A stretch of 64,000 nucleotides of DNA from Pantoea agglomerans (lineage in GTDB: Bacteria > Pseudomonadota > Gammaproteobacteria > Enterobacterales > Enterobacteriaceae), in assembly GCF_020149765.1 (NCBI RefSeq), contig NZ_CP083809.1:496001-560000 (forward strand), given 5' to 3'. Each line of letters opens with the position of its first letter. Position 1 is the stretch's first letter. Position numbers and translations under genes: made by a program. Positions 1-64,000 of the stretch are shown here, piece after piece. Below the pieces are notes generated by a model, which searched no databases, had not been told where the DNA came from, and worked only from the letters and a program-made list of their open reading frames with translations.

Positions 1-1653
1 TGCGGCCACGCGGCGCAGGAAAAGGGTGCCGCAGCGGCGGCAGGCACGCTGTGGGAGCTGATGCGCCGCTTTAACCAGCTGCCCGATATGGCGCGCGCCG
101 ATGTCGATCGGCTGGCAGGGGATATCGCCAGCTTTATCTTCGCCGAGCTGGTGCAGCTGCACGGGCAGAACGGCGGCGAATCGGACTGGCGCTATAGCCA
201 CTCCCTCTATCTGACCGCCGCGACCCTTACCCGCGAATTCCGCCAGACGCCGCCGCTGTGGCAGAAGGTCACCACGCGCCTCTTTGCACCGGAAGAGGTG
301 ACGCCGGCGATCATGCGCATGCAGGGCGAAAGCTGGTGGAAAGGGCGGCTGCGCCGTCTCGCCGCCGAATGGCGCGAACATCTGCAGATTGCGCTGGCGC
401 AGGTCAGTAAGACGCGTTCGCCCTATGCCAGCCGCGCCACCATTGCCGAATGGCGCGAGCAGAAGCGGCGCACCCGCGACTTTTTACAGGGCATGGAGCT
501 GGAAGATGAAGAGGGCAACCGCATCAGCCTGATCGACAAGCATGACGGCAGCGTTGCCAATCCCGCCATCCGCCGCTGCGAGCTGATGACGCGCATTCGC
601 GGCTTTGAGACGATCTGCAATGAGATGGGCTACATCGGCGAGTTTTGCACCCTGACCGCGCCGGCGCGCTATCACGCCACGCTCAGCAGCGGCCAGCACA
701 ACCCCAAATGGGGCGGTGCCAGCCCCGCTGAGACGCAGCGCTACCTCTGTCAGCTCTGGCAAAAGGTGCGCGCCAGGCTGCACCGCGAGCAGATCCGCCT
801 GTTCGGCATCCGCGTTGCTGAACCCCACCATGACGGCACGCCGCACTGGCATCTGCTGCTGTTTATGCGTCCCCAGCAGGCTGCACAGGTGCGCCAGATC
901 CTGACGGAATATGCCTGCCAGCAGGACAGCGAAGAGCTGATCGGCGAAAAAGCGCGCAAGGCCCGCTTCCACACCACCGCCATCGACCCGCAAAAGGGCA
1001 GCGCCACGGGCTATATCGCGAAATATATCGCCAAAAATATCGACGGCTACGCCCTCGACGGCGAGCGCGACAGCGAGAGCGGCGAGCCGCTGCGCGACTG
1101 CGCCGCCGCGGTTTCCGCCTGGGCGGGGCGCTGGCATATCCGCCAGTTTCAGTTTGTCGGCGGCGCGCCGGTGACCGTCTGGCGTGAGCTGCGCCGTCTG
1201 ACTCAGGGCGAGGGGCTGAGCGCGGAGCTGGCCGAGGCGCGCGCGGCGGCCGACAGCGGCGACTGGGCCGCCTATGTGAACGTCCAGGGCGGCCCGTTCG
1301 TGCGTCGCGATGAGCTGGCGGTGCGCGTCTGGTATCAACAGGCGAAGGAGTGCAACAGCTGGGGCGAAGAGATTATGCGCATTAAAGGGGTCTACCTCAA
1401 CGCGCTGGACGATAAGCAACCGCTACTGACCCGACTGGTCAGCTGGAAGCTGGTGCCGAAACGTAAAGCGGAGGCTGGCCCTGTTGAGCAGAACGCATCA
1501 GCCTGCAGTTCGAGTTCTGTCATTAACTGTACGCGGATAGCGCGTCGGCCAGGGCTATTAGCGCGGTTAAATCATTGGCCCGAACCGACAGTAAAAAACC
1601 GGGCAAAACCGGCTGGCGAGGGCGGTTTATACAGCCAGAACGCGCCGCCCTGA
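1..1653 (+). CDS. A: Replication initiator gpA, 5' end outside window, C-terminus divergent/truncated
   Basis: Rolling-circle initiator endonuclease of P2-like phages, which nicks one strand within its own gene. Reading frame 1 is open from base 1 and aligns with the complete gpA at 33730-35982. The HUH motif (ATPHWH-like, here GTPHWHLLLF) is near 840-865 and the tandem-tyrosine motif YIAKYIAKN near 1012-1038. After the origin-like stretch encoding SSSVINCT the protein departs from its paralogue: about 40 unrelated residues replace about 125. The missing tail begins just beyond the nick region, where the head genes have also been lost, so a deletion junction close by is likely. Whether it still nicks DNA cannot be told. 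Confidence 0.9.
   Translation, partial: CGHAAQEKGAAAAAGTLWELMRRFNQLPDMARADVDRLAGDIASFIFAELVQLHGQNGGESDWRYSHSLYLTAATLTREFRQTPPLWQKVTTRLFAPEEVTPAIMRMQGESWWKGRLRRLAAEWREHLQIALAQVSKTRSPYASRATIAEWREQKRRTRDFLQGMELEDEEGNRISLIDKHDGSVANPAIRRCELMTRIRGFETICNEMGYIGEFCTLTAPARYHATLSSGQHNPKWGGASPAETQRYLCQLWQKVRARLHREQIRLFGIRVAEPHHDGTPHWHLLLFMRPQQAAQVRQILTEYACQQDSEELIGEKARKARFHTTAIDPQKGSATGYIAKYIAKNIDGYALDGERDSESGEPLRDCAAAVSAWAGRWHIRQFQFVGGAPVTVWRELRRLTQGEGLSAELAEARAAADSGDWAAYVNVQGGPFVRRDELAVRVWYQQAKECNSWGEEIMRIKGVYLNALDDKQPLLTRLVSWKLVPKRKAEAGPVEQNASACSSSSVINCTRIARRPGLLARLNHWPEPTVKNRAKPAGEGGLYSQNAPP
1503..1535. other. P2-type replication origin (gpA nick region)
   Basis: GAGTTCTGTCATTAACTGTACG lies inside gene A near its end, as the P2/186 origin does. 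It matches the origin in prophage 2 (35559-35590) apart from one A/T change in the core and changes on the flanks. Confidence 0.6.
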
Positions 1654-1780
1654 CGCGCTTTTTCCGCCTTTTTTACTCATTTGGCTTAGCGCTAACGCCG
1701 CCAAAAAAGTCGCTATATCAATAGCCTAAGAGGAGGGTATTCGGGCCTTAATTTTCTTTATATCAGATTGCATGCTGTGC

Positions 1781-1800
1781 TACTGTATAGATATACAGTT
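1781..1800. promoter_or_regulatory. LexA (SOS) box
   Basis: TACTGTATAGATATACAGTT is almost the ideal LexA operator (CTG-N10-CAG with AT-rich centre). It ends 19 bases before the GTG start of the next gene, so that gene should be induced by DNA damage. Confidence 0.88.
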
Positions 1801-1819
1801 ATAAGATGGGGGAGGGAAA

Positions 1820-2011
1820 GTGGATACTGATTTACAAGAACAGGTAATGCTTGAGCGCGTCGAGCTCATTGCACGTCTGACCACTGAAGGAGTTTGCAGG
1901 GAACGCGACCGGGAAGTGGCCCTCGCTCTGATTGCCGAGATTGCCGGCGATATGATGATAAAGAACAAGGAATTTGCCGTTTCGTTCTCCGCGATACCCA
2001 CCAACAAATAA
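1820..2011 (+). CDS. Small SOS-controlled phage protein (63 aa)
   Basis: Starts at GTG 1820 behind GGAGGG. I do not recognise the family by name. It is helical and acidic, and aligns over most of its length with the 62-aa protein at 36103-36291: both have a hydrophobic helix (LERVELIARL / LQRIDLFMKL), then charged residues and a second helix ending in a Met-Lys-rich segment. Both genes lie just downstream of gpA and directly behind a LexA box. In phage 186 the LexA-controlled gene in this region is the antirepressor tum, which is larger; a role in induction is therefore only a guess. A terminator follows about 110 bp after the stop. Confidence 0.7.
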   Translation: MDTDLQEQVMLERVELIARLTTEGVCRERDREVALALIAEIAGDMMIKNKEFAVSFSAIPTNK

Positions 2012-2376
2012 CAATGCAGGTATGGCGATGAGATACGACGGCTCAAGGCACAAACAGCGACTGATTCTCATCCTTTCCTTATAACGCGCTCGCCCTTCGG
2101 CGACGGCCAGCTGGAAGCGCTAACGGCACCCTCAGGGTGCCGTTTTTTTTGCGCCGCGATCTCGCTGTTTGCCCATATTCCAGCGGGCGGCCTGGCGTTG
2201 AGCCATTGCCCTGCAGCGGGGAGACTGAGCAGACCGGATGACGCGCAAGCGCCGCCGCACGCAACCGCAAAGCCGGCCCGAAGCCGGGCTGGCCGACATT
2301 ACCTCCAACGGGGAACAACAACAGTGACGCACAATTTTAGCGTGCCCGTCCGCGGGCCTGATGGGGAGCTATCGCC
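2012..2376. other. Non-coding gap where head genes are expected
   Basis: 365 bp between the SOS gene and tail gene X. It holds a strong terminator (2123-2150), GC-rich sequence with small hairpins, and an 18-codon GTG frame (2323-2380) that overlaps the start of X as the end of an upstream gene would. I see no cos, no TGT-N12-ACA Ogr box and no remnant of Q, P, O, N, M or L. Confidence 0.6.
2123..2150 (+). terminator. Rho-independent terminator
   Basis: ACGGCACCC-TCA-GGGTGCCGT stem followed by a run of eight T. It separates the SOS gene from the tail operon. Confidence 0.85.
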
Positions 2377-2580
2377 ATGAATATCTACGCGCTCCAGGGC
2401 GATACGGTCGATGAGATCTGCTATCGCTACTACGGCCGCACGCAGCAGGCGGTCGAGCAGGTTTACGCCGCCAATCCCGGCCTCGCCGAACGCGGCGCGG
2501 TGCTGCCGCACGGCTATGCCCTGACGCTGCCCGATCTGCCGGACGCGGCCACCGGCGAAACCGTCAATCTGTGGGACTGA
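2377..2580 (+). CDS. X: Tail protein X (gpX)
   Basis: 67-aa P2 gpX-type protein with the LysM-like pattern GDTVDEICYRYYGRT...VYAANPGLAERG...LPHGYALTLP; such small proteins help form or stabilise the tail. It pairs with the X gene of prophage 2 at 45575-45778. It starts the tail and lysis operon here, directly before the holin gene, because the head genes that normally precede it are gone. Confidence 0.92.
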   Translation: MNIYALQGDTVDEICYRYYGRTQQAVEQVYAANPGLAERGAVLPHGYALTLPDLPDAATGETVNLWD

Positions 2581-2582
2581 AG

Positions 2583-2792
2583 ATGGAGAAAACCAGCTCG
2601 CTGATTAACTACCTGGTCAGCCTGTTTCTGATGTGGCTGGGTCGTCACACCATTCAGGATATCGCTTTTCTGGTCGGCTCCGGCGTGGCGGTCATCACCC
2701 TGATGGTTAACGTGGCGACCTTTTTTATCAACTGGCACTACCGCCGCAAAACCTATGAGCTTCAGCGCCAGCGCGCAGGGAGGCGATCCTGA
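2583..2792 (+). CDS. Phage holin
   Basis: 69-aa inner-membrane protein with two hydrophobic stretches (about residues 7-22 and 28-48) and a basic C-terminus ending in RRKTYELQRQRAGRRS. It matches the holin at 45782-45994 in size, position and the HYRRKTY/YYKHKTY segment. It would form the membrane lesion that starts lysis. Its stop overlaps the start of the endolysin gene. Confidence 0.85.
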   Translation: MEKTSSLINYLVSLFLMWLGRHTIQDIAFLVGSGVAVITLMVNVATFFINWHYRRKTYELQRQRAGRRS

Positions 2793-3298
2793 GCCAGAAC
2801 GCAAAGCGCTGCGCCGTGGCCGCCGTACTGGGGATCGCCGCGCTGCTGCCGTCATTCTCTACGTTGAAAATCTCCTCCGGCGGCCTGCAGCTGCTGGCCG
2901 ACGCAGAGGGCTGCCGCACCTCGCCCTATCAGTGCAGCGCTGGCGTCTGGACCAACGGCATCGGCCATACCGCAGGCGTGACGCCGCAGAGCGTCGTCAG
3001 CGAGCGCCAGGTGGCGGTGAATCTGGTGGACGATCTGATACGTGTCGAACGCCAGCTCTCTCTCTGCGTGCCGGTGGCGATGCCGCAGCCGGTCTGGGAC
3101 GCGCTGGCGAGCTTTGCCTTTAACGTCGGCACCGACGCCGCCTGCCGCTCAACCATGGCGAGCTATCTCAACCAGCAGCGCTGGCGCGCGGCGTGCGACC
3201 AGCTGCCGCGCTGGATCTACGTGAACGGCGTGAAAAGCGCCGGGCTGGCGCAGCGGCGCGAGCGGGAGCGCGCCTGGTGCCTGCGAGGCGTGGTATGA
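2789..3298 (+). CDS. SAR-type endolysin (lysozyme, GH24)
   Basis: Muramidase with the triad pattern Glu-8aa-Cys-5aa-Thr (EGC...QCSAGVWT), as in its paralogue at 45975-46490. A weakly hydrophobic N-terminal segment (AVAAVLGIAALLPSF) fits a signal-arrest-release anchor. I place the start at CTG 2789: it follows GGGAGG at a 5-base spacing, overlaps the holin stop, and restores the RCAV... N-terminus shared with the paralogue. GTG 2816 is the alternative but lacks a Shine-Dalgarno sequence and would cut into the anchor. Confidence 0.85.
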   Translation: MSQNAKRCAVAAVLGIAALLPSFSTLKISSGGLQLLADAEGCRTSPYQCSAGVWTNGIGHTAGVTPQSVVSERQVAVNLVDDLIRVERQLSLCVPVAMPQPVWDALASFAFNVGTDAACRSTMASYLNQQRWRAACDQLPRWIYVNGVKSAGLAQRRERERAWCLRGVV

Positions 3299-3744
3299 CG
3301 CGCCTCTGTCTCGCGCTGCTGGCGGCGCTGCTGCTGGCGCTCGCTCTCACCGGCTGGCGCGTTGTTCAGGTCGGGGCGCAGCTCCGCGAGGCGCAGCGCA
3401 TCAGCCTCGCGCTCTCCGCCGATCTCGCCAGCCGTGACCAGACCATCGCCCGCCTGAGTGACGAGGCGCAGGCAAACAGCAAACGCGAGGCGGCGCTGCG
3501 TCAGCAGCAGAGCCGTGCCAGCCGCCTCGCCCTCAACCGTGAAGTGCATATAGCGAGGGAAACCGATGCAAATCAGGCGTTACGCGAGTGGTCTGCTGCC
3601 GCTCTGCCTGACGATCTTATCCGGCTGCACAGCCGTCCCTCCTTCGACAACGCCCGCGATTATCTGGGCTGGCTGTCCGCGCGTGAACAGCTGTCCAGTG
3701 CCGGGCAACAGCCTGCAAACCCAGGGCGATCTGGCGGCAGATAA
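3295..3744 (+). CDS. lysB: LysB / Rz-like spanin, inner-membrane subunit
   Basis: Start ATG 3295 overlaps the endolysin stop. One N-terminal membrane helix (residues 3-20) is followed by a long coiled-coil rich in Gln, Arg and Ala: the i-spanin plan. It joins the outer-membrane lipoprotein encoded in a second frame within it (lysC) to disrupt the outer membrane at lysis. It corresponds to 46487-46921. Confidence 0.82.
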   Translation: MTRLCLALLAALLLALALTGWRVVQVGAQLREAQRISLALSADLASRDQTIARLSDEAQANSKREAALRQQQSRASRLALNREVHIARETDANQALREWSAAALPDDLIRLHSRPSFDNARDYLGWLSAREQLSSAGQQPANPGRSGGR

Positions 3745-3952
3745 CCGTCAGCTAGAGGCTGCGCTCGTGTCGTGCGGGCTGCAGATTGAAACCATTAAAG
3801 CGTGTCAGGAGCAACAAGATGCAGAAACCTCAACAGCTACGCGCGGCGCTGAACCGCAGCGTGCCGCTGCTTCAGCAAAACCCGGAGCGGCTGACCATGA
3901 CGATAGCCGCTGGAACGGTGGTGGCGACCAGCGCGCCGTCGCTCTCTTTTGA
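3566..3952 (+). CDS. lysC: LysC / Rz1-like spanin lipoprotein
   Basis: Starts inside lysB in another frame, the usual nested Rz/Rz1 layout. A short signal sequence ends in a lipobox, LTILSGC. At 128 aa it is longer than its paralogue (46764-47054), because the frame runs on through the start of gene R to 3952. The C-terminal part beyond about residue 85 may therefore be unselected extension. Confidence 0.75.
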   Translation: MQIRRYASGLLPLCLTILSGCTAVPPSTTPAIIWAGCPRVNSCPVPGNSLQTQGDLAADNRQLEAALVSCGLQIETIKACQEQQDAETSTATRGAEPQRAAASAKPGAADHDDSRWNGGGDQRAVALF

Positions 3953-4274
3953 GTATCGCTACCGGCTGGAATTAACCCTCGCCGACGTTGAGCAGGATAT
4001 CGAGGCGGTTATCGTGCCGCTGCTCGCCTGGCTGCGTGATAACCAGCCGGAGATGATGGGCAACGCCGAGAAACGACGCAGCGATTTTACCTTCGCGTCC
4101 GACGCCGCCGGCACGCTCAGCATCGGCCTGCAGCTGAGCGAGCGCGTGCTGGTCACGCAGGCGGACAGCGCGCTGCAGGTCACCTTTCCCGGCGAGCCGA
4201 CGCCGCCCGCGAACGATGAGGCACCGCTGCAGCTCTGGGTGCACGGCGCGCTGGTCAGCGAGTGGCAGCGCTAA
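3819..4274 (+). CDS. R: Tail completion protein R
   Basis: P2 gpR family, needed for correct tail termination. It begins MQKPQQLRAALNRSVP, matching MNKPQSLRNALNKAVP at 47017. The start ATG 3819 follows AGGA and lies inside lysC. In P2 gene S follows R directly; here S is absent and baseplate gene V comes about 70 bp later. Confidence 0.9.
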   Translation: MQKPQQLRAALNRSVPLLQQNPERLTMTIAAGTVVATSAPSLSFEYRYRLELTLADVEQDIEAVIVPLLAWLRDNQPEMMGNAEKRRSDFTFASDAAGTLSIGLQLSERVLVTQADSALQVTFPGEPTPPANDEAPLQLWVHGALVSEWQR

Positions 4275-4345
4275 AGCTGTCCTGTCATCTCTCAGCGGTC
4301 GGCACTGCGTTGCTGGCCGCATGCACCCGAGGTAACACTAGCGAC

Positions 4346-4936
4346 ATGAACGAACATATCAGCGAAATCCTGCGCCTGCTGCGCAACCTTATCCGCATCG
4401 GCACCGTCTCGGCGGTGGATCCCCAGAGCGGGCGCTGCCGCGTACGCAGCGGCGACAATGAAACCGGCTGGCTGCCGTGGCTCAGCGCCCGCGCCGGACG
4501 CTCCCGCGCCTGGAGCGCGCCGTCGATCGGCGAACAGGTGCTGGTGCTGAGCCTGGGCGGCGAGCTGAATACCGGCTTTATCCTGCCGGGCATCTTTTCC
4601 GACAGCCATCCCGCGCCTTCCGCCTCGGCTGACGCGCTGCACTGGGCCTTTCCCGACGGCGCGGTTATCGAGTATGAGCCGCAGAGCGGGGCGCTGCAGG
4701 CGAGCGGCATTCAGACCGCCCGCATCCAGGCGGCAACCCGCATCCTGTTTGACGCGCCGCTGGTGGAGTGCAGCGCAAAGCTGAAAACCGCCACGCTGGA
4801 GGTAACCGGCGGCGGCACGCTGCAGGGCAACGTGACCCACAGCGGCGGCAGCCTGAGCTCTAACGGCATCGTGGTCGACGCCCATCAGCATGGCGGCGTG
4901 AAATCGGGCGGCGATCTGTCGGGAGGGCCGCAGTAA
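4346..4936 (+). CDS. V: Baseplate assembly protein V (central spike)
   Basis: P2 gpV-type spike: an N-terminal OB-fold domain (MNEHISEILRLLRNLIRIGTV, then VDPQSGRCRV) and a C-terminal beta-helix ending HQHGGVKSGGDLSGGPQ. The HxH near the tip is the iron-binding spike motif known for this family. I choose ATG 4346 by comparison with 48870-49448. It overlaps gene W by one base. Confidence 0.93.
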   Translation: MNEHISEILRLLRNLIRIGTVSAVDPQSGRCRVRSGDNETGWLPWLSARAGRSRAWSAPSIGEQVLVLSLGGELNTGFILPGIFSDSHPAPSASADALHWAFPDGAVIEYEPQSGALQASGIQTARIQAATRILFDAPLVECSAKLKTATLEVTGGGTLQGNVTHSGGSLSSNGIVVDAHQHGGVKSGGDLSGGPQ

Positions 4937-5283
4937 TGGCTGAAAAATATCTCGGTATGAGCCGCGACAGCGGCACGGCGCTAACGGACCTGGAGCATAT
5001 CCGGCAGTCGGTGCGCGATATTTTGACCACGCCGCTTGGCTCGCGCGTGATGCGCCGCCGGTACGGCTCGCTGCTGTCGGCGCTGATCGATCAGCCGCAA
5101 AACCCGGCGCTGCGCCTGCAAATTATGTCCGCCTGCTATATGGCGCTGTTGCAGTGGGAGCCGCGCATTCAGCTGAGCGCTATCAGCTATGAGGCGTCGT
5201 ATGACGGCGGCATGACGGTAGAGCTTACCGGCAGCCGCAGCGATACGGCGCAAGAATTTTCCCTGACCATTCCCGTGAGCTGA
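4936..5283 (+). CDS. W: Baseplate protein W (gp25-like)
   Basis: 115-aa wedge protein of the gp25/lysozyme-like family; YLGMSRDSGTALTDLEHIRQSVRDILTTP and a GSRVMRRRYGS segment are hallmarks. Paralogue at 49445-49801. It is part of the V-W-J-I baseplate run. Confidence 0.93.
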   Translation: MAEKYLGMSRDSGTALTDLEHIRQSVRDILTTPLGSRVMRRRYGSLLSALIDQPQNPALRLQIMSACYMALLQWEPRIQLSAISYEASYDGGMTVELTGSRSDTAQEFSLTIPVS

Positions 5284-5287
5284 ACCT

Positions 5288-6196
5288 ATGGCAACCATTG
5301 ACCTGAGCCAGCTGCCTGCGCCCGATGTGGTGGAGGCGCTGGATTATGAAACCCTGCTGGCCGAGCGTAAGGCGACGCTGATTTCCCTCTATCCGCCCGA
5401 GCAGCAGGCGGCGATAACCCGCACGCTGGCGCTGGAGTCGGAGCCGCTGGTGAAGCTGCTGCAGGAGAACGCCTACCGCGAGCTGATTCTGCGTCAGCGC
5501 ATCAACGAGGCGGCGAAAGCCAATATGGTCGCCTGGGCGACCGGCGCCGATCTCGACCAGCTGGGCGCCAATAACGGCGTAACCCGGCTGACGCTGAGGG
5601 CGGCTGACAACAGCACGCTGCCGCCGACCGCGGCGGTGATGGAGAGCGACGACAACTTTCGCATGCGCATTGCCGCCGCCTTAGAAGGGCTGAGCGTGGC
5701 GGGGCCGAGCGGTGCCTATGAGTATCACGCCAAAAGCGCTGATGGACGCGTGGCGGACGTTTCCGCCACCAGTCCGGCGCCGGCGGAGGTGGTGATCACC
5801 GTGCTGAGCCGCGAAGGCGACGGCTCCGCGCCTGCCGATCTGCTGGAAATCGTGGCGAGCGCGCTTAACGATGAGGATGTGCGTCCGGTCGCCGATCGCG
5901 TTCAGGTGCAGGCGGCGACTATCGTCAGCTACCGCGTTGACGCGACGTTGTTTCTCTATCCCGGCCCCGAAGCGGAGCCGATCCGCGCCGCCGCCGAGGC
6001 GAAGCTGCTCGCCTTTATCAACGCCCAGTCGCGGCTGGGGCGCGATATTCGCCAGTCGGCGCTTTACGCCGCGCTGCATGTGGAAGGCGTACAGCGCGTC
6101 GAGCTGGCGCAGCCGGCGGCAGATGTGGTGCTGGATAAAACTCAGGCCGCCTGGTGCAGCGGCTACAGCATCACGGTAGGAGGTTCCGATGAGTGA
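5288..6196 (+). CDS. J: Baseplate protein J
   Basis: 302-aa Mu gp47/P2 gpJ-type wedge protein that sits at the baseplate periphery and carries the fibres. It starts MATIDLSQLPAPDVVE, nearly the same as the paralogue at 49788. It overlaps gene I by 8 bases. Confidence 0.93.
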   Translation: MATIDLSQLPAPDVVEALDYETLLAERKATLISLYPPEQQAAITRTLALESEPLVKLLQENAYRELILRQRINEAAKANMVAWATGADLDQLGANNGVTRLTLRAADNSTLPPTAAVMESDDNFRMRIAAALEGLSVAGPSGAYEYHAKSADGRVADVSATSPAPAEVVITVLSREGDGSAPADLLEIVASALNDEDVRPVADRVQVQAATIVSYRVDATLFLYPGPEAEPIRAAAEAKLLAFINAQSRLGRDIRQSALYAALHVEGVQRVELAQPAADVVLDKTQAAWCSGYSITVGGSDE

Positions 6197-6797
6197 TTGG
6201 CTGCTGCCGACTGGCTCCTCGCCGCTGGAGGTGGCGGCCGCCCGGGCCTGCGCCGCTATCGAGGCGATGCCGGTCCCGCTGCGCCAGCTGTGGAATGCGC
6301 AGACCTGTCCGGTGGAACTGCTGCCTTATCTCGCCTGGGCCTGGTCGGTGGACCGCTGGGACGCTGGCTGGAGCGAGGCAACCAAACGCAGCGTCGTGGC
6401 CGCCTCGGAGTACGTACATCGCCATAAAGGCACCATTGGCTCGCTGCGACGCGTTGTGGAGCCGCTCGGCTATCTCATCCGCATCACCGAGTGGTGGAAG
6501 TCTGGCGAGGCTCCGGGCACGTTTCGCCTCGATGTTGGCGTGCTCGAAACCGGGATTACCGAGGAGATGTACAACGAGCTGGAGCGGTTAATTGCTGACG
6601 CGAAGCCGTGCAGCCGTCATCTGATCGGCCTCTCTATCAATCTGGACTCCAGCGGAACGCTGCCGGTGGCTGCTGCCAGCTACAGCGGCGACGAGCTGAC
6701 GGTTTACCCCTACACCCCTGAAATCATCACCGTGAACGGGCCGGGCTACACCGGCACAGCGGTACATTTAATTGACCTGACGGAAGTGCGCACATGA
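6189..6797 (+). CDS. I: Tail protein I
   Basis: 202-aa P2 gpI family baseplate protein linking J to the fibre. Conserved LWNAQTCPVELLPYLAWAWSVDRWD and a C-terminal half near-identical to the paralogue at 50699-51310. It overlaps H by 4 bases (ATGA). Confidence 0.92.
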   Translation: MSDWLLPTGSSPLEVAAARACAAIEAMPVPLRQLWNAQTCPVELLPYLAWAWSVDRWDAGWSEATKRSVVAASEYVHRHKGTIGSLRRVVEPLGYLIRITEWWKSGEAPGTFRLDVGVLETGITEEMYNELERLIADAKPCSRHLIGLSINLDSSGTLPVAAASYSGDELTVYPYTPEIITVNGPGYTGTAVHLIDLTEVRT

Positions 6798-7849
6798 CAA
6801 CGAAATATTATGCCCTGCTGACCAATCAGGGCGCGGCTAAGCTGGCGAACGCCACGGCGCTCGGCACTAAGCTGCAAATCACAGAGATGGCGGTAGGTGA
6901 CGGCGGCGGTTCGCTGCCGACGCCCAATGCCTCGCAGGCCGGGCTGGTGGGAGAAAAACGCCGTGCGGCGCTTAATTCCCTCAGCGTCGACGCCAACAAC
7001 AGCAGCCAGATTATCGCCGAGCAGATTATCCCGGAGAACGAAGGTGGCTTCTGGATCCGCGAAATCGGCCTGTTTGACGCCGATGGCGTGATGATTGCCG
7101 TCGCCAACTGCGCGGAGACCTATAAGCCGCAGCTGCAGGAGGGCAGCGGCCGTACGCAGACGGTGCGCATGATTATCATCGTTAACAGCACGGATGCGGT
7201 CACGCTGAAGATTGACCCGTCGGTGGTGCTGGCGACGCGCCAGTATGTGGACAACGGGGTGATTGAGGCGAAGCAGTATGCGGATAAGGGGCTGGCCGAC
7301 CATATTGCCGCGGCTAATCCGCATCAGCAGTATCTGCAGATCGCTAATGCGCTGGCGGAGGTGAAGAGTGCAGGGAAGGTGGCGGAGGTTCTACAAAACC
7401 TTGGTTTAGGAGAAGGCTCCGCGTTACCGGTGGGCGTGCCCGTTCCGTGGCCATCAGCGACGCCACCCGCAGGCTGGCTGAAGTGCAACGGTGCGGCATT
7501 TACGGCGGCTCAGTACCCTAAACTGGCGCAGGTTTATCCTTCTCTGAAACTTCCCGATTTGCGTGGTGAATTTATTCGTGGCTGGGACGACGGACGCGGA
7601 GTGGATTCCGGGCGTGCTCTTCTTACTGTTCAGGCCGATGAATTGCGTTCCCATAACCATCGCTTGATTAATGAATACGGCACGCCTTCAACAAATTTCA
7701 TTGCCTTTACCGATCAAAACAGCGAGGGCGTTGACGGCGGTCTGCGTGAGGGCTCAAGAGCCTGGACTTATATCACGATGGAAAAAACGGGGGGCAGTGA
7801 AACCAGACCTCATAACATTGCATTTAACTACATCGTGAGGGCCGCATAA
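6794..7849 (+). CDS. H: Tail fibre protein H, variable tip in invertible segment
   Basis: 351-aa fibre. Residues 1 to about 200 (DUF3751-type base: MTTKYYALLTNQGAAKLANATALGTK) are constant and match H of prophage 2. The reading frame crosses a recombination site at 7389-7414 (encoding VLQNLGLGE). The remaining 150 residues form a phage collar-type tip (PPAGWLKCNGAAF, PDLRGEFIRGWDDGRGVDSGR). The tip determines host receptor choice. Inversion would replace it, in frame, with the glycine-rich tip encoded at 9333-8655. Confidence 0.93.
   Translation: MTTKYYALLTNQGAAKLANATALGTKLQITEMAVGDGGGSLPTPNASQAGLVGEKRRAALNSLSVDANNSSQIIAEQIIPENEGGFWIREIGLFDADGVMIAVANCAETYKPQLQEGSGRTQTVRMIIIVNSTDAVTLKIDPSVVLATRQYVDNGVIEAKQYADKGLADHIAAANPHQQYLQIANALAEVKSAGKVAEVLQNLGLGEGSALPVGVPVPWPSATPPAGWLKCNGAAFTAAQYPKLAQVYPSLKLPDLRGEFIRGWDDGRGVDSGRALLTVQADELRSHNHRLINEYGTPSTNFIAFTDQNSEGVDGGLREGSRAWTYITMEKTGGSETRPHNIAFNYIVRAA
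7389..7414. repeat. Left DNA-inversion crossover site (gix/hix type)
   Basis: 26-bp site with half-sites around a central dinucleotide (AAAACC-TT-GGTTTA at its core). It resembles the Gin site of Mu and is inverted relative to 9321-9346. The frame AAC CTT GGT (Asn-Leu-Gly) is the same in both sites. Confidence 0.85.
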
Positions 7850-8436
7850 TGGCTAAGGCTGTACTGGATAAAAATGGCCTGGCAAAATCAGCCGGCACAT
7901 TGACGATATATAACTTCGACGCGCTGAGTGGTGAGTTTATCGGCTCCAGCGATGAGTTTCTGGCGCAAGGCGTTGGACTGCCTGCTAACGCCTGCGTCAC
8001 TGTGCCGCCAGCTACCAAGACAGGGCACACAGCAGTTTATCGTGATGACGAATGGCAGGTTGTTGCCGACCATCGCGGCGAAACGGTTTACTCCATTGCT
8101 GATGGCTCGAAAATCGTAATTTCAGAGTTAGGAGATTATCCGGAAGAAACAACTGTCATTGCACCTGTAACCGACTGGGATCGTTGGGACGGGGAAAAGT
8201 GGGTAACGGATGCGGATGCGAAGCAGGCTGCCGTTGTGAATAGCGCAGCCCGGGAGAAATCTGTGCTTATCAGCGAGGCGAACGATATCACTCAGGCATG
8301 GCAGACGCAGCTGCTGCTCGGCATTATTACGGATGCAGACAAAGTCTCGCTTACCGCCTGGATGAAATATATTCAGGCGGTTCAGGCGGTTGATATTTCA
8401 GCCGCGCCAGACATTATCTGGCCGAAAAAACCCTAA
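7849..8436 (+). CDS. G: Tail fibre assembly protein G (Tfa family)
   Basis: 195-aa fibre chaperone with the Tfa C-terminal pattern (WQTQLLLGIITDADKVSLTAWMKYIQAVQAVD, PDIIWP). It overlaps the H stop by one base and lies inside the invertible segment, so it switches together with the H tip it helps fold. Confidence 0.9.
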   Translation: MAKAVLDKNGLAKSAGTLTIYNFDALSGEFIGSSDEFLAQGVGLPANACVTVPPATKTGHTAVYRDDEWQVVADHRGETVYSIADGSKIVISELGDYPEETTVIAPVTDWDRWDGEKWVTDADAKQAAVVNSAAREKSVLISEANDITQAWQTQLLLGIITDADKVSLTAWMKYIQAVQAVDISAAPDIIWPKKP

Positions 8437-8443
8437 TAAATAA

Positions 8444-8461
8444 GGCCCGCAATAGCGGGCC
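8444..8461. terminator. Hairpin between convergent fibre cassettes
   Basis: GGCCCGC-AATA-GCGGGCC, a perfect 7-bp stem between the stop codons of G (+) and the 63-aa gene (-). There is no long T run on either side, so it may be only a weak terminator. Confidence 0.5.
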
Positions 8462-8466
8462 GATAA

Positions 8467-8658
8467 TTATAAAGCGCTTGTTTCCTCGGGTTCCGAGAAT
8501 GTGCCGTCAGTATAAAGCCAGCCAACAAGCGGCGCAGGCTCAAGGCCGGTTATATCTACCCATTCAATAGACGGATGAAACAGCGTACTTATGTTCTTAT
8601 CCGTGCTAAACAGCTCCATCGTTTTACCAGCATCAATTCGTGCATATTTTGACATCAT
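8467..8658 (-). CDS. Small partner of the alternative fibre (63 aa)
   Basis: Begins MMSKYARIDAGKTMELFSTD and overlaps the alternative tip gene by 4 bases, the same arrangement as H-G. Short proteins of this kind often follow collar or glycine-rich fibre tips, and a chaperone-like role is plausible. It is much shorter than G and has no Tfa C-terminal motif. In the present orientation it has no obvious promoter, and it would be expressed from the H operon after inversion. Confidence 0.65.
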   Translation of the reverse strand: MMSKYARIDAGKTMELFSTDKNISTLFHPSIEWVDITGLEPAPLVGWLYTDGTFSEPEETSAL

Positions 8659-9374
8659 GAATATTCCCAGATTGTAATAAAACCGTCCCCGCCTTTGCCT
8701 CCAGACATTGCGTCAGAACTCTGAATCGCGAACGCGCCGCCGCCTCCGGCTCCTTTACGCCCGTCGCTCCCGACGACTGTTCTTCCTGCAGCAATTGGAT
8801 CACCCCCAGCACTATGAATGGATGAGCCGCCTTCGCCGGATTCATAGCCCCGATTAAGGATAATTGCGCGCCCACCTGCGCTGCCCTTAGCGTTGAGGAA
8901 ATTACCTCCATACGCTTCGCCACCGCCGCCGTTCGATACCAGCATGAATTCGCCAAATGTAACTACACCTCCGTTACCGCCTCCTGCACCTGACAGCGCA
9001 GAAAGATAAGTGCCGAAGCTGGAGCTGCCGCCCGCCGCGCCTGCGCCCGTGGCATTACCATAAAGACCACCGGCCCCACCTTTTCCGACCGTTACGGGTA
9101 CAGGGAAAGAGATATCCTTTACGTTGAGCCAGGACTGTGCCGTGCCGCCCGCGCCGCCGCCCGCGCCGGCGGATACTTGGGTGCTGCTTGTTGTCTGCGT
9201 GCCGCCACCGCCGCCACCACCCGCCGTGACGCTCACGAACAAAAGAGAAGCATCAGCCGGCTTTGTGTAGCTGCCGGATTCGCTGATAGTACGCACCCGC
9301 AAAAGCCTGCCTGAAAACTTTTCGCTAATACCAAGGTTTTTGATAAACCCGTTCCACATGGCAAAATCCGCCAA
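8655..9374 (-). CDS. Silent alternative tail-fibre tip, glycine-rich
   Basis: About 225 residues from the crossover site onward are rich in poly-Gly loops (VTAGGGGGGGTQ, GAGGGAGGT, GGGGAFAIQ) and end in GGDGFITIWEYS, like polyglycine-helix receptor-binding tips. The first 15 residues up to NLG lie at or beyond the crossover site and are a stub rather than a real start. After inversion, H residues 1 to about 203 would be joined in frame to this tip, giving a fibre of about 430 aa. As read now it is probably untranslated. Confidence 0.8.
   Translation of the reverse strand: MADFAMWNGFIKNLGISEKFSGRLLRVRTISESGSYTKPADASLLFVSVTAGGGGGGGTQTTSSTQVSAGAGGGAGGTAQSWLNVKDISFPVPVTVGKGGAGGLYGNATGAGAAGGSSSFGTYLSALSGAGGGNGGVVTFGEFMLVSNGGGGEAYGGNFLNAKGSAGGRAIILNRGYESGEGGSSIHSAGGDPIAAGRTVVGSDGRKGAGGGGAFAIQSSDAMSGGKGGDGFITIWEYS
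9321..9346. repeat. Right DNA-inversion crossover site
   Basis: 26-bp partner of 7389-7414 in opposite orientation (core AATACC-AA-GGTTTT). Read on the minus strand, its central dinucleotide and the GGT following match the left site. Confidence 0.85.
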
Positions 9375-9407
9375 AAACCGTCCCAGATAAGCCGAAGAGA
9401 AAAACGT

Positions 9408-9989
9408 ATGGCCATGATTGGTTATATTCGCGTATCAACAATTGACCAGAACTGCGACTTACAGCGCGATGCGCTGTTAAGCGCAAATTGTGACCGTATT
9501 TTTGAAGATCGTATCAGCGGCAAAACCGCAACCCGTCCGGGCCTCAAACAGGCGCTTAAATGCATCAGCAAAGGCGATACGCTGGTCGTCTGGAAACTGG
9601 ACCGGCTCGGACGCAGCGTGAAAAACCTGATTGCGCTAATTTCCGAACTGCACGAACGCGGCGCGCATTTCCGCTCTTTAACCGACAGCATCGACACCAG
9701 CAGCGCGATGGGGCGCTTCTTTTTTCACGTTATGTCGGCGCTGGCAGAAATGGAGCGCGAGCTTATCGTTGAGCGCACCCTGGCCGGGCTGGCCGCTGCC
9801 AGAGCAAAAGGACGGCTAGGCGGGCGGCCCAAAGCATTAAGCCCGGAGGAGGTCGAGCAAATAAGTCGGCTGCTGGCTAAGGGACACAGCCGCCAGCAGC
9901 TGGCGATCATTTATAACGTCGCGCTATCAACCCTCTATAAATACTTTCCGGCCAGGGCGCCCGAAAGCAGGCAGGAAGCGGCATCCTGA
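9408..9989 (+). CDS. Serine DNA invertase (Gin/Pin/Hin family)
   Basis: 193-aa small serine recombinase. The catalytic Ser is in GYIRVST at the N-terminus, and KLDRLGRSVKNL and the long E-helix (MGRFFFHVMSALAEMERELI) are conserved. The C-terminal helix-turn-helix ends in STLYKYFP. It would cut the two 26-bp sites on its left to swap fibre tips, normally with help from Fis at an enhancer I did not locate. It sits between the fibre cassette and sheath gene FI, where P2 carries its Z/fun cargo. The first ATG is used; ATG 9414 is also possible. Confidence 0.93.
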   Translation: MAMIGYIRVSTIDQNCDLQRDALLSANCDRIFEDRISGKTATRPGLKQALKCISKGDTLVVWKLDRLGRSVKNLIALISELHERGAHFRSLTDSIDTSSAMGRFFFHVMSALAEMERELIVERTLAGLAAARAKGRLGGRPKALSPEEVEQISRLLAKGHSRQQLAIIYNVALSTLYKYFPARAPESRQEAAS

Positions 9990-10131
9990 GCGTAATAGCA
10001 ACGGCTGAAAAACCGCAGTGGTTCTTCCCGCGCGAGGCCGCTGTCCGCTCATCCCCCAGCAAACCGCAACCGCATGATTTCTCTCAGCTGACCTGACAAT
10101 CTGACTCCACCCTCAACACGGAGTACATCAG

Positions 10132-11301
10132 ATGTCTGATTATCATCACGGTGTACGCGTTGTCGAAATCAATGACGGCACGCGCACCATCTCTACTGTA
10201 TCCACCGCCGTAGTCGGCCTGGTCTGCACTGCAGCGGACGCAGACGCTAAGGCTTTCCCCCTCAACACCCCGGTGCTGCTGACCAACGTGCAGGCCGCTA
10301 TCGCCAAAGCCGGTAGCAAAGGCACGCTGGCGGCATCGCTGCAGGCGATTGCCGATCAGTCAAAACCGGTCACCGTCGTGGTACGCGTTGCTGAAGGCGA
10401 GACCCCCGAAGCGACCACCTCCAATATCATCGGCACCACCGATGAGAATGGCCAGTACACCGGTATGAAGGCGCTGCTGACGGCGCAGACGCAGCTTGAC
10501 GTTAAGCCGCGTATTCTCGCCGTACCGGGCCTCGACTCGCAGGAAGTGGCGACCGCGCTGGCAAGTATCGCGCAGCAGCTGCGCGCCTTCGCCTATGTGT
10601 CAGCCTGGAACTGCAAAACCATCAGCGACGCCATGAATTACCGCAAAAATTTCAGCCAGCGCGAGCTGATGGTGATCTGGCCGGACTTTGTTGCCTGGAA
10701 CACCGCAACCAGCCAATCCGATACCGCTTACGCCACTGCGCGTGCGCTGGGCCTGCGCGCCAAAATCGACAACGACACCGGCTGGCATAAAACCCTGTCG
10801 AACGTCGGCGTCAACGGCGTCACCGGCATCTCTGCGCCGGTGTTCTGGGATCTGCAACAGACCGGCACAGACGCTGACCTGCTCAACGCGGCGGACGTCA
10901 CCACGCTGATCCGCAAAGACGGCTTCCGCTTCTGGGGCAACCGCACCTGTAGCGACGACCCGCTGTTTCAGTTTGAGAACTACACCCGCACCGCGCAGGT
11001 TCTGGCTGACACCATGGCTGAAGCGCACATGTGGGCGGTAGACAAACCGCTGACGCCGGTTCTGGTGCGCGAGATCATCGCGGGCATCAACGCCAAATTC
11101 CGCGAGCTGGTCAGTGCTGGCTACCTGCTGGGTGCCTCCGCCTGGTACGACGAGAGCGCCAACGACGCCGACACCCTGAAGGCGGGCAAACTCTTTATCG
11201 ACTACGACTACACGCCGGTGCCGCCGCTGGAAGATCTGACCCTGCGCCAGCGCATCACCGACACCTATCTGGCGAACTTCGCCGCATCCGTAAACAGCTA
11301 A
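10132..11301 (+). CDS. FI: Tail sheath protein FI
   Basis: 389-aa contractile sheath subunit, very close to 53226-54395 ([21 protein letters not shown]-terminal [26 protein letters not shown]). It contracts to drive the tube through the cell envelope. First gene of the FI-D tail block. No TGT-N12-ACA Ogr box is visible in the 142 bp upstream. Confidence 0.95.
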
Positions 11302-11313
11302 GGAGCCGGATAA

Positions 11314-11823
11314 ATGGCACTACCCCGCAAACTGAAAGGGCTGAACCTTTTCAATGATTCAAACAGCTATCAGGGCGTTGTCTCTTCCGTCACCCTGCCG
11401 AAACTCTCTCGCAAGCTGGACGCCTATCGCGGCGGCGGCATGAACGGCGCCGCCTTTATCGACAACGGCCTGGACGATGACGCGCTCGATATGGAGTGGA
11501 CCATCGCCGGGATGGACGATCTGGTGCTGACGCAGTGGGGCGGTTCTGCCGTGCCGCTGCGTTTTACCGGCTCTTACCAGCGTGACGACACCGGCGAAGA
11601 GATTGCGGTGGAGATTGAGGTGCGCGGCCGTCATCAGGCGTTCGACTTTGGCGAAGCCAAACAGGGCGAAGAGACCGAAACCAAAATCACCACCAAAAAC
11701 ACCTACTTCAAACTCACCTGGAACGGTAAAGAGCTGATTGAGATCGATACCGTCAACATGGTCGAAAAGGTGAACGGCGACGATCGCCTTGCGCAGCGCC
11801 GTAAAAACCTCGGCCTGGCTTAA
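11314..11823 (+). CDS. FII: Tail tube protein FII
   Basis: 169-aa major tail tube subunit (MALPRKLKGLNLFND...YRGGGMNGAAF), homologous to 54408-54923. It forms the inner tube. A hairpin with a T run follows. Confidence 0.95.
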   Translation: MALPRKLKGLNLFNDSNSYQGVVSSVTLPKLSRKLDAYRGGGMNGAAFIDNGLDDDALDMEWTIAGMDDLVLTQWGGSAVPLRFTGSYQRDDTGEEIAVEIEVRGRHQAFDFGEAKQGEETETKITTKNTYFKLTWNGKELIEIDTVNMVEKVNGDDRLAQRRKNLGLA

Positions 11824-11830
11824 CCCTGAC

Positions 11831-11855
11831 GCCAGCGCCCGGCGCTGGCTTTTTT
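11831..11855 (+). terminator. Terminator or attenuator after tube gene
   Basis: GCCAGCGCC-CG-GCGCTGGC followed by six T, between FII and E. It would lower expression of the tape measure block relative to the abundant sheath and tube. Confidence 0.7.
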
Positions 11856-11880
11856 ACCCTGTGGGAACCTGGAGAGAAGC

Positions 11881-12177
11881 ATGGAACAGAATGAAAATAG
11901 CGTTGAGCTGGAAACCCCGCTGAAACGCGGCGATGCGACCATCGCGCAGGTTGAGCTGATTAAGCCGAGCGCCGGCTCGCTGCGCGGCGTGCGCCTTGCC
12001 GACCTGGCCTCCTCCGACGTCGATGCGCTGCTGACGGTGCTGCCGCGTATTACGCTGCCTGCGCTGACCAAAGCGGAGTGCAACAGCCTCGACCCGGTGG
12101 ACCTGATTGCGCTCGGCGGCAAGGTGATTGGTTTTTTGCAGTCGAAGTCGGCAGCGTCGACTGGCCCGGCGGACTGA
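11881..12177 (+). CDS. E: Tail assembly chaperone E
   Basis: 98-aa gpE. It works with its frameshifted form to fold or load the tape measure protein. Paralogue at 54978-55280. A slippery T TTT TTG lies at 12132-12138, twelve codons before the stop. Confidence 0.9.
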   Translation: MEQNENSVELETPLKRGDATIAQVELIKPSAGSLRGVRLADLASSDVDALLTVLPRITLPALTKAECNSLDPVDLIALGGKVIGFLQSKSAASTGPAD

Positions 12178-12314
12178 CGGTCAACGATCTGATGGCTGAT
12201 ATCGCCGCCATTTTTCACTGGCCTCTTTCTGATATGAACGATCTGCCGCTGGCCGAGCTCCTCGACTGGCGGCATAAAGCCCTGATCCGCAGCGGAGCAA
12301 ATACGGATGAGTGA
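11881..12314 (+). CDS. E+E' product by -1 frameshift
   Basis: A -1 slip on T TTT TTG (12132-12138) leads into an open frame to 12314, giving about 144 aa. The extension (VDWPGGLTVNDLMADIAAIFHWPLSDM) matches the extension in prophage 2, and the stop overlaps the start of T. P2 makes the same programmed shift. Confidence 0.85.
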
Positions 12315-14766
12315 AGACCTCAAACTGCAGGCGCTGCTGAAGGCGGTTAATCAGGCGCTGCGCCCGCTACAGAGCCTTCAGAACGAAACGCAAAAAGTCG
12401 CCGGCTCCATTGCTGATACGCAGCGGAGCCTGGCGGCGCTGCAGGCGCAGTCGGCGAAAATCGACGGCTTTCGCGCCACCAGCCGCCAGCTGAACGACAC
12501 GCAGCAGCAGCTTAAACAGGCGAAGGCGGAAACGGCGGCGCTGGCGCTGGCGATGCGCAACAGCCATCAGCCTGCGGAGCAGCAGAGCCGCGCGCTGGAA
12601 AAGGCGCGTCAGCGTACCGCTGCGCTGCAGAGTCAGGCGCAGAGCCTGCGTCTGTCGATGCAGCAGCAGCGAGAAAGCCTGAACGGCGCGGGTATCTCTA
12701 CGCGCAGCCTGAGCAGCGAACAGCTGCGGCTGAAAACCGCCGCGGCGCAGGCCAGCCAGCACCTTAACGGTCAGCAACAGCAGCTGCAGCGGCTGAACCA
12801 GCAGCAGGAGCGGCAAAACCAGACGGCGGAGCGCTACCGCAAAGGTCAGGCGCTGGCGGGCAAGATCCGCAGCGCCAGCGCGGCGGGCATCGGCCTGGCG
12901 AAAGCGGGCTTCACCGCTGGCGCCGCGCTGCTGCGTCCCGGCTACGAGCTGGCGCGCACCGATGCTGCCCTGCAGGCCAAAACCGGCCTGCAGAAAGGGT
13001 CGCCGCAGGCGGTCGCGCTGGATAAACAGGCGCGCAGCCTCAGCGTGCAGACCGGCATCCCGGCGCAGGCGGTGGCGCAGACCCAGCTCGATATCGCCCA
13101 GGCGGGCGGGACGATCGACGATATCACCTCCGCGACGCCGGTGGCGCTGAATATGGCGCAGGTCAACCAGCATTCGGCAGAGGATAACGCCGGTCTGCTG
13201 ATGGAGACAAAAAGCGCCTTCGGCCTCAACAGCGGGGATATTGCCCATCTGGGCGATGTGCTTAGCGCCACACTCGACCAGGCCGGAATGAAGTTTGAGG
13301 ATCTGAGCAGCGCGCTGAGCAGCGTTGCGCCGGTGGCAAAAAGCGCCGGCGTCGGCGTTGAGCAGACCTCCGCCATGCTGGGGCTGCTGGCGAAAAATCA
13401 TATTACCGGCGCGGCGGCGGGCGACGAGGTCAGCACGATCCTGACTCAGCTACAGACGCGCGACGGCGAACGTACTATCGCTGCGCTTGGCGTGTCCACC
13501 CGCGACGAAAACGGCGACGCACGGCAGATCCTGCCGCTGCTGAAAGATATTCAGGCCGCCTTCGCCAGAAAGGGGATGAACGCGACGCAGCAGGCGGACG
13601 TGCTGAAGAGCATTGTTGGCGCGAAGGCGGCCTCGTCAGCCTCGCTGCTGACGCAGGGCGCCGCCAGCGGCGAGCTGGAGACGCTTACCGCCTCGGTACA
13701 GCAATCCGACGGCGGGACGGCGCGCAGGGCGCAGGCGCAGCAGGACAGCCTCGGCGGGGATCTGCAAAAGCTGGATGCCTCGAAGGCGGCTATTGGCGTC
13801 GACCTTTTCGCGCCGCTTGACGGCCCGCTGCGCACGCTGACGCAGGAGGCGACGCAGTTCCTGCAGACCATCGACCAGTGGCTGCAGGATAACCCGGCGC
13901 TGGCCAGCGGCATCGCAACGGCGGCGGCGGTCGCGATGACCTTTGTCGGCGCGCTGAGCGCTATCGGCATGGCGGTCTGGCCGGTGGTGAGCGGGGTCGG
14001 CGCCATTATGGCCGGCGTCGAGATCCTTGGCGGCCTGTTCACGGTAGTGGGCGGCGCTATCGTCAGCGCCATCGGCGCCATCACCTTGCCGGTGGTAGCT
14101 ATCGTGGCGGCTATCGTCGGCGGCGCGCTGCTGATCCGTCAGTACTGGGAGCCCATCAGCGCCTTTATCAGCGGCGTCGCGCAGGGGTTTTCCGCAGCGA
14201 TGGGCCCGATCGGCGACGCCTTTGCCCCGCTGCAGCCGGTGTTCGCCTGGGTGACGGACAAGGTTAAGTCGGTGTGGAACGGCTTTACCCAGCTGCTGGA
14301 GCCGGTGAAAGCGACGCAGGCGCAGCTGGCTGTCGCTGGCGATATGGGGAAAAGCTTCGGCAATATGCTCGCCGAGGCGCTGAAGATCCCTGGCCACGCA
14401 CTGGATCAGCTCACCAGCGGCATCAACTGGGTGCTGAACAAGCTCGGCATCGTCAGCAGTAAAAGCAAAGATCTGAAGGCGGATCTGCCGCCAGACGCGG
14501 CAGCCGTTGAGAACGGCGCCGTGCCCGACGCCAGCGGGCTGCAAACCAAAGTGCTGACCGGCGGCGCGACCTACCGGCCGGTGGTGGCGCCCGCCGCGGG
14601 CAGCATGACGCAGCAGAACGCCTACACCAACAATATTACGGTGAATGCGCCAGCCGGAATGGACGCCCATGAGATTGGACGGGTTGTGCAGGAGCATTTA
14701 AATCAGCAGCAGTTTGAGCAGCAAAACCGGCAGCGCAGCGCCATGACAGGAGGATTCTATCCATGA
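12307..14766 (+). CDS. T: Tape measure protein T
   Basis: 819 aa. The N-terminal 180 residues are coiled coil rich in Gln, Ala and Arg. A phage tail tape measure core (TIGR01760 type) follows around residues 215-500, with hydrophobic segments near 530-610 (IATAAAVAMTFVGALSAIG, VVAIVAAIVGGALL). It sets tail length and may enter the target membrane. It is 74 residues shorter than T of prophage 2, which would predict a slightly shorter tail. Confidence 0.93.
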   Translation: MSEDLKLQALLKAVNQALRPLQSLQNETQKVAGSIADTQRSLAALQAQSAKIDGFRATSRQLNDTQQQLKQAKAETAALALAMRNSHQPAEQQSRALEKARQRTAALQSQAQSLRLSMQQQRESLNGAGISTRSLSSEQLRLKTAAAQASQHLNGQQQQLQRLNQQQERQNQTAERYRKGQALAGKIRSASAAGIGLAKAGFTAGAALLRPGYELARTDAALQAKTGLQKGSPQAVALDKQARSLSVQTGIPAQAVAQTQLDIAQAGGTIDDITSATPVALNMAQVNQHSAEDNAGLLMETKSAFGLNSGDIAHLGDVLSATLDQAGMKFEDLSSALSSVAPVAKSAGVGVEQTSAMLGLLAKNHITGAAAGDEVSTILTQLQTRDGERTIAALGVSTRDENGDARQILPLLKDIQAAFARKGMNATQQADVLKSIVGAKAASSASLLTQGAASGELETLTASVQQSDGGTARRAQAQQDSLGGDLQKLDASKAAIGVDLFAPLDGPLRTLTQEATQFLQTIDQWLQDNPALASGIATAAAVAMTFVGALSAIGMAVWPVVSGVGAIMAGVEILGGLFTVVGGAIVSAIGAITLPVVAIVAAIVGGALLIRQYWEPISAFISGVAQGFSAAMGPIGDAFAPLQPVFAWVTDKVKSVWNGFTQLLEPVKATQAQLAVAGDMGKSFGNMLAEALKIPGHALDQLTSGINWVLNKLGIVSSKSKDLKADLPPDAAAVENGAVPDASGLQTKVLTGGATYRPVVAPAAGSMTQQNAYTNNITVNAPAGMDAHEIGRVVQEHLNQQQFEQQNRQRSAMTGGFYP

Positions 14767-15254
14767 TGATGATCTACGGCATGCTGCCCTTTATGCGGCA
14801 GACGCTGCCCTACAGCCAGCTGATACACAGCAGCGACTGGAAGTGGGCCAGCAATACCCGCGTCGGCAGGCGCAACGCAGCGCAGTTTACCGGCAAAGGC
14901 AGCGACAAGATCTCCCTGAGCGGCGAGCTGCGCCCGGAGCTTACCGGCGGCCCGGTTAAGGCGCAGGCGTTTCAGCTACTGGCTGACGAAGGGCGCGCCT
15001 GGCCGCTGATCGGCGGCGACGGCACCATCTACGGCATGTATGTGATTGAGAGCTTTAAGACGACGCACAGCGATTTCTACGCCGACGGCAGCGCGCGCGT
15101 AATTGCCTTTACCCTCGACCTGATGCGCATTGACGAGTCGCTGGTCTCGATGTTCGGCGACCTGAAAGCGCAGGGCAGCGCGCTGTGGGCGAAGGCAGAA
15201 GCGGCGGCGGGCAAGCTCTCTTCAGGCATCACGACGGGAGGCTTCTCACTGTGA
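14763..15254 (+). CDS. U: Tail protein U
   Basis: 163-aa P2 gpU family (MLPFMRQTLPYSQLIHSSDWKWASN), paralogue of 58091-58576. It acts at the tail end in assembly. It overlaps T and D by 4 bases each. Confidence 0.92.
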   Translation: MMMIYGMLPFMRQTLPYSQLIHSSDWKWASNTRVGRRNAAQFTGKGSDKISLSGELRPELTGGPVKAQAFQLLADEGRAWPLIGGDGTIYGMYVIESFKTTHSDFYADGSARVIAFTLDLMRIDESLVSMFGDLKAQGSALWAKAEAAAGKLSSGITTGGFSL

Positions 15255-16393
15255 GTGAACTCGGCGCGATGGCGATTAAGGCGGGCAGCCGGCCGGCGCC
15301 CGATTTTATGCTGTGGCTCGGCAGCAAGGATGTGACGCCCAATCTGCGCGATCGGCTGATCTCGCTGGCGCTTACCGATAATCGCGGCTTCGAAGCGGAT
15401 ACGCTAAAACTGACGCTGGACGACAGCGACGGGCTGCTGCAGCTGCCGCAGCGCGGCACGGTGGTGTCGCTGTTCCTGGGCTGGGTTGGCCAGCTGCATA
15501 ACAAGGGCGATTTTACGGTCGATCAGGTAAGCCACGGCGGCGCGCCCGATGTGCTGACTATCCTGGCGCGCAGCGTCGATTTTCGCGGGGAGCTGGGCAA
15601 GGCGCGCGACCTCTCATACCACGACACTACGCTGGGCAGCATTGTGACGCAGATAGCGCAGCGCTGCGGGCTGATTTTGCAGATGGCGGACGGGTTTGCC
15701 GGGATCAAGATCGATCATATCGATCAGACCCACGAAACCGATCCCAGCTTCGTTACCCGACTGGCACAACGCTATGGCGCGGTCGCGGTTATCAAAGCGG
15801 GGCGGCTGCTTTTTTTGCGCCCCGGCAGCGGCCAGTTAGCCAGCGGCAAGGCGATCCCAACGGTGACGCTGACGCGCCAGGATGGGGATAAACACAATTT
15901 TACTGTTGCCGACCGCACCAGTTATACCGGCGTGCAGGCGAGATGGCTCTCAACAAAGGAGGCGAAGACGCATGTGCTGCAGCTGCAGCGCAAGGCAAAG
16001 GCCACGAACGCCAGCGCGGTCGCCCATCCGGATGCACAGAGCGCGCCGCCGCTAACGGGTAATCAGGAAGGGGATTATCTCTCCGGCGCAAAAGAGAGCC
16101 TGCTGGTGCTGCCGGAGGTGTTCAACAGCGAAGAGGCGGCAATGGCGGCGGCGGAGGCGAAGTGGAACCAGATACAGCGCGGCGCGGCTCACTTTACCTT
16201 TCAGCTGGCGACAGGACGCGCGGATCTCTATCCTGAAACCCCGGTCAGGGTCAGCGGCTTTAAAGCGATGATTGACGCCAGCGCCTGGATAATCAGTAAG
16301 GTGACGCATAATCTGAGCGTAAGCGACGGGTTTACCACTACGCTGGAGCTGGAGAATGACATCACAGATGTGGAATACGAGAGAATTGACTAA
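15251..16393 (+). CDS. D: Late control / baseplate hub protein D
   Basis: 380-aa gpD, structurally a gp27-like hub between tube and spike. GTG 15251 overlaps the U stop and agrees with the start of the paralogue at 58573. Conserved LALTDNRGFEADTLKLTLDDSDG and DHIDQTHETDPSFVTRLAQRYG. Confidence 0.92.
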   Translation: MSELGAMAIKAGSRPAPDFMLWLGSKDVTPNLRDRLISLALTDNRGFEADTLKLTLDDSDGLLQLPQRGTVVSLFLGWVGQLHNKGDFTVDQVSHGGAPDVLTILARSVDFRGELGKARDLSYHDTTLGSIVTQIAQRCGLILQMADGFAGIKIDHIDQTHETDPSFVTRLAQRYGAVAVIKAGRLLFLRPGSGQLASGKAIPTVTLTRQDGDKHNFTVADRTSYTGVQARWLSTKEAKTHVLQLQRKAKATNASAVAHPDAQSAPPLTGNQEGDYLSGAKESLLVLPEVFNSEEAAMAAAEAKWNQIQRGAAHFTFQLATGRADLYPETPVRVSGFKAMIDASAWIISKVTHNLSVSDGFTTTLELENDITDVEYERID

Positions 16394-16468
16394 CTAATAG
16401 TTAATTAATTTGCTTTTTGTGAGTAATTGGCGCGATAATGGCTGCGTCAACTACGGAGGAACTCACAA

Positions 16469-16678
16469 ATGATGCATTGTCCGCTGTGTCAGAGCGCTGC
16501 CCATACGCGCAGTAGCCGTTATATCTCTAACGAGACCAAAGAGCGCTATAACCAGTGCCAGAACATCAACTGCAGCTGCACCTTTAAGACGCACGAAAGC
16601 GTGACCGGGATGATCGTCACGCCGGGTAAAATCGAGAAGGTGGCGATAGCAAAGAAGCAGACTCAGGCTCGCGCCTGA
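16469..16678 (+). CDS. ogr: Ogr/Delta-type late gene activator
   Basis: 69-aa zinc-finger activator: CPLCQSAAH near the N-terminus and CQNINCSC later supply the Cys ligands, with KERYNQCQN as in P2 Ogr. Such proteins bind TGT-N12-ACA sites at about -55 of late promoters. It has its own ribosome site (GGAGG) and is followed by a terminator. I could not find perfect Ogr boxes before X, V or FI of this element. Confidence 0.93.
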   Translation: MMHCPLCQSAAHTRSSRYISNETKERYNQCQNINCSCTFKTHESVTGMIVTPGKIEKVAIAKKQTQARA

Positions 16679-16694
16679 GCCTTTAAAGAGCAAA

Positions 16695-16716
16695 GCCCGC
16701 GCAAGCGGGTTTTTTT
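16695..16716 (+). terminator. Terminator after ogr
   Basis: GCCCGC-GCAA-GCGGG stem and a run of seven T. Confidence 0.8.
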
Positions 16717-16726
16717 ATGGCGGCAG

Positions 16727-16761
16727 CGCCGCCTCTTGGAGTGCTGTCAATAAGTGTACGG
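16727..16761. repeat. Extra P2 origin-like sequence outside gene A
   Basis: CTCTTGGAGTGCTGTCAATAAGTGTACGG matches the origin of prophage 2 (35562-35590) at 26 of 29 positions by my alignment. A second shorter copy of the core (ATAACTGTACG) follows at 16794-16804. No gpA coding sequence surrounds it. Confidence 0.6.
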
Positions 16762-17057
16762 AGCGGGCAACGGCTGCCTTGCCTGCGCTGGCCATAACTG
16801 TACGCCCTGATTAAAACCCTCAAAGCAGCCATCCAGCCCCTGCTGTTCACTATGCCAGGAGAAGCGCGGCGCTTTTTAACGTCCTCAGCGCGGCCGTTAT
16901 TTATTTCAGAAGCAGTAAGCGATGAATATTTTTCAGAGAAGCCAGGCGGCAAATAAGGGCGCCCCAGGTGCAGCGCTGTTAATCAGCATCAGGTTATCCC
17001 CCGGACGCACATATTTCCCGCGGTGACTTTACAGAGAGCAGTCGCTGCTCCCGCTCG

Positions 17058-17981
17058 TCAGAACCCATAAAGCTTAACCGGATTGTCGCGCAGTATTCTT
17101 TCGCGATCGCGGCTATCTGGCGCCCAGATGTTCATAAGATCGAGCAATACCGCATCATCGGGCTTATTTTCATCTGGTTGAGTGGGGTGAGGCCAGTCGC
17201 TACCCCATAACAGACGTTCGGCATTAATCCTGACCAGACTCTGGGCAACGGGAGCGACATCGTTATAGCCAGGCGCACCCGTCCGGGAATCAATGTAAGC
17301 CCCGGAGAGTTTTACCCAGGTTTTCTGCCCGTCAAGCATACGGCGCAGCGTCGCAAAGACAGGCGACTTAAGGCCATCAGGCTGAGGAACATGCCCCATA
17401 TGATCGATCACAACCGGCGTCGGTAATTTTTGCAGCTGGTTTTCCAGCGCGACTAACTGTTCACCTGACGACACTACCTGAATATGCCAGTTAAGCGGGT
17501 GTATGCGCGCAGCTAACGTCGCCATATCATTCGGGTCGAACTGACTGTAGACAAGGTTAAATCGAATCCCCCTGACGCCAGCCTGATGCAGCTTTTGCAA
17601 CTCATCATCGGTTACCGTGCCATCTACAACGGCCACGCCGCGTGCACTGCCGTTGCTGGCTGCCAGACCATTCAGTAAGACGCTGTTATTGGTGCCATAT
17701 CTCGACGGGGTCACAATCACCATTCGGCCGATCCCCAACCTCTGCTGTAGCCTGCGATAATCTTCCAGTGAGGCATTGGCGGGGTTAACAATTTTGGTGC
17801 CAGGCACAGAGGGACAACGGCTGTCGTAGAGGTGCATATGACAATCTACGCTTCCTGCTGGCGGAATTAATTTCGGGGGATGATCGCCTGCGCTATAAGG
17901 CACGTTTGCAAAGGCGGGAAAAGTGGCAGCAACAGCACATGCAGAGCTTAACTGTAAAAAGTGTCGACGGGTTACGGGCAT
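17058..17981 (-). CDS. Tat-exported amidohydrolase (PDC lactonase-like, amidohydrolase_2)
   Basis: 307-aa metal-dependent TIM-barrel hydrolase. The N-terminus MPVTRRHFLQLSSACAVA is a twin-arginine signal. Metal and active-site motifs are HMHLYD near residue 47, VVIDHMGH in the middle and LLWGSDWPHPT near the C-terminus, as in 2-pyrone-4,6-dicarboxylate lactonase and related lactonases. The ribosome site AGGAGG precedes ATG. It lies downstream of the DapA-like gene on the same strand with a 276-bp gap, so it may be a separate unit. The substrate, probably a lactone or cyclic ester acted on in the periplasm, is not known. Confidence 0.82.
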   Translation of the reverse strand: MPVTRRHFLQLSSACAVAATFPAFANVPYSAGDHPPKLIPPAGSVDCHMHLYDSRCPSVPGTKIVNPANASLEDYRRLQQRLGIGRMVIVTPSRYGTNNSVLLNGLAASNGSARGVAVVDGTVTDDELQKLHQAGVRGIRFNLVYSQFDPNDMATLAARIHPLNWHIQVVSSGEQLVALENQLQKLPTPVVIDHMGHVPQPDGLKSPVFATLRRMLDGQKTWVKLSGAYIDSRTGAPGYNDVAPVAQSLVRINAERLLWGSDWPHPTQPDENKPDDAVLLDLMNIWAPDSRDRERILRDNPVKLYGF

Positions 17982-18205
17982 CTGTCCTCCTGATAGTCGG
18001 GCATGAATTTAATGCCCGTTTTATTGAGCGCACGGGGAAACGAATTATCCATTTCCGAAAACAGAGGCGTAGCGAAAATAGAGCCCGCCGATTTATCCTC
18101 AACAGTAAGGCTTAATCGATTGATGCACCCCGCTGGGAAAAGTTACAGACAGGAATCCCGATATGATAATTGCCTGTGAAAAAGAGATCGGGAGAAAACA
18201 TAATT

Positions 18206-18236
18206 ATCCGCAACACAGTCTTTCTGTATTGCGGAT
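18206..18236. terminator. Perfect-looking hairpin downstream of the DapA-like gene
   Basis: ATCCGCAACACAG / CTGTATTGCGGAT arms (13 bp with one mismatch) around a 5-base loop. It is followed on the minus strand by an AT-rich stretch, so it may end transcription of the gene at 18258-19187 or bind a regulator. Confidence 0.45.
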
Positions 18237-18257
18237 TAACAGCAGAGTCAGCATAAA

Positions 18258-19187
18258 TTAGCGGACGCGGCCCAGCTCAGCGGCGCGCATTGCATCGTGG
18301 ATCTCTTTCTCAGCGCCGTTTTCGAGCGGCAGCAGCGGTGAGCGAACGGTCGCATGTTCAAGGATGCCACGCGCAACCAAAGCATGCTTAAGGGCAACGG
18401 TGCCCTCCATGTGTGAACCACGGTGGTAGACGCTTTTGGTGACTGGCAGCAGACGGTCGTGCAGCTGACGCGCTTTAACGTAGTCGCCCGCTTTGCCCGC
18501 CTTAATCATCTCAATTAGCGGCTCAGGGGCGATATTACCGTAGCCAACCAGGAAGCCATCAACGTCAAAAGCGGTATGCAGCAGATATTCATCGTGACAG
18601 CTTAAAATTTGCAGGTTGGGGCGCTCGCGACGAATCACCGGGATTTCAGTGTCCCAGCGGCGCATATTGCGCACGCCATTTTTCATGGCAAATACGCCTG
18701 GCTGAGCGGAGATCTCCAGCAGCGTTTTCAGATTGTAGGTGGCTTTAGTGACATCCGGGTACTGGAAAAGAATCAGCGGCAGGCCGCTTTCCTCATAAAC
18801 CACGCGGTAGCGATCCTGGGGCGCGCCATCCTGATAGCCAAAACGCAGCCAGCCGTGAGAAGGATAGAGCAGGCCGGCTGATGCGCCAGCGTCAACGGCA
18901 CGCTTCGCTTCCAGCGCAGCCACTTCTGTGCCTTCACCGGTAATACCGGCAATAATCGGCAGTTTGTTATCTACAGACTTAACGAATGCGCGGATAACAT
19001 TCGCCTGCTCTTCCTGGGTAAGAAACGTTCCCTCTCCGGCATGTCCCAGCACCACCAGGCCTTTCACGCCGTCGATACTTCCCAGCCAGTTACCGAGGCG
19101 CTGAATGGCGTCATAGTCGACGCGACCATCGCGAGTGAAGGGAGTAACCGGAGCCGGCGTTAAGCCTTTCAGATCGATGTTAATCAT
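18258..19187 (-). CDS. Dihydrodipicolinate synthase-family aldolase/lyase
   Basis: 309-aa class I aldolase barrel. GHAGEG replaces the usual GTTGE, the Schiff-base lysine lies in VFAMKNG, and a catalytic-type Tyr is in ILFQYPD. It probably cleaves or forms a pyruvate-derived keto acid in sugar-acid or aromatic breakdown; it is not biosynthetic DapA, given the context and the altered motifs. A Shine-Dalgarno AAGGAG precedes ATG. Two LacI-type operator sequences lie 60-90 bp upstream, the same motif as before the MFS gene, so both are probably controlled by the LacI protein encoded next door. Confidence 0.85.
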   Translation of the reverse strand: MINIDLKGLTPAPVTPFTRDGRVDYDAIQRLGNWLGSIDGVKGLVVLGHAGEGTFLTQEEQANVIRAFVKSVDNKLPIIAGITGEGTEVAALEAKRAVDAGASAGLLYPSHGWLRFGYQDGAPQDRYRVVYEESGLPLILFQYPDVTKATYNLKTLLEISAQPGVFAMKNGVRNMRRWDTEIPVIRRERPNLQILSCHDEYLLHTAFDVDGFLVGYGNIAPEPLIEMIKAGKAGDYVKARQLHDRLLPVTKSVYHRGSHMEGTVALKHALVARGILEHATVRSPLLPLENGAEKEIHDAMRAAELGRVR

Positions 19188-19248
19188 AACTATCTCCTTG
19201 ATGAGTAAGCCTGTCTGTCAGGGTTTAGCGATCGTTAAGAACAGAAAT

Positions 19249-19273
19249 GAAATCGTTTCTGCAATCGTTTTCA
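19249..19273. promoter_or_regulatory. Tandem LacI-family operators
   Basis: GAAATCGTTTC (19249-19259) and TGCAATCGTTTTCA (19260-19273) share the pattern TGnAATCGnTTnCA with the site at 20771-20784. Confidence 0.65.
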
Positions 19274-19440
19274 CGTAACTGACATTGAACCGCGAAAATT
19301 AAATCGTCAACGGCAGGCTGGTTAAAAATGCAACGACGATCACAAACAGAACAGCAATCAGCCTCCGGGATGAGATCCTGGATACAAAATGCAACCCTCA
19401 GCGGCTTAGTGTGTGAAAGCTGATGAGGATCCGGGCCGAA

Positions 19441-20472
19441 TTATTTACGTGGAGAAGAGGTGGACTTACGGGGGATAAGAGAGGGCGTGGTAATCCGCAT
19501 ATTATTATTTAGCTCTGGATTCAATAACATATCAACCGCATCGCTGGCGATATGCTCCAGCGGGGTTCTGACCGAGGTCAGCGCCACGGGCAGTCTGCTT
19601 ACCAGTGGAATATCGTTATATCCCACCAGGGAGAGATCTTCGCCAATGATCAGGCCCTGCTGATGCGCGGCAGCAAGAACGCCAATCGCCAGCTCGTCGT
19701 TAACGGCAAACAGCGCGCTTGGGCGATGGCGCTGGCTGAGAATTTTCATTCCCTGCTGCTCGCCTGAGGCGATATTGAAATCAGAATGACAGCACCATTC
19801 AGCTTCGATCTTCAGCCCGGCTTCCCGCATTGCCTGCTCGAAGCCCTTACGCCGGCTAAGGGCGTTAGAAGCAAAATCAGGGCCGCCAATCAGGCCGATA
19901 TCACGATGCCCTAAATCTATCAGGTGCCGCGTGGCCAGATAGCCGCCAAGCTCATCGTCCCCGACCGATGAAGGGCTGGAACCGTCGGTGCGCAGCGCCA
20001 GAACATGGGGAATATCCCGTTCGCGCAGAGTTTGGGGCAAAGGATCGTCTAGCCGGCAGGTGGACATAATCAGCCCGTCTACCCGGCGATCCAGTAGTGA
20101 CTCAACGGCCTTCTTCTCCTGCTCTTTGCTGTCGCCGCAGGTGGCAACGATCGCAAAATAGCCTCTCCGGGCTGCAGCTCTGGCTATCTCTTCAAAAAGC
20201 ATGGCGGTGACGGCATCGGTCAGTCTCGGAACCAATACGCCAAGCGTGCCGGTATCGCCACGCCGCAGGCTGGAGGCAACATAGTCCCGGCGGTAGCCCA
20301 GCTCTCGGGCAACCTGGCGAATTTTTTCCGCCGAGGCGCTGCGCGAGGTGGGTAATCTTTCATCAAGTACGCGCGAAACGGTCGAGACGCTAACGCCCGC
20401 AGCACGCGCAACATCCCGCATTGTCGCCAGCTTCTTTTCCGGCAAATCGTTCAGTTCACTATCTTGATCCAT
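19441..20472 (-). CDS. LacI/GalR-family transcription regulator
   Basis: 343 aa. An N-terminal helix-turn-helix with hinge (MRDVARAAGVSVSTVSRVLDE...) precedes a periplasmic-binding-like sensor domain (residues 80-330; GTLGVLVPRL, GHRDIGLIGG, FAVNDELAIG, LVGYNDIP). It is divergent from the MFS gene and most likely represses both that gene and the DapA-like gene through the shared operator motif. The inducer is unknown. Confidence 0.9.
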   Translation of the reverse strand: MDQDSELNDLPEKKLATMRDVARAAGVSVSTVSRVLDERLPTSRSASAEKIRQVARELGYRRDYVASSLRRGDTGTLGVLVPRLTDAVTAMLFEEIARAAARRGYFAIVATCGDSKEQEKKAVESLLDRRVDGLIMSTCRLDDPLPQTLRERDIPHVLALRTDGSSPSSVGDDELGGYLATRHLIDLGHRDIGLIGGPDFASNALSRRKGFEQAMREAGLKIEAEWCCHSDFNIASGEQQGMKILSQRHRPSALFAVNDELAIGVLAAAHQQGLIIGEDLSLVGYNDIPLVSRLPVALTSVRTPLEHIASDAVDMLLNPELNNNMRITTPSLIPRKSTSSPRK

Positions 20473-20912
20473 CTGCTGCTCCAGCTCATCAATCGGGTAA
20501 AGATCCCTGTTGCCCGTTCAACGAATACCATCGTGCAAACCGAGGGGTTTAAGGATCTTACGTCAAACTTTGTCTGGACAAAAGAAATGGTGCTTCACTT
20601 TGCCAGGTCGGCGTTGAATGGCTATTAAATTGCTATTTTTAAATGTCTTTTTATAAATTCATCGACGGGGATATTTCCCCGTTAGTTTTTTTTAGTTTGT
20701 GAACCGCTCGACATTTATACAACTGGCGTAATTGACTTAGCGGTAAATCCAGCAAAGAATTCACCGCAAATGAAATCGATTGCAGTAACGTTATCACGCG
20801 CTGATTCAGACAGCACTTTATGCAACACGTTATGTGAATAAGGAATCGTTGTCCTGTTGTTATTCATAAGGTTACGTGTATGCGCACCGACAACGTCTAA
20901 CAGGACACTATT
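20473..20912. other. Divergent intergenic region lacI-like / MFS
   Basis: 440 bp, AT-rich, with no gene. It contains the promoters of both genes and the operator at 20771-20784. Confidence 0.6.
20771..20784. promoter_or_regulatory. LacI-family operator
   Basis: TGAAATCGATTGCA, a near-palindrome with the central CG typical of LacI/GalR operators, about 130 bp before the MFS start. Confidence 0.65.
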
Positions 20913-22310
20913 ATGTCAATTCAGGCCACTGCTTCAGATTACGTCGTTGACAGCGGAACTGCTTCAACACCAGCCGTGCTGCTGGCAAGGCTGGAACGTC
21001 TGCCTATTACCCGGCGGCTGAAGGCGATCCGTATTATTGTCGGCTTATCTACCTTCTTTGATGCCTACACCATTATTGCTATCGCCTTTGCGCTTCCCCA
21101 GCTCACCCAGGAATGGGGGCTGACGCCAACCTTTGTCGGTCTTATTATTGCGGCCAGTTATGTCGGGCAGCTGTGCGGCGCGCTTTTTTTTGGCTCGCTG
21201 GCGGAAAAAATAGGCCGAATTGGCGTGTTACGTATCACCATTATTATGTTCGTCGTGATGGATGCTGCCTGCCTTTTTGCCTGGAACGGCTGGTCAATTC
21301 TTATTATTCGCTTTTTGCAGGGGGTAGGGATCGGTGCCGAGGTGCCCGTTGCCAGCGCCTATATCAATGAATTTGTCGGGGCCAAAAAGCGCGGACGCTT
21401 CTTTTTACTGTATGAGGTGATTTTCCCTGTTGGAATGATGTTCGCCGGGCTGGTGGGATATTTTCTGGTGCCCATCTATGGCTGGAAAGTGATGTTTTTA
21501 ATTGGCTTAGTTCCCTCCGCGCTGACTGTTCCCCTGCGCTGGTTAATGCCAGAGTCGCCACGCTGGCTGGCTTCAAAAGGTAAGCTGCAAGAGGCGGAAA
21601 ACGTCGTATCCACCTTAGAAGCTGAGGTCATCAGGCGTGGGATGACGTTACCCGAACCTGAAGTTAAAGCGCCCGCCGCGCAGAAAGCGGCACCGGAAGG
21701 GGTCAAGGCTCTCTTTGGGGGCATCTATAAATCCCGAACCTTTATGCTTTGGGGATTGTGGCTGACGGTTTACAGCGTGAACAACGGCATGATTACCTGG
21801 TTCCCAACCCTCTATAAAACCTGGTTTAACCTATCTCTTGATACCAGCCTGGCTTACGGCTGGATCACCTCCTCATGCGGGGTGGTGGCTTCGGTAATTT
21901 GTGCCCTGCTGATCGACCGCATAGGTCGCAAGCGCTGGTACACATGGGCCTTTCTGCTGGCTATCGTTCCGCTGATTACGCTTTCTGTTCTGGGGGCAAA
22001 ATCTGCCGTTGAGATTCTTATTCTGGGAAGTTTGACCTACGCCATTCTTCAGACCATCGCCTTTTCGCTTTATCTCTATGCGGCTGAGCTTTATCCCACC
22101 AGACTGCGCGCCATTGGCACCGCCTATTCCAGCGCCTGGCTACGCGCGGGGTCATCCATTGGCCCGCTGATGGTAGGTTTTATCGTCAGCGGCTTTGGCA
22201 TGCGCTTTGTGTTTATTACTTTTGCGGTCATTGCGCTTATTGGCGGCTTAATTACCTGGTTTTACGCTATTGAAACCAAAGGGAAGTCGTTAGAGGAGCT
22301 GTCGCCATAG
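20913..22310 (+). CDS. MFS transporter (sugar/metabolite porter family)
   Basis: 465 aa with 12 predicted membrane helices. Family motifs: FFGSLAEKIGRIG after helix 2, PESPRWLASKGK before the central loop, LLIDRIGRKRWY in the second half and YAAELYPTRLRAIGT. The C-terminus ends ETKGKSLEELSP, as in sugar and acid:H+ symporters. It probably takes up the compound handled by the DapA-like enzyme and amidohydrolase. Confidence 0.88.
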   Translation: MSIQATASDYVVDSGTASTPAVLLARLERLPITRRLKAIRIIVGLSTFFDAYTIIAIAFALPQLTQEWGLTPTFVGLIIAASYVGQLCGALFFGSLAEKIGRIGVLRITIIMFVVMDAACLFAWNGWSILIIRFLQGVGIGAEVPVASAYINEFVGAKKRGRFFLLYEVIFPVGMMFAGLVGYFLVPIYGWKVMFLIGLVPSALTVPLRWLMPESPRWLASKGKLQEAENVVSTLEAEVIRRGMTLPEPEVKAPAAQKAAPEGVKALFGGIYKSRTFMLWGLWLTVYSVNNGMITWFPTLYKTWFNLSLDTSLAYGWITSSCGVVASVICALLIDRIGRKRWYTWAFLLAIVPLITLSVLGAKSAVEILILGSLTYAILQTIAFSLYLYAAELYPTRLRAIGTAYSSAWLRAGSSIGPLMVGFIVSGFGMRFVFITFAVIALIGGLITWFYAIETKGKSLEELSP

Positions 22311-22420
22311 AGGGGCCTGCGCTGGCACTAGCTGTTACCGATAAACCCTACGAGCTCATTCATTCGGCAGGCGCCAAAAGAGGGTATTGCAAACGTGCTG
22401 GCAGGTTAAACTCTGCAAAA

Positions 22421-22447
22421 AAACCACCTGAGAAGGTGGTTTCTTTT
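22421..22447. terminator. Bidirectional terminator
   Basis: AAACCACCT-GAGA-AGGTGGTTT with T and A runs on the two sides, between the convergent MFS gene and the secreted protein gene. Confidence 0.8.
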
Positions 22448-22449
22448 TA

Positions 22450-22815
22450 TTACCAGCTAAGTTCTTGCTTAGTGGCTTTGGCGTTCTGTTTGTACATCAT
22501 CTCAAGCGTGGTGTAGCTGCACATATCCAGCGTTCCCTGGCAGTAATCTTTGATGACGCGATCTAACACCTGCCTGTCGGTCACTTTTGTGAGTTTTTTA
22601 AATGCGTTCAGGTTCTGCTTTTCCATCATGCGTAAGGTGGTCGGCTGGCACATATCGAGCTGGCCGTCACAGTAATCCGCTTTCACTCGCTTCTGGATAT
22701 AGCTGATCACTTCTTTCTTCTGGGCTTCTGAGCCATCAAAGTCCAGTGGATGAACAAAGCCTGCGTTTGCAGCGGCAGAGGTGAGTAAAAGCGCAGCCCC
22801 AACAAGTAATTTCAT
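22450..22815 (-). CDS. Small secreted protein with duplicated Cys motif
   Basis: 121 aa. Start ATG 22815 behind GAGAAGGA. A signal peptide (MKLLVGAALLLTSAAANA) ends in ANA. The mature part contains the same block twice: DYCDGQLDMCQPTTLRMMEKQN and DYCQGTLDMCSYTTLEMMYKQN, each with a Cys-x6-Cys pair that could form a disulfide in the periplasm. I do not recognise a named family. An upstream extension in the same frame to 22986 lacks any start signal. Confidence 0.75.
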   Translation of the reverse strand: MKLLVGAALLLTSAAANAGFVHPLDFDGSEAQKKEVISYIQKRVKADYCDGQLDMCQPTTLRMMEKQNLNAFKKLTKVTDRQVLDRVIKDYCQGTLDMCSYTTLEMMYKQNAKATKQELSW

Positions 22816-22887
22816 TAAGAAGTCCTTCTCAAAAAAGTAAGCGCTAAGATTAATCTTAATCGAGGCGGAAGTGAACTGCTGAAGTGA

Positions 22888-24128
22888 GTCAGGCTGGGGT
22901 TGGTGCCGGACGAGAAATTTTATAAAGCGGCACGGCTGGTACTGCGTGCCGCCAAACGCAAGTATGGCTCGGCGTACTGGTATCACCCGCTGATCGGGAA
23001 GTTCCAGATGAGCGGAGGGATACCGAAATGAGCGACTCTGAGGGTTTTGACGCCCGTCAGGACTATCTGATGAAGCATATCCTGCCTGCGCAGGCTCTGT
23101 GCAGCATCTATGGTCCCAGCGGCTCGTTCAAAAGCTTTCTTGCCGTTTACTGGGCCTGCCATATTTCGGCGTGCATCCCACGGGCAGACCGCAAGGTAAA
23201 CCGTGGTGCGGTGCTGTATATCGTGGGTGAGGGCGGCATTGGCGTACCGCGCCGCATCCGTGCCTGGGAGCAGGTTTAACAGCAGCGCGTAGAAAACCTC
23301 TGGCTGGTAAACCGGCCTGTCTTTCCGGTGCGTCAGTCAGAGGTGCAGGAGGTTATCCAGGCGGCAAAGCAGATTGAGTCAGATGGCGGTCTGCCGGTGC
23401 GTATGATTGTCATCGACACGCTGGCACGCTGCTTTGGCGGCAATGACGAAAACGACGCCCGTGATATGGGCGCGTTTGTTGAGGGTTGTTACGAAATCAA
23501 ACGGAAGGCCGGCGCCACGGTGCTGGTGGTTCACCATTCAGGGAAAGACGAAGCTAAAGGTGCGCGGGGCTCCAGCTCATTTCGTATGGGTCTGGATGCT
23601 GAGCGAATCGCCTTTATCCTCACCTGTACCAAAATGATGGACGCTGAGGAGCCGAAGCGCCGGGCGTACGACCTGCAGCCGGTAAAGCTGTTCACCGACG
23701 AAGAGGGGGAGGAGATCCATTCGCTGGCCGTGCGGGATGTCGCCCGTGAGGCTGATGAGGACGAACCAGAACTGGCCGGCGTGCCGAATATTACAGGAAA
23801 TCATATTGCGCTCTGACAGGCTATTCGTAGTCGTATTGCCAGCCAAGAGGTATGTACAAAAATGATTGTACGCGACGACCTTAAAGCTATGGGGATCAAT
23901 ACCAAGCACTTTACCCGCTGGCTGCAGAAGCTGACTAATGATGGTCTGGTTACCCAGAACGGTGATCACCTTACGCTCCATTCTCATCATAAATTGGGTA
24001 AAAAAGTGGGGAGGTTGTGGGGAATATGGGGAGCGCGACCCCACAATCCCCACTTTTCACCTGTATATACCCAGAAAGTGGGGAGAACCCCTGAAACCCG
24101 CATCAGTACTGGACGGAGCAGGGTTTAG
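22888..24128 (+). pseudogene. RepA-like AAA/RecA-fold ATPase of a lost mobile element, two nonsense codons
   Basis: One frame from 23028 to 24128 is interrupted by TAA at 23277 and TGA at 23814. It encodes a Walker A (YGPSGSFKSF), Walker B-like IVIDTLARCFGG, the VVHHSGKDEAKGARGSSSF segment of RepA/RSF1010-type helicases, and a C-terminal winged helix. Upstream, 22900-23031 is the last 43 codons of another gene overlapping the ATPase start by ATGA; its 5' part is gone. Only substitutions are needed to explain the stops. Confidence 0.8.
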
Positions 24129-24482
24129 AAAAAACAGGTGGGGGCAAGTGGGGATAGTAAGAGAGGTTTAAATGGCCCTATACTTATGCATCGCTGGCCC
24201 GACGTTATGGCTTACTTAGGAAAGCCCATGATGATGACCGCTTTGTGCCAGAAGCGGACTTTGACATGTTAGCTGAGGTGTCTGAGTTAAATGTCGCATA
24301 ACAGAACTCTTATTGTGAATGTTCGCTTATTTAATTTTATCTGTTTTATATCCAATCATGAACCTTTAAGGTAAAGTTCCACACCCTATGTCACAGAAAA
24401 ATATAAAGGTGCGAGGTGGAAGGTAATAGTATGGCTTTTATATTATATATTATTTCCATAAATAACTTTTTGGGTGATTACC
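24129..24482. other. Intergenic stretch with gene remnant and dispersed repeat
   Basis: 354 bp. A short open frame ending at 24302 (ARRYGLLRKAHDDDRFVPEADF) may be the tail of a lost gene, but its middle coincides with the repeat CCGCTTTGTGCCAGAAGCGG (24238-24257). The remainder is AT-rich with no feature. Confidence 0.4.
24238..24257. repeat. Dispersed imperfect palindrome, copy 1
   Basis: CCGCTT-TGTGCCAG-AAGCGG. Related copies lie at 25265-25332 (two) and 28962-28991. Confidence 0.5.
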
Positions 24483-25175
24483 ATGACTGATAAGGATGAT
24501 TTCATGAGAGAGAAAAAGATTCCTTTCCTATCGATAGGCATTTTCACTGCTGAGTTGTTACTTCTTAAGTACGAACATGTTTTTATTGGATTTTCTATTC
24601 TATTTGCTTATGGCTGCTATAAACTTTACCCAGAAAGGTATCTGCTGGCAAAAATAACAAAAAGCGCATATGCACTTAAGTTGTATAACGTGGTGATATG
24701 GTTTGTTTCTTATGTGTTGACACTCAAGATGCTTAGTGTTATTTATAATGTTAACGAAGAATATTTAAAATACTCTCCAGCCCTTGTTGCCATTCCAGTT
24801 TCTATTTGCGTTTTATATTTCTTCTTGATAGTTTTTACCGGCGTATCCAGTACTATAGGCATGATTACTAGTAACTTTGTCAATTTTGCCCCTAAGTCGA
24901 TGAAAGGTAGTTATGAGCAATCAATCTTTGTCAAGGTTGTTAGCATGTTGCAATCTCTGATGATTGTTTTGGTAATGCCTTTTATTCTGGCTGCTCTATC
25001 TACGGTTTATGTTGCAAGAATAGCTATTTTGTCGGATGCGTCATTTTTATCGGATTGCGGAGCAAAACAATGGGGGGTGATGTATCTAAGAAAAAATACT
25101 GATGAATGCTACAAGTTTACTTTAAACACTAATGTATTTAGTGAACAACCATCGATTGTAAAATCAAAAAAATAG
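24483..25175 (+). CDS. Multi-pass membrane protein of unknown function
   Basis: About 230 aa with five or six hydrophobic segments (around residues 15-45, 67-90, 99-125 and 160-185) and a hydrophilic C-terminus with two Cys. No family recognised. It is very AT-rich compared with the host genes, and lies in the island of nuclease-like genes. ATG 24483 is chosen; GTG 24474 and ATG 24504 are alternatives. Confidence 0.6.
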   Translation: MTDKDDFMREKKIPFLSIGIFTAELLLLKYEHVFIGFSILFAYGCYKLYPERYLLAKITKSAYALKLYNVVIWFVSYVLTLKMLSVIYNVNEEYLKYSPALVAIPVSICVLYFFLIVFTGVSSTIGMITSNFVNFAPKSMKGSYEQSIFVKVVSMLQSLMIVLVMPFILAALSTVYVARIAILSDASFLSDCGAKQWGVMYLRKNTDECYKFTLNTNVFSEQPSIVKSKK

Positions 25176-25264
25176 AAAAATGGGATGTAAAAAGCAAATT
25201 TTTACTGAGTGGCACCTACTTGACTCATACACAAATCCTTCAGCAGCGGCAAAACCGCTAAAAA

Positions 25265-25332
25265 GTCCGCTTTTCGCTCACAGCAGACTTTGCCTTGCGC
25301 GCATGGCTGCTTTGTGCCAGAAGCAGACGTTG
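25265..25332. repeat. Dispersed imperfect palindrome, copies 2 and 3
   Basis: GTCCGCTTTTCGCTCACAGC at 25265 and GCTGCTTTGTGCCAGAAGCA at 25306, both followed by GAC.TTG. Confidence 0.45.
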
Positions 25333-25442
25333 CTAAAATCGAATTGTGTTGATTTGTGAGCAAAAGCTTAGTGAAGTGCCGGCATGTAACGTGAAGTCAC
25401 GGCAAATAATTAACAGACTCAGCTGACTATTAAGGAGAGAAA

Positions 25443-26276
25443 TTGAAGCTTTTTGATTATCTTAAGATGAAGTTTCCTGATCTAGCGCCTGAAGCCACCA
25501 AAGTCCATCTTGCGCAATTAAATGATTATAAAGAGGATCCGCTAGTTAAATTCCTTGAAGGGACTTTCGACGACTGGCAGTGCTGGCAGAAGCGACTGGA
25601 ATTTAGCCGCATATATGTCGTTTCACTGATCAGGATCCCGGGGACTGAAACTTGGCTATTTGCAGGAGCATTTCAGCAGATAGGTAACGCGGGAAAGAAA
25701 GCCTACCCTGGTCGTGAGGAACTGTATTATCAGTACCAGCTTCAGAAAATCCCAGAGACTGAAGAATACGCTGGAAGGATGTATATCAGCTTTAAAAATA
25801 CAGTTCGCAACTATATTCGCCTAGGTGAAAGTATTCAGAGCGAACTGGTAATCAGTGCCATCACCCCGGCACCTCTGGCCTTCGGCGAGTTTCCCGGCTA
25901 CCGCAATGTCGTGCTGGACCGGAACAGCATCGGCTCGATCCTTAGACTTAATCTGCAATCCTGGCGTACCGCACTGTCCGTGGTTAAAGGCATCTATGTA
26001 TTAACTGATCGGGACGGCGGAAAACTCTACGTTGGAAAAGCCGATGGAATAGAGGGGATATGGGGCCGATGGGAATATTATTTTGGTTCCGGGCATGGTG
26101 GTAATGTAGGGCTTAAGAAAGCTTTCGGCACAGGCGATGAAAACAGACTGCAGAATATCACTTTCGCGATCCTGGAAGTCATAGATCTTAATGCCGAAAA
26201 GGGTGAAATTGACCGTCGAGAAACTCACTGGAAACAAATACTGCTCTCGCGGGAATTTGGCCATAACCGGAACTAA
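25443..26276 (+). CDS. GIY-YIG nuclease-domain protein
   Basis: 277 aa. The TTG start is supported by AAGGAGAG five bases upstream. The C-terminal 90 residues carry GIYVLTDRDGGKLYVGKADG, an Arg (WGRW) and ERRETHWK-like Glu: the GIY-YIG layout. The N-terminal 180 residues are of unknown fold. A restriction-like or defence role is possible, but only the domain is evident. Confidence 0.7.
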   Translation: MKLFDYLKMKFPDLAPEATKVHLAQLNDYKEDPLVKFLEGTFDDWQCWQKRLEFSRIYVVSLIRIPGTETWLFAGAFQQIGNAGKKAYPGREELYYQYQLQKIPETEEYAGRMYISFKNTVRNYIRLGESIQSELVISAITPAPLAFGEFPGYRNVVLDRNSIGSILRLNLQSWRTALSVVKGIYVLTDRDGGKLYVGKADGIEGIWGRWEYYFGSGHGGNVGLKKAFGTGDENRLQNITFAILEVIDLNAEKGEIDRRETHWKQILLSREFGHNRN

Positions 26277-26533
26277 TAAGCCTGTAAAAACACACCGAAC
26301 TGCTCCCCATAAATTAAGATCCGACATCAATGTTGGAACAATTGCGGTTTTCGCTTTATTGCCGCTTTTGGCCGTTGCCGTGGGCTGTTATATGCCAATA
26401 GCAGTTGTTGCGAACTTTGGCCCATATTCATCAATGGGCGCAGGTCAATCTATACACTGATTTTTTGTTTTTAAGTTCTGAACTATAGTGCCGATACTGA
26501 AATTAAATAATTTTGTCCTCAGGGAGCAATGTT

Positions 26534-27277
26534 GTGAAAGATTTTTCAAAATACTCGAAAGCTTTAGGGATGGCTAAGTTCTATGTTTATGCATTTTATG
26601 ACACTGAAGATGCAACTAAAAGGCCGTTTTATATAGGCAAAGGCAAGTCAGAACGCTGTCTTGATCATATAAAGTATAATGATGACTCTCCGAAATCAGA
26701 ACGAATTAATCATCTGTTGAAAACAGGTAATCTGGGTATCGACATACTACGTCATGGCATGGATGAGGCAACCGCGAAGCTTGTTGAAGCAACATGTATT
26801 GATCTCTTAGGTGTTGGAGAACTAACCAACAAAGTACGAGGAAGCAGCTCTCTTATGGGGCGAATCACGCTGGATGAGCTCAACCATCTTCTTCTTAAGC
26901 AAGAGACGGAAATCGCACCTGAACATGCAGGGCTCGCTTTTTTGCTAAACAGCACATACAAGTCTGGCATGAGTGCACTTGCACTATATGAAGCAACGCG
27001 TGGCGTCTGGGCAAAAGTACCAAAAGATGAAAACCTGCAATTTGCATACGCCACTTACGGCGGTTTGGTGATGGAAGTTTACGAGATACACGGCTGGATA
27101 AAGGCTGGCTCCCAGCAGTACTTTACCCGGGAACTGATCATCCCTCCCGAAACCAACCGTTCAGAGTTTGTTGGACGAATTGCATCACCAGAAGTCAGAG
27201 AATTATACGTGGGCAAGCTAATCAAAAAATCGCGCAGTCATGGTAGCCCTTTCGTAAAAGTAGGGCTGACACGATAA
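26534..27277 (+). CDS. GIY-YIG (COG3680/LEM3-like) protein
   Basis: 247 aa from GTG 26534 behind AGGGAG. Residues 14-100 show FYVYAFYDTEDATKRPFYIGKGK, the GIY-YIG pattern of the COG3680 group, followed by a basic region and a Glu (KLVEATCIDLLG). The C-terminal part (GGLVMEVYEIHGWIKAG) is unassigned. Second GIY-YIG protein in a row, in AT-rich DNA. Confidence 0.7.
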   Translation: MKDFSKYSKALGMAKFYVYAFYDTEDATKRPFYIGKGKSERCLDHIKYNDDSPKSERINHLLKTGNLGIDILRHGMDEATAKLVEATCIDLLGVGELTNKVRGSSSLMGRITLDELNHLLLKQETEIAPEHAGLAFLLNSTYKSGMSALALYEATRGVWAKVPKDENLQFAYATYGGLVMEVYEIHGWIKAGSQQYFTRELIIPPETNRSEFVGRIASPEVRELYVGKLIKKSRSHGSPFVKVGLTR

Positions 27278-27476
27278 ACTGACCTGTTCTCCGTTGATTA
27301 ATACACCTCCATGCTAGTCATGTTGTTGAGACTGCCAATGTCTGTTCCTCGCTCTTAACGGATCTTGGCGTACTTATGAGCCCCTTTGTACAAGCATGAG
27401 CCAGTAGCGCATAAAAAGCTATCAGTTACGGTTGCCAAACGTCTGTGTCATCAGTGAGCAGAGTTGGTTTGGGTTA

Positions 27477-28451
27477 CTAAAATTCTTTTTTTATTTTTTC
27501 ATCTGATTTGGTATCGTCAAAAATCTTTGAGCACTCTTCAATAATTAATCTCAGTTCTTCGTCCATAACAGGGATAGATTGACTGTTAGTACTAACAATT
27601 TTTTCATTTAGTACAGAATTAACTTTATTAGATGCCTCAAGCTTTGCAGCTTTTTCTTTTTCTTCTGCTTCTTTTTGCATTCTGGAGGCCTTCTCATTTA
27701 ACTCCCCAAGCGCAACAGAAATTGCACTTAAAAATCCTAATGGTGACAGGATTCTGGCTGGCGAATTCTCAGGCTCCTTTACTTTTGCAAAATCAATATT
27801 TGTATAAAAAGGCGTTTCGGTAAGTGTTGCCTTCACTCGCCGAACCGCTTCATTTGGGGTTCTGAAAACGACCTTTGCAGGGATCCGTAGTACCCTGTAA
27901 CCTCGTTCTAATGAAATCTTATCTCTTATGCGATCACGCTCAACTTGTTCAGGCGATGAATGCCATGCTGCGCCATCAATCTCAACAACCTGTCTGCCGT
28001 TGACCAGAAAGTCAAAACGGTAAGGCGGAGATCTAACCTGCATTTCTAGCGTCAGTAATGAGCATACTAATTTTCCTGCGCTTGGCTTAAGATTTAACTC
28101 TCTGATCATCGCTGCTAGAAATTGTTCTTCAGCCGGTGACTCGCATTCAGCCATAAATAAATCGTACCAATCATCCTCTGGAGTAGCATTGAGCCAACTT
28201 AACTGTTGAATCTGTTTCTGGTTATTAATTTTTTTATCAAAACTGTCTTTTGTGAAGTGTTTACACAATCCCATAATGACCAAAATAACAGCAAATAACA
28301 GCAGCGGGAACATGAAACATAACGGCAATAACACCACAAGCCAACTAATGCGTACCCAAAAATCCCTATCGAACTTTTTGCTCACGATAAACTCATGCTT
28401 TTTGATATCTGGTTGATTATTATTAAAGGTATCAAAATTGGCATTTAACAT
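27477..28451 (-). CDS. Membrane-anchored DUF559/Vsr-like nuclease
   Basis: About 324 aa. An N-terminal hydrophobic stretch (WLVVLLPLCFMFPLLLFAVILVIMGL) gives one or two membrane helices. The middle has ESPAEEQFLAAM, then RFDFLVNGRQVVEIDGAAWH, RDKISLERGYRVLRIPA: the PD-(D/E)xK-type DUF559 domain related to Vsr. The C-terminus is coiled coil. ATG 28451 is taken; a TTG at 28499 would add 16 residues. Function unknown; a nuclease held at the membrane would fit defence. Confidence 0.65.
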   Translation of the reverse strand: MLNANFDTFNNNQPDIKKHEFIVSKKFDRDFWVRISWLVVLLPLCFMFPLLLFAVILVIMGLCKHFTKDSFDKKINNQKQIQQLSWLNATPEDDWYDLFMAECESPAEEQFLAAMIRELNLKPSAGKLVCSLLTLEMQVRSPPYRFDFLVNGRQVVEIDGAAWHSSPEQVERDRIRDKISLERGYRVLRIPAKVVFRTPNEAVRRVKATLTETPFYTNIDFAKVKEPENSPARILSPLGFLSAISVALGELNEKASRMQKEAEEKEKAAKLEASNKVNSVLNEKIVSTNSQSIPVMDEELRLIIEECSKIFDDTKSDEKIKKEF

Positions 28452-28544
28452 CAGTACGGATATTCTGTTTTTTCCCTTACGCTTAGGGTAAAAATGCAAC
28501 CTGTTACCGTGGCCAAGCGGATTATTAAGTTTCCTATTGGATAG

Positions 28545-28916
28545 ATGGCCCTGGTGGTCGATGACTATGGCCGCGCGATTGAGTACTACACCGACAAGCT
28601 GGGTTTTACGCTGGTAAAGGATACGCCGCAGCCGGGTAAGCGCAGGGTCGTTTTAACACCAAATCCGGAAGGCGACTGAAATCTTCTTCTGGCCCATGCT
28701 TCAAACGAGCGGCAGGAAAACTTTATCGGCAACCAATGCGGCGGAGGGGTATTCCTGTTCCTATAGACTGACGATTTTTGGCGCGACTATAACGCTATGA
28801 AGGCGAAAGGCGTCCGCTTTTGCCAGGAGCCGCGAAAGGAGGATTACGGGATGGTCGTTGTATTTGAGGACATCTACGGCAACCGCTGGGATCTTTACCA
28901 GCACAAGCAAAATTAA
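28545..28916 (+). pseudogene. VOC/glyoxalase-family protein, two nonsense codons
   Basis: The frame from ATG 28545 to TAA 28914 encodes a typical VOC domain (VVDDYGRAIEYYTDKLGFTLV, CGGGVFLFL-TDDFWRDYNAMKAKGV, VVFEDIYGNRWDLYQ) but has a TGA after PEGD and a TAG after FLFL. Single substitutions explain both. Such small proteins bind a metal and act in detoxification or antibiotic binding. Confidence 0.85.
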
Positions 28917-28961
28917 CTCTTCGAAGGTCAGGTCACTAAAGCCTGATCGGCTTCAATACCA

Positions 28962-28991
28962 GGTCCGCTTTTCGCTCATAGCGGACATTGC
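28962..28991. repeat. Dispersed imperfect palindrome, copy 4
   Basis: GTCCGCTTTTCGCTCATAGC followed by GGACATTGC; the stem GTCCGCT/AGCGGAC is perfect. Confidence 0.5.
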
Positions 28992-29179
28992 ATTTGCTGA
29001 GCAGCTTTATGCGACAGGCGACCTAATTATTACGTAGCTCTAGGGCTGAAACAGCTTAGTGTGACGAGATTGGCTAAATGAGGGATGGGGGAATTGCTAC
29101 TTCAATCTACTTCTGACCAGAATCCTATAAGTATCCTGGAAAACCAGCTCAACGGTAGCTTCTGAGGTAAGTCATTGAT

Positions 29180-29230
29180 AATTTGGTGGCCCCTGCTGGG
29201 TTTGAACCAGCGACCAAGCGATTATGAGTC
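29180..29230. other. attL (51-bp core, partial tRNA)
   Basis: Identical over 51 bases to 60471-60521. It is the 3' 46 bases of the tRNA-Ile plus flanking bases; the 5' half of the tRNA is missing here, so this copy is not a gene. Confidence 0.93.
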
Positions 29231-29283
29231 CGAAAATGATCGCAGATAAATCAGTAAGTTAATGATTTTTATATCTTTTTGTG

Positions 29284-29323
29284 TGGCATATAGTGACATA
29301 TAGTGTCACATAGTGTCATCCTC
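29284..29323. repeat. Four 10-bp tandem repeats beside attL (probable Apl/Int sites)
   Basis: TGGCATATAG, TGACATATAG, TGTCACATAG and TGTCATCCTC in exact 10-bp phase. The same motif occurs at 31022-31051 in the lysis-lysogeny switch. Confidence 0.7.
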
Positions 29324-29344
29324 TGCTGCCATTTTGCTGCCAAT
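29322..29344. repeat. Left arm repeat, probable integrase arm site
   Basis: A 23-bp sequence containing CTGCTGCCATTTTGCTGCC, identical to 60384-60406. It contains GCTGCCA twice, 11 bp apart. In the circular phage the two copies would flank the att core on both sides. Confidence 0.7.
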
Positions 29345-29353
29345 TTTTGCGGC

Positions 29354-30367
29354 TTAAAGTCTTTCCAGTGGATTGAGATTAAGGGCCTCAAAAAGATGAT
29401 CGGGTGCAAAGTGAGCGTAGCGCATCGTAACCTTTATGTCAGTGTGACCTAATATGCGCTGAAGCACCAAAATATTGCCACCATTCATCATAAAGTGCGA
29501 TGCGAAAGTGTGGCGCAACACATGTGTTAATTGCCCGGCTGGAGTCTCAATTCCTGCTCTTTTTAGGGCTGATCTAAATGCTGCATAGCATGAAGTAAAA
29601 AGCGGTTTTGCTTTCCTGCTTGATGGAAGTTCTGCAACAAGCGAGTCACTAATAGGGACTGCTCGATTTTTCTTCCCCTTTGTTTTGGTGAAGATAACTT
29701 TACCTGCTCTAATTTGATTTCCTTTTAAAGATTCAGCTTCTCCCCAGCGCGCACCAGTAGCCAAACATATTTTAACAACTGATAATAAGTCTTTAGAGCT
29801 GCTTGCTTCGCATTCTTTTAATAATTCTCTGATTTCTTCATTCGTTAGATAAGCCATTTCAGATTCGGCTATTTTATATTCTCTGACATTATCTAACGGG
29901 TTCGGGGCTTGCCATTCATCTAAACGGCGAAGTTCATTAAATACTGCACGAAAGTAAGCTAGTTCAAGATTGACAGTTCGCGGCGTTACAGTTTTCACGC
30001 GGGTCGAGCGAGTGATTTTGCCCGACAAACGCTGCTCGCGGTATGCGGAAAAAATGCGAGCATTGAATTCGGAAGCAAGTGGATTGCCCATAGCCTTACA
30101 TGCAAACTCCATCGCATCTTTACGCTTCTGCCCATCAGTTAAAGTTATGCCGTGTGCGTTGTACCACGTTTCAACCAAATCAAAGACGGTGCGTTTGTCA
30201 GTCTTTTCTCCCAGCCAGGGCTTATCTTGCGCTTGATCCTTAATATGCTTTTCAAAAGACAGCGCCTCGCCTTTTGTAGCGAATTGACGACGGATCCGCT
30301 TGCCATCCCGCCCGTTCGGAAACACCTGAGCTTGCCACTTACCATTAGGCAGTTTGTTAACAGCCAT
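29354..30367 (-). CDS. int: Tyrosine-recombinase integrase
   Basis: 337 aa, P2/186 Int type. An N-terminal arm-binding domain (GKWQAQVFPNGRDGKRIRRQF) is followed by the catalytic residues Arg207 (ATGARWGEA), His282-x-x-Arg285 (HVLRHTF), His308 (LGHTD) and Tyr317 (MRYAHF). It lies next to attL, transcribed towards it, and is separated from the repressor gene by 5 bases. Confidence 0.95.
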   Translation of the reverse strand: MAVNKLPNGKWQAQVFPNGRDGKRIRRQFATKGEALSFEKHIKDQAQDKPWLGEKTDKRTVFDLVETWYNAHGITLTDGQKRKDAMEFACKAMGNPLASEFNARIFSAYREQRLSGKITRSTRVKTVTPRTVNLELAYFRAVFNELRRLDEWQAPNPLDNVREYKIAESEMAYLTNEEIRELLKECEASSSKDLLSVVKICLATGARWGEAESLKGNQIRAGKVIFTKTKGKKNRAVPISDSLVAELPSSRKAKPLFTSCYAAFRSALKRAGIETPAGQLTHVLRHTFASHFMMNGGNILVLQRILGHTDIKVTMRYAHFAPDHLFEALNLNPLERL

Positions 30368-30372
30368 TCGCT

Positions 30373-30984
30373 TTAAACGCTCTCCGTTTTAGATACGATC
30401 CTACCCAGCACATTAATGTCATCTGGTGCGCAGTCAAAAGAGGCCGGTCCGTTTTCAACGCGAAGTTTCTTTCCTGGCAGGCGATAGACTTCTTTTATGC
30501 TGATCAGCCCGTCGATGTCGATTAACCAGAGGCCATCTGTAACTTCAGCTTTAGCCCCTTCGATTAAATAAACTGCGTTATCAATCTCAACAAAAAACGG
30601 ATCTGAGACATTAGCGGGTAGCAGCCGAGCGTCATAGCTGACTAGCTCGCTTGATTGTTCAACCCCATTCGAGATTTTTTTGTATCTCAATCGGGTTGAG
30701 GCTTCTTCCTTGTCTTCCTTCCTAGATTCACCTTGCCCTGTAGCAAGCCATAGTAGCGGTGTTCCGGTATCTAAATGACAGGCTATGAGCCAGTCGTGAG
30801 GGAACGTATCGCGCATCCACCTGTTAGCCATGGTGCTCTGTGAAATGCCTAAGTGATTGCACAAAGCTTGTCGGGTGTTGAATTGATAGGCGCTCATGAT
30901 GCGGTTAATAGCTTCTTTACCGCCACCTTGTGATGGGTAAAGGTGCTCCGTGATACCTTTTGGAGACTCAATTGTGTTTGACAT
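30373..30984 (-). CDS. cI: CI-type lysogeny repressor (186 CI-like)
   Basis: 203 aa. The N-terminal CI-family helix-turn-helix (ALCNHLGISQSTMANRWMRDTFPHDWLIAC) is joined by a charged linker to a beta-rich oligomerisation domain (DNAVYLIEGAKAEVTDGLWLIDIDG). It lacks an obvious RecA-cleavage Ala-Gly with Ser/Lys dyad, as in 186, where induction works through an antirepressor instead. Co-transcribed with int from the divergent switch. Confidence 0.85.
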   Translation of the reverse strand: MSNTIESPKGITEHLYPSQGGGKEAINRIMSAYQFNTRQALCNHLGISQSTMANRWMRDTFPHDWLIACHLDTGTPLLWLATGQGESRKEDKEEASTRLRYKKISNGVEQSSELVSYDARLLPANVSDPFFVEIDNAVYLIEGAKAEVTDGLWLIDIDGLISIKEVYRLPGKKLRVENGPASFDCAPDDINVLGRIVSKTESV

Positions 30985-31021
30985 GTTTGTTATGAGATCC
31001 TATCATCGCATTTGTGATGTA

Positions 31022-31051
31022 TGACATATAGTGACATTTACTGACATCTAC
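31022..31051. promoter_or_regulatory. Three 10-bp tandem repeats in the CI/Apl switch
   Basis: TGACATATAG, TGACATTTAC and TGACATCTAC in exact 10-bp phase, between the divergent cI and apl genes. They share their motif with the repeats beside attL. 186 Apl binds direct repeats at both places. Confidence 0.72.
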
Positions 31052-31074
31052 TAACTCAAAAGGAATCTTGCATC

Positions 31075-31314
31075 ATGAAAAGTGATTTTTCAATGCGACC
31101 TAATCTCAACTTTGTGATTTCAGAGCCTTACATCTCTCTGGATGAGTATTGCCGCCGTACAGGCATTTGTAAGAGAACTGCCCGTAAAATGTACCAAGAA
31201 AACCGCTTGCCAATCAGGAAGAAAGAAGGAGCTAACGGCCTGGTAGAGGTAAACATGCTGGCTCTCATTATCGAGGCTGCGTCTGATTACCACATCACAA
31301 TGCAAGCTTGTTAA
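31075..31314 (+). CDS. apl: Apl/Cox-like excisionase and regulator
   Basis: 79-aa winged-helix protein; PYISLDEYCRRTGICKRTARKMYQENRLPIRKK is the DNA-binding part. By place (first gene of the lytic operon, divergent from cI) and repeat sites it is the counterpart of 186 Apl/P2 Cox, acting both on the switch and in excision. Confidence 0.85.
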   Translation: MKSDFSMRPNLNFVISEPYISLDEYCRRTGICKRTARKMYQENRLPIRKKEGANGLVEVNMLALIIEAASDYHITMQAC

Positions 31315-31345
31315 ATCCATATTGGGATAACGAAAGGGAATAATC

Positions 31346-31855
31346 ATGTTTGATTTTCGTGTTTCCACACATACCGATTACGACGATGCCTGCCGCAAGT
31401 TTGCGCTTACGCACAACATGACGGAGCTGGCGCAGCGGGCAGGTATGAAAGTGCAGACCCTGCGCAACAAGCTGAACCCGGATCAGGTTCATCAGCTGAC
31501 CGTTCCTGAAGTGCTGTTGCTCACCGATCTGACCGAAGACGCCACGCTGATGGACGGCATGCTGGCGCAACTGCAATGTCTGCCGTGCGTGCCGGTTAAC
31601 GAGCTGGCAAAAGAGAAGTTTCCGACGTACGTGCTGAAGGCGACCGCCGAAGTCGGGCATATGGCCGCTAACGCCGCGAACCTGGAGCGTATTACGGCAA
31701 CCTGCCGCCGCGGCATTCTGGAAGCTGCCAATACCGGGATCCGCTGCATGATGCTGGCCGCGCTGGCCGTGCAGAATCGCGTTCACTCTAACCCGACTTT
31801 AGCCTCAACCGTTGACGCTATCAGCGGGCTGGGTGCTTCGATTGGCATCAGCTGA
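31346..31855 (+). CDS. cII: Regulatory protein CII (phage CP76 family)
   Basis: 169 aa, with FALTHNMTELAQRAGMKVQTLRNKLNPDQVHQLT as helix-turn-helix. In 186 CII promotes lysogeny by activating an establishment promoter for cI. Second gene of the lytic operon. Confidence 0.88.
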   Translation: MFDFRVSTHTDYDDACRKFALTHNMTELAQRAGMKVQTLRNKLNPDQVHQLTVPEVLLLTDLTEDATLMDGMLAQLQCLPCVPVNELAKEKFPTYVLKATAEVGHMAANAANLERITATCRRGILEAANTGIRCMMLAALAVQNRVHSNPTLASTVDAISGLGASIGIS

Positions 31856-31864
31856 GGGCGCGCG

Positions 31865-32068
31865 ATGATTTCATTTGCGGCACGGCTCAAACGTCAGAGT
31901 CCGTCAATGTCATACGGGCATGGCTGGATTATGGGCGAGAACGGCAAGCGCTGGCATCCGGTGCTGAGCCAGCAGGTACAGGCAAAAGAGCAAAGAGGTA
32001 AAACATGGCTATCGAAGGCGATTCAATGCTGGTTGAGCTTACTGCCGGCCAACGGGTTTCGGCGCTGA
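31865..32068 (+). CDS. Fil-like phage protein
   Basis: 67 aa starting MISFAARLKRQSPSMSYGHGWIM, the N-terminus of the 186 Fil (filamentation) family, whose expression blocks host division. It overlaps the next gene by 64 bases in another frame, so the last 20 residues may be specific to this phage. Confidence 0.6.
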   Translation: MISFAARLKRQSPSMSYGHGWIMGENGKRWHPVLSQQVQAKEQRGKTWLSKAIQCWLSLLPANGFRR

Positions 32069-32346
32069 ATCACGTTGCCTTAATCCGCGCGCAGCTGATG
32101 GGCGGCAACTGTGAAAAAGATATGACCCGATTTTTCTCTGAAATGCGCGATGTGACAGACAGTAATTACCAGGACAACAAGCGCGCACTGAGCGCGATTC
32201 TCTTCCTGGCAAACATCGGTAAAGACAGGCACGAGGCTGAATTTAGTGAACTGACTACTGATGAAAGAGCGGCGCTTATTCGTGCAATGAATCATCTGAA
32301 AGCAGTCGTGAGTTTATTTCCGAAGCGAATGGCTCTGCCTAATTAA
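32005..32346 (+). CDS. DUF5347-like phage protein
   Basis: 113 aa, helical and soluble (GQRVSALNHVALIRAQLMGG...). A small early protein found in this position in 186-like phages. AGAGGT precedes ATG. Function unknown. Confidence 0.7.
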   Translation: MAIEGDSMLVELTAGQRVSALNHVALIRAQLMGGNCEKDMTRFFSEMRDVTDSNYQDNKRALSAILFLANIGKDRHEAEFSELTTDERAALIRAMNHLKAVVSLFPKRMALPN

Positions 32347-32415
32347 TTAACCCCAAGCAAATAAATGGCGTAAACCCGCCGGGCATTCTTTTGCCCAAAT
32401 TCTGGAGAAAGTGAA

Positions 32416-32646
32416 ATGCGAAATATCGAAATTAAAACCTTTAACGCTGACGTTGAGCAGCTGACAACGCTTCTCACTGCTGCGCGTTTGGAAGAGCGCG
32501 CAGAGCGTGGATTGCTCGTAGCGCGCCGCCTGGTTGCATTGGCCGATCAGATTGAGCGTAAATCTTCGAGTCGCTTTGAGGCAATTGAGTTAATCCGCGC
32601 TGAAGCAGAGCGCTATGAGAACGAAGCTCGTGAGGCGGTGCGCTAA
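32416..32646 (+). CDS. DUF2732-like early phage protein
   Basis: 76 aa, almost entirely helical and charged, in the run of small early genes before gpA. Function unknown. It touches the next start by one base. Confidence 0.72.
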   Translation: MRNIEIKTFNADVEQLTTLLTAARLEERAERGLLVARRLVALADQIERKSSSRFEAIELIRAEAERYENEAREAVR

Positions 32647-32873
32647 TGGCTGACTCAATGGACATGGCGCAGCAGCGCGCCGATGAGCTGCTGGCGCGCA
32701 ACATCGCCAGCGTGGTTAATCGCCCGGTCAGCGTTGCGGCTTCATTCTGCGAAGACTGCGACGCGCCGATCCCGGAACAGCGCCGCCGCGCCGTGCGTGG
32801 CGTTACTCGTTGTGTCAGCTGTCAGGACATGGCTGAGCGGTACGCGAAAGTCTCAAAAGGCGGTGCGGCATGA
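32646..32873 (+). CDS. TraR/DksA-type zinc-finger protein
   Basis: 75 aa with FCEDCDAPIPEQRRRAVRGVTRCVSCQDMAERY: Cys-x2-Cys...Cys-x2-Cys as in the P2 Orf82/TraR group. It could bind in the RNA polymerase secondary channel and shift host transcription. It overlaps dam by 4 bases. Confidence 0.88.
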   Translation: MADSMDMAQQRADELLARNIASVVNRPVSVAASFCEDCDAPIPEQRRRAVRGVTRCVSCQDMAERYAKVSKGGAA

Positions 32874-33733
32874 GCACCATTCTGAAATGGGCGGGCAGCA
32901 AGTCCCGCGTAATGCCTGAGCTGCTGGCGCACCTGCCAGCAGGTAATCGCCTGGTCGAACCCTTCGCCGGTTCCTGCGCGGTGATGATGAGCACCGATTA
33001 CCCTTCCTATCTGGTAGCGGATATTAACCCCGACCTGATCAACATGTACCGCCAGATAAAGGAGCACACCCGCCCCTTTATCGTTGTGGCGGCCAGCCTG
33101 TTCAATCAGAACACCACAGGCGAAAGTTATTATTCTGTCCGTGAGGCGTTCAACCATAACCCGGCGTTACCCCTGCTGGAGCGCGCCGCGCACTTCCTGT
33201 ACCTGAACCGCAACGGCTATCGCGGCCTTTGTCGCTATAATCGTTGCGGCGAGTTCAATATCCCTTTTGGTAATTACTCTAAACCCTATTTCCCGCTGGA
33301 AGAAATTGAGGCATTCGCGGAAAAGGCGCAGCGCGCGAAGTTTATCTGCGCCGACTTTCGCGAAACGCTGCGCCTGACTAAAGCTGGCGACGTGGTGTAC
33401 TGCGATCCGCCGTATGACGGGACGTTTTCGGACTATCACTCGGCGGGCTTTGACAAGGATGAGCATCACGATCTGGTCAGCATGTTGCTCGGCGTCTCGG
33501 AGCACTGTCCGGTTGTCGTTTCAAACAGCGATACCTTCTACACCCGCAGCATCCTGCGCGATTTCAACATTACAAAAATCAGCGTAGCCCGCTCTGTCGG
33601 CGTTGCCGCCGGTGAGGGCAAGCGAGCCTCGGAAATCATCGCCGTGCGCCGCCCACAGGAGGGCGCAGTATTTGTCGGCTTTGATCCGGCGGCAGGCGCT
33701 GGCTGGTCAGCAGAAGTGCAGGCGGTTCAATGA
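32870..33733 (+). CDS. DNA adenine methylase (Dam/D12 class)
   Basis: 287 aa. The AdoMet-binding motif WAGSKSRV and FAGS (32-35) and the catalytic DPPY (179-182) are present. Probably methylates GATC and protects phage DNA or alters replication and packaging. It overlaps gpA by 4 bases. Confidence 0.92.
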   Translation: MSTILKWAGSKSRVMPELLAHLPAGNRLVEPFAGSCAVMMSTDYPSYLVADINPDLINMYRQIKEHTRPFIVVAASLFNQNTTGESYYSVREAFNHNPALPLLERAAHFLYLNRNGYRGLCRYNRCGEFNIPFGNYSKPYFPLEEIEAFAEKAQRAKFICADFRETLRLTKAGDVVYCDPPYDGTFSDYHSAGFDKDEHHDLVSMLLGVSEHCPVVVSNSDTFYTRSILRDFNITKISVARSVGVAAGEGKRASEIIAVRRPQEGAVFVGFDPAAGAGWSAEVQAVQ

Positions 33734-35982
33734 TTCAGGAATACGCTTACCCGTGGAATGCTCCACGGGAAGCTATCGCCAGCCCGTATCCTACCTATGA
33801 GGAAATGCACAGCCGCAGTCAGATGATTGCGGCTTTAGCGCGTGCGCAGGAATTACTGGAAAAGCAGCCGACGCTGATCCAGCTCGACGTTAAGCGCCGC
33901 GTCAGCGAGCTTGAAAAGACCCAGGGCATTGCCCGTGCCAATGCGTACTTAGCAAAAACCTTTGTTGAGCGCACATTGCCACGCGTTGAATGCGTCAGTG
34001 AGCAGTACCGCCTCGGCGAAATGAGCAGCGGCACGTTTAACCTGCTTGCAGGCAATGCCGCGCAACAGACTGGCGCGGCCAGCGCGGCCGGCACGCTGTG
34101 GGAGCTGATGCGCCGCTTTAACCGCCTGCCCGACATGGCGCGCGCCGACGTCGATCTGCTGGCCGGGGATGTGGCTAATTTCATCCTCGCCGAGCTGGTA
34201 CAGGCGCACGCGCAGGCCAGCGACGAGTCGGATTACAAATACACGCACCGCGTTTACATGACCGCCGCCACTATCACCCGCGAGCTGAGCCAGACGCCGC
34301 CGCTGTGGGAAAAAGTCTCGTCCCGTCTGTTCGACCCGGAGGAAGTGACCCCGGCGATCATGCGCATGCAGACCGAAAAGTGGTGGAAGGGCCGCCTGCG
34401 CCGCGTCGCCGCGTCATGGCGTGAACACCTGCAGATTGCCCTGGCTAACGTCAGCAAAAAACATACTCCCTACGCCAGCAGCATGACCGTCTCAGAGTGG
34501 CGCGAGCAGAAGCGCCGCACCCGTGAGTTTCTGAAAGGCATGGAGCTGGAAGACGAGGAAGGCAACCGCATCAGCCTGATCGAGAAGTACGACGGCAGCG
34601 TGGCCAACCCGGCAATCCGACGCTGCGAGCTGATGACCCGCATTCGCGGCTTCGAAAACATCTGCAACGAGATGGGCTTTATCGGCGAGTTCTACACGCT
34701 GACCGCCCCGGCGCGCTATCACGCCACAATCAAAACCGGTCATCGCAACCGCAAATGGAACGGCGCCAGCCCGGCCGACACCCAGCGCTATCTCTGCGGC
34801 GTCTGGCAAAAAATCCGCGCCAAGCTGCATCGTGATGAAATCCGAATCTTCGGGATCCGCGTTGCCGAGCCTCATCACGACGCGACCCCGCACTGGCACA
34901 TGCTGATGTTTATGCGTCCCGAACAGGTTGAGCGCGTGCGCGAGATTATGCGTGACTACGCCTGGCAGGAAGACAGCGGCGAGCTGACGACGGACAAAGC
35001 CCGCAAGGCCCGCTTTCACGCGGAGGCTATCGACCCGGAAAAGGGCAGCGCAACGGGCTACGTCGCTAAGTACATTTCCAAAAATATTGACGGCTACGCG
35101 CTGGACGGCGAGACGGACGACGAAAGCGGCAAAGACCTGAAGGAAACCGCCTCGGCCGTTTCCGCCTGGGCGGCACGCTGGCACATCCGGCAATTCCAGT
35201 TTGTGGGCGGCGCGCCGGTGACGGTTTACCGCGAGCTGCGCCGCATGGCAGACAGCGAAACAGCCCACGGCCTCAGCGTTGAGTTTGCGGCCGCGCATGA
35301 CGCCGCCGATGCGGGAGACTGGGCAGGATACGTTAACGCACAGGGCGGCCCGTTCGTGCGCCGCGACGAGCTGGCCGTGCGCACCTGGTATCAGGCCAGC
35401 GAAGACGTGAACGAGTATGGCGAGGAAACCGTGCGCATCAAGGGCGTTTATGCAACGGAAGTGGGTGAAGACACGCCGATCCTCACTCGTCTGGCGCAGT
35501 GGAAGATTGTGCCGAAACGTGCCGTTGATTTGGGTTTTGAATTTAAGGACGCGTCCGCGTCCTCTCGGAGTTCTGTCAATAACTGTACGGGAGGTTTGAG
35601 ATTTGAGGATTCGAACCCGCCGGCAAGTTTCGACGATATCGACCTGGACGGCATGAGCAGAAGAGAACGGCGGCGGCTGCTGAGCCGGATCAGGGCACAG
35701 GAGCCAGAAAAGCGGCATCTGCAGCTGAGGCGGTCGGACAAAATCGAGGCCGCGTGCGACAACGTGATAGGCCAGGTGAAGGATTTATGCGGTGAAACCA
35801 TCAGCCGCGGGCTGGCCGTGCGCCTGATTGGCGGCACGCAGACAAAAATTGCTGGCCGACTGTTTCGCAGCTCTGCATATGGTGAGCTAGTGAGGCCTCA
35901 TGCTGGACCTAAAAGTTATAAAATTCTGGAGCGAATAGGGCGCTTAGCTCGTGCCTCTAAGGATGCGAAAGAAGCCAATTAA
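33730..35982 (+). CDS. A: Replication initiator gpA
   Basis: 750-aa rolling-circle endonuclease. HUH motif HHDATPHWHMLMF around residues 380-390 and the tyrosine pair YVAKYISKN around 443-447 are intact. The origin lies in its own coding sequence at 35559-35590, encoding the SSRSSVNNCTGG stretch, after which comes a basic C-terminal domain of about 125 aa missing from the copy in element 1. Confidence 0.95.
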   Translation: MIQEYAYPWNAPREAIASPYPTYEEMHSRSQMIAALARAQELLEKQPTLIQLDVKRRVSELEKTQGIARANAYLAKTFVERTLPRVECVSEQYRLGEMSSGTFNLLAGNAAQQTGAASAAGTLWELMRRFNRLPDMARADVDLLAGDVANFILAELVQAHAQASDESDYKYTHRVYMTAATITRELSQTPPLWEKVSSRLFDPEEVTPAIMRMQTEKWWKGRLRRVAASWREHLQIALANVSKKHTPYASSMTVSEWREQKRRTREFLKGMELEDEEGNRISLIEKYDGSVANPAIRRCELMTRIRGFENICNEMGFIGEFYTLTAPARYHATIKTGHRNRKWNGASPADTQRYLCGVWQKIRAKLHRDEIRIFGIRVAEPHHDATPHWHMLMFMRPEQVERVREIMRDYAWQEDSGELTTDKARKARFHAEAIDPEKGSATGYVAKYISKNIDGYALDGETDDESGKDLKETASAVSAWAARWHIRQFQFVGGAPVTVYRELRRMADSETAHGLSVEFAAAHDAADAGDWAGYVNAQGGPFVRRDELAVRTWYQASEDVNEYGEETVRIKGVYATEVGEDTPILTRLAQWKIVPKRAVDLGFEFKDASASSRSSVNNCTGGLRFEDSNPPASFDDIDLDGMSRRERRRLLSRIRAQEPEKRHLQLRRSDKIEAACDNVIGQVKDLCGETISRGLAVRLIGGTQTKIAGRLFRSSAYGELVRPHAGPKSYKILERIGRLARASKDAKEAN
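35559..35590. other. P2-type replication origin within gene A
   Basis: CTCTCGGAGTTCTGTCAATA then ACTGTACGG. This closely resembles the P2/186 nick region and has the expected position. Confidence 0.75.
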
Positions 35983-36062
35983 CGTCTTAACTTCAGGAGC
36001 CTGCTTTCAGATAAGGACTTATTGACCGTAAAAAATCATTTCACATTTGAAAAATCGTAATA

Positions 36063-36082
36063 TACTGTATGCATAACCAGTT
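36063..36082. promoter_or_regulatory. LexA (SOS) box
   Basis: TACTGTATGCATAACCAGTT, CTG-N10-CAG, ending 20 bases before the start of the next gene. It places the small gene and dinI under SOS control. Confidence 0.82.
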
Positions 36083-36102
36083 GTTCATTGTGCGGAGGGA
36101 TT

Positions 36103-36291
36103 ATGCGAGACTATTTTTTGGAGTCAATGAAGCTCCAGCGTATTGATTTATTTATGAAACTTGTTGCGGCAAGTGATTGCAGTGAAGATGAGAAACAGCT
36201 CGCGATTCAGTGGGTTTCAGAGCTGACTGATGAGCTAATGCGTAAGGTCAGAAGCCACGAATATTCACGATCTATGCAAGTATCTGAATAA
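36103..36291 (+). CDS. Small SOS-controlled phage protein (62 aa)
   Basis: ATG 36103 follows GGAGGG. Homologous by eye to the 63-aa protein of element 1 (1820-2011), with the same context: after gpA and a LexA box. Possible Tum-like antirepressor or SOS modulator, but no direct evidence. The dinI-like gene follows 13 bases later. Confidence 0.72.
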   Translation: MRDYFLESMKLQRIDLFMKLVAASDCSEDEKQLAIQWVSELTDELMRKVRSHEYSRSMQVSE

Positions 36292-36304
36292 CTCCGGGGA
36301 GACT

Positions 36305-36538
36305 ATGCGTGTTGAAATTATGCTTGATAAAAATCAAAAACTAAGCCAGTCAGTGATTGAAGCTTTTCATAACGAGATAAACAGGCGCGTAGTGGCGCTT
36401 CACCCTGAAGCAGTAGTGCGGGTACGGCAGGGAAGCCACACAAGAATAGAAATGCCTGGCTTTAAACTCAACGAAGACAGGCGGCTGCTAAATGATCTGC
36501 TCCAGAACGTTTGGGAAGATGACAGCTGGCTGCACTGA
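36305..36538 (+). CDS. DinI-like protein
   Basis: 77 aa: MRVEIMLDKNQKLSQSVIEAFHNEINRRV...HPEAVVRVRQGSHTRIE, ending WEDDSWLH, the DinI/MsgA pattern. DinI binds RecA filaments and modulates LexA and UmuD cleavage; P2-like phages often carry one to tune SOS induction. In the SOS operon with the gene before it; missing from element 1. Confidence 0.88.
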   Translation: MRVEIMLDKNQKLSQSVIEAFHNEINRRVVALHPEAVVRVRQGSHTRIEMPGFKLNEDRRLLNDLLQNVWEDDSWLH

Positions 36539-36611
36539 TAACCGTGCAGACGTCAAAAGCTTGATTTTGACGGAAGCAGGGTTAAACAACGAGGGTGCGA
36601 GGCGTTAGGTT

Positions 36612-36875
36612 ATGGGGGGACGAGACTCTGAATTTCAGGTCGTTTACTGTGGTGAATCCCTCCCATATTTCCGTCCAGGTGGATGGGTTATGTTTCAAAG
36701 GTCACGCGAGTGTGGCGGCGGTTTCTGGCTGGGGCAGACTTTCGAAAATGCGTTTATCTTTAGCCGGCCGTTTCCCCTGACTTACCGGGAGGCTCTCCTG
36801 CTTGCCATGGACTTCACTAGGCGAAAAGTTAAAGCACCAGAGACAGAACCTGATGACCAGTTGCCACTGTTTTGA
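36612..36875 (+). CDS. Hypothetical phage protein (87 aa)
   Basis: Soluble protein (FQVVYCGESLPYFRPGGWVMFQRSRECGGGFWLGQ), last gene before cos on this side. No family recognised. The start context is weak. Confidence 0.5.
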   Translation: MGGRDSEFQVVYCGESLPYFRPGGWVMFQRSRECGGGFWLGQTFENAFIFSRPFPLTYREALLLAMDFTRRKVKAPETEPDDQLPLF

Positions 36876-37012
36876 TGTTACCTGGTACTGCATGACTATG
36901 CCGCATGAAATCGCATGATCCCAAAAGGATCGTTTATGCCCCGGCCCGCCAGTAATGGCGGGCTTTTGCTTATGTCATGCACATGCATGAAAACCACTAC
37001 ATAAAGCGGGCA

Positions 37013-37031
37013 GGCGTGGCGGGGGTACGAG
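37013..37031. other. cos site (19-base cohesive end)
   Basis: GGCGTGGCGGGGGTACGAG begins with the same 12 bases as the known 186 cohesive end and is one base off that of P2. It lies between gene A and portal gene Q, where P2-like phages have cos. Confidence 0.85.
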
Positions 37032-37063
37032 CGCGCGCAATCAACTTTGTTGTATGACCCCTC

Positions 37064-37106
37064 AAAAGTGTGTAATTCATGTACGCGGCCTGAAAAAGTG
37101 TGTAAT
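37064..37106. repeat. Paired 13-bp direct repeats before the cargo cassette
   Basis: AAAAGTGTGTAAT at 37064-37076 and 37094-37106, 30 bp start to start (about three helical turns). They lie in the likely promoter of the three-gene cassette and could be operators. Confidence 0.6.
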
Positions 37107-37142
37107 ATTTAGCTCATATAGTGATGACATTGGAGCAAGGCA

Positions 37143-37919
37143 ATGAGCGAGCATCTGATTTACATGCTTTCTAAAATTCAATACGGACGTATCTCTAACT
37201 CAAAATTTGATTCGGGCAAGGATCAAATCATTGAAAAACTGAGGAAATCGTTCCCACACGTTCAGCCAATTAGAAGGCAAAATTCTTTTCGTTTTGACTT
37301 CAGCACAGATGGTAAGGCAGAGTTGGTTAATGAGCCGGATCCAATGCTCAGCTTACTTTCAGCAAATAAAGCTTGGGCCATTAGGGTTACTCCAAATTTT
37401 TTGATCTTGCATACTAAAAGCTATGCAGGCTTCTCTGATTTTCTCGAAAGAATGATGACTATTTTAGAAGCTGTAAACGAGGCATTCGAAATATCCCATG
37501 TTTCTTTCATTGGTATGAGGTTTTTGAACAATTTTGAATATGATTCTGAAACTATGTTTAGAGATTCGTTTAAGCGCTTAGACTTTTTGCAGCCTGAGCT
37601 TAATGAATGGTCAAGAATGGGAAGTAATTTAAATGCAAGATACCCTATTGCGCCTGATTTAATCAACATTAACAGTGGTGTAAACATAAACGCACCTAAA
37701 TATCTTCCTGATATTTTTGATTTGGCATCAGATTTAGATGATGTATCTAAAATAATTGAAAGCCCAGTTGCTTATTTAGATATTGATTCATTCTTCCCAA
37801 CTGAGCATGATCTTCAAGAGTTTGATTATGCATTTATTAGAGAAAAGTTACACCAATTAAGAAACAATGCTAACCAAGCCTTTGAAGAAATCATAGTTGA
37901 AGAAAAACACGGGAGGTAA
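37143..37919 (+). CDS. TIGR04255-type protein, cargo cassette gene 1
   Basis: 258 aa. The pattern IRVTPNFLILHTKSYAGFSDFLERMMTIL followed by ISHVSFIGMRFLNNFEY is that of the sporadic TIGR04255 family, whose biochemical role is unknown. Strongly AT-rich next to GC-rich phage genes, so recently acquired. First gene of a run of three on the plus strand, opposite in direction to Q and P that follow, with a GGAGCAAGG ribosome site. Confidence 0.72.
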   Translation: MSEHLIYMLSKIQYGRISNSKFDSGKDQIIEKLRKSFPHVQPIRRQNSFRFDFSTDGKAELVNEPDPMLSLLSANKAWAIRVTPNFLILHTKSYAGFSDFLERMMTILEAVNEAFEISHVSFIGMRFLNNFEYDSETMFRDSFKRLDFLQPELNEWSRMGSNLNARYPIAPDLININSGVNINAPKYLPDIFDLASDLDDVSKIIESPVAYLDIDSFFPTEHDLQEFDYAFIREKLHQLRNNANQAFEEIIVEEKHGR

Positions 37920-37920
37920 T

Positions 37921-38568
37921 ATGACTTATAAATCAAACACTTCCTCTCATCTGGAGGTCACTACCAGCCTAGACCCAGGAGTAGTTAATATCGCTAGGTC
38001 TAATGAACATACAGCTGGCCAAAGTGGGAACTCACGCTTTGTAAACGGCAGTATATTTTCGGGCCTAGCATTTGCTGCGGTACTGGCTTTTATGAATTTA
38101 GGTTCCCCAACCACTACCAATCAAAGTAGTGTCACTAACAATCATCAAGCAGTAAGCCCTATTATTAATAGAAACAAAAAGGGAGAGGTGGAAACAGAAA
38201 ATAACCATGATGAAAACATCATCAAATTAAGCCAAAATTTACAGGAGCACTTTGGTTTTAAAACAGCACAATGGGCGAAAATATTAAAGGTGGAGCGAAA
38301 AACAATCTACAACTGGAAAACAAATAGTAACACAAAAGTTAGGCAGGAAACTGCAATTAGAATATCGGAATTATCAGAGTTTGCTAAGTTTTTCAAGCGC
38401 GAGCACTCATTATTATTCGCGAAATTCATTTTTGGAGCTAAAGCTGATAAAAAACTAAGTTCAATATTACACCAAAATACACTTAAAGTTGATGAATTGA
38501 CCGATGCGTATTATAACATTTATACGCAAATTGATGGCGCAGTCAAAAGAAAAAAAATTTTAGGTTAG
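37921..38568 (+). CDS. HTH protein with a membrane segment, cargo cassette gene 2
   Basis: 215 aa from ATG 37921 (GGGAGG ahead). A Ser/Thr-rich N-terminus is followed by one hydrophobic helix (IFSGLAFAAVLAFMNLG), a polar linker, and then an Xre-like helix-turn-helix (FGFKTAQWAKILKVERKTIYNWK). A DNA-binding domain tied to a membrane helix could sense the envelope; it may also simply regulate the cassette through the repeats at 37064-37106. Its start overlaps no gene but lies one base after the stop of gene 1. Confidence 0.65.
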   Translation: MTYKSNTSSHLEVTTSLDPGVVNIARSNEHTAGQSGNSRFVNGSIFSGLAFAAVLAFMNLGSPTTTNQSSVTNNHQAVSPIINRNKKGEVETENNHDENIIKLSQNLQEHFGFKTAQWAKILKVERKTIYNWKTNSNTKVRQETAIRISELSEFAKFFKREHSLLFAKFIFGAKADKKLSSILHQNTLKVDELTDAYYNIYTQIDGAVKRKKILG

Positions 38569-38586
38569 TAGCTTTTGGGGGAGTGA

Positions 38587-39465
38587 ATGAGCCAATTACA
38601 TGAAAAAAGAGATGAAAGAGTTGCTGCTGGTTGGAAGAGAGGAGCATTCATTAGCTTGGCTGACCATCCTGATATTCAAGATGAGTTGCCAAATAAATTG
38701 GTCACTTTCCTGGAAGGGAAAAAAAACCCACGTATTATACCTGTGTTATATGACTGCGCCCTGATTGATGACTCATTTGATAAAGAGCCATGGGCGCAGG
38801 TTGTTGTATGCTGGGAGGTTGATCAGCATAATGGTAATTTTGTTAACGCCAAAAACCCAAGATGCCTGCACACATCAGCTACTATAGGCAATTCTGTTTT
38901 ACTTCTTGAAGTAACTGCGATGAGTTTTGCCCAAGTTGATAGAGAATCTCTTTTAGAATGCTCTCCTGATACCTCTATCATATGGAACAATGGACGTTTA
39001 GAGCAGCTGTTGGATTGGATTGCTGAGCGCTATAGGCAACCAACTTTTCCAGATGCTTTTAATAATCGACTAAGATCAGTTGGTAAGCGACTTGACGCGC
39101 AGTGGAAAAGCGAAATTTTTAGAAAGTATTGTGCGGGGATATACTTTAGACTTGATACCTTCGCAGAGCTTTCTGAGAATCAACACTACCAATTAGACAT
39201 TATCGTGGCGGTTCCTTCCCATATCAAAGGCCGCGATTATGTTGAATTTGATGCTAAGCATTCTCAAAGCATAATTGATGGTTTAAAAACAAGAATATCT
39301 GTAGCAAATGGGATTCGGCTTAATTCTGTAGATATTTATCCTGAATCAGAGTTCACTAAAGATATTGAAAGAGGATATCAGCGTTTTTCTCTGGAATACT
39401 TTTCCTATGCATCTAAAGACGGTGATGTATTGTTACCAGCAGAATTCAATTCGGCTGGGTGGTAG
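38587..39465 (+). CDS. Unknown protein, cargo cassette gene 3
   Basis: 292 aa, soluble, no membrane segment and no motif I can name. It starts MSQLHEKRDERVAAGWKRGAFISLADHPD. Acidic, AT-rich, 18 bases after gene 2, and apparently co-transcribed with it. Convergent with portal gene Q. Confidence 0.6.
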   Translation: MSQLHEKRDERVAAGWKRGAFISLADHPDIQDELPNKLVTFLEGKKNPRIIPVLYDCALIDDSFDKEPWAQVVVCWEVDQHNGNFVNAKNPRCLHTSATIGNSVLLLEVTAMSFAQVDRESLLECSPDTSIIWNNGRLEQLLDWIAERYRQPTFPDAFNNRLRSVGKRLDAQWKSEIFRKYCAGIYFRLDTFAELSENQHYQLDIIVAVPSHIKGRDYVEFDAKHSQSIIDGLKTRISVANGIRLNSVDIYPESEFTKDIERGYQRFSLEYFSYASKDGDVLLPAEFNSAGW

Positions 39466-39483
39466 ACACCCAGTCATTAGGAA

Positions 39484-40515
39484 TTAAAAATCAAATGAAT
39501 AAGGCTTAAACCTTATGATTTCTTCATTTACCCAGTCGTTTAGTTCGCAAACTCTCATTTGCAGCGGTAGTAATTCATTACGCACAAACACACGGCTGGC
39601 CTTTTCAACGTCACCGAATCCACCGGTATTGTTCGGGATAATGCCCATCATTTGCGGCGGCACCCGGTGCGCGGCCAGCATGTCATCACGGCTCACGTTC
39701 TTGATGTTCAGAAACTCATCCTTTGCCGCGACCTCTGACAGTGGGATGATCTGAATCCCGTCCTTTTTCCCGCTCGGCGAGTACATGAACAGGTTGCGGA
39801 AGTTACCAGGGCCCTTCGCGCTCTTCATCGCCTTGCGCATTGCGTCCACATCTTCCTGATTCTGAGACGGGTCCGTAACATACATGATGTAACCCGCATG
39901 GCTGCCGTTGAGGTAATACTTACGGCGGAACAGCGTCGCTGACTCGTTCAGAAGCGTGGACGGGATGGCCGAAAGGTATTCCGGCAGGCCGTAAACCTCC
40001 TGATTCAGATCAGGTTCCATCAGGTGAAAGATGTTGCCCGTTGTGAACTGGTAAGGCTGCGTGCTCAGGCCGTACTGCACAAACCAGTATGTATCAAGAT
40101 CGATTCCCCGCCGCGTGAATTTTGCCAGCGCAGGCTCCAGTGCCAGCACGCCGCCGAGGCGGTTTGTACGTTTCTCCAGATACGCATTACCAAACACCAG
40201 ATAGTCCTGCACAAATCGGCTGAATGCCTGCTGACTCAGCAGCGGATGCGGGATAAAAGAGCTGGTCAGTATGTTGCGCTTCACATTAAGTGGCGAACTG
40301 TGATGCACGGCGGCGCGGAACGTGCGCGCCAGCCCGTCAAAGCTGACCGGCGGCTCATACCAGCGATCGTTAATGACGCACTCCACGTAGTCGAGCAGTT
40401 CGCGGCGGTCCAGTACCGGCACCGGGTCGCCGAAGGTAAAAGCTTCTGACGCCGCGCCGCCGGTCATCTGCTGCTGCACGGGCTGGGTGCGTGTGCGGTT
40501 CCTGCGTTTGCTCAT
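39484..40515 (-). CDS. Q: Portal protein Q
   Basis: 343 aa P2 gpQ: ring at the capsid vertex through which DNA is packaged. GNAYLEKRTNRLGGVLALEPALAKFTRRG and VPPQMMGIIPNNTGGFGDVEKASRVFVRNEL are portal hallmarks. It overlaps P by ATGA. Confidence 0.95.
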   Translation of the reverse strand: MSKRRNRTRTQPVQQQMTGGAASEAFTFGDPVPVLDRRELLDYVECVINDRWYEPPVSFDGLARTFRAAVHHSSPLNVKRNILTSSFIPHPLLSQQAFSRFVQDYLVFGNAYLEKRTNRLGGVLALEPALAKFTRRGIDLDTYWFVQYGLSTQPYQFTTGNIFHLMEPDLNQEVYGLPEYLSAIPSTLLNESATLFRRKYYLNGSHAGYIMYVTDPSQNQEDVDAMRKAMKSAKGPGNFRNLFMYSPSGKKDGIQIIPLSEVAAKDEFLNIKNVSRDDMLAAHRVPPQMMGIIPNNTGGFGDVEKASRVFVRNELLPLQMRVCELNDWVNEEIIRFKPYSFDF

Positions 40516-42281
40516 CAGTAAATCTCCATAATGTTGCGGCTGTGGGCGGCTTCGCCCTGCAGCGGTTCGTTTGCCAGCGCGTGCATCGTCGCCCAGGCGA
40601 GATCGGCGTGGCTTGCCTCTTCGCTGCGGCTGGCTTCATAGGTCGGGCGGTTGCCGCTGGCTGTGGTGGCCCGGCGGATAGCCATGAATGACTGCGCGAT
40701 GTCGAGGTGCCCGGCGTCGAACTCCAGACGGCCGCTGCTGATGATGTCGTACGCCTTCAGCACCAGAGCGTTTTTCACGTTCGGGTTGTAGACAAATTCT
40801 TTCACCGCCGGGAAAAACATCTTCACGTTTTCATAGACGCCGAGGCCAACGCCCGTGGAGTCGATGCCGATATAGGTGACGTTATACTGCTGCGTCAGCT
40901 TTTTGATGGACTCGGCCTGCGCGCGAAAGTCCATGCCCCGCCACTGATGCCGCTCCAGAATGCGGAACTTGCCGCCCGGCACGGCGGGCGGCGCGATAAC
41001 CACGCATCCGGCGCTGTCGCCGTTCTGCGTGCCCTTCGCCGGGTCATAGCCGATCCAGACTTCGCGCCATCCGAACGGGCGCAGCGCCAGCGCCTCGAAG
41101 TCGTTCCAGACTTCCCAGCTGTCTACCATGCACTTCTGCAGCAGCTGCAGCGGGAACACGGAGGCCAGGTCGTCCACGAATTCACACATCAGCAGGTTCT
41201 GATATTCCGGCGGGCTGTATTCCAGGCGCAGCTGATCGAGGTCGAACAGGTTACAGCCGCCGCGCACGGCGTCCTCAACCGTGACAATCTGGCGAAACTG
41301 GCCGTCATCGCAGAAGCGGCCCGGCGACAGGTTGCCGTGGGTCAGGTCGATGTCCACGCGGTCCGCCTTAGCACGCCCACGGTTGAAGAGCGCGCCAGAC
41401 CAGAACGGATAGGCGCTGTGCGTCAGGCTGGACGGGGTGGAAAAGTAGGTCTGCCGCCATTTCTTGTGCAGGGCCATGCCGGACGCCACCTTGCGGAGCT
41501 CCTGAAACTTCGGGATCCAGAAGTATTCATCCAGGTAGAGATTGCCGTGATAGCTCTGCGCGGTGCGGGCGTTGGTGCCGAGGAAGTACAGGCACGCGCC
41601 GTTGCTGAGCGTCATCGGGTCGCCTTTCAGCTCTACATCCACCTCTTTGGCAAACTCCATGATGTACTGCTTAAAGACGTGTGCCTGCGCCTTGCTGGCT
41701 GAGAGAAAAATCTGGTTGCGCCCGGTGGTCAGGGCATCAATCAGCGCCTCGCGGGCAAAATAAAACGTCGCGCCGATCTGACGGGATTTAAGCACGTTGC
41801 GGATGCGGTGCTTGTTGCCCGCATCCCACCACTGGCGCTGATAGCCGAACATCGAGCCGTGGAAAATCTCCTGCAGCTTCTCGATCTGTTCGTCGCTGAA
41901 TACGTTCTTTTCCGGTGGCTTGCGGGTGCCGCTGTTTCGGTTTGCCACCTTCGGGTTAAGGTCCGCCTCGTTCCCGCCGTTGCTGAACTTGCCGATGCGG
42001 GCGTGGCGCTCGGACTGGCGCGCCAGCAGGTCAATTTCCTTGTAGTCCTTCCCTTCTTTCGTCTCCTTCATGACCAGCTGACAGTAGCGCGCGGCGGTGG
42101 TGAGCTGCATCTGGTCAAGCGGGCCGTAGTCGTTCCACTTATCGCGCTTCTTCCAGCTGTGAACGGTTGCGGGTTTCTCTCCCAGCATTTCAGCAATGCG
42201 GGCGATACGGTATCCCTGAAAGTACAGGAGCAAGGCCTGCCTGCGGGGATCGAGGTCTTCGGGGGCGAGTGTCGTTGTCAT
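40515..42281 (-). CDS. P: Terminase large (ATPase) subunit P
   Basis: 588 aa. An N-terminal helix-turn-helix (RIARIAEMLGEKPATVHSWKKRDKW), then the ATPase domain (KSRQIGATFYFAREAL) and nuclease domain (GYDPAKGTQNGDSAGCVV, YIGIDSTGVGLG). It packages DNA into capsids from cos. Transcribed leftwards from the shared O/P control region. Confidence 0.95.
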   Translation of the reverse strand: MTTTLAPEDLDPRRQALLLYFQGYRIARIAEMLGEKPATVHSWKKRDKWNDYGPLDQMQLTTAARYCQLVMKETKEGKDYKEIDLLARQSERHARIGKFSNGGNEADLNPKVANRNSGTRKPPEKNVFSDEQIEKLQEIFHGSMFGYQRQWWDAGNKHRIRNVLKSRQIGATFYFAREALIDALTTGRNQIFLSASKAQAHVFKQYIMEFAKEVDVELKGDPMTLSNGACLYFLGTNARTAQSYHGNLYLDEYFWIPKFQELRKVASGMALHKKWRQTYFSTPSSLTHSAYPFWSGALFNRGRAKADRVDIDLTHGNLSPGRFCDDGQFRQIVTVEDAVRGGCNLFDLDQLRLEYSPPEYQNLLMCEFVDDLASVFPLQLLQKCMVDSWEVWNDFEALALRPFGWREVWIGYDPAKGTQNGDSAGCVVIAPPAVPGGKFRILERHQWRGMDFRAQAESIKKLTQQYNVTYIGIDSTGVGLGVYENVKMFFPAVKEFVYNPNVKNALVLKAYDIISSGRLEFDAGHLDIAQSFMAIRRATTASGNRPTYEASRSEEASHADLAWATMHALANEPLQGEAAHSRNIMEIY

Positions 42282-42327
42282 GGCCCCAAAATACGGCCCC
42301 GGCAGTCCCTTTTCCGCCGCCCCTCAT

Positions 42328-42345
42328 TGTGTGGTTTTCCGCACA
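42328..42345. promoter_or_regulatory. Ogr box for divergent O and P promoters
   Basis: TGT-GTGGTTTTCCGC-ACA, the TGT-N12-ACA pattern of P2 late promoters, in the gap between P and O. Confidence 0.82.
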
Positions 42346-42424
42346 ATGGCCCCGCGTTGTTTCGATACCCCTCCCGCCGCAAACATAGAGCCTCAAAGCG
42401 AATTTTTACAACGGAGCCTGGCTC

Positions 42425-43279
42425 ATGACAGTAACTGCAAAGCGTTTTCGGATCGGGGTGGAAGGTGCCACCACGGACGGGCGCGAAATTTCCCGCGAGT
42501 GGCTCGTGCAGATGGCCGCCGCGTACAACCCGCAGGTCTACACCGCGCTGATTAATCTGGAGCACATCAAGTCTTACGCCCCGGACAGCACCTTTAACCG
42601 CTACGGCTCGGTGAGCGCGCTGGTTGCGGAGGAAATCCCCGACGGACCGCTGGCCGGGAAAATGGCGCTCTACGCCGACATCCTGCCAACAGATTCGCTC
42701 GTCGAGCTGGTCAAAAAGGGCCAGAAGCTTTTCACCTCCATGGAGGTCAGCACTAAATTTGCCGACACCGGCAAAGCCTACCTGGTCGGCCTGGCTGCCA
42801 CGGACGATCCGGCGAGCCTCGGCACCGAAATGCTGGCGTTCAGCGCGTCGGCGGAAAAGAACCCGCTGGCAAACCGCAAGCAGCACCCGGACAACCTCTT
42901 TACCGCCGCCACCGAAACCGTGATCGAGCTGGAAGACGTGCCGGAGGAAAAGCCCGCCCTGTTTACCCGCATCAAGGCGATGTTTGCCAAACAAAAGCAG
43001 ACCGATGACGACCGTTTCAGCGACGTGCATCAGGCGGTCGAGCTGATTGCCAGCGAGCAGCAGAACTATGGCACCCGCACCGACAGAACGCTGGGCGAGC
43101 AGGCCGAGCGCCTGAGCCAGCTGGAAAGCAGCCTGCAGTCGCAGCTGGATGATCTGTCGGCGCAGAAGGAAGCCTTTAACGCACTCAAAGAGCAGCTGGA
43201 GCGCGCAGACAGCCGCCCCGACTACCGCCAGCGCGCACCGGGCGGCGATGCGCCGGCCGCTCACCTGACCAACTGCTAA
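42425..43279 (+). CDS. O: Capsid scaffold/protease O
   Basis: 284 aa. The N-terminal half is a serine protease domain (LEHIKSYAPDSTFNRYGSV; KLFTSMEVSTKF) and the C-terminal half is a coiled-coil scaffold. It directs capsid assembly and cleaves N, itself and L. Confidence 0.94.
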   Translation: MTVTAKRFRIGVEGATTDGREISREWLVQMAAAYNPQVYTALINLEHIKSYAPDSTFNRYGSVSALVAEEIPDGPLAGKMALYADILPTDSLVELVKKGQKLFTSMEVSTKFADTGKAYLVGLAATDDPASLGTEMLAFSASAEKNPLANRKQHPDNLFTAATETVIELEDVPEEKPALFTRIKAMFAKQKQTDDDRFSDVHQAVELIASEQQNYGTRTDRTLGEQAERLSQLESSLQSQLDDLSAQKEAFNALKEQLERADSRPDYRQRAPGGDAPAAHLTNC

Positions 43280-43294
43280 GGAGCAGTACACCCC

Positions 43295-44356
43295 ATGAAA
43301 AAACAGACCCGTTTTGCCTTTAACGCCTACCTGAGCCAGCTGGCGCGCATCTATTCCGTGGAGATTGCGGAGCTTTCCAGCAAGTTCAGCGTGGAGCCGT
43401 CCGTGGCGCAGACGCTGGAGGACACCATCCAGCAGAGCACCGCGTTTCTGACGCTGGTTAACGTTATCGCCGTATCCGAACAGTCCGGCCAGCTGCTGGG
43501 CCTCGGCGTCGGCAGCACCATCGCGGGCACTACCGATACCAGCTCTAAGGACCGCGAGCCGACCGATCCAACGGCGATGACCGACACCGAGTACAAGTGC
43601 GAGCAGACCAACTTCGACACGGCCATTACCTACGCGAAGCTGGACATGTGGGCGAAGTTTCAGGACTTCCAGACCCGCATCCGCGACGCCATCGTGAAGC
43701 GCCAGGCGCTGGACCGCATCATGATCGGCTTCAACGGCATGAAGCGCGCCAAAACCTCTAACCGCGCAGAGAACCCGCTGCTGCAGGACGTCAACAAAGG
43801 CTGGCTGCAGAAGCTGCGCGAAGACGCCCCGGACAACGTGATGGGCAGCACGACTAAAGACGGCGAAACCACCGCCGGATCGGTGAAGGTCGGCAAAGGT
43901 GGCGCCTATCTCAACCTGGACGCGCTGGTCATGGATGCGGTTAACGAGCTTATCGATCCCATCTTCCAGGACGATGACGAAATGGTGGTTATCTGCGGGC
44001 GCGAGCTGCTGTCTGACAAGTATTTCCCGCTGGTCAACAACGAGCAGGCCAATACCGAAAAGCTTGCCGCCGATCTCATCATCAGCCAGAAACGTATGGG
44101 CGGCCTGCAGGCGGTGCGCGCGCCGTACTTCCCGGCTAATGCCCTGCTGATCACCCGTCTGGATAACCTGTCGATTTACTGGCAGGAGGACACCCGCCGC
44201 CGCTCGGTTATCGACAATCCGAAGCGCGACCGCATCGAGAACTACGAGTCGGTTAACGAGGCGTACGTGGTGGAGGATTACCGCTGCGCCGCGCTGATCG
44301 AAAACATCACCATTGGCGACTTTAGCGCGCCCGCTGATGCCGGTGCCAGAGCGTAA
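43295..44356 (+). CDS. N: Major capsid protein N
   Basis: 353-aa HK97-fold capsid precursor of P2 type (MKKQTRFAFNAYLSQLARIY; EQSGQLLGLGVGSTIAGTTDT; DRIMIGFNGMKRA). 15 bases after O. Confidence 0.96.
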   Translation: MKKQTRFAFNAYLSQLARIYSVEIAELSSKFSVEPSVAQTLEDTIQQSTAFLTLVNVIAVSEQSGQLLGLGVGSTIAGTTDTSSKDREPTDPTAMTDTEYKCEQTNFDTAITYAKLDMWAKFQDFQTRIRDAIVKRQALDRIMIGFNGMKRAKTSNRAENPLLQDVNKGWLQKLREDAPDNVMGSTTKDGETTAGSVKVGKGGAYLNLDALVMDAVNELIDPIFQDDDEMVVICGRELLSDKYFPLVNNEQANTEKLAADLIISQKRMGGLQAVRAPYFPANALLITRLDNLSIYWQEDTRRRSVIDNPKRDRIENYESVNEAYVVEDYRCAALIENITIGDFSAPADAGARA

Positions 44357-44359
44357 ACC

Positions 44360-45010
44360 ATGAGCCTGAGTCCCGCACGGCAGCACCGCCTGCGCGTTCA
44401 GGCTGAGCAGGCCGCCCGCACGGGCGGCTCTGCCCGGCACGCGAACGGATACGAGCTGATGCTGATGCAGCTGGGTGAAGACCGCCGCCGCCTTAAGGGC
44501 ATTCAGTCCAACGTCAAAAAAGCCGAAATCAAGGTAGAAGTGCTGCCGAAATATGCCGCCTGGGTAGACGGCGTGCTGGCCGCCGACGGCGCGCAACAGG
44601 ATGACGTGCTGATGTACGTGATGCTGTGGCGCATTGACGCCGGGGATTATGCCGGGGCGCTGGCCGTTGGCCGCCATGCCCTTAAGCACGGCTGGTCTAT
44701 GCCGCAGGGGTTTAACCGAAACGTGCAGACCCTGCTGGTCGAAGAGATGGCCGACGCCGCTAAAAATGCCCTGATGGCAGAAAGCGACTTTGATCCTGAC
44801 CTGCTGATGCAGACGCTGGAGGCAAGCGACGGGCTGGATATGCCGGACCAGTCGCGTGCCCGCCTGCACAAGTCCATCGGCTACGTGCTTACCGGCAGCC
44901 AGCCCATGATGGCCCTGAATCATCTTAAGCAGGCGCTGCAGCTCGACGAGCGCTGTGGCGTGAAAAAAGACATTGAGCAGCTGGAGCGGAAAATCCGCAA
45001 CGCCAGCTGA
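44360..45010 (+). CDS. M: Terminase small subunit M
   Basis: 216-aa P2 gpM, recognises cos with P. Conserved SLSPARQHRLRVQAE and KKAEIKVEVLPKYAAWVDGVL. Confidence 0.94.
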   Translation: MSLSPARQHRLRVQAEQAARTGGSARHANGYELMLMQLGEDRRRLKGIQSNVKKAEIKVEVLPKYAAWVDGVLAADGAQQDDVLMYVMLWRIDAGDYAGALAVGRHALKHGWSMPQGFNRNVQTLLVEEMADAAKNALMAESDFDPDLLMQTLEASDGLDMPDQSRARLHKSIGYVLTGSQPMMALNHLKQALQLDERCGVKKDIEQLERKIRNAS

Positions 45011-45110
45011 TAACCGGACGTGCCCACGCGCGGGGCGGCACGGGGTGGCGACAGGCTGAGCCTTATCAAAACCCCGTCCACCGCCCAACCTTTTCAGGAG
45101 TATCAAGGCT

Positions 45111-45575
45111 ATGGAATTTGTAGCGCCGCAGAAGGCGACGGGAACGCCGGAAATTATCCCCAACAACTCGTTCTGGCCGGACGTCGATCTGGCGAGGTTC
45201 AGAGCCGCAATGCGCGTAGACGGCACCGTGACGCCGGAGCGCTTAAAGCAGGTAGTGCTCACCGCGATGGCGGAGGTCAATACCGAGCTTTATTCATGGC
45301 GCGAGCGGCAGGAGCTGCGCGGGTTTAACACCCTGGCCGACGTGCCGGCGGAGAAGCTGGCCGGTGAGAGCGTGCGCCTGCATCACTACTTTAACGCGGT
45401 GTGGTGCTGGACCCGTGCGGTGCTTAACGAGCGCTATCAGGACTTTGACGCGACCGCCGCAGCGGCGAAGCGCGGCGAGGAGCTGGCCGACACGACCGGC
45501 GACCTGTGGCGGGATGCGCGCTGGGCCATCAGCCGCGTGCAGAACCTGCCGCACAGCACCGTGGAGCTTATCTGA
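45111..45575 (+). CDS. L: Head completion protein L
   Basis: 154-aa P2 gpL, closes filled heads (FWPDVDLARFRAAMRVDGTVTPERLKQVV). It overlaps X by one base. Confidence 0.94.
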   Translation: MEFVAPQKATGTPEIIPNNSFWPDVDLARFRAAMRVDGTVTPERLKQVVLTAMAEVNTELYSWRERQELRGFNTLADVPAEKLAGESVRLHHYFNAVWCWTRAVLNERYQDFDATAAAAKRGEELADTTGDLWRDARWAISRVQNLPHSTVELI

Positions 45576-45778
45576 TGAAAGTGCGTGCGCAGCAGTACGA
45601 CACAGTAGACGCGATCTGCTGGCGTCATTACGGGCGCACGCAGGGCATGACCGAGCAGGTTATACGGGCGAATCCGGGGCTGTCTGAGCATGGCCCCATC
45701 CTGCCGCACGGGCTGGAAGTGGAATTGCCGGACGTGACGACGACGGCAACCGTGCAGGCCGTCCAGCTTTGGGACTGA
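45575..45778 (+). CDS. X: Tail protein X
   Basis: 67 aa, LysM-like (YDTVDAICWRHYGRTQGMTEQVIRANPGL). Same role as the copy at 2377. Confidence 0.93.
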   Translation: MKVRAQQYDTVDAICWRHYGRTQGMTEQVIRANPGLSEHGPILPHGLEVELPDVTTTATVQAVQLWD

Positions 45779-45781
45779 ACT

Positions 45782-45994
45782 ATGTGGGAAAAAATCAGCA
45801 CCTTTATCACCTGGTGCGTGGCGGTAGTGATGGCGTGGCTGGGTGGCATGGATCTAAAGGACGTTTCTACCGTGGCCGGTGTCTTCATCGGCCTGCTGAT
45901 GGCGCTTATCAGCTGGTACTACAAGCACAAAACCTACCTGCTGCTGGCAAGCGGGCGCATCACGCGGGAGGACTATGAATCTGCAAACCGTTAA
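45782..45994 (+). CDS. Phage holin
   Basis: 70 aa with two hydrophobic helices (residues 6-20 and 29-47) and a basic tail (YYKHKTY). It overlaps the endolysin gene by 20 bases. Confidence 0.87.
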   Translation: MWEKISTFITWCVAVVMAWLGGMDLKDVSTVAGVFIGLLMALISWYYKHKTYLLLASGRITREDYESANR

Positions 45995-46490
45995 GCGCTG
46001 CGCCGTGGGCGTGGTGCTGGCGCTGGCCGCCACGCTGCCCGGCTTTCAGCAGCTGCACACCTCCGTGGAGGGGCTGAAGCTCATCGCGGACTATGAGGGC
46101 TGCCGCCTGCAGCCGTACCAGTGCAGCGCCGGCGTCTGGACCGATGGGATCGGCAACACGCGCGGCGTGGTGCCGGGGAAAACCATCACGGAACGGCAGG
46201 CGGCGGGCAACTTCATCACCAACGTGTTACGCGTCGAGGCGGCACTGGCGCGCTGCGTGGCGGTATCAATGCCGCAGCAGGTTTATGACGTGCTGGTGTC
46301 GCTGGCGTTCAACGTCGGCACCGGCAACGCCTGCGGATCAACCATGGTAGCGCTGCTGAAACAGGGGCGATGGCGTGAGGCCTGCGGACAGCTGCCGCGC
46401 TGGGTGTACGTAAAAGGCGTATTTAATCAGGGGCTGGATAACCGCCGCCATCGTGAAATGGAGTGGTGTCTCAGGGGGGCGGGCGCATGA
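45975..46490 (+). CDS. SAR-type endolysin (GH24)
   Basis: 171 aa. An N-terminal weak membrane anchor (CAVGVVLALAATLPGF), then the triad Glu-8aa-Cys-5aa-Thr in YEGC...QCSAGVWT. It is held at the inner membrane until the holin acts, then degrades murein. Confidence 0.92.
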   Translation: MNLQTVKRCAVGVVLALAATLPGFQQLHTSVEGLKLIADYEGCRLQPYQCSAGVWTDGIGNTRGVVPGKTITERQAAGNFITNVLRVEAALARCVAVSMPQQVYDVLVSLAFNVGTGNACGSTMVALLKQGRWREACGQLPRWVYVKGVFNQGLDNRRHREMEWCLRGAGA

Positions 46491-46921
46491 GGCGGGTGCT
46501 GCTGGCAGCAGCGCTTGCCCTTCTCCTACTGGCCGCGCTCGGCGTGCAGTCATGGCGGCTCAGCAATGCGCACCACACCATCAGCACGCAGCAGGCGACG
46601 ATTGCGGACCAGGGCAAAAAGCTGTCGCAAAAGAACGGCCAGCTGATCGCCCTGAACATTCTGACGCAGACGAACAGCCAGGCGCAAACGCAGCTTTATG
46701 CCGCCGCCGAGCAAAACGGCAGGCTGCTGCGCGACCGGCAACGCACCATTGAGGAGCTTAAACGTGAAAATGAAGACCTGCGCCGCTGGGCTGATTCCCC
46801 TCTGCCTGATCCTGTTGTCCGGCTGCGCCAGCGACCGGCCCTCGCCGGAGGTGAATCTTACCGTGAGTGGCTGTCCCAAAATCACCCGCTGCCAGCTGGA
46901 CCCGGCCGCGCCGCGAAGTAA
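46487..46921 (+). CDS. lysB: LysB / Rz-like i-spanin
   Basis: 144 aa. An N-terminal membrane helix and coiled coil; ATG 46487 overlaps the endolysin stop. Contains lysC in another frame. Confidence 0.83.
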   Translation: MRRVLLAAALALLLLAALGVQSWRLSNAHHTISTQQATIADQGKKLSQKNGQLIALNILTQTNSQAQTQLYAAAEQNGRLLRDRQRTIEELKRENEDLRRWADSPLPDPVVRLRQRPALAGGESYREWLSQNHPLPAGPGRAAK

Positions 46922-47054
46922 CGGCGACCTGAACGCCCTGCTGGATGAAACCGAGGCCGCCTGGGCGGCGTGCGCGGACAAAGTCGATACCATTATCAGC
47001 TGTCAGGAAAAAGACGATGAACAAGCCGCAGTCCTTGCGAAACGCCCTGAATAA
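46764..47054 (+). CDS. lysC: LysC / Rz1-like o-spanin lipoprotein
   Basis: About 96 aa from GTG 46764 (or ATG 46770), nested in lysB. Lipobox LILLSGC after a short signal. It overlaps gene R. Confidence 0.82.
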   Translation: MKMKTCAAGLIPLCLILLSGCASDRPSPEVNLTVSGCPKITRCQLDPAAPRSNGDLNALLDETEAAWAACADKVDTIISCQEKDDEQAAVLAKRPE

Positions 47055-47448
47055 AGCCGTGCCCTACGTGGCGGACAATCCCGACCGGCTGCACCTGTTC
47101 GTGGATAACGGCGCGCTGGTTGCCACGTCCGCCGCGTCGATCTCATGGGAATACCGCTACACCCTGAACGTGGTGATTACCGACTTTACCGGCGACCAGA
47201 ACCTGCTGATGGCCCCGGTAATGTTCTGGCTGCGGGAAAATCAGCCGGACGCCCTGCAGAACCCCGGCGAGCGGGAAAAGCTCTTCACCTTTGAGGCCGA
47301 CATCCTCGGCAATGACCGCTGCGACATCAGCATGAACCTGAAGCTGACCGAGCGGGTGCTGGCGCGGGAGGTGGACGGGAAAATGACGGTCGAGGCCATA
47401 CCGGAGCCGGACGCGCCGGAGGAGTTCTGGACGGCGCGCCATGGCTGA
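47017..47448 (+). CDS. R: Tail completion protein R
   Basis: 143 aa, MNKPQSLRNALNKAVP start, P2 gpR. Overlaps S by 8 bases. Confidence 0.92.
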   Translation: MNKPQSLRNALNKAVPYVADNPDRLHLFVDNGALVATSAASISWEYRYTLNVVITDFTGDQNLLMAPVMFWLRENQPDALQNPGEREKLFTFEADILGNDRCDISMNLKLTERVLAREVDGKMTVEAIPEPDAPEEFWTARHG

Positions 47449-47890
47449 ACTGCATGAGGTTGACGCCTGGCTGGATGCGCTGCTGGCGCAGCTTGAACCG
47501 TCGGCCAGGACAAGGATGCTGCGCGAGGTTGCGCGCGACGTGCGCCGCATTCAGCAGGCGAACATCACGGCGCAGCGTGCCCCGGACGGCACCGCATGGG
47601 AACCCCGCCGCGTCACGGCCCGCACGAAGCCGGGCCGCATCCGGCGCAAGATGTTTGCGAAGCTCAAAACCACAAAGTACCTGAAGGCGCAGGCCAGCGC
47701 CGATCAGGCCGAAATAGCCTTTGCGCCTGCCGTGCAGAAGCTGGCCCGCGTGCATCACTACGGCCTGCGCGACCGGGTAAACCGGCGCGGCACGATGGTC
47801 AAATATGCGGAGCGCCCGCTGCTGGGCATGAATAGCGAGATTGAAAGCTCAGTGCGCGATACCCTGCTACGCTGGCTTAGCTCCAATTAA
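47441..47890 (+). CDS. S: Tail completion protein S
   Basis: 149-aa phage virion morphogenesis family (RRIQQANITAQRAPDGTAWEPRR; RVHHYGLRDRVNR). Joins tails to heads or finishes tail ends in P2; the headless element 1 has lost it. Confidence 0.92.
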   Translation: MAELHEVDAWLDALLAQLEPSARTRMLREVARDVRRIQQANITAQRAPDGTAWEPRRVTARTKPGRIRRKMFAKLKTTKYLKAQASADQAEIAFAPAVQKLARVHHYGLRDRVNRRGTMVKYAERPLLGMNSEIESSVRDTLLRWLSSN

Positions 47891-47894
47891 TAGC

Positions 47895-48779
47895 CTACAA
47901 AGTCTCAATATGGCGCCTGGCTTTTTCAAAATTGATTTCATCAAGAACCGCTTTGCCAGCGCCGTCAGCCGAAGGGTAAATATCTGCCGCGTTAAACCCT
48001 GCTTTATATAAAAGTCTATAAGCTTGAAAAACCTCACTAACTGGAAGGGTGTACTTAAAAAAAATAGGATGGGGACTATCTGCAGTCAGTTCCTCTAAAC
48101 TTTTCGTGCTAATAACCTCTCCTCTTTTTCCTTTATTTGGATGGACGGTAAATAGTCCATACTGGGCGGCAAGATGCGGGCTTACTGAACCTGCAGAAAC
48201 ATGCAACTTAATATTGGGATGAAGTGCAAGCATTTCAGTGTTTAATGCCCAAATAGCCAGCTTGCTGTTTTTTTTCCAGTTCATACAATTAGCAATGCAA
48301 GAACTAGCTGCAAAATAAAGTGCTGTATATGCCAATCGCGTCCAGTCTAACAGGCGCGTTGGCACCCCATGATGTTGAGCCATAGCCATAACGTCCAACA
48401 ACTCTGAATTAGGCCATAGTGAAGGATTAATAAAAAACTTATTTTGCTTACCTATATCCAAATGTTCATTGCGAAGATGCTGACTGTCGTAGGGCACTCT
48501 AATGCCAACTCTATCGCAGCTTTTTACGAAAGAGCTTATTAATAATATTTCATTGGCTACTAGCTCATCTGCTTTAGGCTCAGACCCCAAGGTTATATAA
48601 GCTGGACTCTCTCTTAAAGCTGAAGGAATTAACTTCCATTCTGAATCTGCTTGTCCACGATACACAATATTATCGACGCAATTGGGATCGATTTTTTGAG
48701 TTGGTGAGAGCGCATCCCATAGTTCGTTAGCGTTACTAAATTCGCGAAGTTCATATGTAGGGTATTGGCGAGCTTCCAT
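47895..48779 (-). CDS. FRG-domain cargo protein
   Basis: 294 aa. VYRGQADSEWKLIPSALR opens an FRG domain, and MAMAQHHGVPTRLLDWTRLAYTALYFAA is its second hallmark. The family is common near defence genes but its chemistry is not established. Oriented against the late operon, AT-rich, inserted between S and V, a site where P2-like phages carry accessory genes. A single-gene exclusion or defence function is possible. Confidence 0.85.
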   Translation of the reverse strand: MEARQYPTYELREFSNANELWDALSPTQKIDPNCVDNIVYRGQADSEWKLIPSALRESPAYITLGSEPKADELVANEILLISSFVKSCDRVGIRVPYDSQHLRNEHLDIGKQNKFFINPSLWPNSELLDVMAMAQHHGVPTRLLDWTRLAYTALYFAASSCIANCMNWKKNSKLAIWALNTEMLALHPNIKLHVSAGSVSPHLAAQYGLFTVHPNKGKRGEVISTKSLEELTADSPHPIFFKYTLPVSEVFQAYRLLYKAGFNAADIYPSADGAGKAVLDEINFEKARRHIETL

Positions 48780-48805
48780 TATTTCATCCTTTTTTGAAGT
48801 TACCT

Positions 48806-48823
48806 TGTATCAGCGGCCACACA
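48806..48823 (+). promoter_or_regulatory. Ogr box of the V promoter
   Basis: TGT-ATCAGCGGCCAC-ACA (TGT-N12-ACA), 47 bases before V. It lets the tail operon restart after the inserted cargo gene. Confidence 0.8.
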
Positions 48824-48869
48824 ATCCTACACGCTGCCGTTTCAAATTTTTAGATGCCAATCTCTAGTA

Positions 48870-49448
48870 ATGAACGAAAAACTGACCGAAATCATGCGCC
48901 TTATCACTAACCTGATCCGCACCGGCACCGTGTCCGAGGTGGACCCGGTGAACTGGCTGTGCCGGGTGAAAACGGGCGACATCGAAACCAACTGGATTAA
49001 CTGGCTCACCATGCGCGCCGGCAGCACCCGCACATGGTGGAAACCCACCGTCGGCGAGCAAGTTGTGCTGCTGAGCCTGGGCGGCAATCTCGAAACCGCG
49101 TTTGCGCTGCCCGCCATCTATTCCGACGCTTTTCCGCCGCCGGACTACTCAGAAAACGGCGCGACAACCGTGTTTCAGGACGGCGGCTGGTTTCAGTACG
49201 AGCCGGAAACCGGCCAGCTGCTGATAAAGAACATCAAAAGCGTGCGCATAGAGGCGGCCGACGGGATTCGGCTCATCACTGAGCAGTTTGGCGTGGACGC
49301 TGACCAGACCCGGATCAACAGCGAAACCGTGATGAACGGCGCGGTGACGCAGGGCGGCGGCGGCATGAGTTCAAACGGCGTCGTGGTGCATACCCATCAG
49401 CACGGCGGCGTGAAGTCCGGCAGCGATATGTCAGGAGGTCCGCAATGA
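48870..49448 (+). CDS. V: Baseplate spike protein V
   Basis: 192 aa with an OB-fold N-terminus (VDPVNWLCRVKTGDIETNWINWL) and a beta-helix tip ending HTHQHGGVKSGSDMSGGPQ with metal-binding His residues. Overlaps W by ATGA. Confidence 0.94.
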   Translation: MNEKLTEIMRLITNLIRTGTVSEVDPVNWLCRVKTGDIETNWINWLTMRAGSTRTWWKPTVGEQVVLLSLGGNLETAFALPAIYSDAFPPPDYSENGATTVFQDGGWFQYEPETGQLLIKNIKSVRIEAADGIRLITEQFGVDADQTRINSETVMNGAVTQGGGGMSSNGVVVHTHQHGGVKSGSDMSGGPQ

Positions 49449-49801
49449 TGTATCTCGGCATGAACCGCGACACCGGCGAGGCGATCACCGACATCGATCA
49501 CATCCGGCAGAGCATACGGGACATTCTGATGACGCCGGAAGGCAGCCGCCTGCAGCGCCGCGAATACGGCTCGCTGCTGTCGGTGCTGATTGATCAGCCA
49601 CAAAATGACGTGATCCGCCTGCAGGTGATGGCGGCAGTGTATACCGCGCTCAGCCGCTGGGAGCCGCGCATCAGGCTGAACACCGTCAACATTACCAGCG
49701 CCTTCGATGGCTCAATGGTGGTTGAACTGACCGGCCAGCGGGATGACGGCTCGCCGGTTGCCATGTCTGTTTCAACGGGGGTGAACAGTGGCAGTAATTG
49801 A
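49445..49801 (+). CDS. W: Baseplate protein W (gp25-like)
   Basis: 118 aa, YLGMNRDTGEAITDIDHIRQSIRDIL. Overlaps J by 14 bases. Confidence 0.94.
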   Translation: MMYLGMNRDTGEAITDIDHIRQSIRDILMTPEGSRLQRREYGSLLSVLIDQPQNDVIRLQVMAAVYTALSRWEPRIRLNTVNITSAFDGSMVVELTGQRDDGSPVAMSVSTGVNSGSN

Positions 49802-50702
49802 CCTTTCCCAGCTGCCCGCGCCTGAAGTGATTGAGGTGCCGGACTTTGAAACCCTGCTGACCGAGCGCAAAGAGGCGCTGATCGCGCTCTACCCGAAAGA
49901 GGAGCAGGCGGCGGTGCGCCGCGTGCTGGCGCTGGAGTCCGATCCGATGGTGAAGACGCTGCAGGAAAACACCTACAGGGAAATCCTGCTGCGCCAGCGT
50001 ATCAACGAGGCGGCGCAGGCGGTCATGGTGGCCTACGCGCTCGGCAGCGATCTGGACCAGCTGGCCGCAAACCATAACGTGCAGCGCCTGACCGTGACCC
50101 CGGCTGACCCTGACGCAGTGCCGCCTGTCGATGCCGTGATGGAAACCGACGATGCCCTGCGCGTGCGCGTGCCGGAGGCGTTTGAGGGGCTGAGCGTGGC
50201 CGGGCCGACGGCGGCCTATGAGTTTCACGCAAAGAGCGCGGACGGCCGCGTCCAGGACGTGTCGGCAACCAGCCCGTCACCGGCCAGCGTGCTGATCACC
50301 GTTCTGAGCCGCGAAGGGAACGGCGAAGCGGCGGCGGATTTGCTGGCTACAGTGAACACCGCGCTAAACGCGGAAACGGTGCGGCCCGTAGCGGACCGCG
50401 TCACCGTGCAGGGCGCGACCATTCATGACTACAGCGTGAAGGCAAAGCTGCACCTGTTTGATGGCGTGGCGGCCGGCCCCTGCCTGGAGGCGGCAAACGC
50501 GCAGCTGGCCGCTTACCTCACCGAGCAGAAAAAGCTGGGCCGCAGCGTGCGCCGCGAGTCCTACGGGGCGGTGCTGCGCGTGCCCGGCGTGGACTGGGTG
50601 GAAATGATCGAACCGGCTGCGGACATCATCCTGGACCGTGCGGCAGCGGGTAACTGCACCGGCACGGACATTTCGGTGGCGGCTGACGAGGTACTGATAT
50701 GA
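49788..50702 (+). CDS. J: Baseplate protein J
   Basis: 304 aa, GTG start, gp47-like wedge protein. Overlaps I by 4 bases. Confidence 0.94.
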   Translation: MAVIDLSQLPAPEVIEVPDFETLLTERKEALIALYPKEEQAAVRRVLALESDPMVKTLQENTYREILLRQRINEAAQAVMVAYALGSDLDQLAANHNVQRLTVTPADPDAVPPVDAVMETDDALRVRVPEAFEGLSVAGPTAAYEFHAKSADGRVQDVSATSPSPASVLITVLSREGNGEAAADLLATVNTALNAETVRPVADRVTVQGATIHDYSVKAKLHLFDGVAAGPCLEAANAQLAAYLTEQKKLGRSVRRESYGAVLRVPGVDWVEMIEPAADIILDRAAAGNCTGTDISVAADEVLI

Positions 50703-51310
50703 GCAACAGCAGCCTGATGCCGTCCGGCTCGTCCGCGCTGGAGCGCCGCCTGGCGGAAGCCTGCAGCGGCATTACCGGCCTGAACGTACCCCTGCGCGAC
50801 CTGTGGAACCCGGCAACCTGCCCGGTCAGCTTTCTGCCGTATCTCGCCTGGGCGTTTTCGGTGGACCGATGGGACGAAGGCTGGGCGGAAAGCGTCAAGC
50901 GGCAGGTGGTGCTCGATGCGTTTTATATCCATCAGCATAAGGGCACCATCAGCGCTATCCGGCGCGTGGTGGAGCCGTTCGGGTTCCTGATCCGCGTTAT
51001 TGAGTGGTGGAAAACTGGTGAAACGCCCGGCACGTTTCGCCTGGACATCGGCGTGCAGGACCAGGGCATTACGGAAGAAACCTATCACGAGCTGGAGCGG
51101 CTCATAAGTGACGCCAAACCCTGCAGCCGTCACCTGCTGGGCATGTCCATCAACCTGCAGGTGAGCGGCGAAACGCGCATAGCCGCCGCGAGCTACGACG
51201 GTGACGATCTTTCTGTTTACCCGTACACCCCGGAAATTCTTTCCGTCAGCGGCCCGACGTATACGGGCGCGGCGGTTCACGTTATCGACCAGATGGAAGT
51301 CGGACAATGA
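50699..51310 (+). CDS. I: Tail protein I
   Basis: 203 aa, LWNPATCPVSFLPYLAWAFSVDRWD, gpI family. Overlaps H by ATGA. Confidence 0.93.
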   Translation: MSNSSLMPSGSSALERRLAEACSGITGLNVPLRDLWNPATCPVSFLPYLAWAFSVDRWDEGWAESVKRQVVLDAFYIHQHKGTISAIRRVVEPFGFLIRVIEWWKTGETPGTFRLDIGVQDQGITEETYHELERLISDAKPCSRHLLGMSINLQVSGETRIAAASYDGDDLSVYPYTPEILSVSGPTYTGAAVHVIDQMEVGQ

Positions 51311-52629
51311 CACAAAAATTTTACGCAATCGTGACCAACCTGGGCGCGGCGAAAATTGCCAACGCCGCCGCGCTCGGCACAAAACTGAATATCACGCAGA
51401 TGGCCGTAGGCGACGGCGGCGGCACGCTGCCCACGCCGAACGCCAGCCAGACAAAGCTGGTAAACGAGATGCGCCGGGCGGCCCTTAATACGTTGAGTAT
51501 CGATGCCACCAACGCCAGCCAGGTGATTGCCGAGCAGGTTATTCCCGAAACTGAGGGCGGATTCTGGATCCGGGAAATGGGGCTGTTTGATGCGGAGGGG
51601 ACGCTGATTGCGGTCTGTAACACGCCGGAAACCTACAAGCCCGCCCTGCAGGAAGGCAGCGGCCGCACGCAGACCGTGCGCATGCTCATCATCGTGAACA
51701 GTACGGACGCTATCACCCTGAAGATTGATCCAGCCGTGGTGCTGGCAACGCGGCAGTATGTTGACAGCAAGGTGAGCCAGGCCGTGATCGAGGTCAGGCA
51801 GTACGCGGACGATTTGATGGCAAAGCATATTGCAGCGGCGGACCCGCACAAGCAGTATGCGCCCAAAGACAGCCCGCTGCTTACCGGCACGCCCAAAGCC
51901 CCGACGCCAGCGACGGGCAACAATTCAACGCTGCTTGCCACGACCGCCTTTGTGCAGGCGGCCATTGCGCAGCTGGTCGCGTCCTCCCCGGAGGCGCTGG
52001 ACACGTTGAACGAGCTGGCCGCCGCGCTGGGCAACGACCCGAACTTTGCTACCACAATGACGAATCAGCTTGCTGCGCGCGCATTGCTGACGGGCAACGT
52101 CAACCAGCAGTTCTTCGTCAAAGACGCCACGCTTGACGGACATGCTGTAAACCGTGGGCAGATGAATGTAGCACTGGCGCTAAAAGCACTGCTTAACGGC
52201 GACCCGGCACAGGCATTCCAGATGGCGAACAGCGGCACCGGATCTTATGGAGTTAACAATGACCGTCTGAATTTTGTATTGCAGAGTTATGCCGCACTGG
52301 CCGGAAACCAGTATACGCCTTTCAGTGTGGGCGGTGCGACACAGGCAGCGCATGCCGTGCGGCTTGACCAGTTTCAGTCCGGTAATAACGGGAATGGAGC
52401 ATGGACCAAATTTCCCAATGGGCCAATGTGGGCGAGGTCAAATGTCAACTTAAATGCAAATGGCAGCACAACCTGGACTTTCCCTGTGACATTTCCGGGT
52501 AACCCTGGTGTTTATATTACTAACTTTAACTCAGGTAACAGGGTGTGGCTAAACGGCATAGGGCCTAGCTCGGTTGGTATATATAACGATGGCCCGGCAA
52601 CGAACATTAATGTTTTTGCGGTATGGTGA
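51307..52629 (+). CDS. H: Tail fibre protein H
   Basis: 440 aa. A constant N-terminal base ([26 protein letters not shown]), a repeat-like shaft (residues 185-300, with [24 protein letters not shown]), and a tip different from that of element 1 ([21 protein letters not shown]). No crossover site and no invertase are near, so this fibre appears fixed. Confidence 0.94.
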
Positions 52630-53096
52630 TTGAAATGGCTGAAGAAAACAAAGCTACTGAACAAAGTGAAGAAACGCAGCTTCATGAATTTAAAACCCGT
52701 TTCTTTTTGAAGATGGACGAAGAGCACTACGTTGTTGCCATGATGGTTGCTGTGAATCAGGCTGAAGTTGAAGCGTACGAAAGCCAGAATTTAACTGAGG
52801 TGTCAGCAGAAACCTACCAGCAGGTGGGGCCAGATTCCAGGCTGATTGACGGCGAAGTTAAGCAGGGAGAGCCGCGCGTGCCGATGCTAGATAATGAAGC
52901 AAAGCAAGCCATCATGACGGCCAGGCTACGGGATGCAACGGTGAAAATTGACACGCTGCAGGACGCGGTTGATCTGGAAATGGCGACAGATGATGAGAAG
53001 GTGCAGCTGACGGCGTGGAGAAAATACCGCGTCCTGCTGAGCCGCGCGGATGCGAAAGCGCAGTCGCCGGAAGAGTGGCCGCAGCCCCCGGTCTGA
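52623..53096 (+). CDS. G: Tail fibre assembly protein G
   Basis: 157 aa (153 from ATG 52635). The C-terminal part [40 protein letters not shown] is the caudo-TAP/Tfa motif. It overlaps the end of H. Confidence 0.88.
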
Positions 53097-53102
53097 CAGG
53101 AT

Positions 53103-53127
53103 GAGCGCCCGCCGGGGCGCTTTTTTT
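53103..53127 (+). terminator. Terminator after G
   Basis: AGCGCCC-GCC-GGGGCGCT stem and seven T. Confidence 0.8.
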
Positions 53128-53137
53128 CGCTGTTCCT

Positions 53138-53155
53138 TGTGTGATTTTCCACACA
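53138..53155 (+). promoter_or_regulatory. Ogr box of the FI promoter
   Basis: TGT-GTGATTTTCCAC-ACA (TGT-N12-ACA), 70 bases before FI. It is nearly the same sequence as the O/P box. Confidence 0.85.
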
Positions 53156-53225
53156 ATGCCCGCAGGGTGCGCCCGCGCCCGCCACCTTTCACCATAGCGG
53201 AACCCCTTTACAGGAGAACCGCCAC

Positions 53226-54395
53226 ATGGCTCAGGATTATCACCACGGCGTGCGCGTTGAGGAAATCAACGAGGGCACCCGAACTATCACCACCGTCAGC
53301 ACGGCAATTGTCGGTCTGGTCTGCACCGGCGACGACGCCGACGCGGCAACCTTTCCGCTCAACCGCCCGGTGCTGCTGACCGACGTGCTTACCGCCAGCG
53401 GCAAGGCTGGCGAGTCCGGCACGCTGGCCCGCTCGCTGGACGCCATAGCCGACCAGGCAAAACCCGTCACCGTCGTTGTGCGCGTACCGCAGGGCGAAAC
53501 CGAGGCGGAAACCACCGCTAACATCATCGGCGGCGTGACCGATGGCCAGCGCACCGGCATGAAGGCGCTGCTGGCCGCGCAGGCCGTCTGTGGCGTCAAG
53601 CCGCGCATTCTCGGCGTGCCGGGACATGACACGCAGGCCGTTGCGACCGAGCTGCTGAGCGTGGCGCAGAGCCTGCGCGGCTTTGCCTACCTGTCGGCCT
53701 ACGGCTGCAAAAGCGTAGAGGAAGCCATCGCCTACCGCGCCAACTTCAGCCAGCGCGAAGGGATGCTTATCTGGCCTGACTTCATCAACTTTGACACCGT
53801 GCTGAAAGCGGACGCGACGGCCTACGCCACCGCCCGCGCGCTCGGTCTGCGCGCCAAAATCGACGAGCAGACCGGCTGGCACAAGTCCCTCTCAAACGTC
53901 GGGGTGAACGGCGTCACCGGCATTTCCAAAGACGTGTTCTGGGACCTGCAGGATCCGGCGACGGACGCGGGCCTGCTGAACCAGAACGACGTCACCACGC
54001 TGATCCGCAAGGACGGTTTCCGCTTCTGGGGTTCCCGCTGCCTGAGCGACGACGCGCTTTTTCAGTTTGAGTGTTACACCCGCACCGCGCAGGTGCTGAT
54101 GGACACCATGGCAGAGGCACAGATGTGGGCCGTTGACGGTCCGCTGAACCCGTCGCTGGCCCGCGACATCATCGAGAGCATCCGCGCGAAGCTGCGCAGC
54201 CTGGTGAATCAGGGCTACCTCATCGGGGCAGATTGCTGGCTGGATGAAAGCGTGAACGACAAGGACACGCTGAAGGCGGGCAAGCTGACCATCGACTACG
54301 ACTACACGCCGGTGCCACCGCTTGAAAACCTGCTGCTGCGCCAGCGTATCACCGACCAGTACCTGGTCGATTTCAGCAGCCGCGTGAGCGCATAA
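53226..54395 (+). CDS. FI: Tail sheath protein FI
   Basis: 389-aa contractile sheath, paralogue of 10132-11301. Confidence 0.95.
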
Positions 54396-54407
54396 GGAGA
54401 CTGAAAC

Positions 54408-54923
54408 ATGGCATTACCCCGCAAGCTCAAGCACCTGAACGTGTTTAACGCAGGCAACAACTGGCAGGGGCTGGTTGAGTCCATCACCCTGCCAAAAGTC
54501 ACCCGCAAGTTTGAGAAGTACCGCGGCGGCGGCATGGCCGGTGCGGTAGACATTGACATGGGCCTGGACGACGGCGCGCTGGATACGGAGTTCACTGTAG
54601 GCGGCACCGAGGCGCTGCTGTTCAAGCAGCTGGGCACCGCCACCGTGGACGGCGTGCAGCTGCGCTTTACCGGCTCTATCCAGCGCGACGACACCGGCGA
54701 AGTGCAGGCGGTCGAACTGGTCACGCGCGGCCGCTACAAAGAGCTGGATTCCGGCGAGTGGAAGACCGGCGATTCAAGCACCACCAAGGTGTCCGCGACC
54801 AACAGCTACGCCAAGCTGACCATTAACAACGAAGTGGTTTACGAGATTGACCTCGTGAACATGATCCACATCGTGGACGGCACCGACCTCATGGAAGCGC
54901 ACCGTAACGCGCTCGGCCTCTGA
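54408..54923 (+). CDS. FII: Tail tube protein FII
   Basis: 171-aa tube subunit (MALPRKLKHLNVFNAGNNWQG). A GC-rich hairpin without a T run follows at about 54930-54947. Confidence 0.95.
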   Translation: MALPRKLKHLNVFNAGNNWQGLVESITLPKVTRKFEKYRGGGMAGAVDIDMGLDDGALDTEFTVGGTEALLFKQLGTATVDGVQLRFTGSIQRDDTGEVQAVELVTRGRYKELDSGEWKTGDSSTTKVSATNSYAKLTINNEVVYEIDLVNMIHIVDGTDLMEAHRNALGL

Positions 54924-54977
54924 TAAACCCGGCAGGGGCAGCCCTGCCGCTCTGAAACGTATAAACGGAAAATAACC

Positions 54978-55280
54978 ATGACCGACAAAACTACCGAAAA
55001 AGCTGTTGAGCTGGACACCCCCATTCTGCGCGGCAAAACCGAAGTTACCAGCGTGACCGTGCGCAAACCGCAGGCCGGGGCGCTGCGCGGCATCCGCCTG
55101 CAGGCGCTGATGGACATGGACGTGAACGCGATGATGGCCGTGCTGCCGCGCGTCACGAACCCGGCGCTGACCGTGCAGGAAATTAACGAAATGGACCCCG
55201 CCGATCTGCTGTCCCTGTCGGTCGAGGTGATCACTTTTTTGTTGCCGAAGTCGGCGCTGTCAGCTTTCCCGACAGCCTGA
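54978..55280 (+). CDS. E: Tail assembly chaperone E
   Basis: 100-aa gpE; slippery T TTT TTG at 55235-55241. Confidence 0.9.
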   Translation: MTDKTTEKAVELDTPILRGKTEVTSVTVRKPQAGALRGIRLQALMDMDVNAMMAVLPRVTNPALTVQEINEMDPADLLSLSVEVITFLLPKSALSAFPTA

Positions 55281-55417
55281 CGGTAGAAGATTTGGTAGCG
55301 GACATCGCTACCGTTTTTCACTGGCCGCCGCCGGTGATGTACGCGGAGTCTCTGACGGACGTGCTGGAGTGGCGGCATAAAGCGATGCAGCGTAGCGGAG
55401 CCGGTGACGATGAGTGA
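54978..55417 (+). CDS. E+E' product by -1 frameshift
   Basis: A slip at 55235-55241 gives about 146 aa. The extension contains LTVEDLVADIATVFHWPPPVM and HKAMQRSGAGDDE, homologous to that in element 1. The stop overlaps the start of T. Confidence 0.85.
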
Positions 55418-58091
55418 CACAAACCTGCGGCTGCAGGTGGTATTAAGCGCGGTTGATAAAATCACGCGCCCCTTTCGCAGCGCGCGCGACGGCTCTAAGG
55501 AGCTGTCGGCCGCGCTGAAGGCCAGCAAAGACGGCCTAAAATCCCTTAACGAGCAGGCGGGCCGCATTGACGGATTCCGCAAAACCCGCTCACAGCTTGC
55601 CGTTACCGCCAACAACCTGAAGGCCGCCCGCGAGGAAGCGGCGCGCCTTGCCGTGCAGTTTACCGAAACGAACAGGCCCACGGCGCAGCAGGCCAGACTG
55701 CTTGAGCAGGCAAAGAACCGCGCCAGCCAGCTGCAGGAGACCTACAACGGCCTGCGCCTGTCGGTGCAGCGCCAGCGTGAGGCGCTGAACGCGGCGGGCA
55801 TTGATACAAAACAGCTGAGCGAGGCACAGCGCCGGCTAAAAACGGACGCGCAGGCGGCAACCGGGGCAATCGAACGCCAGCAGGCAGAGCTGCGCAAGCT
55901 CGGCGAGCGCCAGCAGAAGATACGCGACATCCAGGCACGGCATGAAAAGCTGACCGAGACGCGCAATAAGCTGGCCGGTAACGGCGCGGGCATGGTGGCA
56001 ACCGGCGTAGCTACCGGCGCGACCCTGATGGCCCCGGTGCGCGCCTATGCGGATTCGGAGAACGCCGCGACGCAGCTGGCCGCCTCCATGATGGGGCCGG
56101 GCGCTAAGGTGCTGCCGGAGTATGAAAAAATCAACAGGCTGGCGGTGAGCCTGGGCGACAAGCTGCCCGGCACCACGGCGGACTTTCAGAACATGATGAC
56201 CATGCTGCGCCGCCAGGGCATGAGCGCGCAGGCGATCCTGGGCGGGCTGGGTGAGGCGACGGCCTATCTCGGCGTACAGCTGCAGATGGCCCCGACCGAT
56301 GCGGCGGAGTTTGCGGCGAAGCTGCAGGACGCCACGCAGACCAGCGAAAAGGACATGATGGCGCTCACCGACATCATTCAGAAGGGATTTTATGCGGGCG
56401 TGGATTCGGAAAACATGCTGCAGGGCTTTTCTAAAATCGGCAGCGCCATGGACATCATCAAAAAGAAAGGGATCGATGCGGCGAGAGAATTTGCGCCCCT
56501 GCTTGTGATGGCTGATCAGCAGGGCATGGACGGCGGCTCGGCAGGTAACGCTTACCGCAAGGTGCTGCAGGCCATGATGGACAACAAGAAAATCAAAGGG
56601 GTGAACGAAGACCTTAAGGGCACGGGGGTGAAATTTGATTTCACCAACGGCAAAGGAGAATTTGCCGGTATTAAGAAAATGTATGCGCAGCTGGATCAGC
56701 TCAAGGCGCTTAGTACCGAGAAGCGGCTGCGGACGCTCAAAGATATGTTTGGCGACGATGCGGAAACGCTGCAAGTGCTAAACAACATGATTACTAAAGG
56801 GCTTGACGGGTACAGGGAAACCGCAGCGAAGCTCGACAACCAGGCGTCTCTGCGGGAGCGCGTTGACGCCTCATTAAAGACGCTGTCAAACCGCTGGGAT
56901 GCGGCGAGCGGCTCGTTTACTAATGCAATGGCTGCAATTGGTGAGACGGTCGCGCCAGTGCTTAAACAGGTGGCCGACTGGCTGGGAAATCTCGCTGGCG
57001 CATTAGGCTCGTTTGTAAAACAGCACCCGCAACTGACGGCGGCGCTGTTCAAGATAGCGGCGGGATTTGCCATCGTGACAGCAGGGATAGGTGCGGCGTT
57101 GCTGGTCTTTGCGTCAACAATCGGCCCCATGCTGCTAATGCGTATGCTTATGAACAAGACGGGCCTTCAGGCGTTTAGTTCTTTTGGCCTCATGCGTAAG
57201 GCTATTGGCCTTGTCGGTAATGGCGTGCTGTGGCTGGGGCGGCTGATGATGGCGAACCCCATTCTGGCTGTGATCGGGCTGATTGCCATGGGGGCCATAT
57301 ATATCTGGCAGAACTGGGACACGCTGGGGCCGAAATTTGCCGCGCTGTGGGATGGCATCAGCACCAAAGTCAGCAATGTATGGACGGCCATCCGCACCTA
57401 CATCAGCACCAAATGGGAGGAAATCGAGGCCGACGTGAAGGCGCTGCCCGCGCGCTTTCAGGAAGCTGGCTCGCAGATGATTGATGGCCTGCTGGCAGGC
57501 ATCAGCCAGAAATGGGATGCGCTCAAAAGCAAGTTGTCCTCATTGACTGATTACCTGCCGGACTTTCTGAAGCCCGGCAACGACAAGCCAGGCGCACCGG
57601 CGCAGGCAGCCCGACCACGTCCGGCGCAGGTCACGGCAGACGGGAAAGTGGCGCTGCCGCCGGGCGGCTTCCCGGCTTTTCCGAGAATGTACGACACCGG
57701 CGGGCATATTCCGTCCGGGCAGCTCGGCATCGTCGGGGAAAACGGGCCGGAAATTGTGAACGGCCCGGCCAACATAACCAGCCGCCGCCGCACTGCCGCG
57801 CTGGCCGCCTCTGCCGCGCTGGCGATGGGCATGGCTGCAACGCCAGCGGCTGCGCGTCCGTTACATCCGATGAGTCAGCCCGCGCAGGCATACCGGCAGG
57901 AAGCGGCACGACCGCAACCGGTGGGCAGTGTATCGCCCGTGACCATTCATGCCCCTATCACCATCATGCAGCAACCAGGGCAGAGCGCGCAGGACGTGGC
58001 GGACGAGGTTATGCGCAGACTTGAGGCAAAAGAGCGACAGGCGAAGGCCCGCGCCCGTAGCAGTTACCACGACAGAGAAGGACTTGAATAA
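55410..58091 (+). CDS. T: Tape measure protein T
   Basis: 893 aa from ATG 55410. N-terminal coiled coil, tape-measure core (residues 205-520, including QGMSAQAILGGLGEATAYL), and hydrophobic helices around 560-630. The C-terminal part has DTGGHIPSGQLGIVGENGPEIV, a common phage tape motif absent from element 1. Confidence 0.95.
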   Translation: MSDTNLRLQVVLSAVDKITRPFRSARDGSKELSAALKASKDGLKSLNEQAGRIDGFRKTRSQLAVTANNLKAAREEAARLAVQFTETNRPTAQQARLLEQAKNRASQLQETYNGLRLSVQRQREALNAAGIDTKQLSEAQRRLKTDAQAATGAIERQQAELRKLGERQQKIRDIQARHEKLTETRNKLAGNGAGMVATGVATGATLMAPVRAYADSENAATQLAASMMGPGAKVLPEYEKINRLAVSLGDKLPGTTADFQNMMTMLRRQGMSAQAILGGLGEATAYLGVQLQMAPTDAAEFAAKLQDATQTSEKDMMALTDIIQKGFYAGVDSENMLQGFSKIGSAMDIIKKKGIDAAREFAPLLVMADQQGMDGGSAGNAYRKVLQAMMDNKKIKGVNEDLKGTGVKFDFTNGKGEFAGIKKMYAQLDQLKALSTEKRLRTLKDMFGDDAETLQVLNNMITKGLDGYRETAAKLDNQASLRERVDASLKTLSNRWDAASGSFTNAMAAIGETVAPVLKQVADWLGNLAGALGSFVKQHPQLTAALFKIAAGFAIVTAGIGAALLVFASTIGPMLLMRMLMNKTGLQAFSSFGLMRKAIGLVGNGVLWLGRLMMANPILAVIGLIAMGAIYIWQNWDTLGPKFAALWDGISTKVSNVWTAIRTYISTKWEEIEADVKALPARFQEAGSQMIDGLLAGISQKWDALKSKLSSLTDYLPDFLKPGNDKPGAPAQAARPRPAQVTADGKVALPPGGFPAFPRMYDTGGHIPSGQLGIVGENGPEIVNGPANITSRRRTAALAASAALAMGMAATPAAARPLHPMSQPAQAYRQEAARPQPVGSVSPVTIHAPITIMQQPGQSAQDVADEVMRRLEAKERQAKARARSSYHDREGLE

Positions 58092-58576
58092 TGATGATGA
58101 CGCTGGGGATGTTCGTTTTCATGCTGCAGACGGTCCCTTATCAGGAGTTGCAGATCCAGCGCAGCTGGCGGTTTCCGTCAAACAGCCGCGTAGGCGTGCG
58201 CTCGTCCCTCCAGTTTCTGGGGCCGGATAATGAAACGCTGACGCTTTCGGGCGTTCTGCTGCCGGAGATTACCGGCGGCAGGCTGTCACTGCTGGCGCTG
58301 GAGCAGATAGCAGAGCTGGGGCGCGCGTGGCCGCTGATAGAAGGAAGCGGCACCATTTACGGCATGTTTGTGATCGAGAGCCTGAGCCAGACCAAAGCGG
58401 AGTTTTTCAGCAGTGGCGTCTGCCGGCGCATTGAGTTCACGCTCACCCTGAAGCGCACCGACGAAACGCTGGGCGAAATGTTTGGCAGTCTGAGCGATCA
58501 GCTCTCAGCCATGAAGGGCGCGGCGACGGACGCCGCGGGTAAAGTTACCAGCATGATGGGAGGGCTGCTTTCATGA
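58091..58576 (+). CDS. U: Tail protein U
   Basis: 161 aa gpU (MLQTVPYQELQIQRSWRFPSNSRVG). Overlaps T by one base and D by four. Confidence 0.93.
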   Translation: MMMTLGMFVFMLQTVPYQELQIQRSWRFPSNSRVGVRSSLQFLGPDNETLTLSGVLLPEITGGRLSLLALEQIAELGRAWPLIEGSGTIYGMFVIESLSQTKAEFFSSGVCRRIEFTLTLKRTDETLGEMFGSLSDQLSAMKGAATDAAGKVTSMMGGLLS

Positions 58577-59670
58577 ACGCCACGAAATGGATAAACGGGC
58601 AGGCAAATTCCCCTTCTTTCAGGCTGACGCTTGAAGGCGCGGACATCACGCAGAAGATTGAGAAGCGGCTTATGAGCCTGACGCTCACTGATAACCGGGG
58701 GTTTGAGGCTGACCAGCTGGACATCGAGCTGGACGATGCAGACTGCCAGCTGCTGCTGCCTCGCCGGGGCGTCTCTCTGTCGCTCGCGCTCGGCTGGCAG
58801 GGTGAGGCGCTTTTTCCGAAAGGCACCTTTATCGTGGATGAGATTGAGCACTCCGGCACGCCTGACCGGCTGACCCTGCGCGCCCGCAGCGCCGACTTCA
58901 GGCAGACGCTCAATACTAAGCGTGAAAAATCATGGCACCAGACAACCGTGGGCGACATCGTGAAAGACATTGCAGGCCGCCACAAGCTGAAGATCGCCCT
59001 GGGTGATGATGTGGCGAAGATGGCCGTAGATCACCTTGACCAGACCAACGAGTCAGATGCCAGCTTTCTGATGCGCCTGGCGAAACAGTCAGGTGCGATA
59101 GCCTCTATCAAAAACGGCAATCTGCTGTTCATACGTCAGGGGCAGGGAAAAACGGCCAGCGGTAAGGCGCTGCCGGTGATCACCATTCAACGCAAGGACG
59201 GCGACAGCCACCGCTTTACCATGGCTGACCGTGACGCCTACACCGGCGTGATTGCCAGCTGGCTGCATACCCGCGAACCGACAAAAAAACCGGTGGCGAA
59301 AGTAAAGCGCAGGCGGAAAAAGACGACAAAGAAAAAAGAGCCAGAAGCCAAACAGGGCGATTATCTGATCGGAACGGATGAAAACGTCCTGGTGCTGAGC
59401 CGTACCTATGCAAACCGGGCCAATGCAGAGCGCGCGGCCAAAATGCGTTGGGAGCGCCTGCAGCGCGGGGTTGCGTCGTTTTCTATACAGCTGGCTCGCG
59501 GCCGGGCAGATCTCTACACCGAAATGCCGGTAAAGGTGAGCGGCTTCAAGCAGCAGATAGACGCGGGCGAATGGATTGTAACGACGCTTACGCACAGCCT
59601 CAGCGCGGACAGTGGCTATACAACAAGCATTGATCTTGAAGTCAAAATCGACTCATTAGAAATGGAATAA
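58573..59670 (+). CDS. D: Baseplate hub / late control protein D
   Basis: 365-aa gpD (LTLTDNRGFEADQLDIELDDADC; DHLDQTNESDASFLMRLAKQSG) with a Lys-rich insert near residue 245. Confidence 0.93.
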   Translation: MNATKWINGQANSPSFRLTLEGADITQKIEKRLMSLTLTDNRGFEADQLDIELDDADCQLLLPRRGVSLSLALGWQGEALFPKGTFIVDEIEHSGTPDRLTLRARSADFRQTLNTKREKSWHQTTVGDIVKDIAGRHKLKIALGDDVAKMAVDHLDQTNESDASFLMRLAKQSGAIASIKNGNLLFIRQGQGKTASGKALPVITIQRKDGDSHRFTMADRDAYTGVIASWLHTREPTKKPVAKVKRRRKKTTKKKEPEAKQGDYLIGTDENVLVLSRTYANRANAERAAKMRWERLQRGVASFSIQLARGRADLYTEMPVKVSGFKQQIDAGEWIVTTLTHSLSADSGYTTSIDLEVKIDSLEME

Positions 59671-59733
59671 GAAGTATCCCAATTGGGGTTTTTTGTGTAT
59701 TATCCACCCAAAATGAGATTAAGGGGCTGGGTT

Positions 59734-59952
59734 ATGATGAATTGTCCATTGTGTGGGAATGCGGCCCATACGCGTAGTAGCTTTCAAGTTTCTAAGTCAA
59801 CGAAGGAGCGCTATAACCAGTGCCAAAACATCAATTGTGGTTGCACCTTCAAGTCCCATGAAACAGTGGCAGAAATTATAATGAATCCGGGCAAGGTCAA
59901 GCCTGCCCCTCCGCATCCTGACAGAACACTTCAGGGCGCGCTCTGGTTATAA
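59734..59952 (+). CDS. ogr: Ogr-type late gene activator
   Basis: 72 aa, MMNCPLCGNAAHTRSSFQVS...CQNINCGCTF: Cys4-type finger. The start at ATG 59734 is set by comparison with the other copy. It should act on the three TGT-N12-ACA sites of this prophage. Confidence 0.94.
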   Translation: MMNCPLCGNAAHTRSSFQVSKSTKERYNQCQNINCGCTFKSHETVAEIIMNPGKVKPAPPHPDRTLQGALWL

Positions 59953-59957
59953 ATAAG

Positions 59958-59981
59958 AACCCGCTAATGCGGGTTTATTTT
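59958..59981. terminator. Bidirectional terminator after ogr
   Basis: AACCCGC-TAAT-GCGGGTT followed by TATTTTT; it also ends the convergent secreted-protein gene. Confidence 0.75.
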
Positions 59982-60349
59982 TGAATCAGAGACTTTATAT
60001 ACACTTCAGACTCATTCATATTCATTGGCGCTAACTTCTTGCATTCAGCGCCGCCTCCGTTCATTACCACTTCCTGATCCTGAGAAGAGTTTAAAACTAC
60101 AACTTTCTTAATCAGGGAAGGTTGCCAGCTTTTCCCAACATATTGCGTATCGCATATCCCGCGAAAAAATGAGGTAGCAATTTCTTCATTAACGGTAGGT
60201 TTTGTGATGGTCATTGAAAGCACACCATTCTCCAGGGAGGACGAAGAGTGTTGATAGACGTTAATCACTTCTTGTACTGGCTTCGGCACCTCTTCAGCCA
60301 GGGCACTGAGGGAAGCGAACAGGGTAAGCGCTAAAGCGGTTTTTTTCAT
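59975..60349 (-). CDS. Secreted cargo protein near attR
   Basis: 124 aa with a clear signal peptide (MKKTALALTLFASLSALA). The mature part has two Cys (GICDTQY, GAECKKL). It resembles the general shape of small periplasmic stress or colonisation proteins, but no family is certain. Transcribed towards ogr, outside the late operon, so it may be expressed in the lysogen (lysogenic conversion). Confidence 0.72.
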   Translation of the reverse strand: MKKTALALTLFASLSALAEEVPKPVQEVINVYQHSSSSLENGVLSMTITKPTVNEEIATSFFRGICDTQYVGKSWQPSLIKKVVVLNSSQDQEVVMNGGGAECKKLAPMNMNESEVYIKSLIQK

Positions 60350-60383
60350 GTTATGAGCCTCAGACTAGAGATTAGGCAAAAAA

Positions 60384-60406
60384 TCTGCTGCCATTTTGCT
60401 GCCAAT
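60384..60406. repeat. Right arm repeat, probable integrase arm site
   Basis: Identical 23 bp to 29322-29344, same orientation, 65 bp inside attR. Confidence 0.7.
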
Positions 60407-60470
60407 GACCTCGCGGCAAACAAAAAAGCCACCAATAAAAGGTGGCTTAACTCAATGATTTTTAAGCTAA

Positions 60471-60521
60471 AATTTGGTGGCCCCTGCTGGGTTTGAACCA
60501 GCGACCAAGCGATTATGAGTC
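60471..60521. other. attR (51-bp core in tRNA-Ile)
   Basis: Second copy of the 51-bp repeat at 29180-29230. It covers the 3' part of the tRNA gene from the anticodon stem on. Confidence 0.93.
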
Positions 60522-60550
60522 GCCTGCTCTAACCACTGAGCTAAGGGGCC
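60475..60550 (-). tRNA. tRNA-Ile (anticodon CAU, ileX-type)
   Basis: 76 nt, minus strand, starting GGCCCCTTAGCTCAGTGG with CTCATAA at the anticodon and encoded CCA. The CAU anticodon here is modified to read AUA. The 5' half is host DNA and the 3' half is the att core brought by the phage, so the gene is restored. Confidence 0.95.
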
Positions 60551-60562
60551 AGCGGAGCGGGG

Positions 60563-60568
60563 ATTATA
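60563..60568 (-). promoter_or_regulatory. -10 element of the tRNA promoter
   Basis: TATAAT on the minus strand followed by a GC-rich discriminator (CCCCGCTCCGCT) just before the tRNA, typical of stringently controlled stable RNA promoters. Confidence 0.65.
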
Positions 60569-60773
60569 ATGTATCTGTTTCAGGCGATCCAGCACTCATC
60601 CGCCGGATGCTCAAAAATCCTCCAGCGCATGAGTGCTTGATTAAACTAACTATTTCCAGAACACGCGGCCCGCTTTCAGCTATTCCCTCCAGCAAAAGTG
60701 GGTAAGCAAACCCGCTCTGGCCCGTCTCTTATCTGGTTCTTACCCTCGCTTTTACCTTAAAAGCATCAGGCTC

Positions 60774-61568
60774 TCAGTCGCGATAGCGCGACGCCGACTG
60801 GTTTAGCGAAAGATAGGGCAGCATCGCGCCGCGCGCCCGGTCATACTCCTGCCAAAGCGCCATCTCTTCCAGCGCAGGGATGGTCACCGCTTCGCCCGCT
60901 TCCAGTCCCGCCAGCGCGGCATCCACCATCTCTTCCACTTCCATAATCATACCGGCCGGCAGCTCATCAATCGACTTACCGGAGCGGTCGAAGATCTCGG
61001 TTCGCGTAGCGCCTGGCAAAACGGCCTGCACCTGCACGCCGCTGTTCTCCAGCTCGCGCTGCATCGAGCGGGTCAGCGTCAGCACAAAGGATTTGCTGCC
61101 GTTATAGGCGCCGTTGAACCGCTCATGCATCAGCGCCAGCACCGAGGCGATATTGATAATCACACCGCGTCCGCGCGCGCGAAACGCATTGGCTGCCGCA
61201 TGGGCCAGGCGGGCAGGGGCGATGATGTTGAGCGCCAGCATGGTCTCAATGCGATCGATATCGGCATCAATAAACTCGCCGTCCACGCTCATACCGGCGT
61301 TATTCGCCAGCAGCGTAATCGCGGGGTTGTCCCGCAGCTCTTGCTCAACGCGCCGCAGATCGCCCGCATCAGTCAGATCGGCGCGCAGAATACGCGCCTC
61401 AATCTGATACTGTCGCCGCAGCGTCTGCGCCAGCGTCTCCAGCCTCGCCTGGTCGCGCGCCACCAGGATCAGATCGTAGCCGCGCGCCGCCAGGCGTCGA
61501 GCGTAGGTGGCGCCAATGCCGCTTGATGCGCCGGTAATTAAAGCAAAGCCTTGTGATGATGCTGACAT
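60774..61568 (-). CDS. Short-chain dehydrogenase/reductase
   Basis: 264 aa. NAD(P)-binding GASSGIGATYARR, NNAG, and the catalytic Ser...Tyr-x3-Lys (NIASVLAL, YNGSKSF). ATG 61568 follows AGAGG. The substrate is unknown. Divergent from a TetR gene whose probable operators overlap its promoter, so it is likely the regulated target. Confidence 0.88.
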   Translation of the reverse strand: MSASSQGFALITGASSGIGATYARRLAARGYDLILVARDQARLETLAQTLRRQYQIEARILRADLTDAGDLRRVEQELRDNPAITLLANNAGMSVDGEFIDADIDRIETMLALNIIAPARLAHAAANAFRARGRGVIINIASVLALMHERFNGAYNGSKSFVLTLTRSMQRELENSGVQVQAVLPGATRTEIFDRSGKSIDELPAGMIMEVEEMVDAALAGLEAGEAVTIPALEEMALWQEYDRARGAMLPYLSLNQSASRYRD

Positions 61569-61583
61569 GATGAACCTCTTTTG

Positions 61584-61627
61584 TATGATGGTTGTCATAT
61601 TTATAATCAATATGACGACCATCATAT
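61584..61627. promoter_or_regulatory. Twin TetR-type operators
   Basis: TATGATGGTTGTCATA (61584-61599) and ATATGACGACCATCATAT (61610-61627). Each is palindromic, and they are inverted copies of one another across an AT-rich spacer. A partial third copy lies at about 61645. Confidence 0.75.
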
Positions 61628-61700
61628 TCACCGTCAAGCTGGAATATGATGATCGTAATAATTACTATCAATGGCAGAACATATCAGCGGGAAAAAAGTG

Positions 61701-62291
61701 ATGGATAAACAGAGCCACAAGGCGCGCACGCGACAGCGTATCCTCGATGAGGCGGCGCGGGTGATGCGTGAATGCGGCACGGAAAGCATCGGCGTGGCGG
61801 CGCTGATGAAGCGCGTCGGGCTGACGCACGGCGGCTTCTATGCGCACTTTGACTCGCGCGAGGCGCTGGTGCAGGCGGTTATCGCCGAAATGTTTACCGA
61901 CTCGGCGCAGCGCATGGCGTCGCTGTGGCAGGGCACCGATCCGGCCGCACGGCTGGGCGCCCTGATTGACTATTACCTGTCAGAGGCGCATCGCGACTGC
62001 CGCGCCGAGGGCTGCCCGGTGCCCGCGCTGGTCAGCGAGGTCGGTCATCTGCCAGAAGAGGCGCAAGCTATTTTTACCCAGGGCGTCACTTCGATGCTGC
62101 AGCGGTTAGGCGAACTGCTCGCTGAGCTGGGACAGCGCGACGCCGAGGCGCTCGCCAGCAGCCTGCTGGCTGAAATGGTCGGCGCGCTGGCGCTGGCGCG
62201 CGCCTGTCCCGATAAGGCGCTCTCCGCGACCATGCTGGCGCGCAGCAGGCAGGCGCTGAAGCGCCGCACCGGACTGGAGCAGGCGGCATGA
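61701..62291 (+). CDS. TetR-family regulator
   Basis: 196 aa from ATG 61701 (an upstream ATG at 61671 would add 10). Helix-turn-helix ALMKRVGLTHGGFYAHFDSREALVQAV; the ligand domain has CRAEGCPVPALVSEVGH as in the AcrR/NemR-like group, whose Cys can sense electrophiles. Probably represses itself and the SDR gene. It overlaps mug by 4 bases. Confidence 0.87.
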   Translation: MDKQSHKARTRQRILDEAARVMRECGTESIGVAALMKRVGLTHGGFYAHFDSREALVQAVIAEMFTDSAQRMASLWQGTDPAARLGALIDYYLSEAHRDCRAEGCPVPALVSEVGHLPEEAQAIFTQGVTSMLQRLGELLAELGQRDAEALASSLLAEMVGALALARACPDKALSATMLARSRQALKRRTGLEQAA

Positions 62292-62806
62292 GCGAGCACA
62301 ACATCAGCGACATTATTGCGCCCGGCCTGGAGGTGCTGTTCTGCGGCATTAATCCCGGGCACTCGACCGCGCACACCGGCTATCACTTCGCCCACCCCGG
62401 CAACCGCTTCTGGAAGGTGCTGCATCTGGCGGGTTTTACCCGAGAGCAGCTCAAACCTGAAGAGGAGCAGCGGCTGCTGGAGACCGGCTGCGGCATCACC
62501 ATGCTGGTAGAGCGTCCCACCGTGCAGGCGAACCAGCTGGCGGCTGAGGAGCTGCGCGACGGCGGCGCGCGCCTGACCGATAAGGTGCTTAACTACCAGC
62601 CGCGCATGCTGGCGATCCTCGGCAAAGACGCCTTTAAGCGCGCCTTTAATCAGCGCAAGGTGGAGTGGGGCTTACAGGGCATTTTTATGGGCAAAACCCA
62701 GGTCTGGGTGCTGCCCAATCCCAGCGGCCTTAACCGCGCCTCTCTTGACGAGATCGTCGCGGCCTACCGACAGCTCTATGATGCGCTGCAGCAGGATGTG
62801 GAATAG
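62288..62806 (+). CDS. mug: G/U mismatch-specific DNA glycosylase Mug
   Basis: 172 aa. FCGINPGHSTAHTGYHFAHPGNRFWK and LPNPSGLNRASLDE are the active-site and strand-intercalation motifs of Mug. Removes uracil and ethenocytosine from mismatches. Next to rpoD, as in E. coli. Translationally coupled to the tetR gene here. Confidence 0.95.
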   Translation: MSEHNISDIIAPGLEVLFCGINPGHSTAHTGYHFAHPGNRFWKVLHLAGFTREQLKPEEEQRLLETGCGITMLVERPTVQANQLAAEELRDGGARLTDKVLNYQPRMLAILGKDAFKRAFNQRKVEWGLQGIFMGKTQVWVLPNPSGLNRASLDEIVAAYRQLYDALQQDVE

Positions 62807-62830
62807 AACGCGAGGCAGAAAAGAGGCAAT

Positions 62831-62859
62831 AAAAAACCCCGGCAGGCCGGGGTTTTTTT
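62831..62859. terminator. Bidirectional terminator between mug and rpoD
   Basis: ACCCCGG-CAGG-CCGGGGT with A and T runs on each side. Confidence 0.88.
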
Positions 62860-62872
62860 AACGCTAATGCAA

Positions 62873-64000
62873 TCAGTCGTCCAGGAAGCTACGCAGCACT
62901 TCCGAGCGGCTCGGATGGCGCAGCTTGCGCAGCGCTTTCGCCTCAATCTGACGAATACGCTCACGCGTAACGTCGAACTGTTTGCCCACCTCTTCCAGCG
63001 TATGGTCGGTGTTCATATCGATACCGAAACGCATGCGCAGCACTTTGGCTTCGCGCGCGGTCAGGCCCGCCAGAACGTCATGGGTAGCAGAACGCAGGCT
63101 CTCGGAGGTCGCAGAGTCGAGCGGCAGCTCCAGCGTGGTGTCTTCGATAAAGTCGCCCAGATGCGAATCTTCGTCGTCGCCAATCGGCGTCTCCATAGAG
63201 ATAGGCTCTTTAGCGATTTTCAACACTTTGCGGATCTTGTCTTCCGGCATCAGCATGCGCTCGGCCAGCTCTTCCGGCGTCGGCTCGCGGCCCATCTCCT
63301 GCAGCATCTGGCGCGAAATACGGTTGAGCTTGTTAATGGTCTCAATCATATGCACCGGAATACGGATGGTACGCGCCTGGTCGGCGATAGAGCGGGTGAT
63401 CGCCTGACGGATCCACCATGTCGCATAGGTCGAGAACTTGTAGCCGCGACGGTATTCAAACTTATCAACCGCCTTCATCAGGCCGATGTTGCCTTCCTGA
63501 ATCAGGTCGAGGAACTGCAGACCGCGGTTGGTATATTTTTTCGCGATTGAAATCACCAGACGCAGGTTCGCTTCCACCATCTCTTTCTTCGCACGACGCG
63601 CTTTGGCTTCGCCGATAGACATGCGACGGTTGATATCTTTAACCTGCTCGATGGTCAGGCCGGTCTCTTCTTCGATCTGATGCAGCTTCTGCAGGCAGCG
63701 CATCACATCTTCTTCCACTTCTTTCAGCTTCTCTGACCAGGGTTTATTCATGGCCAGCGCGGCTTTGAACCAGCTCTCACTGGTCTCGTTGCCGGTAAAC
63801 AGCGTGATGAAGTTTTTCTTCGGCATTTTGCACAGTTCAACGCACAGCTTCATGATGATGCGCTCTTGCGTACGCACACGCTCCATCATCTCGCGCATGT
63901 TGTTCACCAGGTAGTCGAACTGCTTCGGCACCAGGCGGAACTGCTTAAAGACGTCAGAAAGGTTCTGAATCTCTTTGACTGCGTCAGCATGGCTGCGACC
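62873..64000 (-). CDS. rpoD: RNA polymerase sigma-70 (RpoD), 5' part outside window
   Basis: The C-terminal 375 residues or so are present, near-identical to enteric RpoD: end of the non-conserved region ([21 protein letters not shown]), region 2 ([56 protein letters not shown] in parts), region 3 and region 4.2 ([20 protein letters not shown]). The frame is open to the window edge. Confidence 0.97.

Follow-up and report, generated by a model that had tools for sequence, protein, structure and literature searches.

A headless P2-type element of Pantoea as a probable pantailocin-type R-type tailocin locus that retains replication gene A

Introduction

Pantailocins were reportedly characterised by Stice et al. 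in 2023. According to the available parts of the published accounts, the carriers are Pantoea ananatis ATCC 35400 and P. stewartii subsp. indologenes ICMP 10132 (PMC12873547, PMC10720522, PMC13280938), and the pantailocin island is flanked by rpoD and sulP (PMC12873547). Texts often describe tailocins as derived from prophages without replication genes. In P2, late transcription requires replication. We analysed a headless P2-type element in a 64,000-nucleotide stretch of Pantoea agglomerans DNA (the window) and compared it with these systems.

Results

The element spans about −2.1 kb of the window (in locus L005) to 16.7 kb. The earlier note had placed it at 1..16810, which needs correction on the left, where the element begins about 2.1 kb further out; CI lies at L005:17909-18523. 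The left flank holds sulP-family, GGDEF and ddl genes (families checked on the window's copies) and the right flank tRNA-Met, SDR, tetR, mug and rpoD. In P. septica (G038), a headless element sits between sulP-family/ddl and tRNA-Met/mug/rpoD. The element thus lies between rpoD and sulP, with sulP assigned by family only, and because both the Pantoea host and this position match the published island, we regard it as a further case of the known pantailocin kind.

Approximately 20 tail, lysis and control genes have open frames (X, Y, K, LysB, R, V, W, J, I, H, G, FI, FII, E, T, U, D and ogr among them; Table 1). The contractile tail set is intact and in P2 order, and the element has its own lysis cassette; open reading frames and PHROG matches thus bear out the claim that the lysis, sheath, tube, tape measure, baseplate, fibre and activator genes are all open. 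An ORF at 12078-12314 overlaps E and may be E', a candidate frameshift product. Proteins of the window's complete prophage used as tblastn queries gave no match for Q, P, O, N, M, L, S or the integrase, either within the element or across the adjoining 20 kb on its left side, where the earlier note had allowed that head genes might lie, and no capsid, portal or terminase genes were found within the element. The reported absence of Q, P, O, N, M, L and S was therefore upheld. S has gone missing along with the head more than once, which suggests a role for it at the head-tail junction.

Table 1. Features of the headless element (window positions unless marked L005)
Feature	Position	Strand	Match or remark
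Gene A, replication initiator nickase, 3'-truncated	L005:19686 to window 1653 (1..1653 in window)	+	PHROG 91 nicking at origin 4e-224; Phage_GPA 3e-115
Origin (nick) block inside A	1508..1530	+	altered in this copy, 20/23 positions; homologous to the nick site of P2 (29892 in the NC_001895 annotation)
LexA (SOS) box	1781..1800	+	TACTGTATAGATATACAGTT; sole perfect CTGT-N8-ACAG in window
Short Tum (PHROG name DinI), 63 aa	1820..2011	+	65% identity over 60 aa to phage 186 Tum N-terminus, E 2e-26
Terminator-like hairpin 3' of short Tum	2122..2144	+	present in 5/5 same-site relatives
Late-promoter-like dyad before X	2166..2188	+	apparent O-promoter remnant; complete relatives have a similar dyad before O (by eye)
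X, baseplate hub	2377..2580	+	PHROG 46, 2e-30
Y, holin	2571..2792	+	PHROG 20, 5e-16
K, endolysin	2816..3298	+	PHROG 7, 4e-57
LysB, spanin	3286..3744	+	PHROG 89, 3e-32
R, tail terminator	3822..4274	+	PHROG 65, 6e-44 (searched as 3786-4274); S missing 3' of R
Late-promoter-like dyad before V	4278..4300	+	by eye
V, spike/baseplate	4343..4936	+	PHROG 9992, 5e-35
W, baseplate wedge	4936..5283	+	PHROG 43, 3e-49
J, baseplate	5288..6196	+	PHROG 4226, 3e-99
I, baseplate/tail protein	6189..6797	+	PHROG 48, 7e-94
H, tail fibre (current orientation)	6794..7849	+	PF12571, PF07484
Crossover-like site 1, in H, 26 bp	7389..7414	-	22/23
G, fibre assembly chaperone	7849..8436	+	PHROG 105, 2e-77
63-aa ORF after alternative fibre end	8467..8658	-	open frame, no family match
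Alternative, silent fibre C-terminus	8655..9374	-	PHROG 863, 4e-42; Gly_rich_2
Crossover-like site 2, 26 bp	9321..9346	+	20/23
Fibre invertase (serine recombinase)	9408..9989	+	PHROG 125, 4e-86; PF00239
Late-promoter-like dyad before FI	10042..10064	+	by eye
FI, sheath	10132..11301	+	PHROG 23, 1e-147
FII, tube	11314..11823	+	PHROG 55, 7e-68
E, tail assembly protein	11881..12177	+	PHROG 103, 7e-39
T, tape measure	12307..14766	+	PHROG 28, 2e-144
U, tail protein	14763..15254	+	PHROG 76, 4e-61
D, baseplate hub	15260..16393	+	PHROG 52, 1e-145 (searched as 15185-16393)
ogr, late activator	16469..16678	+	PHROG 603, 1e-24

The Tum protein of phage 186 is annotated as LexA-repressed and CI-inhibiting. 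The short Tum corresponds to the front part of that protein and has no counterpart of its second half; we infer that it acts against CI, and this match in a gene under apparent SOS control suggests a route from LexA through Tum and CI to Ogr and the late genes. Each of the 11 complete relatives scanned (5 + 6) has a perfect SOS box, so the box was inherited and is no sign of selection for use as a bacteriocin, as had been argued from it. Loss of the late promoters was considered on the basis of TGT-N12-ACA, which we take to be the P2 form of the Ogr box. Complete Pantoea relatives also lack that form, and the idea was dropped because alignment revealed that X, V and FI are each preceded by a dyad of another form.

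Two inverted crossover-like sites flank the two fibre ends. They were scored against a consensus that was partly the general form of such sites and partly derived from these same two sites, and the score reached at most 16 in a shuffled control of 20 sequences of 40 kb. By coordinate arithmetic, both sites place the core dinucleotide at codon position two, and inversion would therefore leave H in frame in either orientation. Invertase and crossover sites are both present in a complete prophage (G013); fibre inversion was therefore also inherited, and the case made from it for bacteriocin selection falls.

The gene-content and dN/dS comparisons that the earlier note had proposed were carried out. 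Of 61 Pantoea genomes, at least 10 have a headless element and 5 share with the window both its A-to-X junction and its left flank; in three of the headless relatives (G003, G021, G060) a contig break at H limited the view to the first half. When 22 element genes were compared among 4 or 5 genomes with the element at this site, A being trimmed at its start, none had an internal stop, a result that speaks against random inactivation of tail genes in relatives. The window's complete prophage, on which the original comparison relied, is not the closest complete relative and was replaced as the yardstick by G013, G002, G037, G056 and G011. Among same-site genomes, dN/dS was 0.12 for J, 0.09 for FI, 0.06 for FII, 0.06 for CI and 0.05 for ogr, and purifying selection was seen in the element genes tested, a set that excludes the invertase, G and the variable end of H. 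Values for T, U, D, R and LysB were higher than in complete phages, which could reflect relaxation or shorter divergence.

For the tail genes, AU tests rejected a single origin of all headless elements with V-W-J-I-H (p 3.7e-6), FI-FII (p 1.1e-10) and W-J in 30 rows (p 4e-50). The tree of A groups the ten Pantoea headless elements with support of 99/98 (18 rows) and 92/89 (30 rows); support was 69 under an earlier, simpler model, and the grouping may be a long-branch effect.

Discussion

The full tail, lysis and control set without head genes, S or integrase points to a tailocin, and gene content, conservation in other Pantoea genomes and dN/dS all support the headless P2-type tailocin proposed earlier. 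Judged from its sequence, the element is very probably a pantailocin-type, P2-derived R-type tailocin locus of Pantoea that would work as follows. In an undamaged cell, CI would hold the locus off. DNA damage would remove LexA, the short Tum would be made, and CI would be disabled, releasing the early genes and ogr. Ogr would then start late transcription from the promoters kept upstream of X, V and FI. Headless tails would assemble, and holin, endolysin and spanin would lyse the cell. The freed contractile tails would puncture relatives recognised by the current fibre, with the invertase flipping H between its two fibre ends.

Within the same tailocin, A and its origin may also be working parts: induced nicking would start in-place replication toward X and the tail genes, raising copy number or meeting the late-transcription need. 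We consider this possible, short of probable. The claim of a retained, 3'-truncated replication gene was correct and deserved more weight. Of the 37 headless P2-type elements inspected (19 of them fetched because A was nearby), 36 keep A, open in 34, and G571 is the sole element without it. In 24 of the 34 open copies the end past the origin is shortened. HUH and YxxxY motifs are both present in the window's copy and in 17 of 17 headless-element copies checked. The catalytic part has dN/dS of 0.059-0.135 in nine headless pairs, which partly share genomes; yet A evolves more slowly in complete phages (0.012-0.053, five pairs). An anchored profile of origin conservation was partly circular, its search pattern having fixed most positions, and was replaced by a 27-nt window scan. 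In that scan of 17 headless elements, the origin block was the most conserved of 532 windows of A, both overall and at third positions. The block matches at least 20 of 23 bases in 36 of 36 headless-element copies, a count without a chance control. A rank test on this larger set gave p 2e-7, but it counts related elements as if they were independent and takes in two broken genes. The block is altered in the window's copy, however, which weakens the origin-nicking reading there. Because sampling by Tum-to-X distance favoured elements that keep A, capsid absence was used instead: in a 246-genome sample, A lay 0.5-4.4 kb upstream of 28 of 45 X genes without a nearby capsid gene, a figure also given as 27 of 44 capsid-less loci, but 17 of the 45 had no A. 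In Xenorhabdus, Xnp1 GpA increases after mitomycin C, according to the available text (PMC8855722). Taken together, these data allow the tentative proposal that P2-derived tailocins of the Enterobacterales are not replication-free: selection would keep the A nickase and origin, production would include origin nicking and probably in-place amplification of downstream tail genes, and loss of the A C-terminus would mark a shift to a local role.

Two further explanations treat the missing head as something other than a tailocin's. A decaying prophage that chanced to lose its head block would account for the undetected integrase, the truncated A and the raised dN/dS of A, T, U, D, R and LysB, but it fits poorly with most tail genes staying open and at low dN/dS across five species that share one site, with the loss of head genes and S while promoter-like dyads were kept, and with loss of the same gene set elsewhere; we consider it very unlikely. 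A satellite or transfer element borrowing another phage's heads would have use for A and its origin, could draw on the complete P2-type prophage 12 kb away, and recalls two headless relatives (G047, G052) that retain an integrase. The window's element has neither S nor integrase, however, and the late-promoter sequences of the nearby prophage differ from its own. Nor does it have a recognisable cos: its best match was 14 of 19 bases, scored without a shuffled control, compared to 18 of 19 bases of 186 cos in five complete Pantoea relatives tested, but the window's complete prophage also scores no higher than 14 of 19, which shows that diverged sites escape this test. A satellite also seems very unlikely. 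The pantailocin-type reading makes the locus an addition to a characterised Pantoea tailocin type. The unexpected part is gene A, kept here and in many relatives although tailocins are often described as lacking it, and its retention makes the replication-free assumption testable.

Phages 186 (NC_001317) and P2 (NC_001895) share with the element the gene order, an A with an internal origin and an Ogr/B activator, and 186 also has the LexA site and Tum; unlike the element, with no head genes, S or integrase, both have heads, S, cos and integrase. The following comparisons draw on the available parts of the sources. Enterocoliticin is likewise a contractile tailocin of an enterobacterium, but its tail genes resemble phage Mu (PMC13030884). 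Carotovoricin Er also shows invertase-driven fibre inversion (PMC12090994, PMC13195805), whereas its sheath, 34% identical to that of dickeyocin (PMC10719855), points to another phage ancestor. Dickeyocin P2D1 of Dickeya is a P2-type headless tailocin of about 22 kb boosted by mitomycin C; its main text, as available, never mentions integrase, repressor, DinI or invertase, and uses "replication" solely for technical replications (PMC10719855). The xenorhabdicin loci xnp1/xbp1 are P2-type with CI, a DinI-named gene and OgrK, lack head, portal and terminase genes and express a gene called GpA; they differ in belonging to Xenorhabdus, in having no invertase gene described and in spanning 12-41 kb with a large variable region (PMC13280938, PMC8855722). 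The pantailocins are alike in genus, R-type and an island between rpoD and sulP, a likeness judged from position and description. The novelty earlier seen in the locus was set too high: pantailocins have been characterised at the same chromosomal position (PMC12873547), and the P. stewartii locus is reported to have an invertase gene (PMC13280938). The window's island differs from theirs in that a complete prophage and cargo of about 12 kb also lie within it.

The predicted tailocin locus and its surroundings

The window corresponds to G000:C2:496001-560000. CI, the first gene of the element, lies left of the window; small early genes and A follow it, and the last gene is ogr. When the 20 kb left of the window were compared with the head genes and integrase of the complete prophage in the window, no match was obtained, which agrees with the earlier note's description of an element without head genes. 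These 20 kb contain genes of the D-Ala-D-Ala ligase (ddl), GGDEF, sulfate permease (SulP), and carbonic anhydrase families. The tailocin of a relative, G038, is flanked by SulP-GGDEF-ddl on one side and by tRNA-Met-SDR-tetR-mug-rpoD on the other, and the accessible part of the P. allii paper (PMC12873547) places the pantailocin island between rpoD and sulP. The window shows an enlarged form of the G038-type island: predicted tailocin, approximately 12 kb of cargo, then the complete P2-type prophage. The host genus is Pantoea, to which G038 belongs as well; a relative, Pantoea septica LMG 5345, has a tape measure 91% identical to that of the element.

Of the 51 bp repeated at the prophage's ends, 47 fall inside tRNA-Met. 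No perfect SOS box was found in this prophage, and its late-promoter sequence differs from that of the tailocin.

Features of the tailocin, cargo, and complete prophage (window positions unless marked)
Feature	Position	Remarks
CI	L005:17909-18523	L005, DNA left of the window
Origin block in A	1508-1530
ogr	end at 16678
Cargo	17058-28499	Amidohydro_2, DHDPS-family, LacI-family, and MFS genes; AAA_25 ATPase in two pieces; GIY-YIG and MTES_1575 nuclease-like genes
Complete prophage	29180-60550	P2-type
Left end repeat	29180-29230	51 bp
Right repeat	60471-60521	51 bp
Three ORFs	37143-39465	258, 223, and 292 aa, in the A-Q interval of the prophage; no Pfam match for first and third
FRG-domain gene	47895-48779	between S and V of the prophage; possible defence gene

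Loss of head genes in Pantoea

Of 61 Pantoea genomes, 26 matched a query spanning the A-to-X junction. Besides the window's own genome these comprise 25, of which 14 were examined and 11 are uncounted. The window's own element and these relatives comprised 10 headless and 5 complete elements, and a ddl flank was common to five of the headless ones (G000, the window's own genome, and G038, G033, G014, and G021; the same-site group). Q, P, O, N, M, L, and S were missing between A and V in 10/10 headless elements and present in 5/5 complete ones. The sequences of G003, G021, and G060 end at a contig end, at H. Headless G047 and G052 (stretches L047 and L049) retain an integrase; G052 is adjoined by a second P2-type element, to which its single Q match belongs. 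The best cos match was 13-15 of 19 bases in the window's element and the nine other headless ones, and cos was clear (18/19) in the five complete relatives, although the same 19-base comparison gives only 14 in the window's complete prophage.

Between the short Tum and X, headless elements carry a dyad that, in alignments judged by eye and with no statistical control, resembles the dyad preceding O in complete phages. Its retention suggests that at least two separate stretches were removed on either side of a retained promoter, and S was deleted between R and the V promoter. Sparing of these promoters is hardly expected from random loss.

Headless elements across the family

A sample of 246 genomes of the family yielded 113 X genes in 81 genomes. 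A capsid gene lay at most 6 kb upstream of 68, 60 of which had A within 16 kb. The other 45 had no capsid gene nearby; 28 of these had A 0.5-4.4 kb upstream, and inspection of all 28 found Q, P, O, N, M, and S lacking in 27, with L retained in two (G426 and G581). G316 retains Q, M, L, and S and was rejected as a headless element, being a prophage with a deletion. The stretches of G532 and G600b are cut short by contig ends. Among the 17 capsid-less loci without A, one (G571) was inspected; 12 had weak X matches, no stronger than about 1e-13 (best 8.1e-14), and may belong to phages of other types. In these 28 A-bearing loci S was lost along with the head in 27 while R was retained in most, which suggests that S works at the head-tail joint.

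In all, 37 headless elements were inspected (10 from Pantoea, 8, and 19, the last chosen because A was near). Changes between headless and complete forms numbered at least five on the baseplate tree and at least three on the A tree. On this reading, headless P2 elements arose several times, mostly losing the same set (head, packaging, and S) and retaining the SOS switch and A with its origin.

Selection, control, and fibre genes

In same-site genomes, NG86 dN/dS was 0.117 for J, 0.111 for I, 0.117 for W, 0.091 for FI, 0.063 for FII, 0.060 for CI, and 0.051 for ogr; the adjoining ddl gave 0.092. Constraint was weaker for T (0.234), U (0.243), D (0.191), R (0.281), and LysB (0.531), compared to 0.100, 0.083, 0.056, 0.120, and 0.245 in complete phages, where dS is larger.

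The 63-aa gene after the LexA box corresponds to the N-terminus of Tum from phage 186 (65% identity over 60 aa); the 186 record annotates Tum as LexA-repressed and CI-inhibiting. Upstream of CI, 57 consecutive columns, first CI codons included, are invariant in five genomes, and the region upstream of ogr is strongly conserved in four. Taken together, these data point to a putative cascade from LexA through Tum and CI to Ogr.

G000 and G033 have a pair of crossover-like sites together with an invertase of full length, and G014 has one site and an invertase fragment; neither sites nor invertase were found in G038, and G021, ending at H, was left out. Complete prophage G013 also has crossover sites and an invertase, so the fibre switch is a phage inheritance retained in some tailocins, and the earlier proposal that it signals selection as a bacteriocin does not hold. 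Four headless elements (L082, L083, L098, and L099) carry at least three H-type fibre N-termini in tandem.

Gene A and its nick block

In the same-site group, homology of A stops just past the block corresponding to the nick site of P2, in keeping with the 3' truncation noted earlier; read from its own start, A has no internal stops. Complete elements have 122-139 codons after this block (14/14), versus a median of 54 in 36 headless elements. Two of the 36 A genes are broken, that of G610b and that of G470, whose genome is rated 49% complete. Among the 34 open ones, the block is followed by at most 80 codons in 24, by 91 in 2, and by 114-129 in 8.

Nickase motifs were present in 17/17 headless elements checked. 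For the catalytic part of A, dN/dS was 0.059-0.135 in nine headless pairs compared to 0.012-0.053 in five complete pairs; over A in eight more headless pairs it was 0.082-0.177 in seven, with one saturated. Because A evolves faster than in complete phages, relaxed use is possible. When the DNA of A from 17 headless elements was divided into 532 windows, conservation was highest in the nick block (0.95, median 0.767), and this held for third positions too (0.98, median 0.627), as would be expected of a nick site that acts in cis and is under selection. The origin block of the window copy differs from the one in each of the nine headless Pantoea relatives; distant G333b (L087) has a similar duplication-like change of 6 nt, where the bases at the nick appear unchanged.

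In the accessible tailocin literature, no discussion was found of why A or the origin is retained; the main pantailocin paper is outside that scope and may hold one. Earlier texts derive tailocins from prophages without replication genes. The accessible part of PMC8855722 likewise describes xnp1 as derived without them; despite that description, it lists GpA of xnp1 as up-regulated after mitomycin C.
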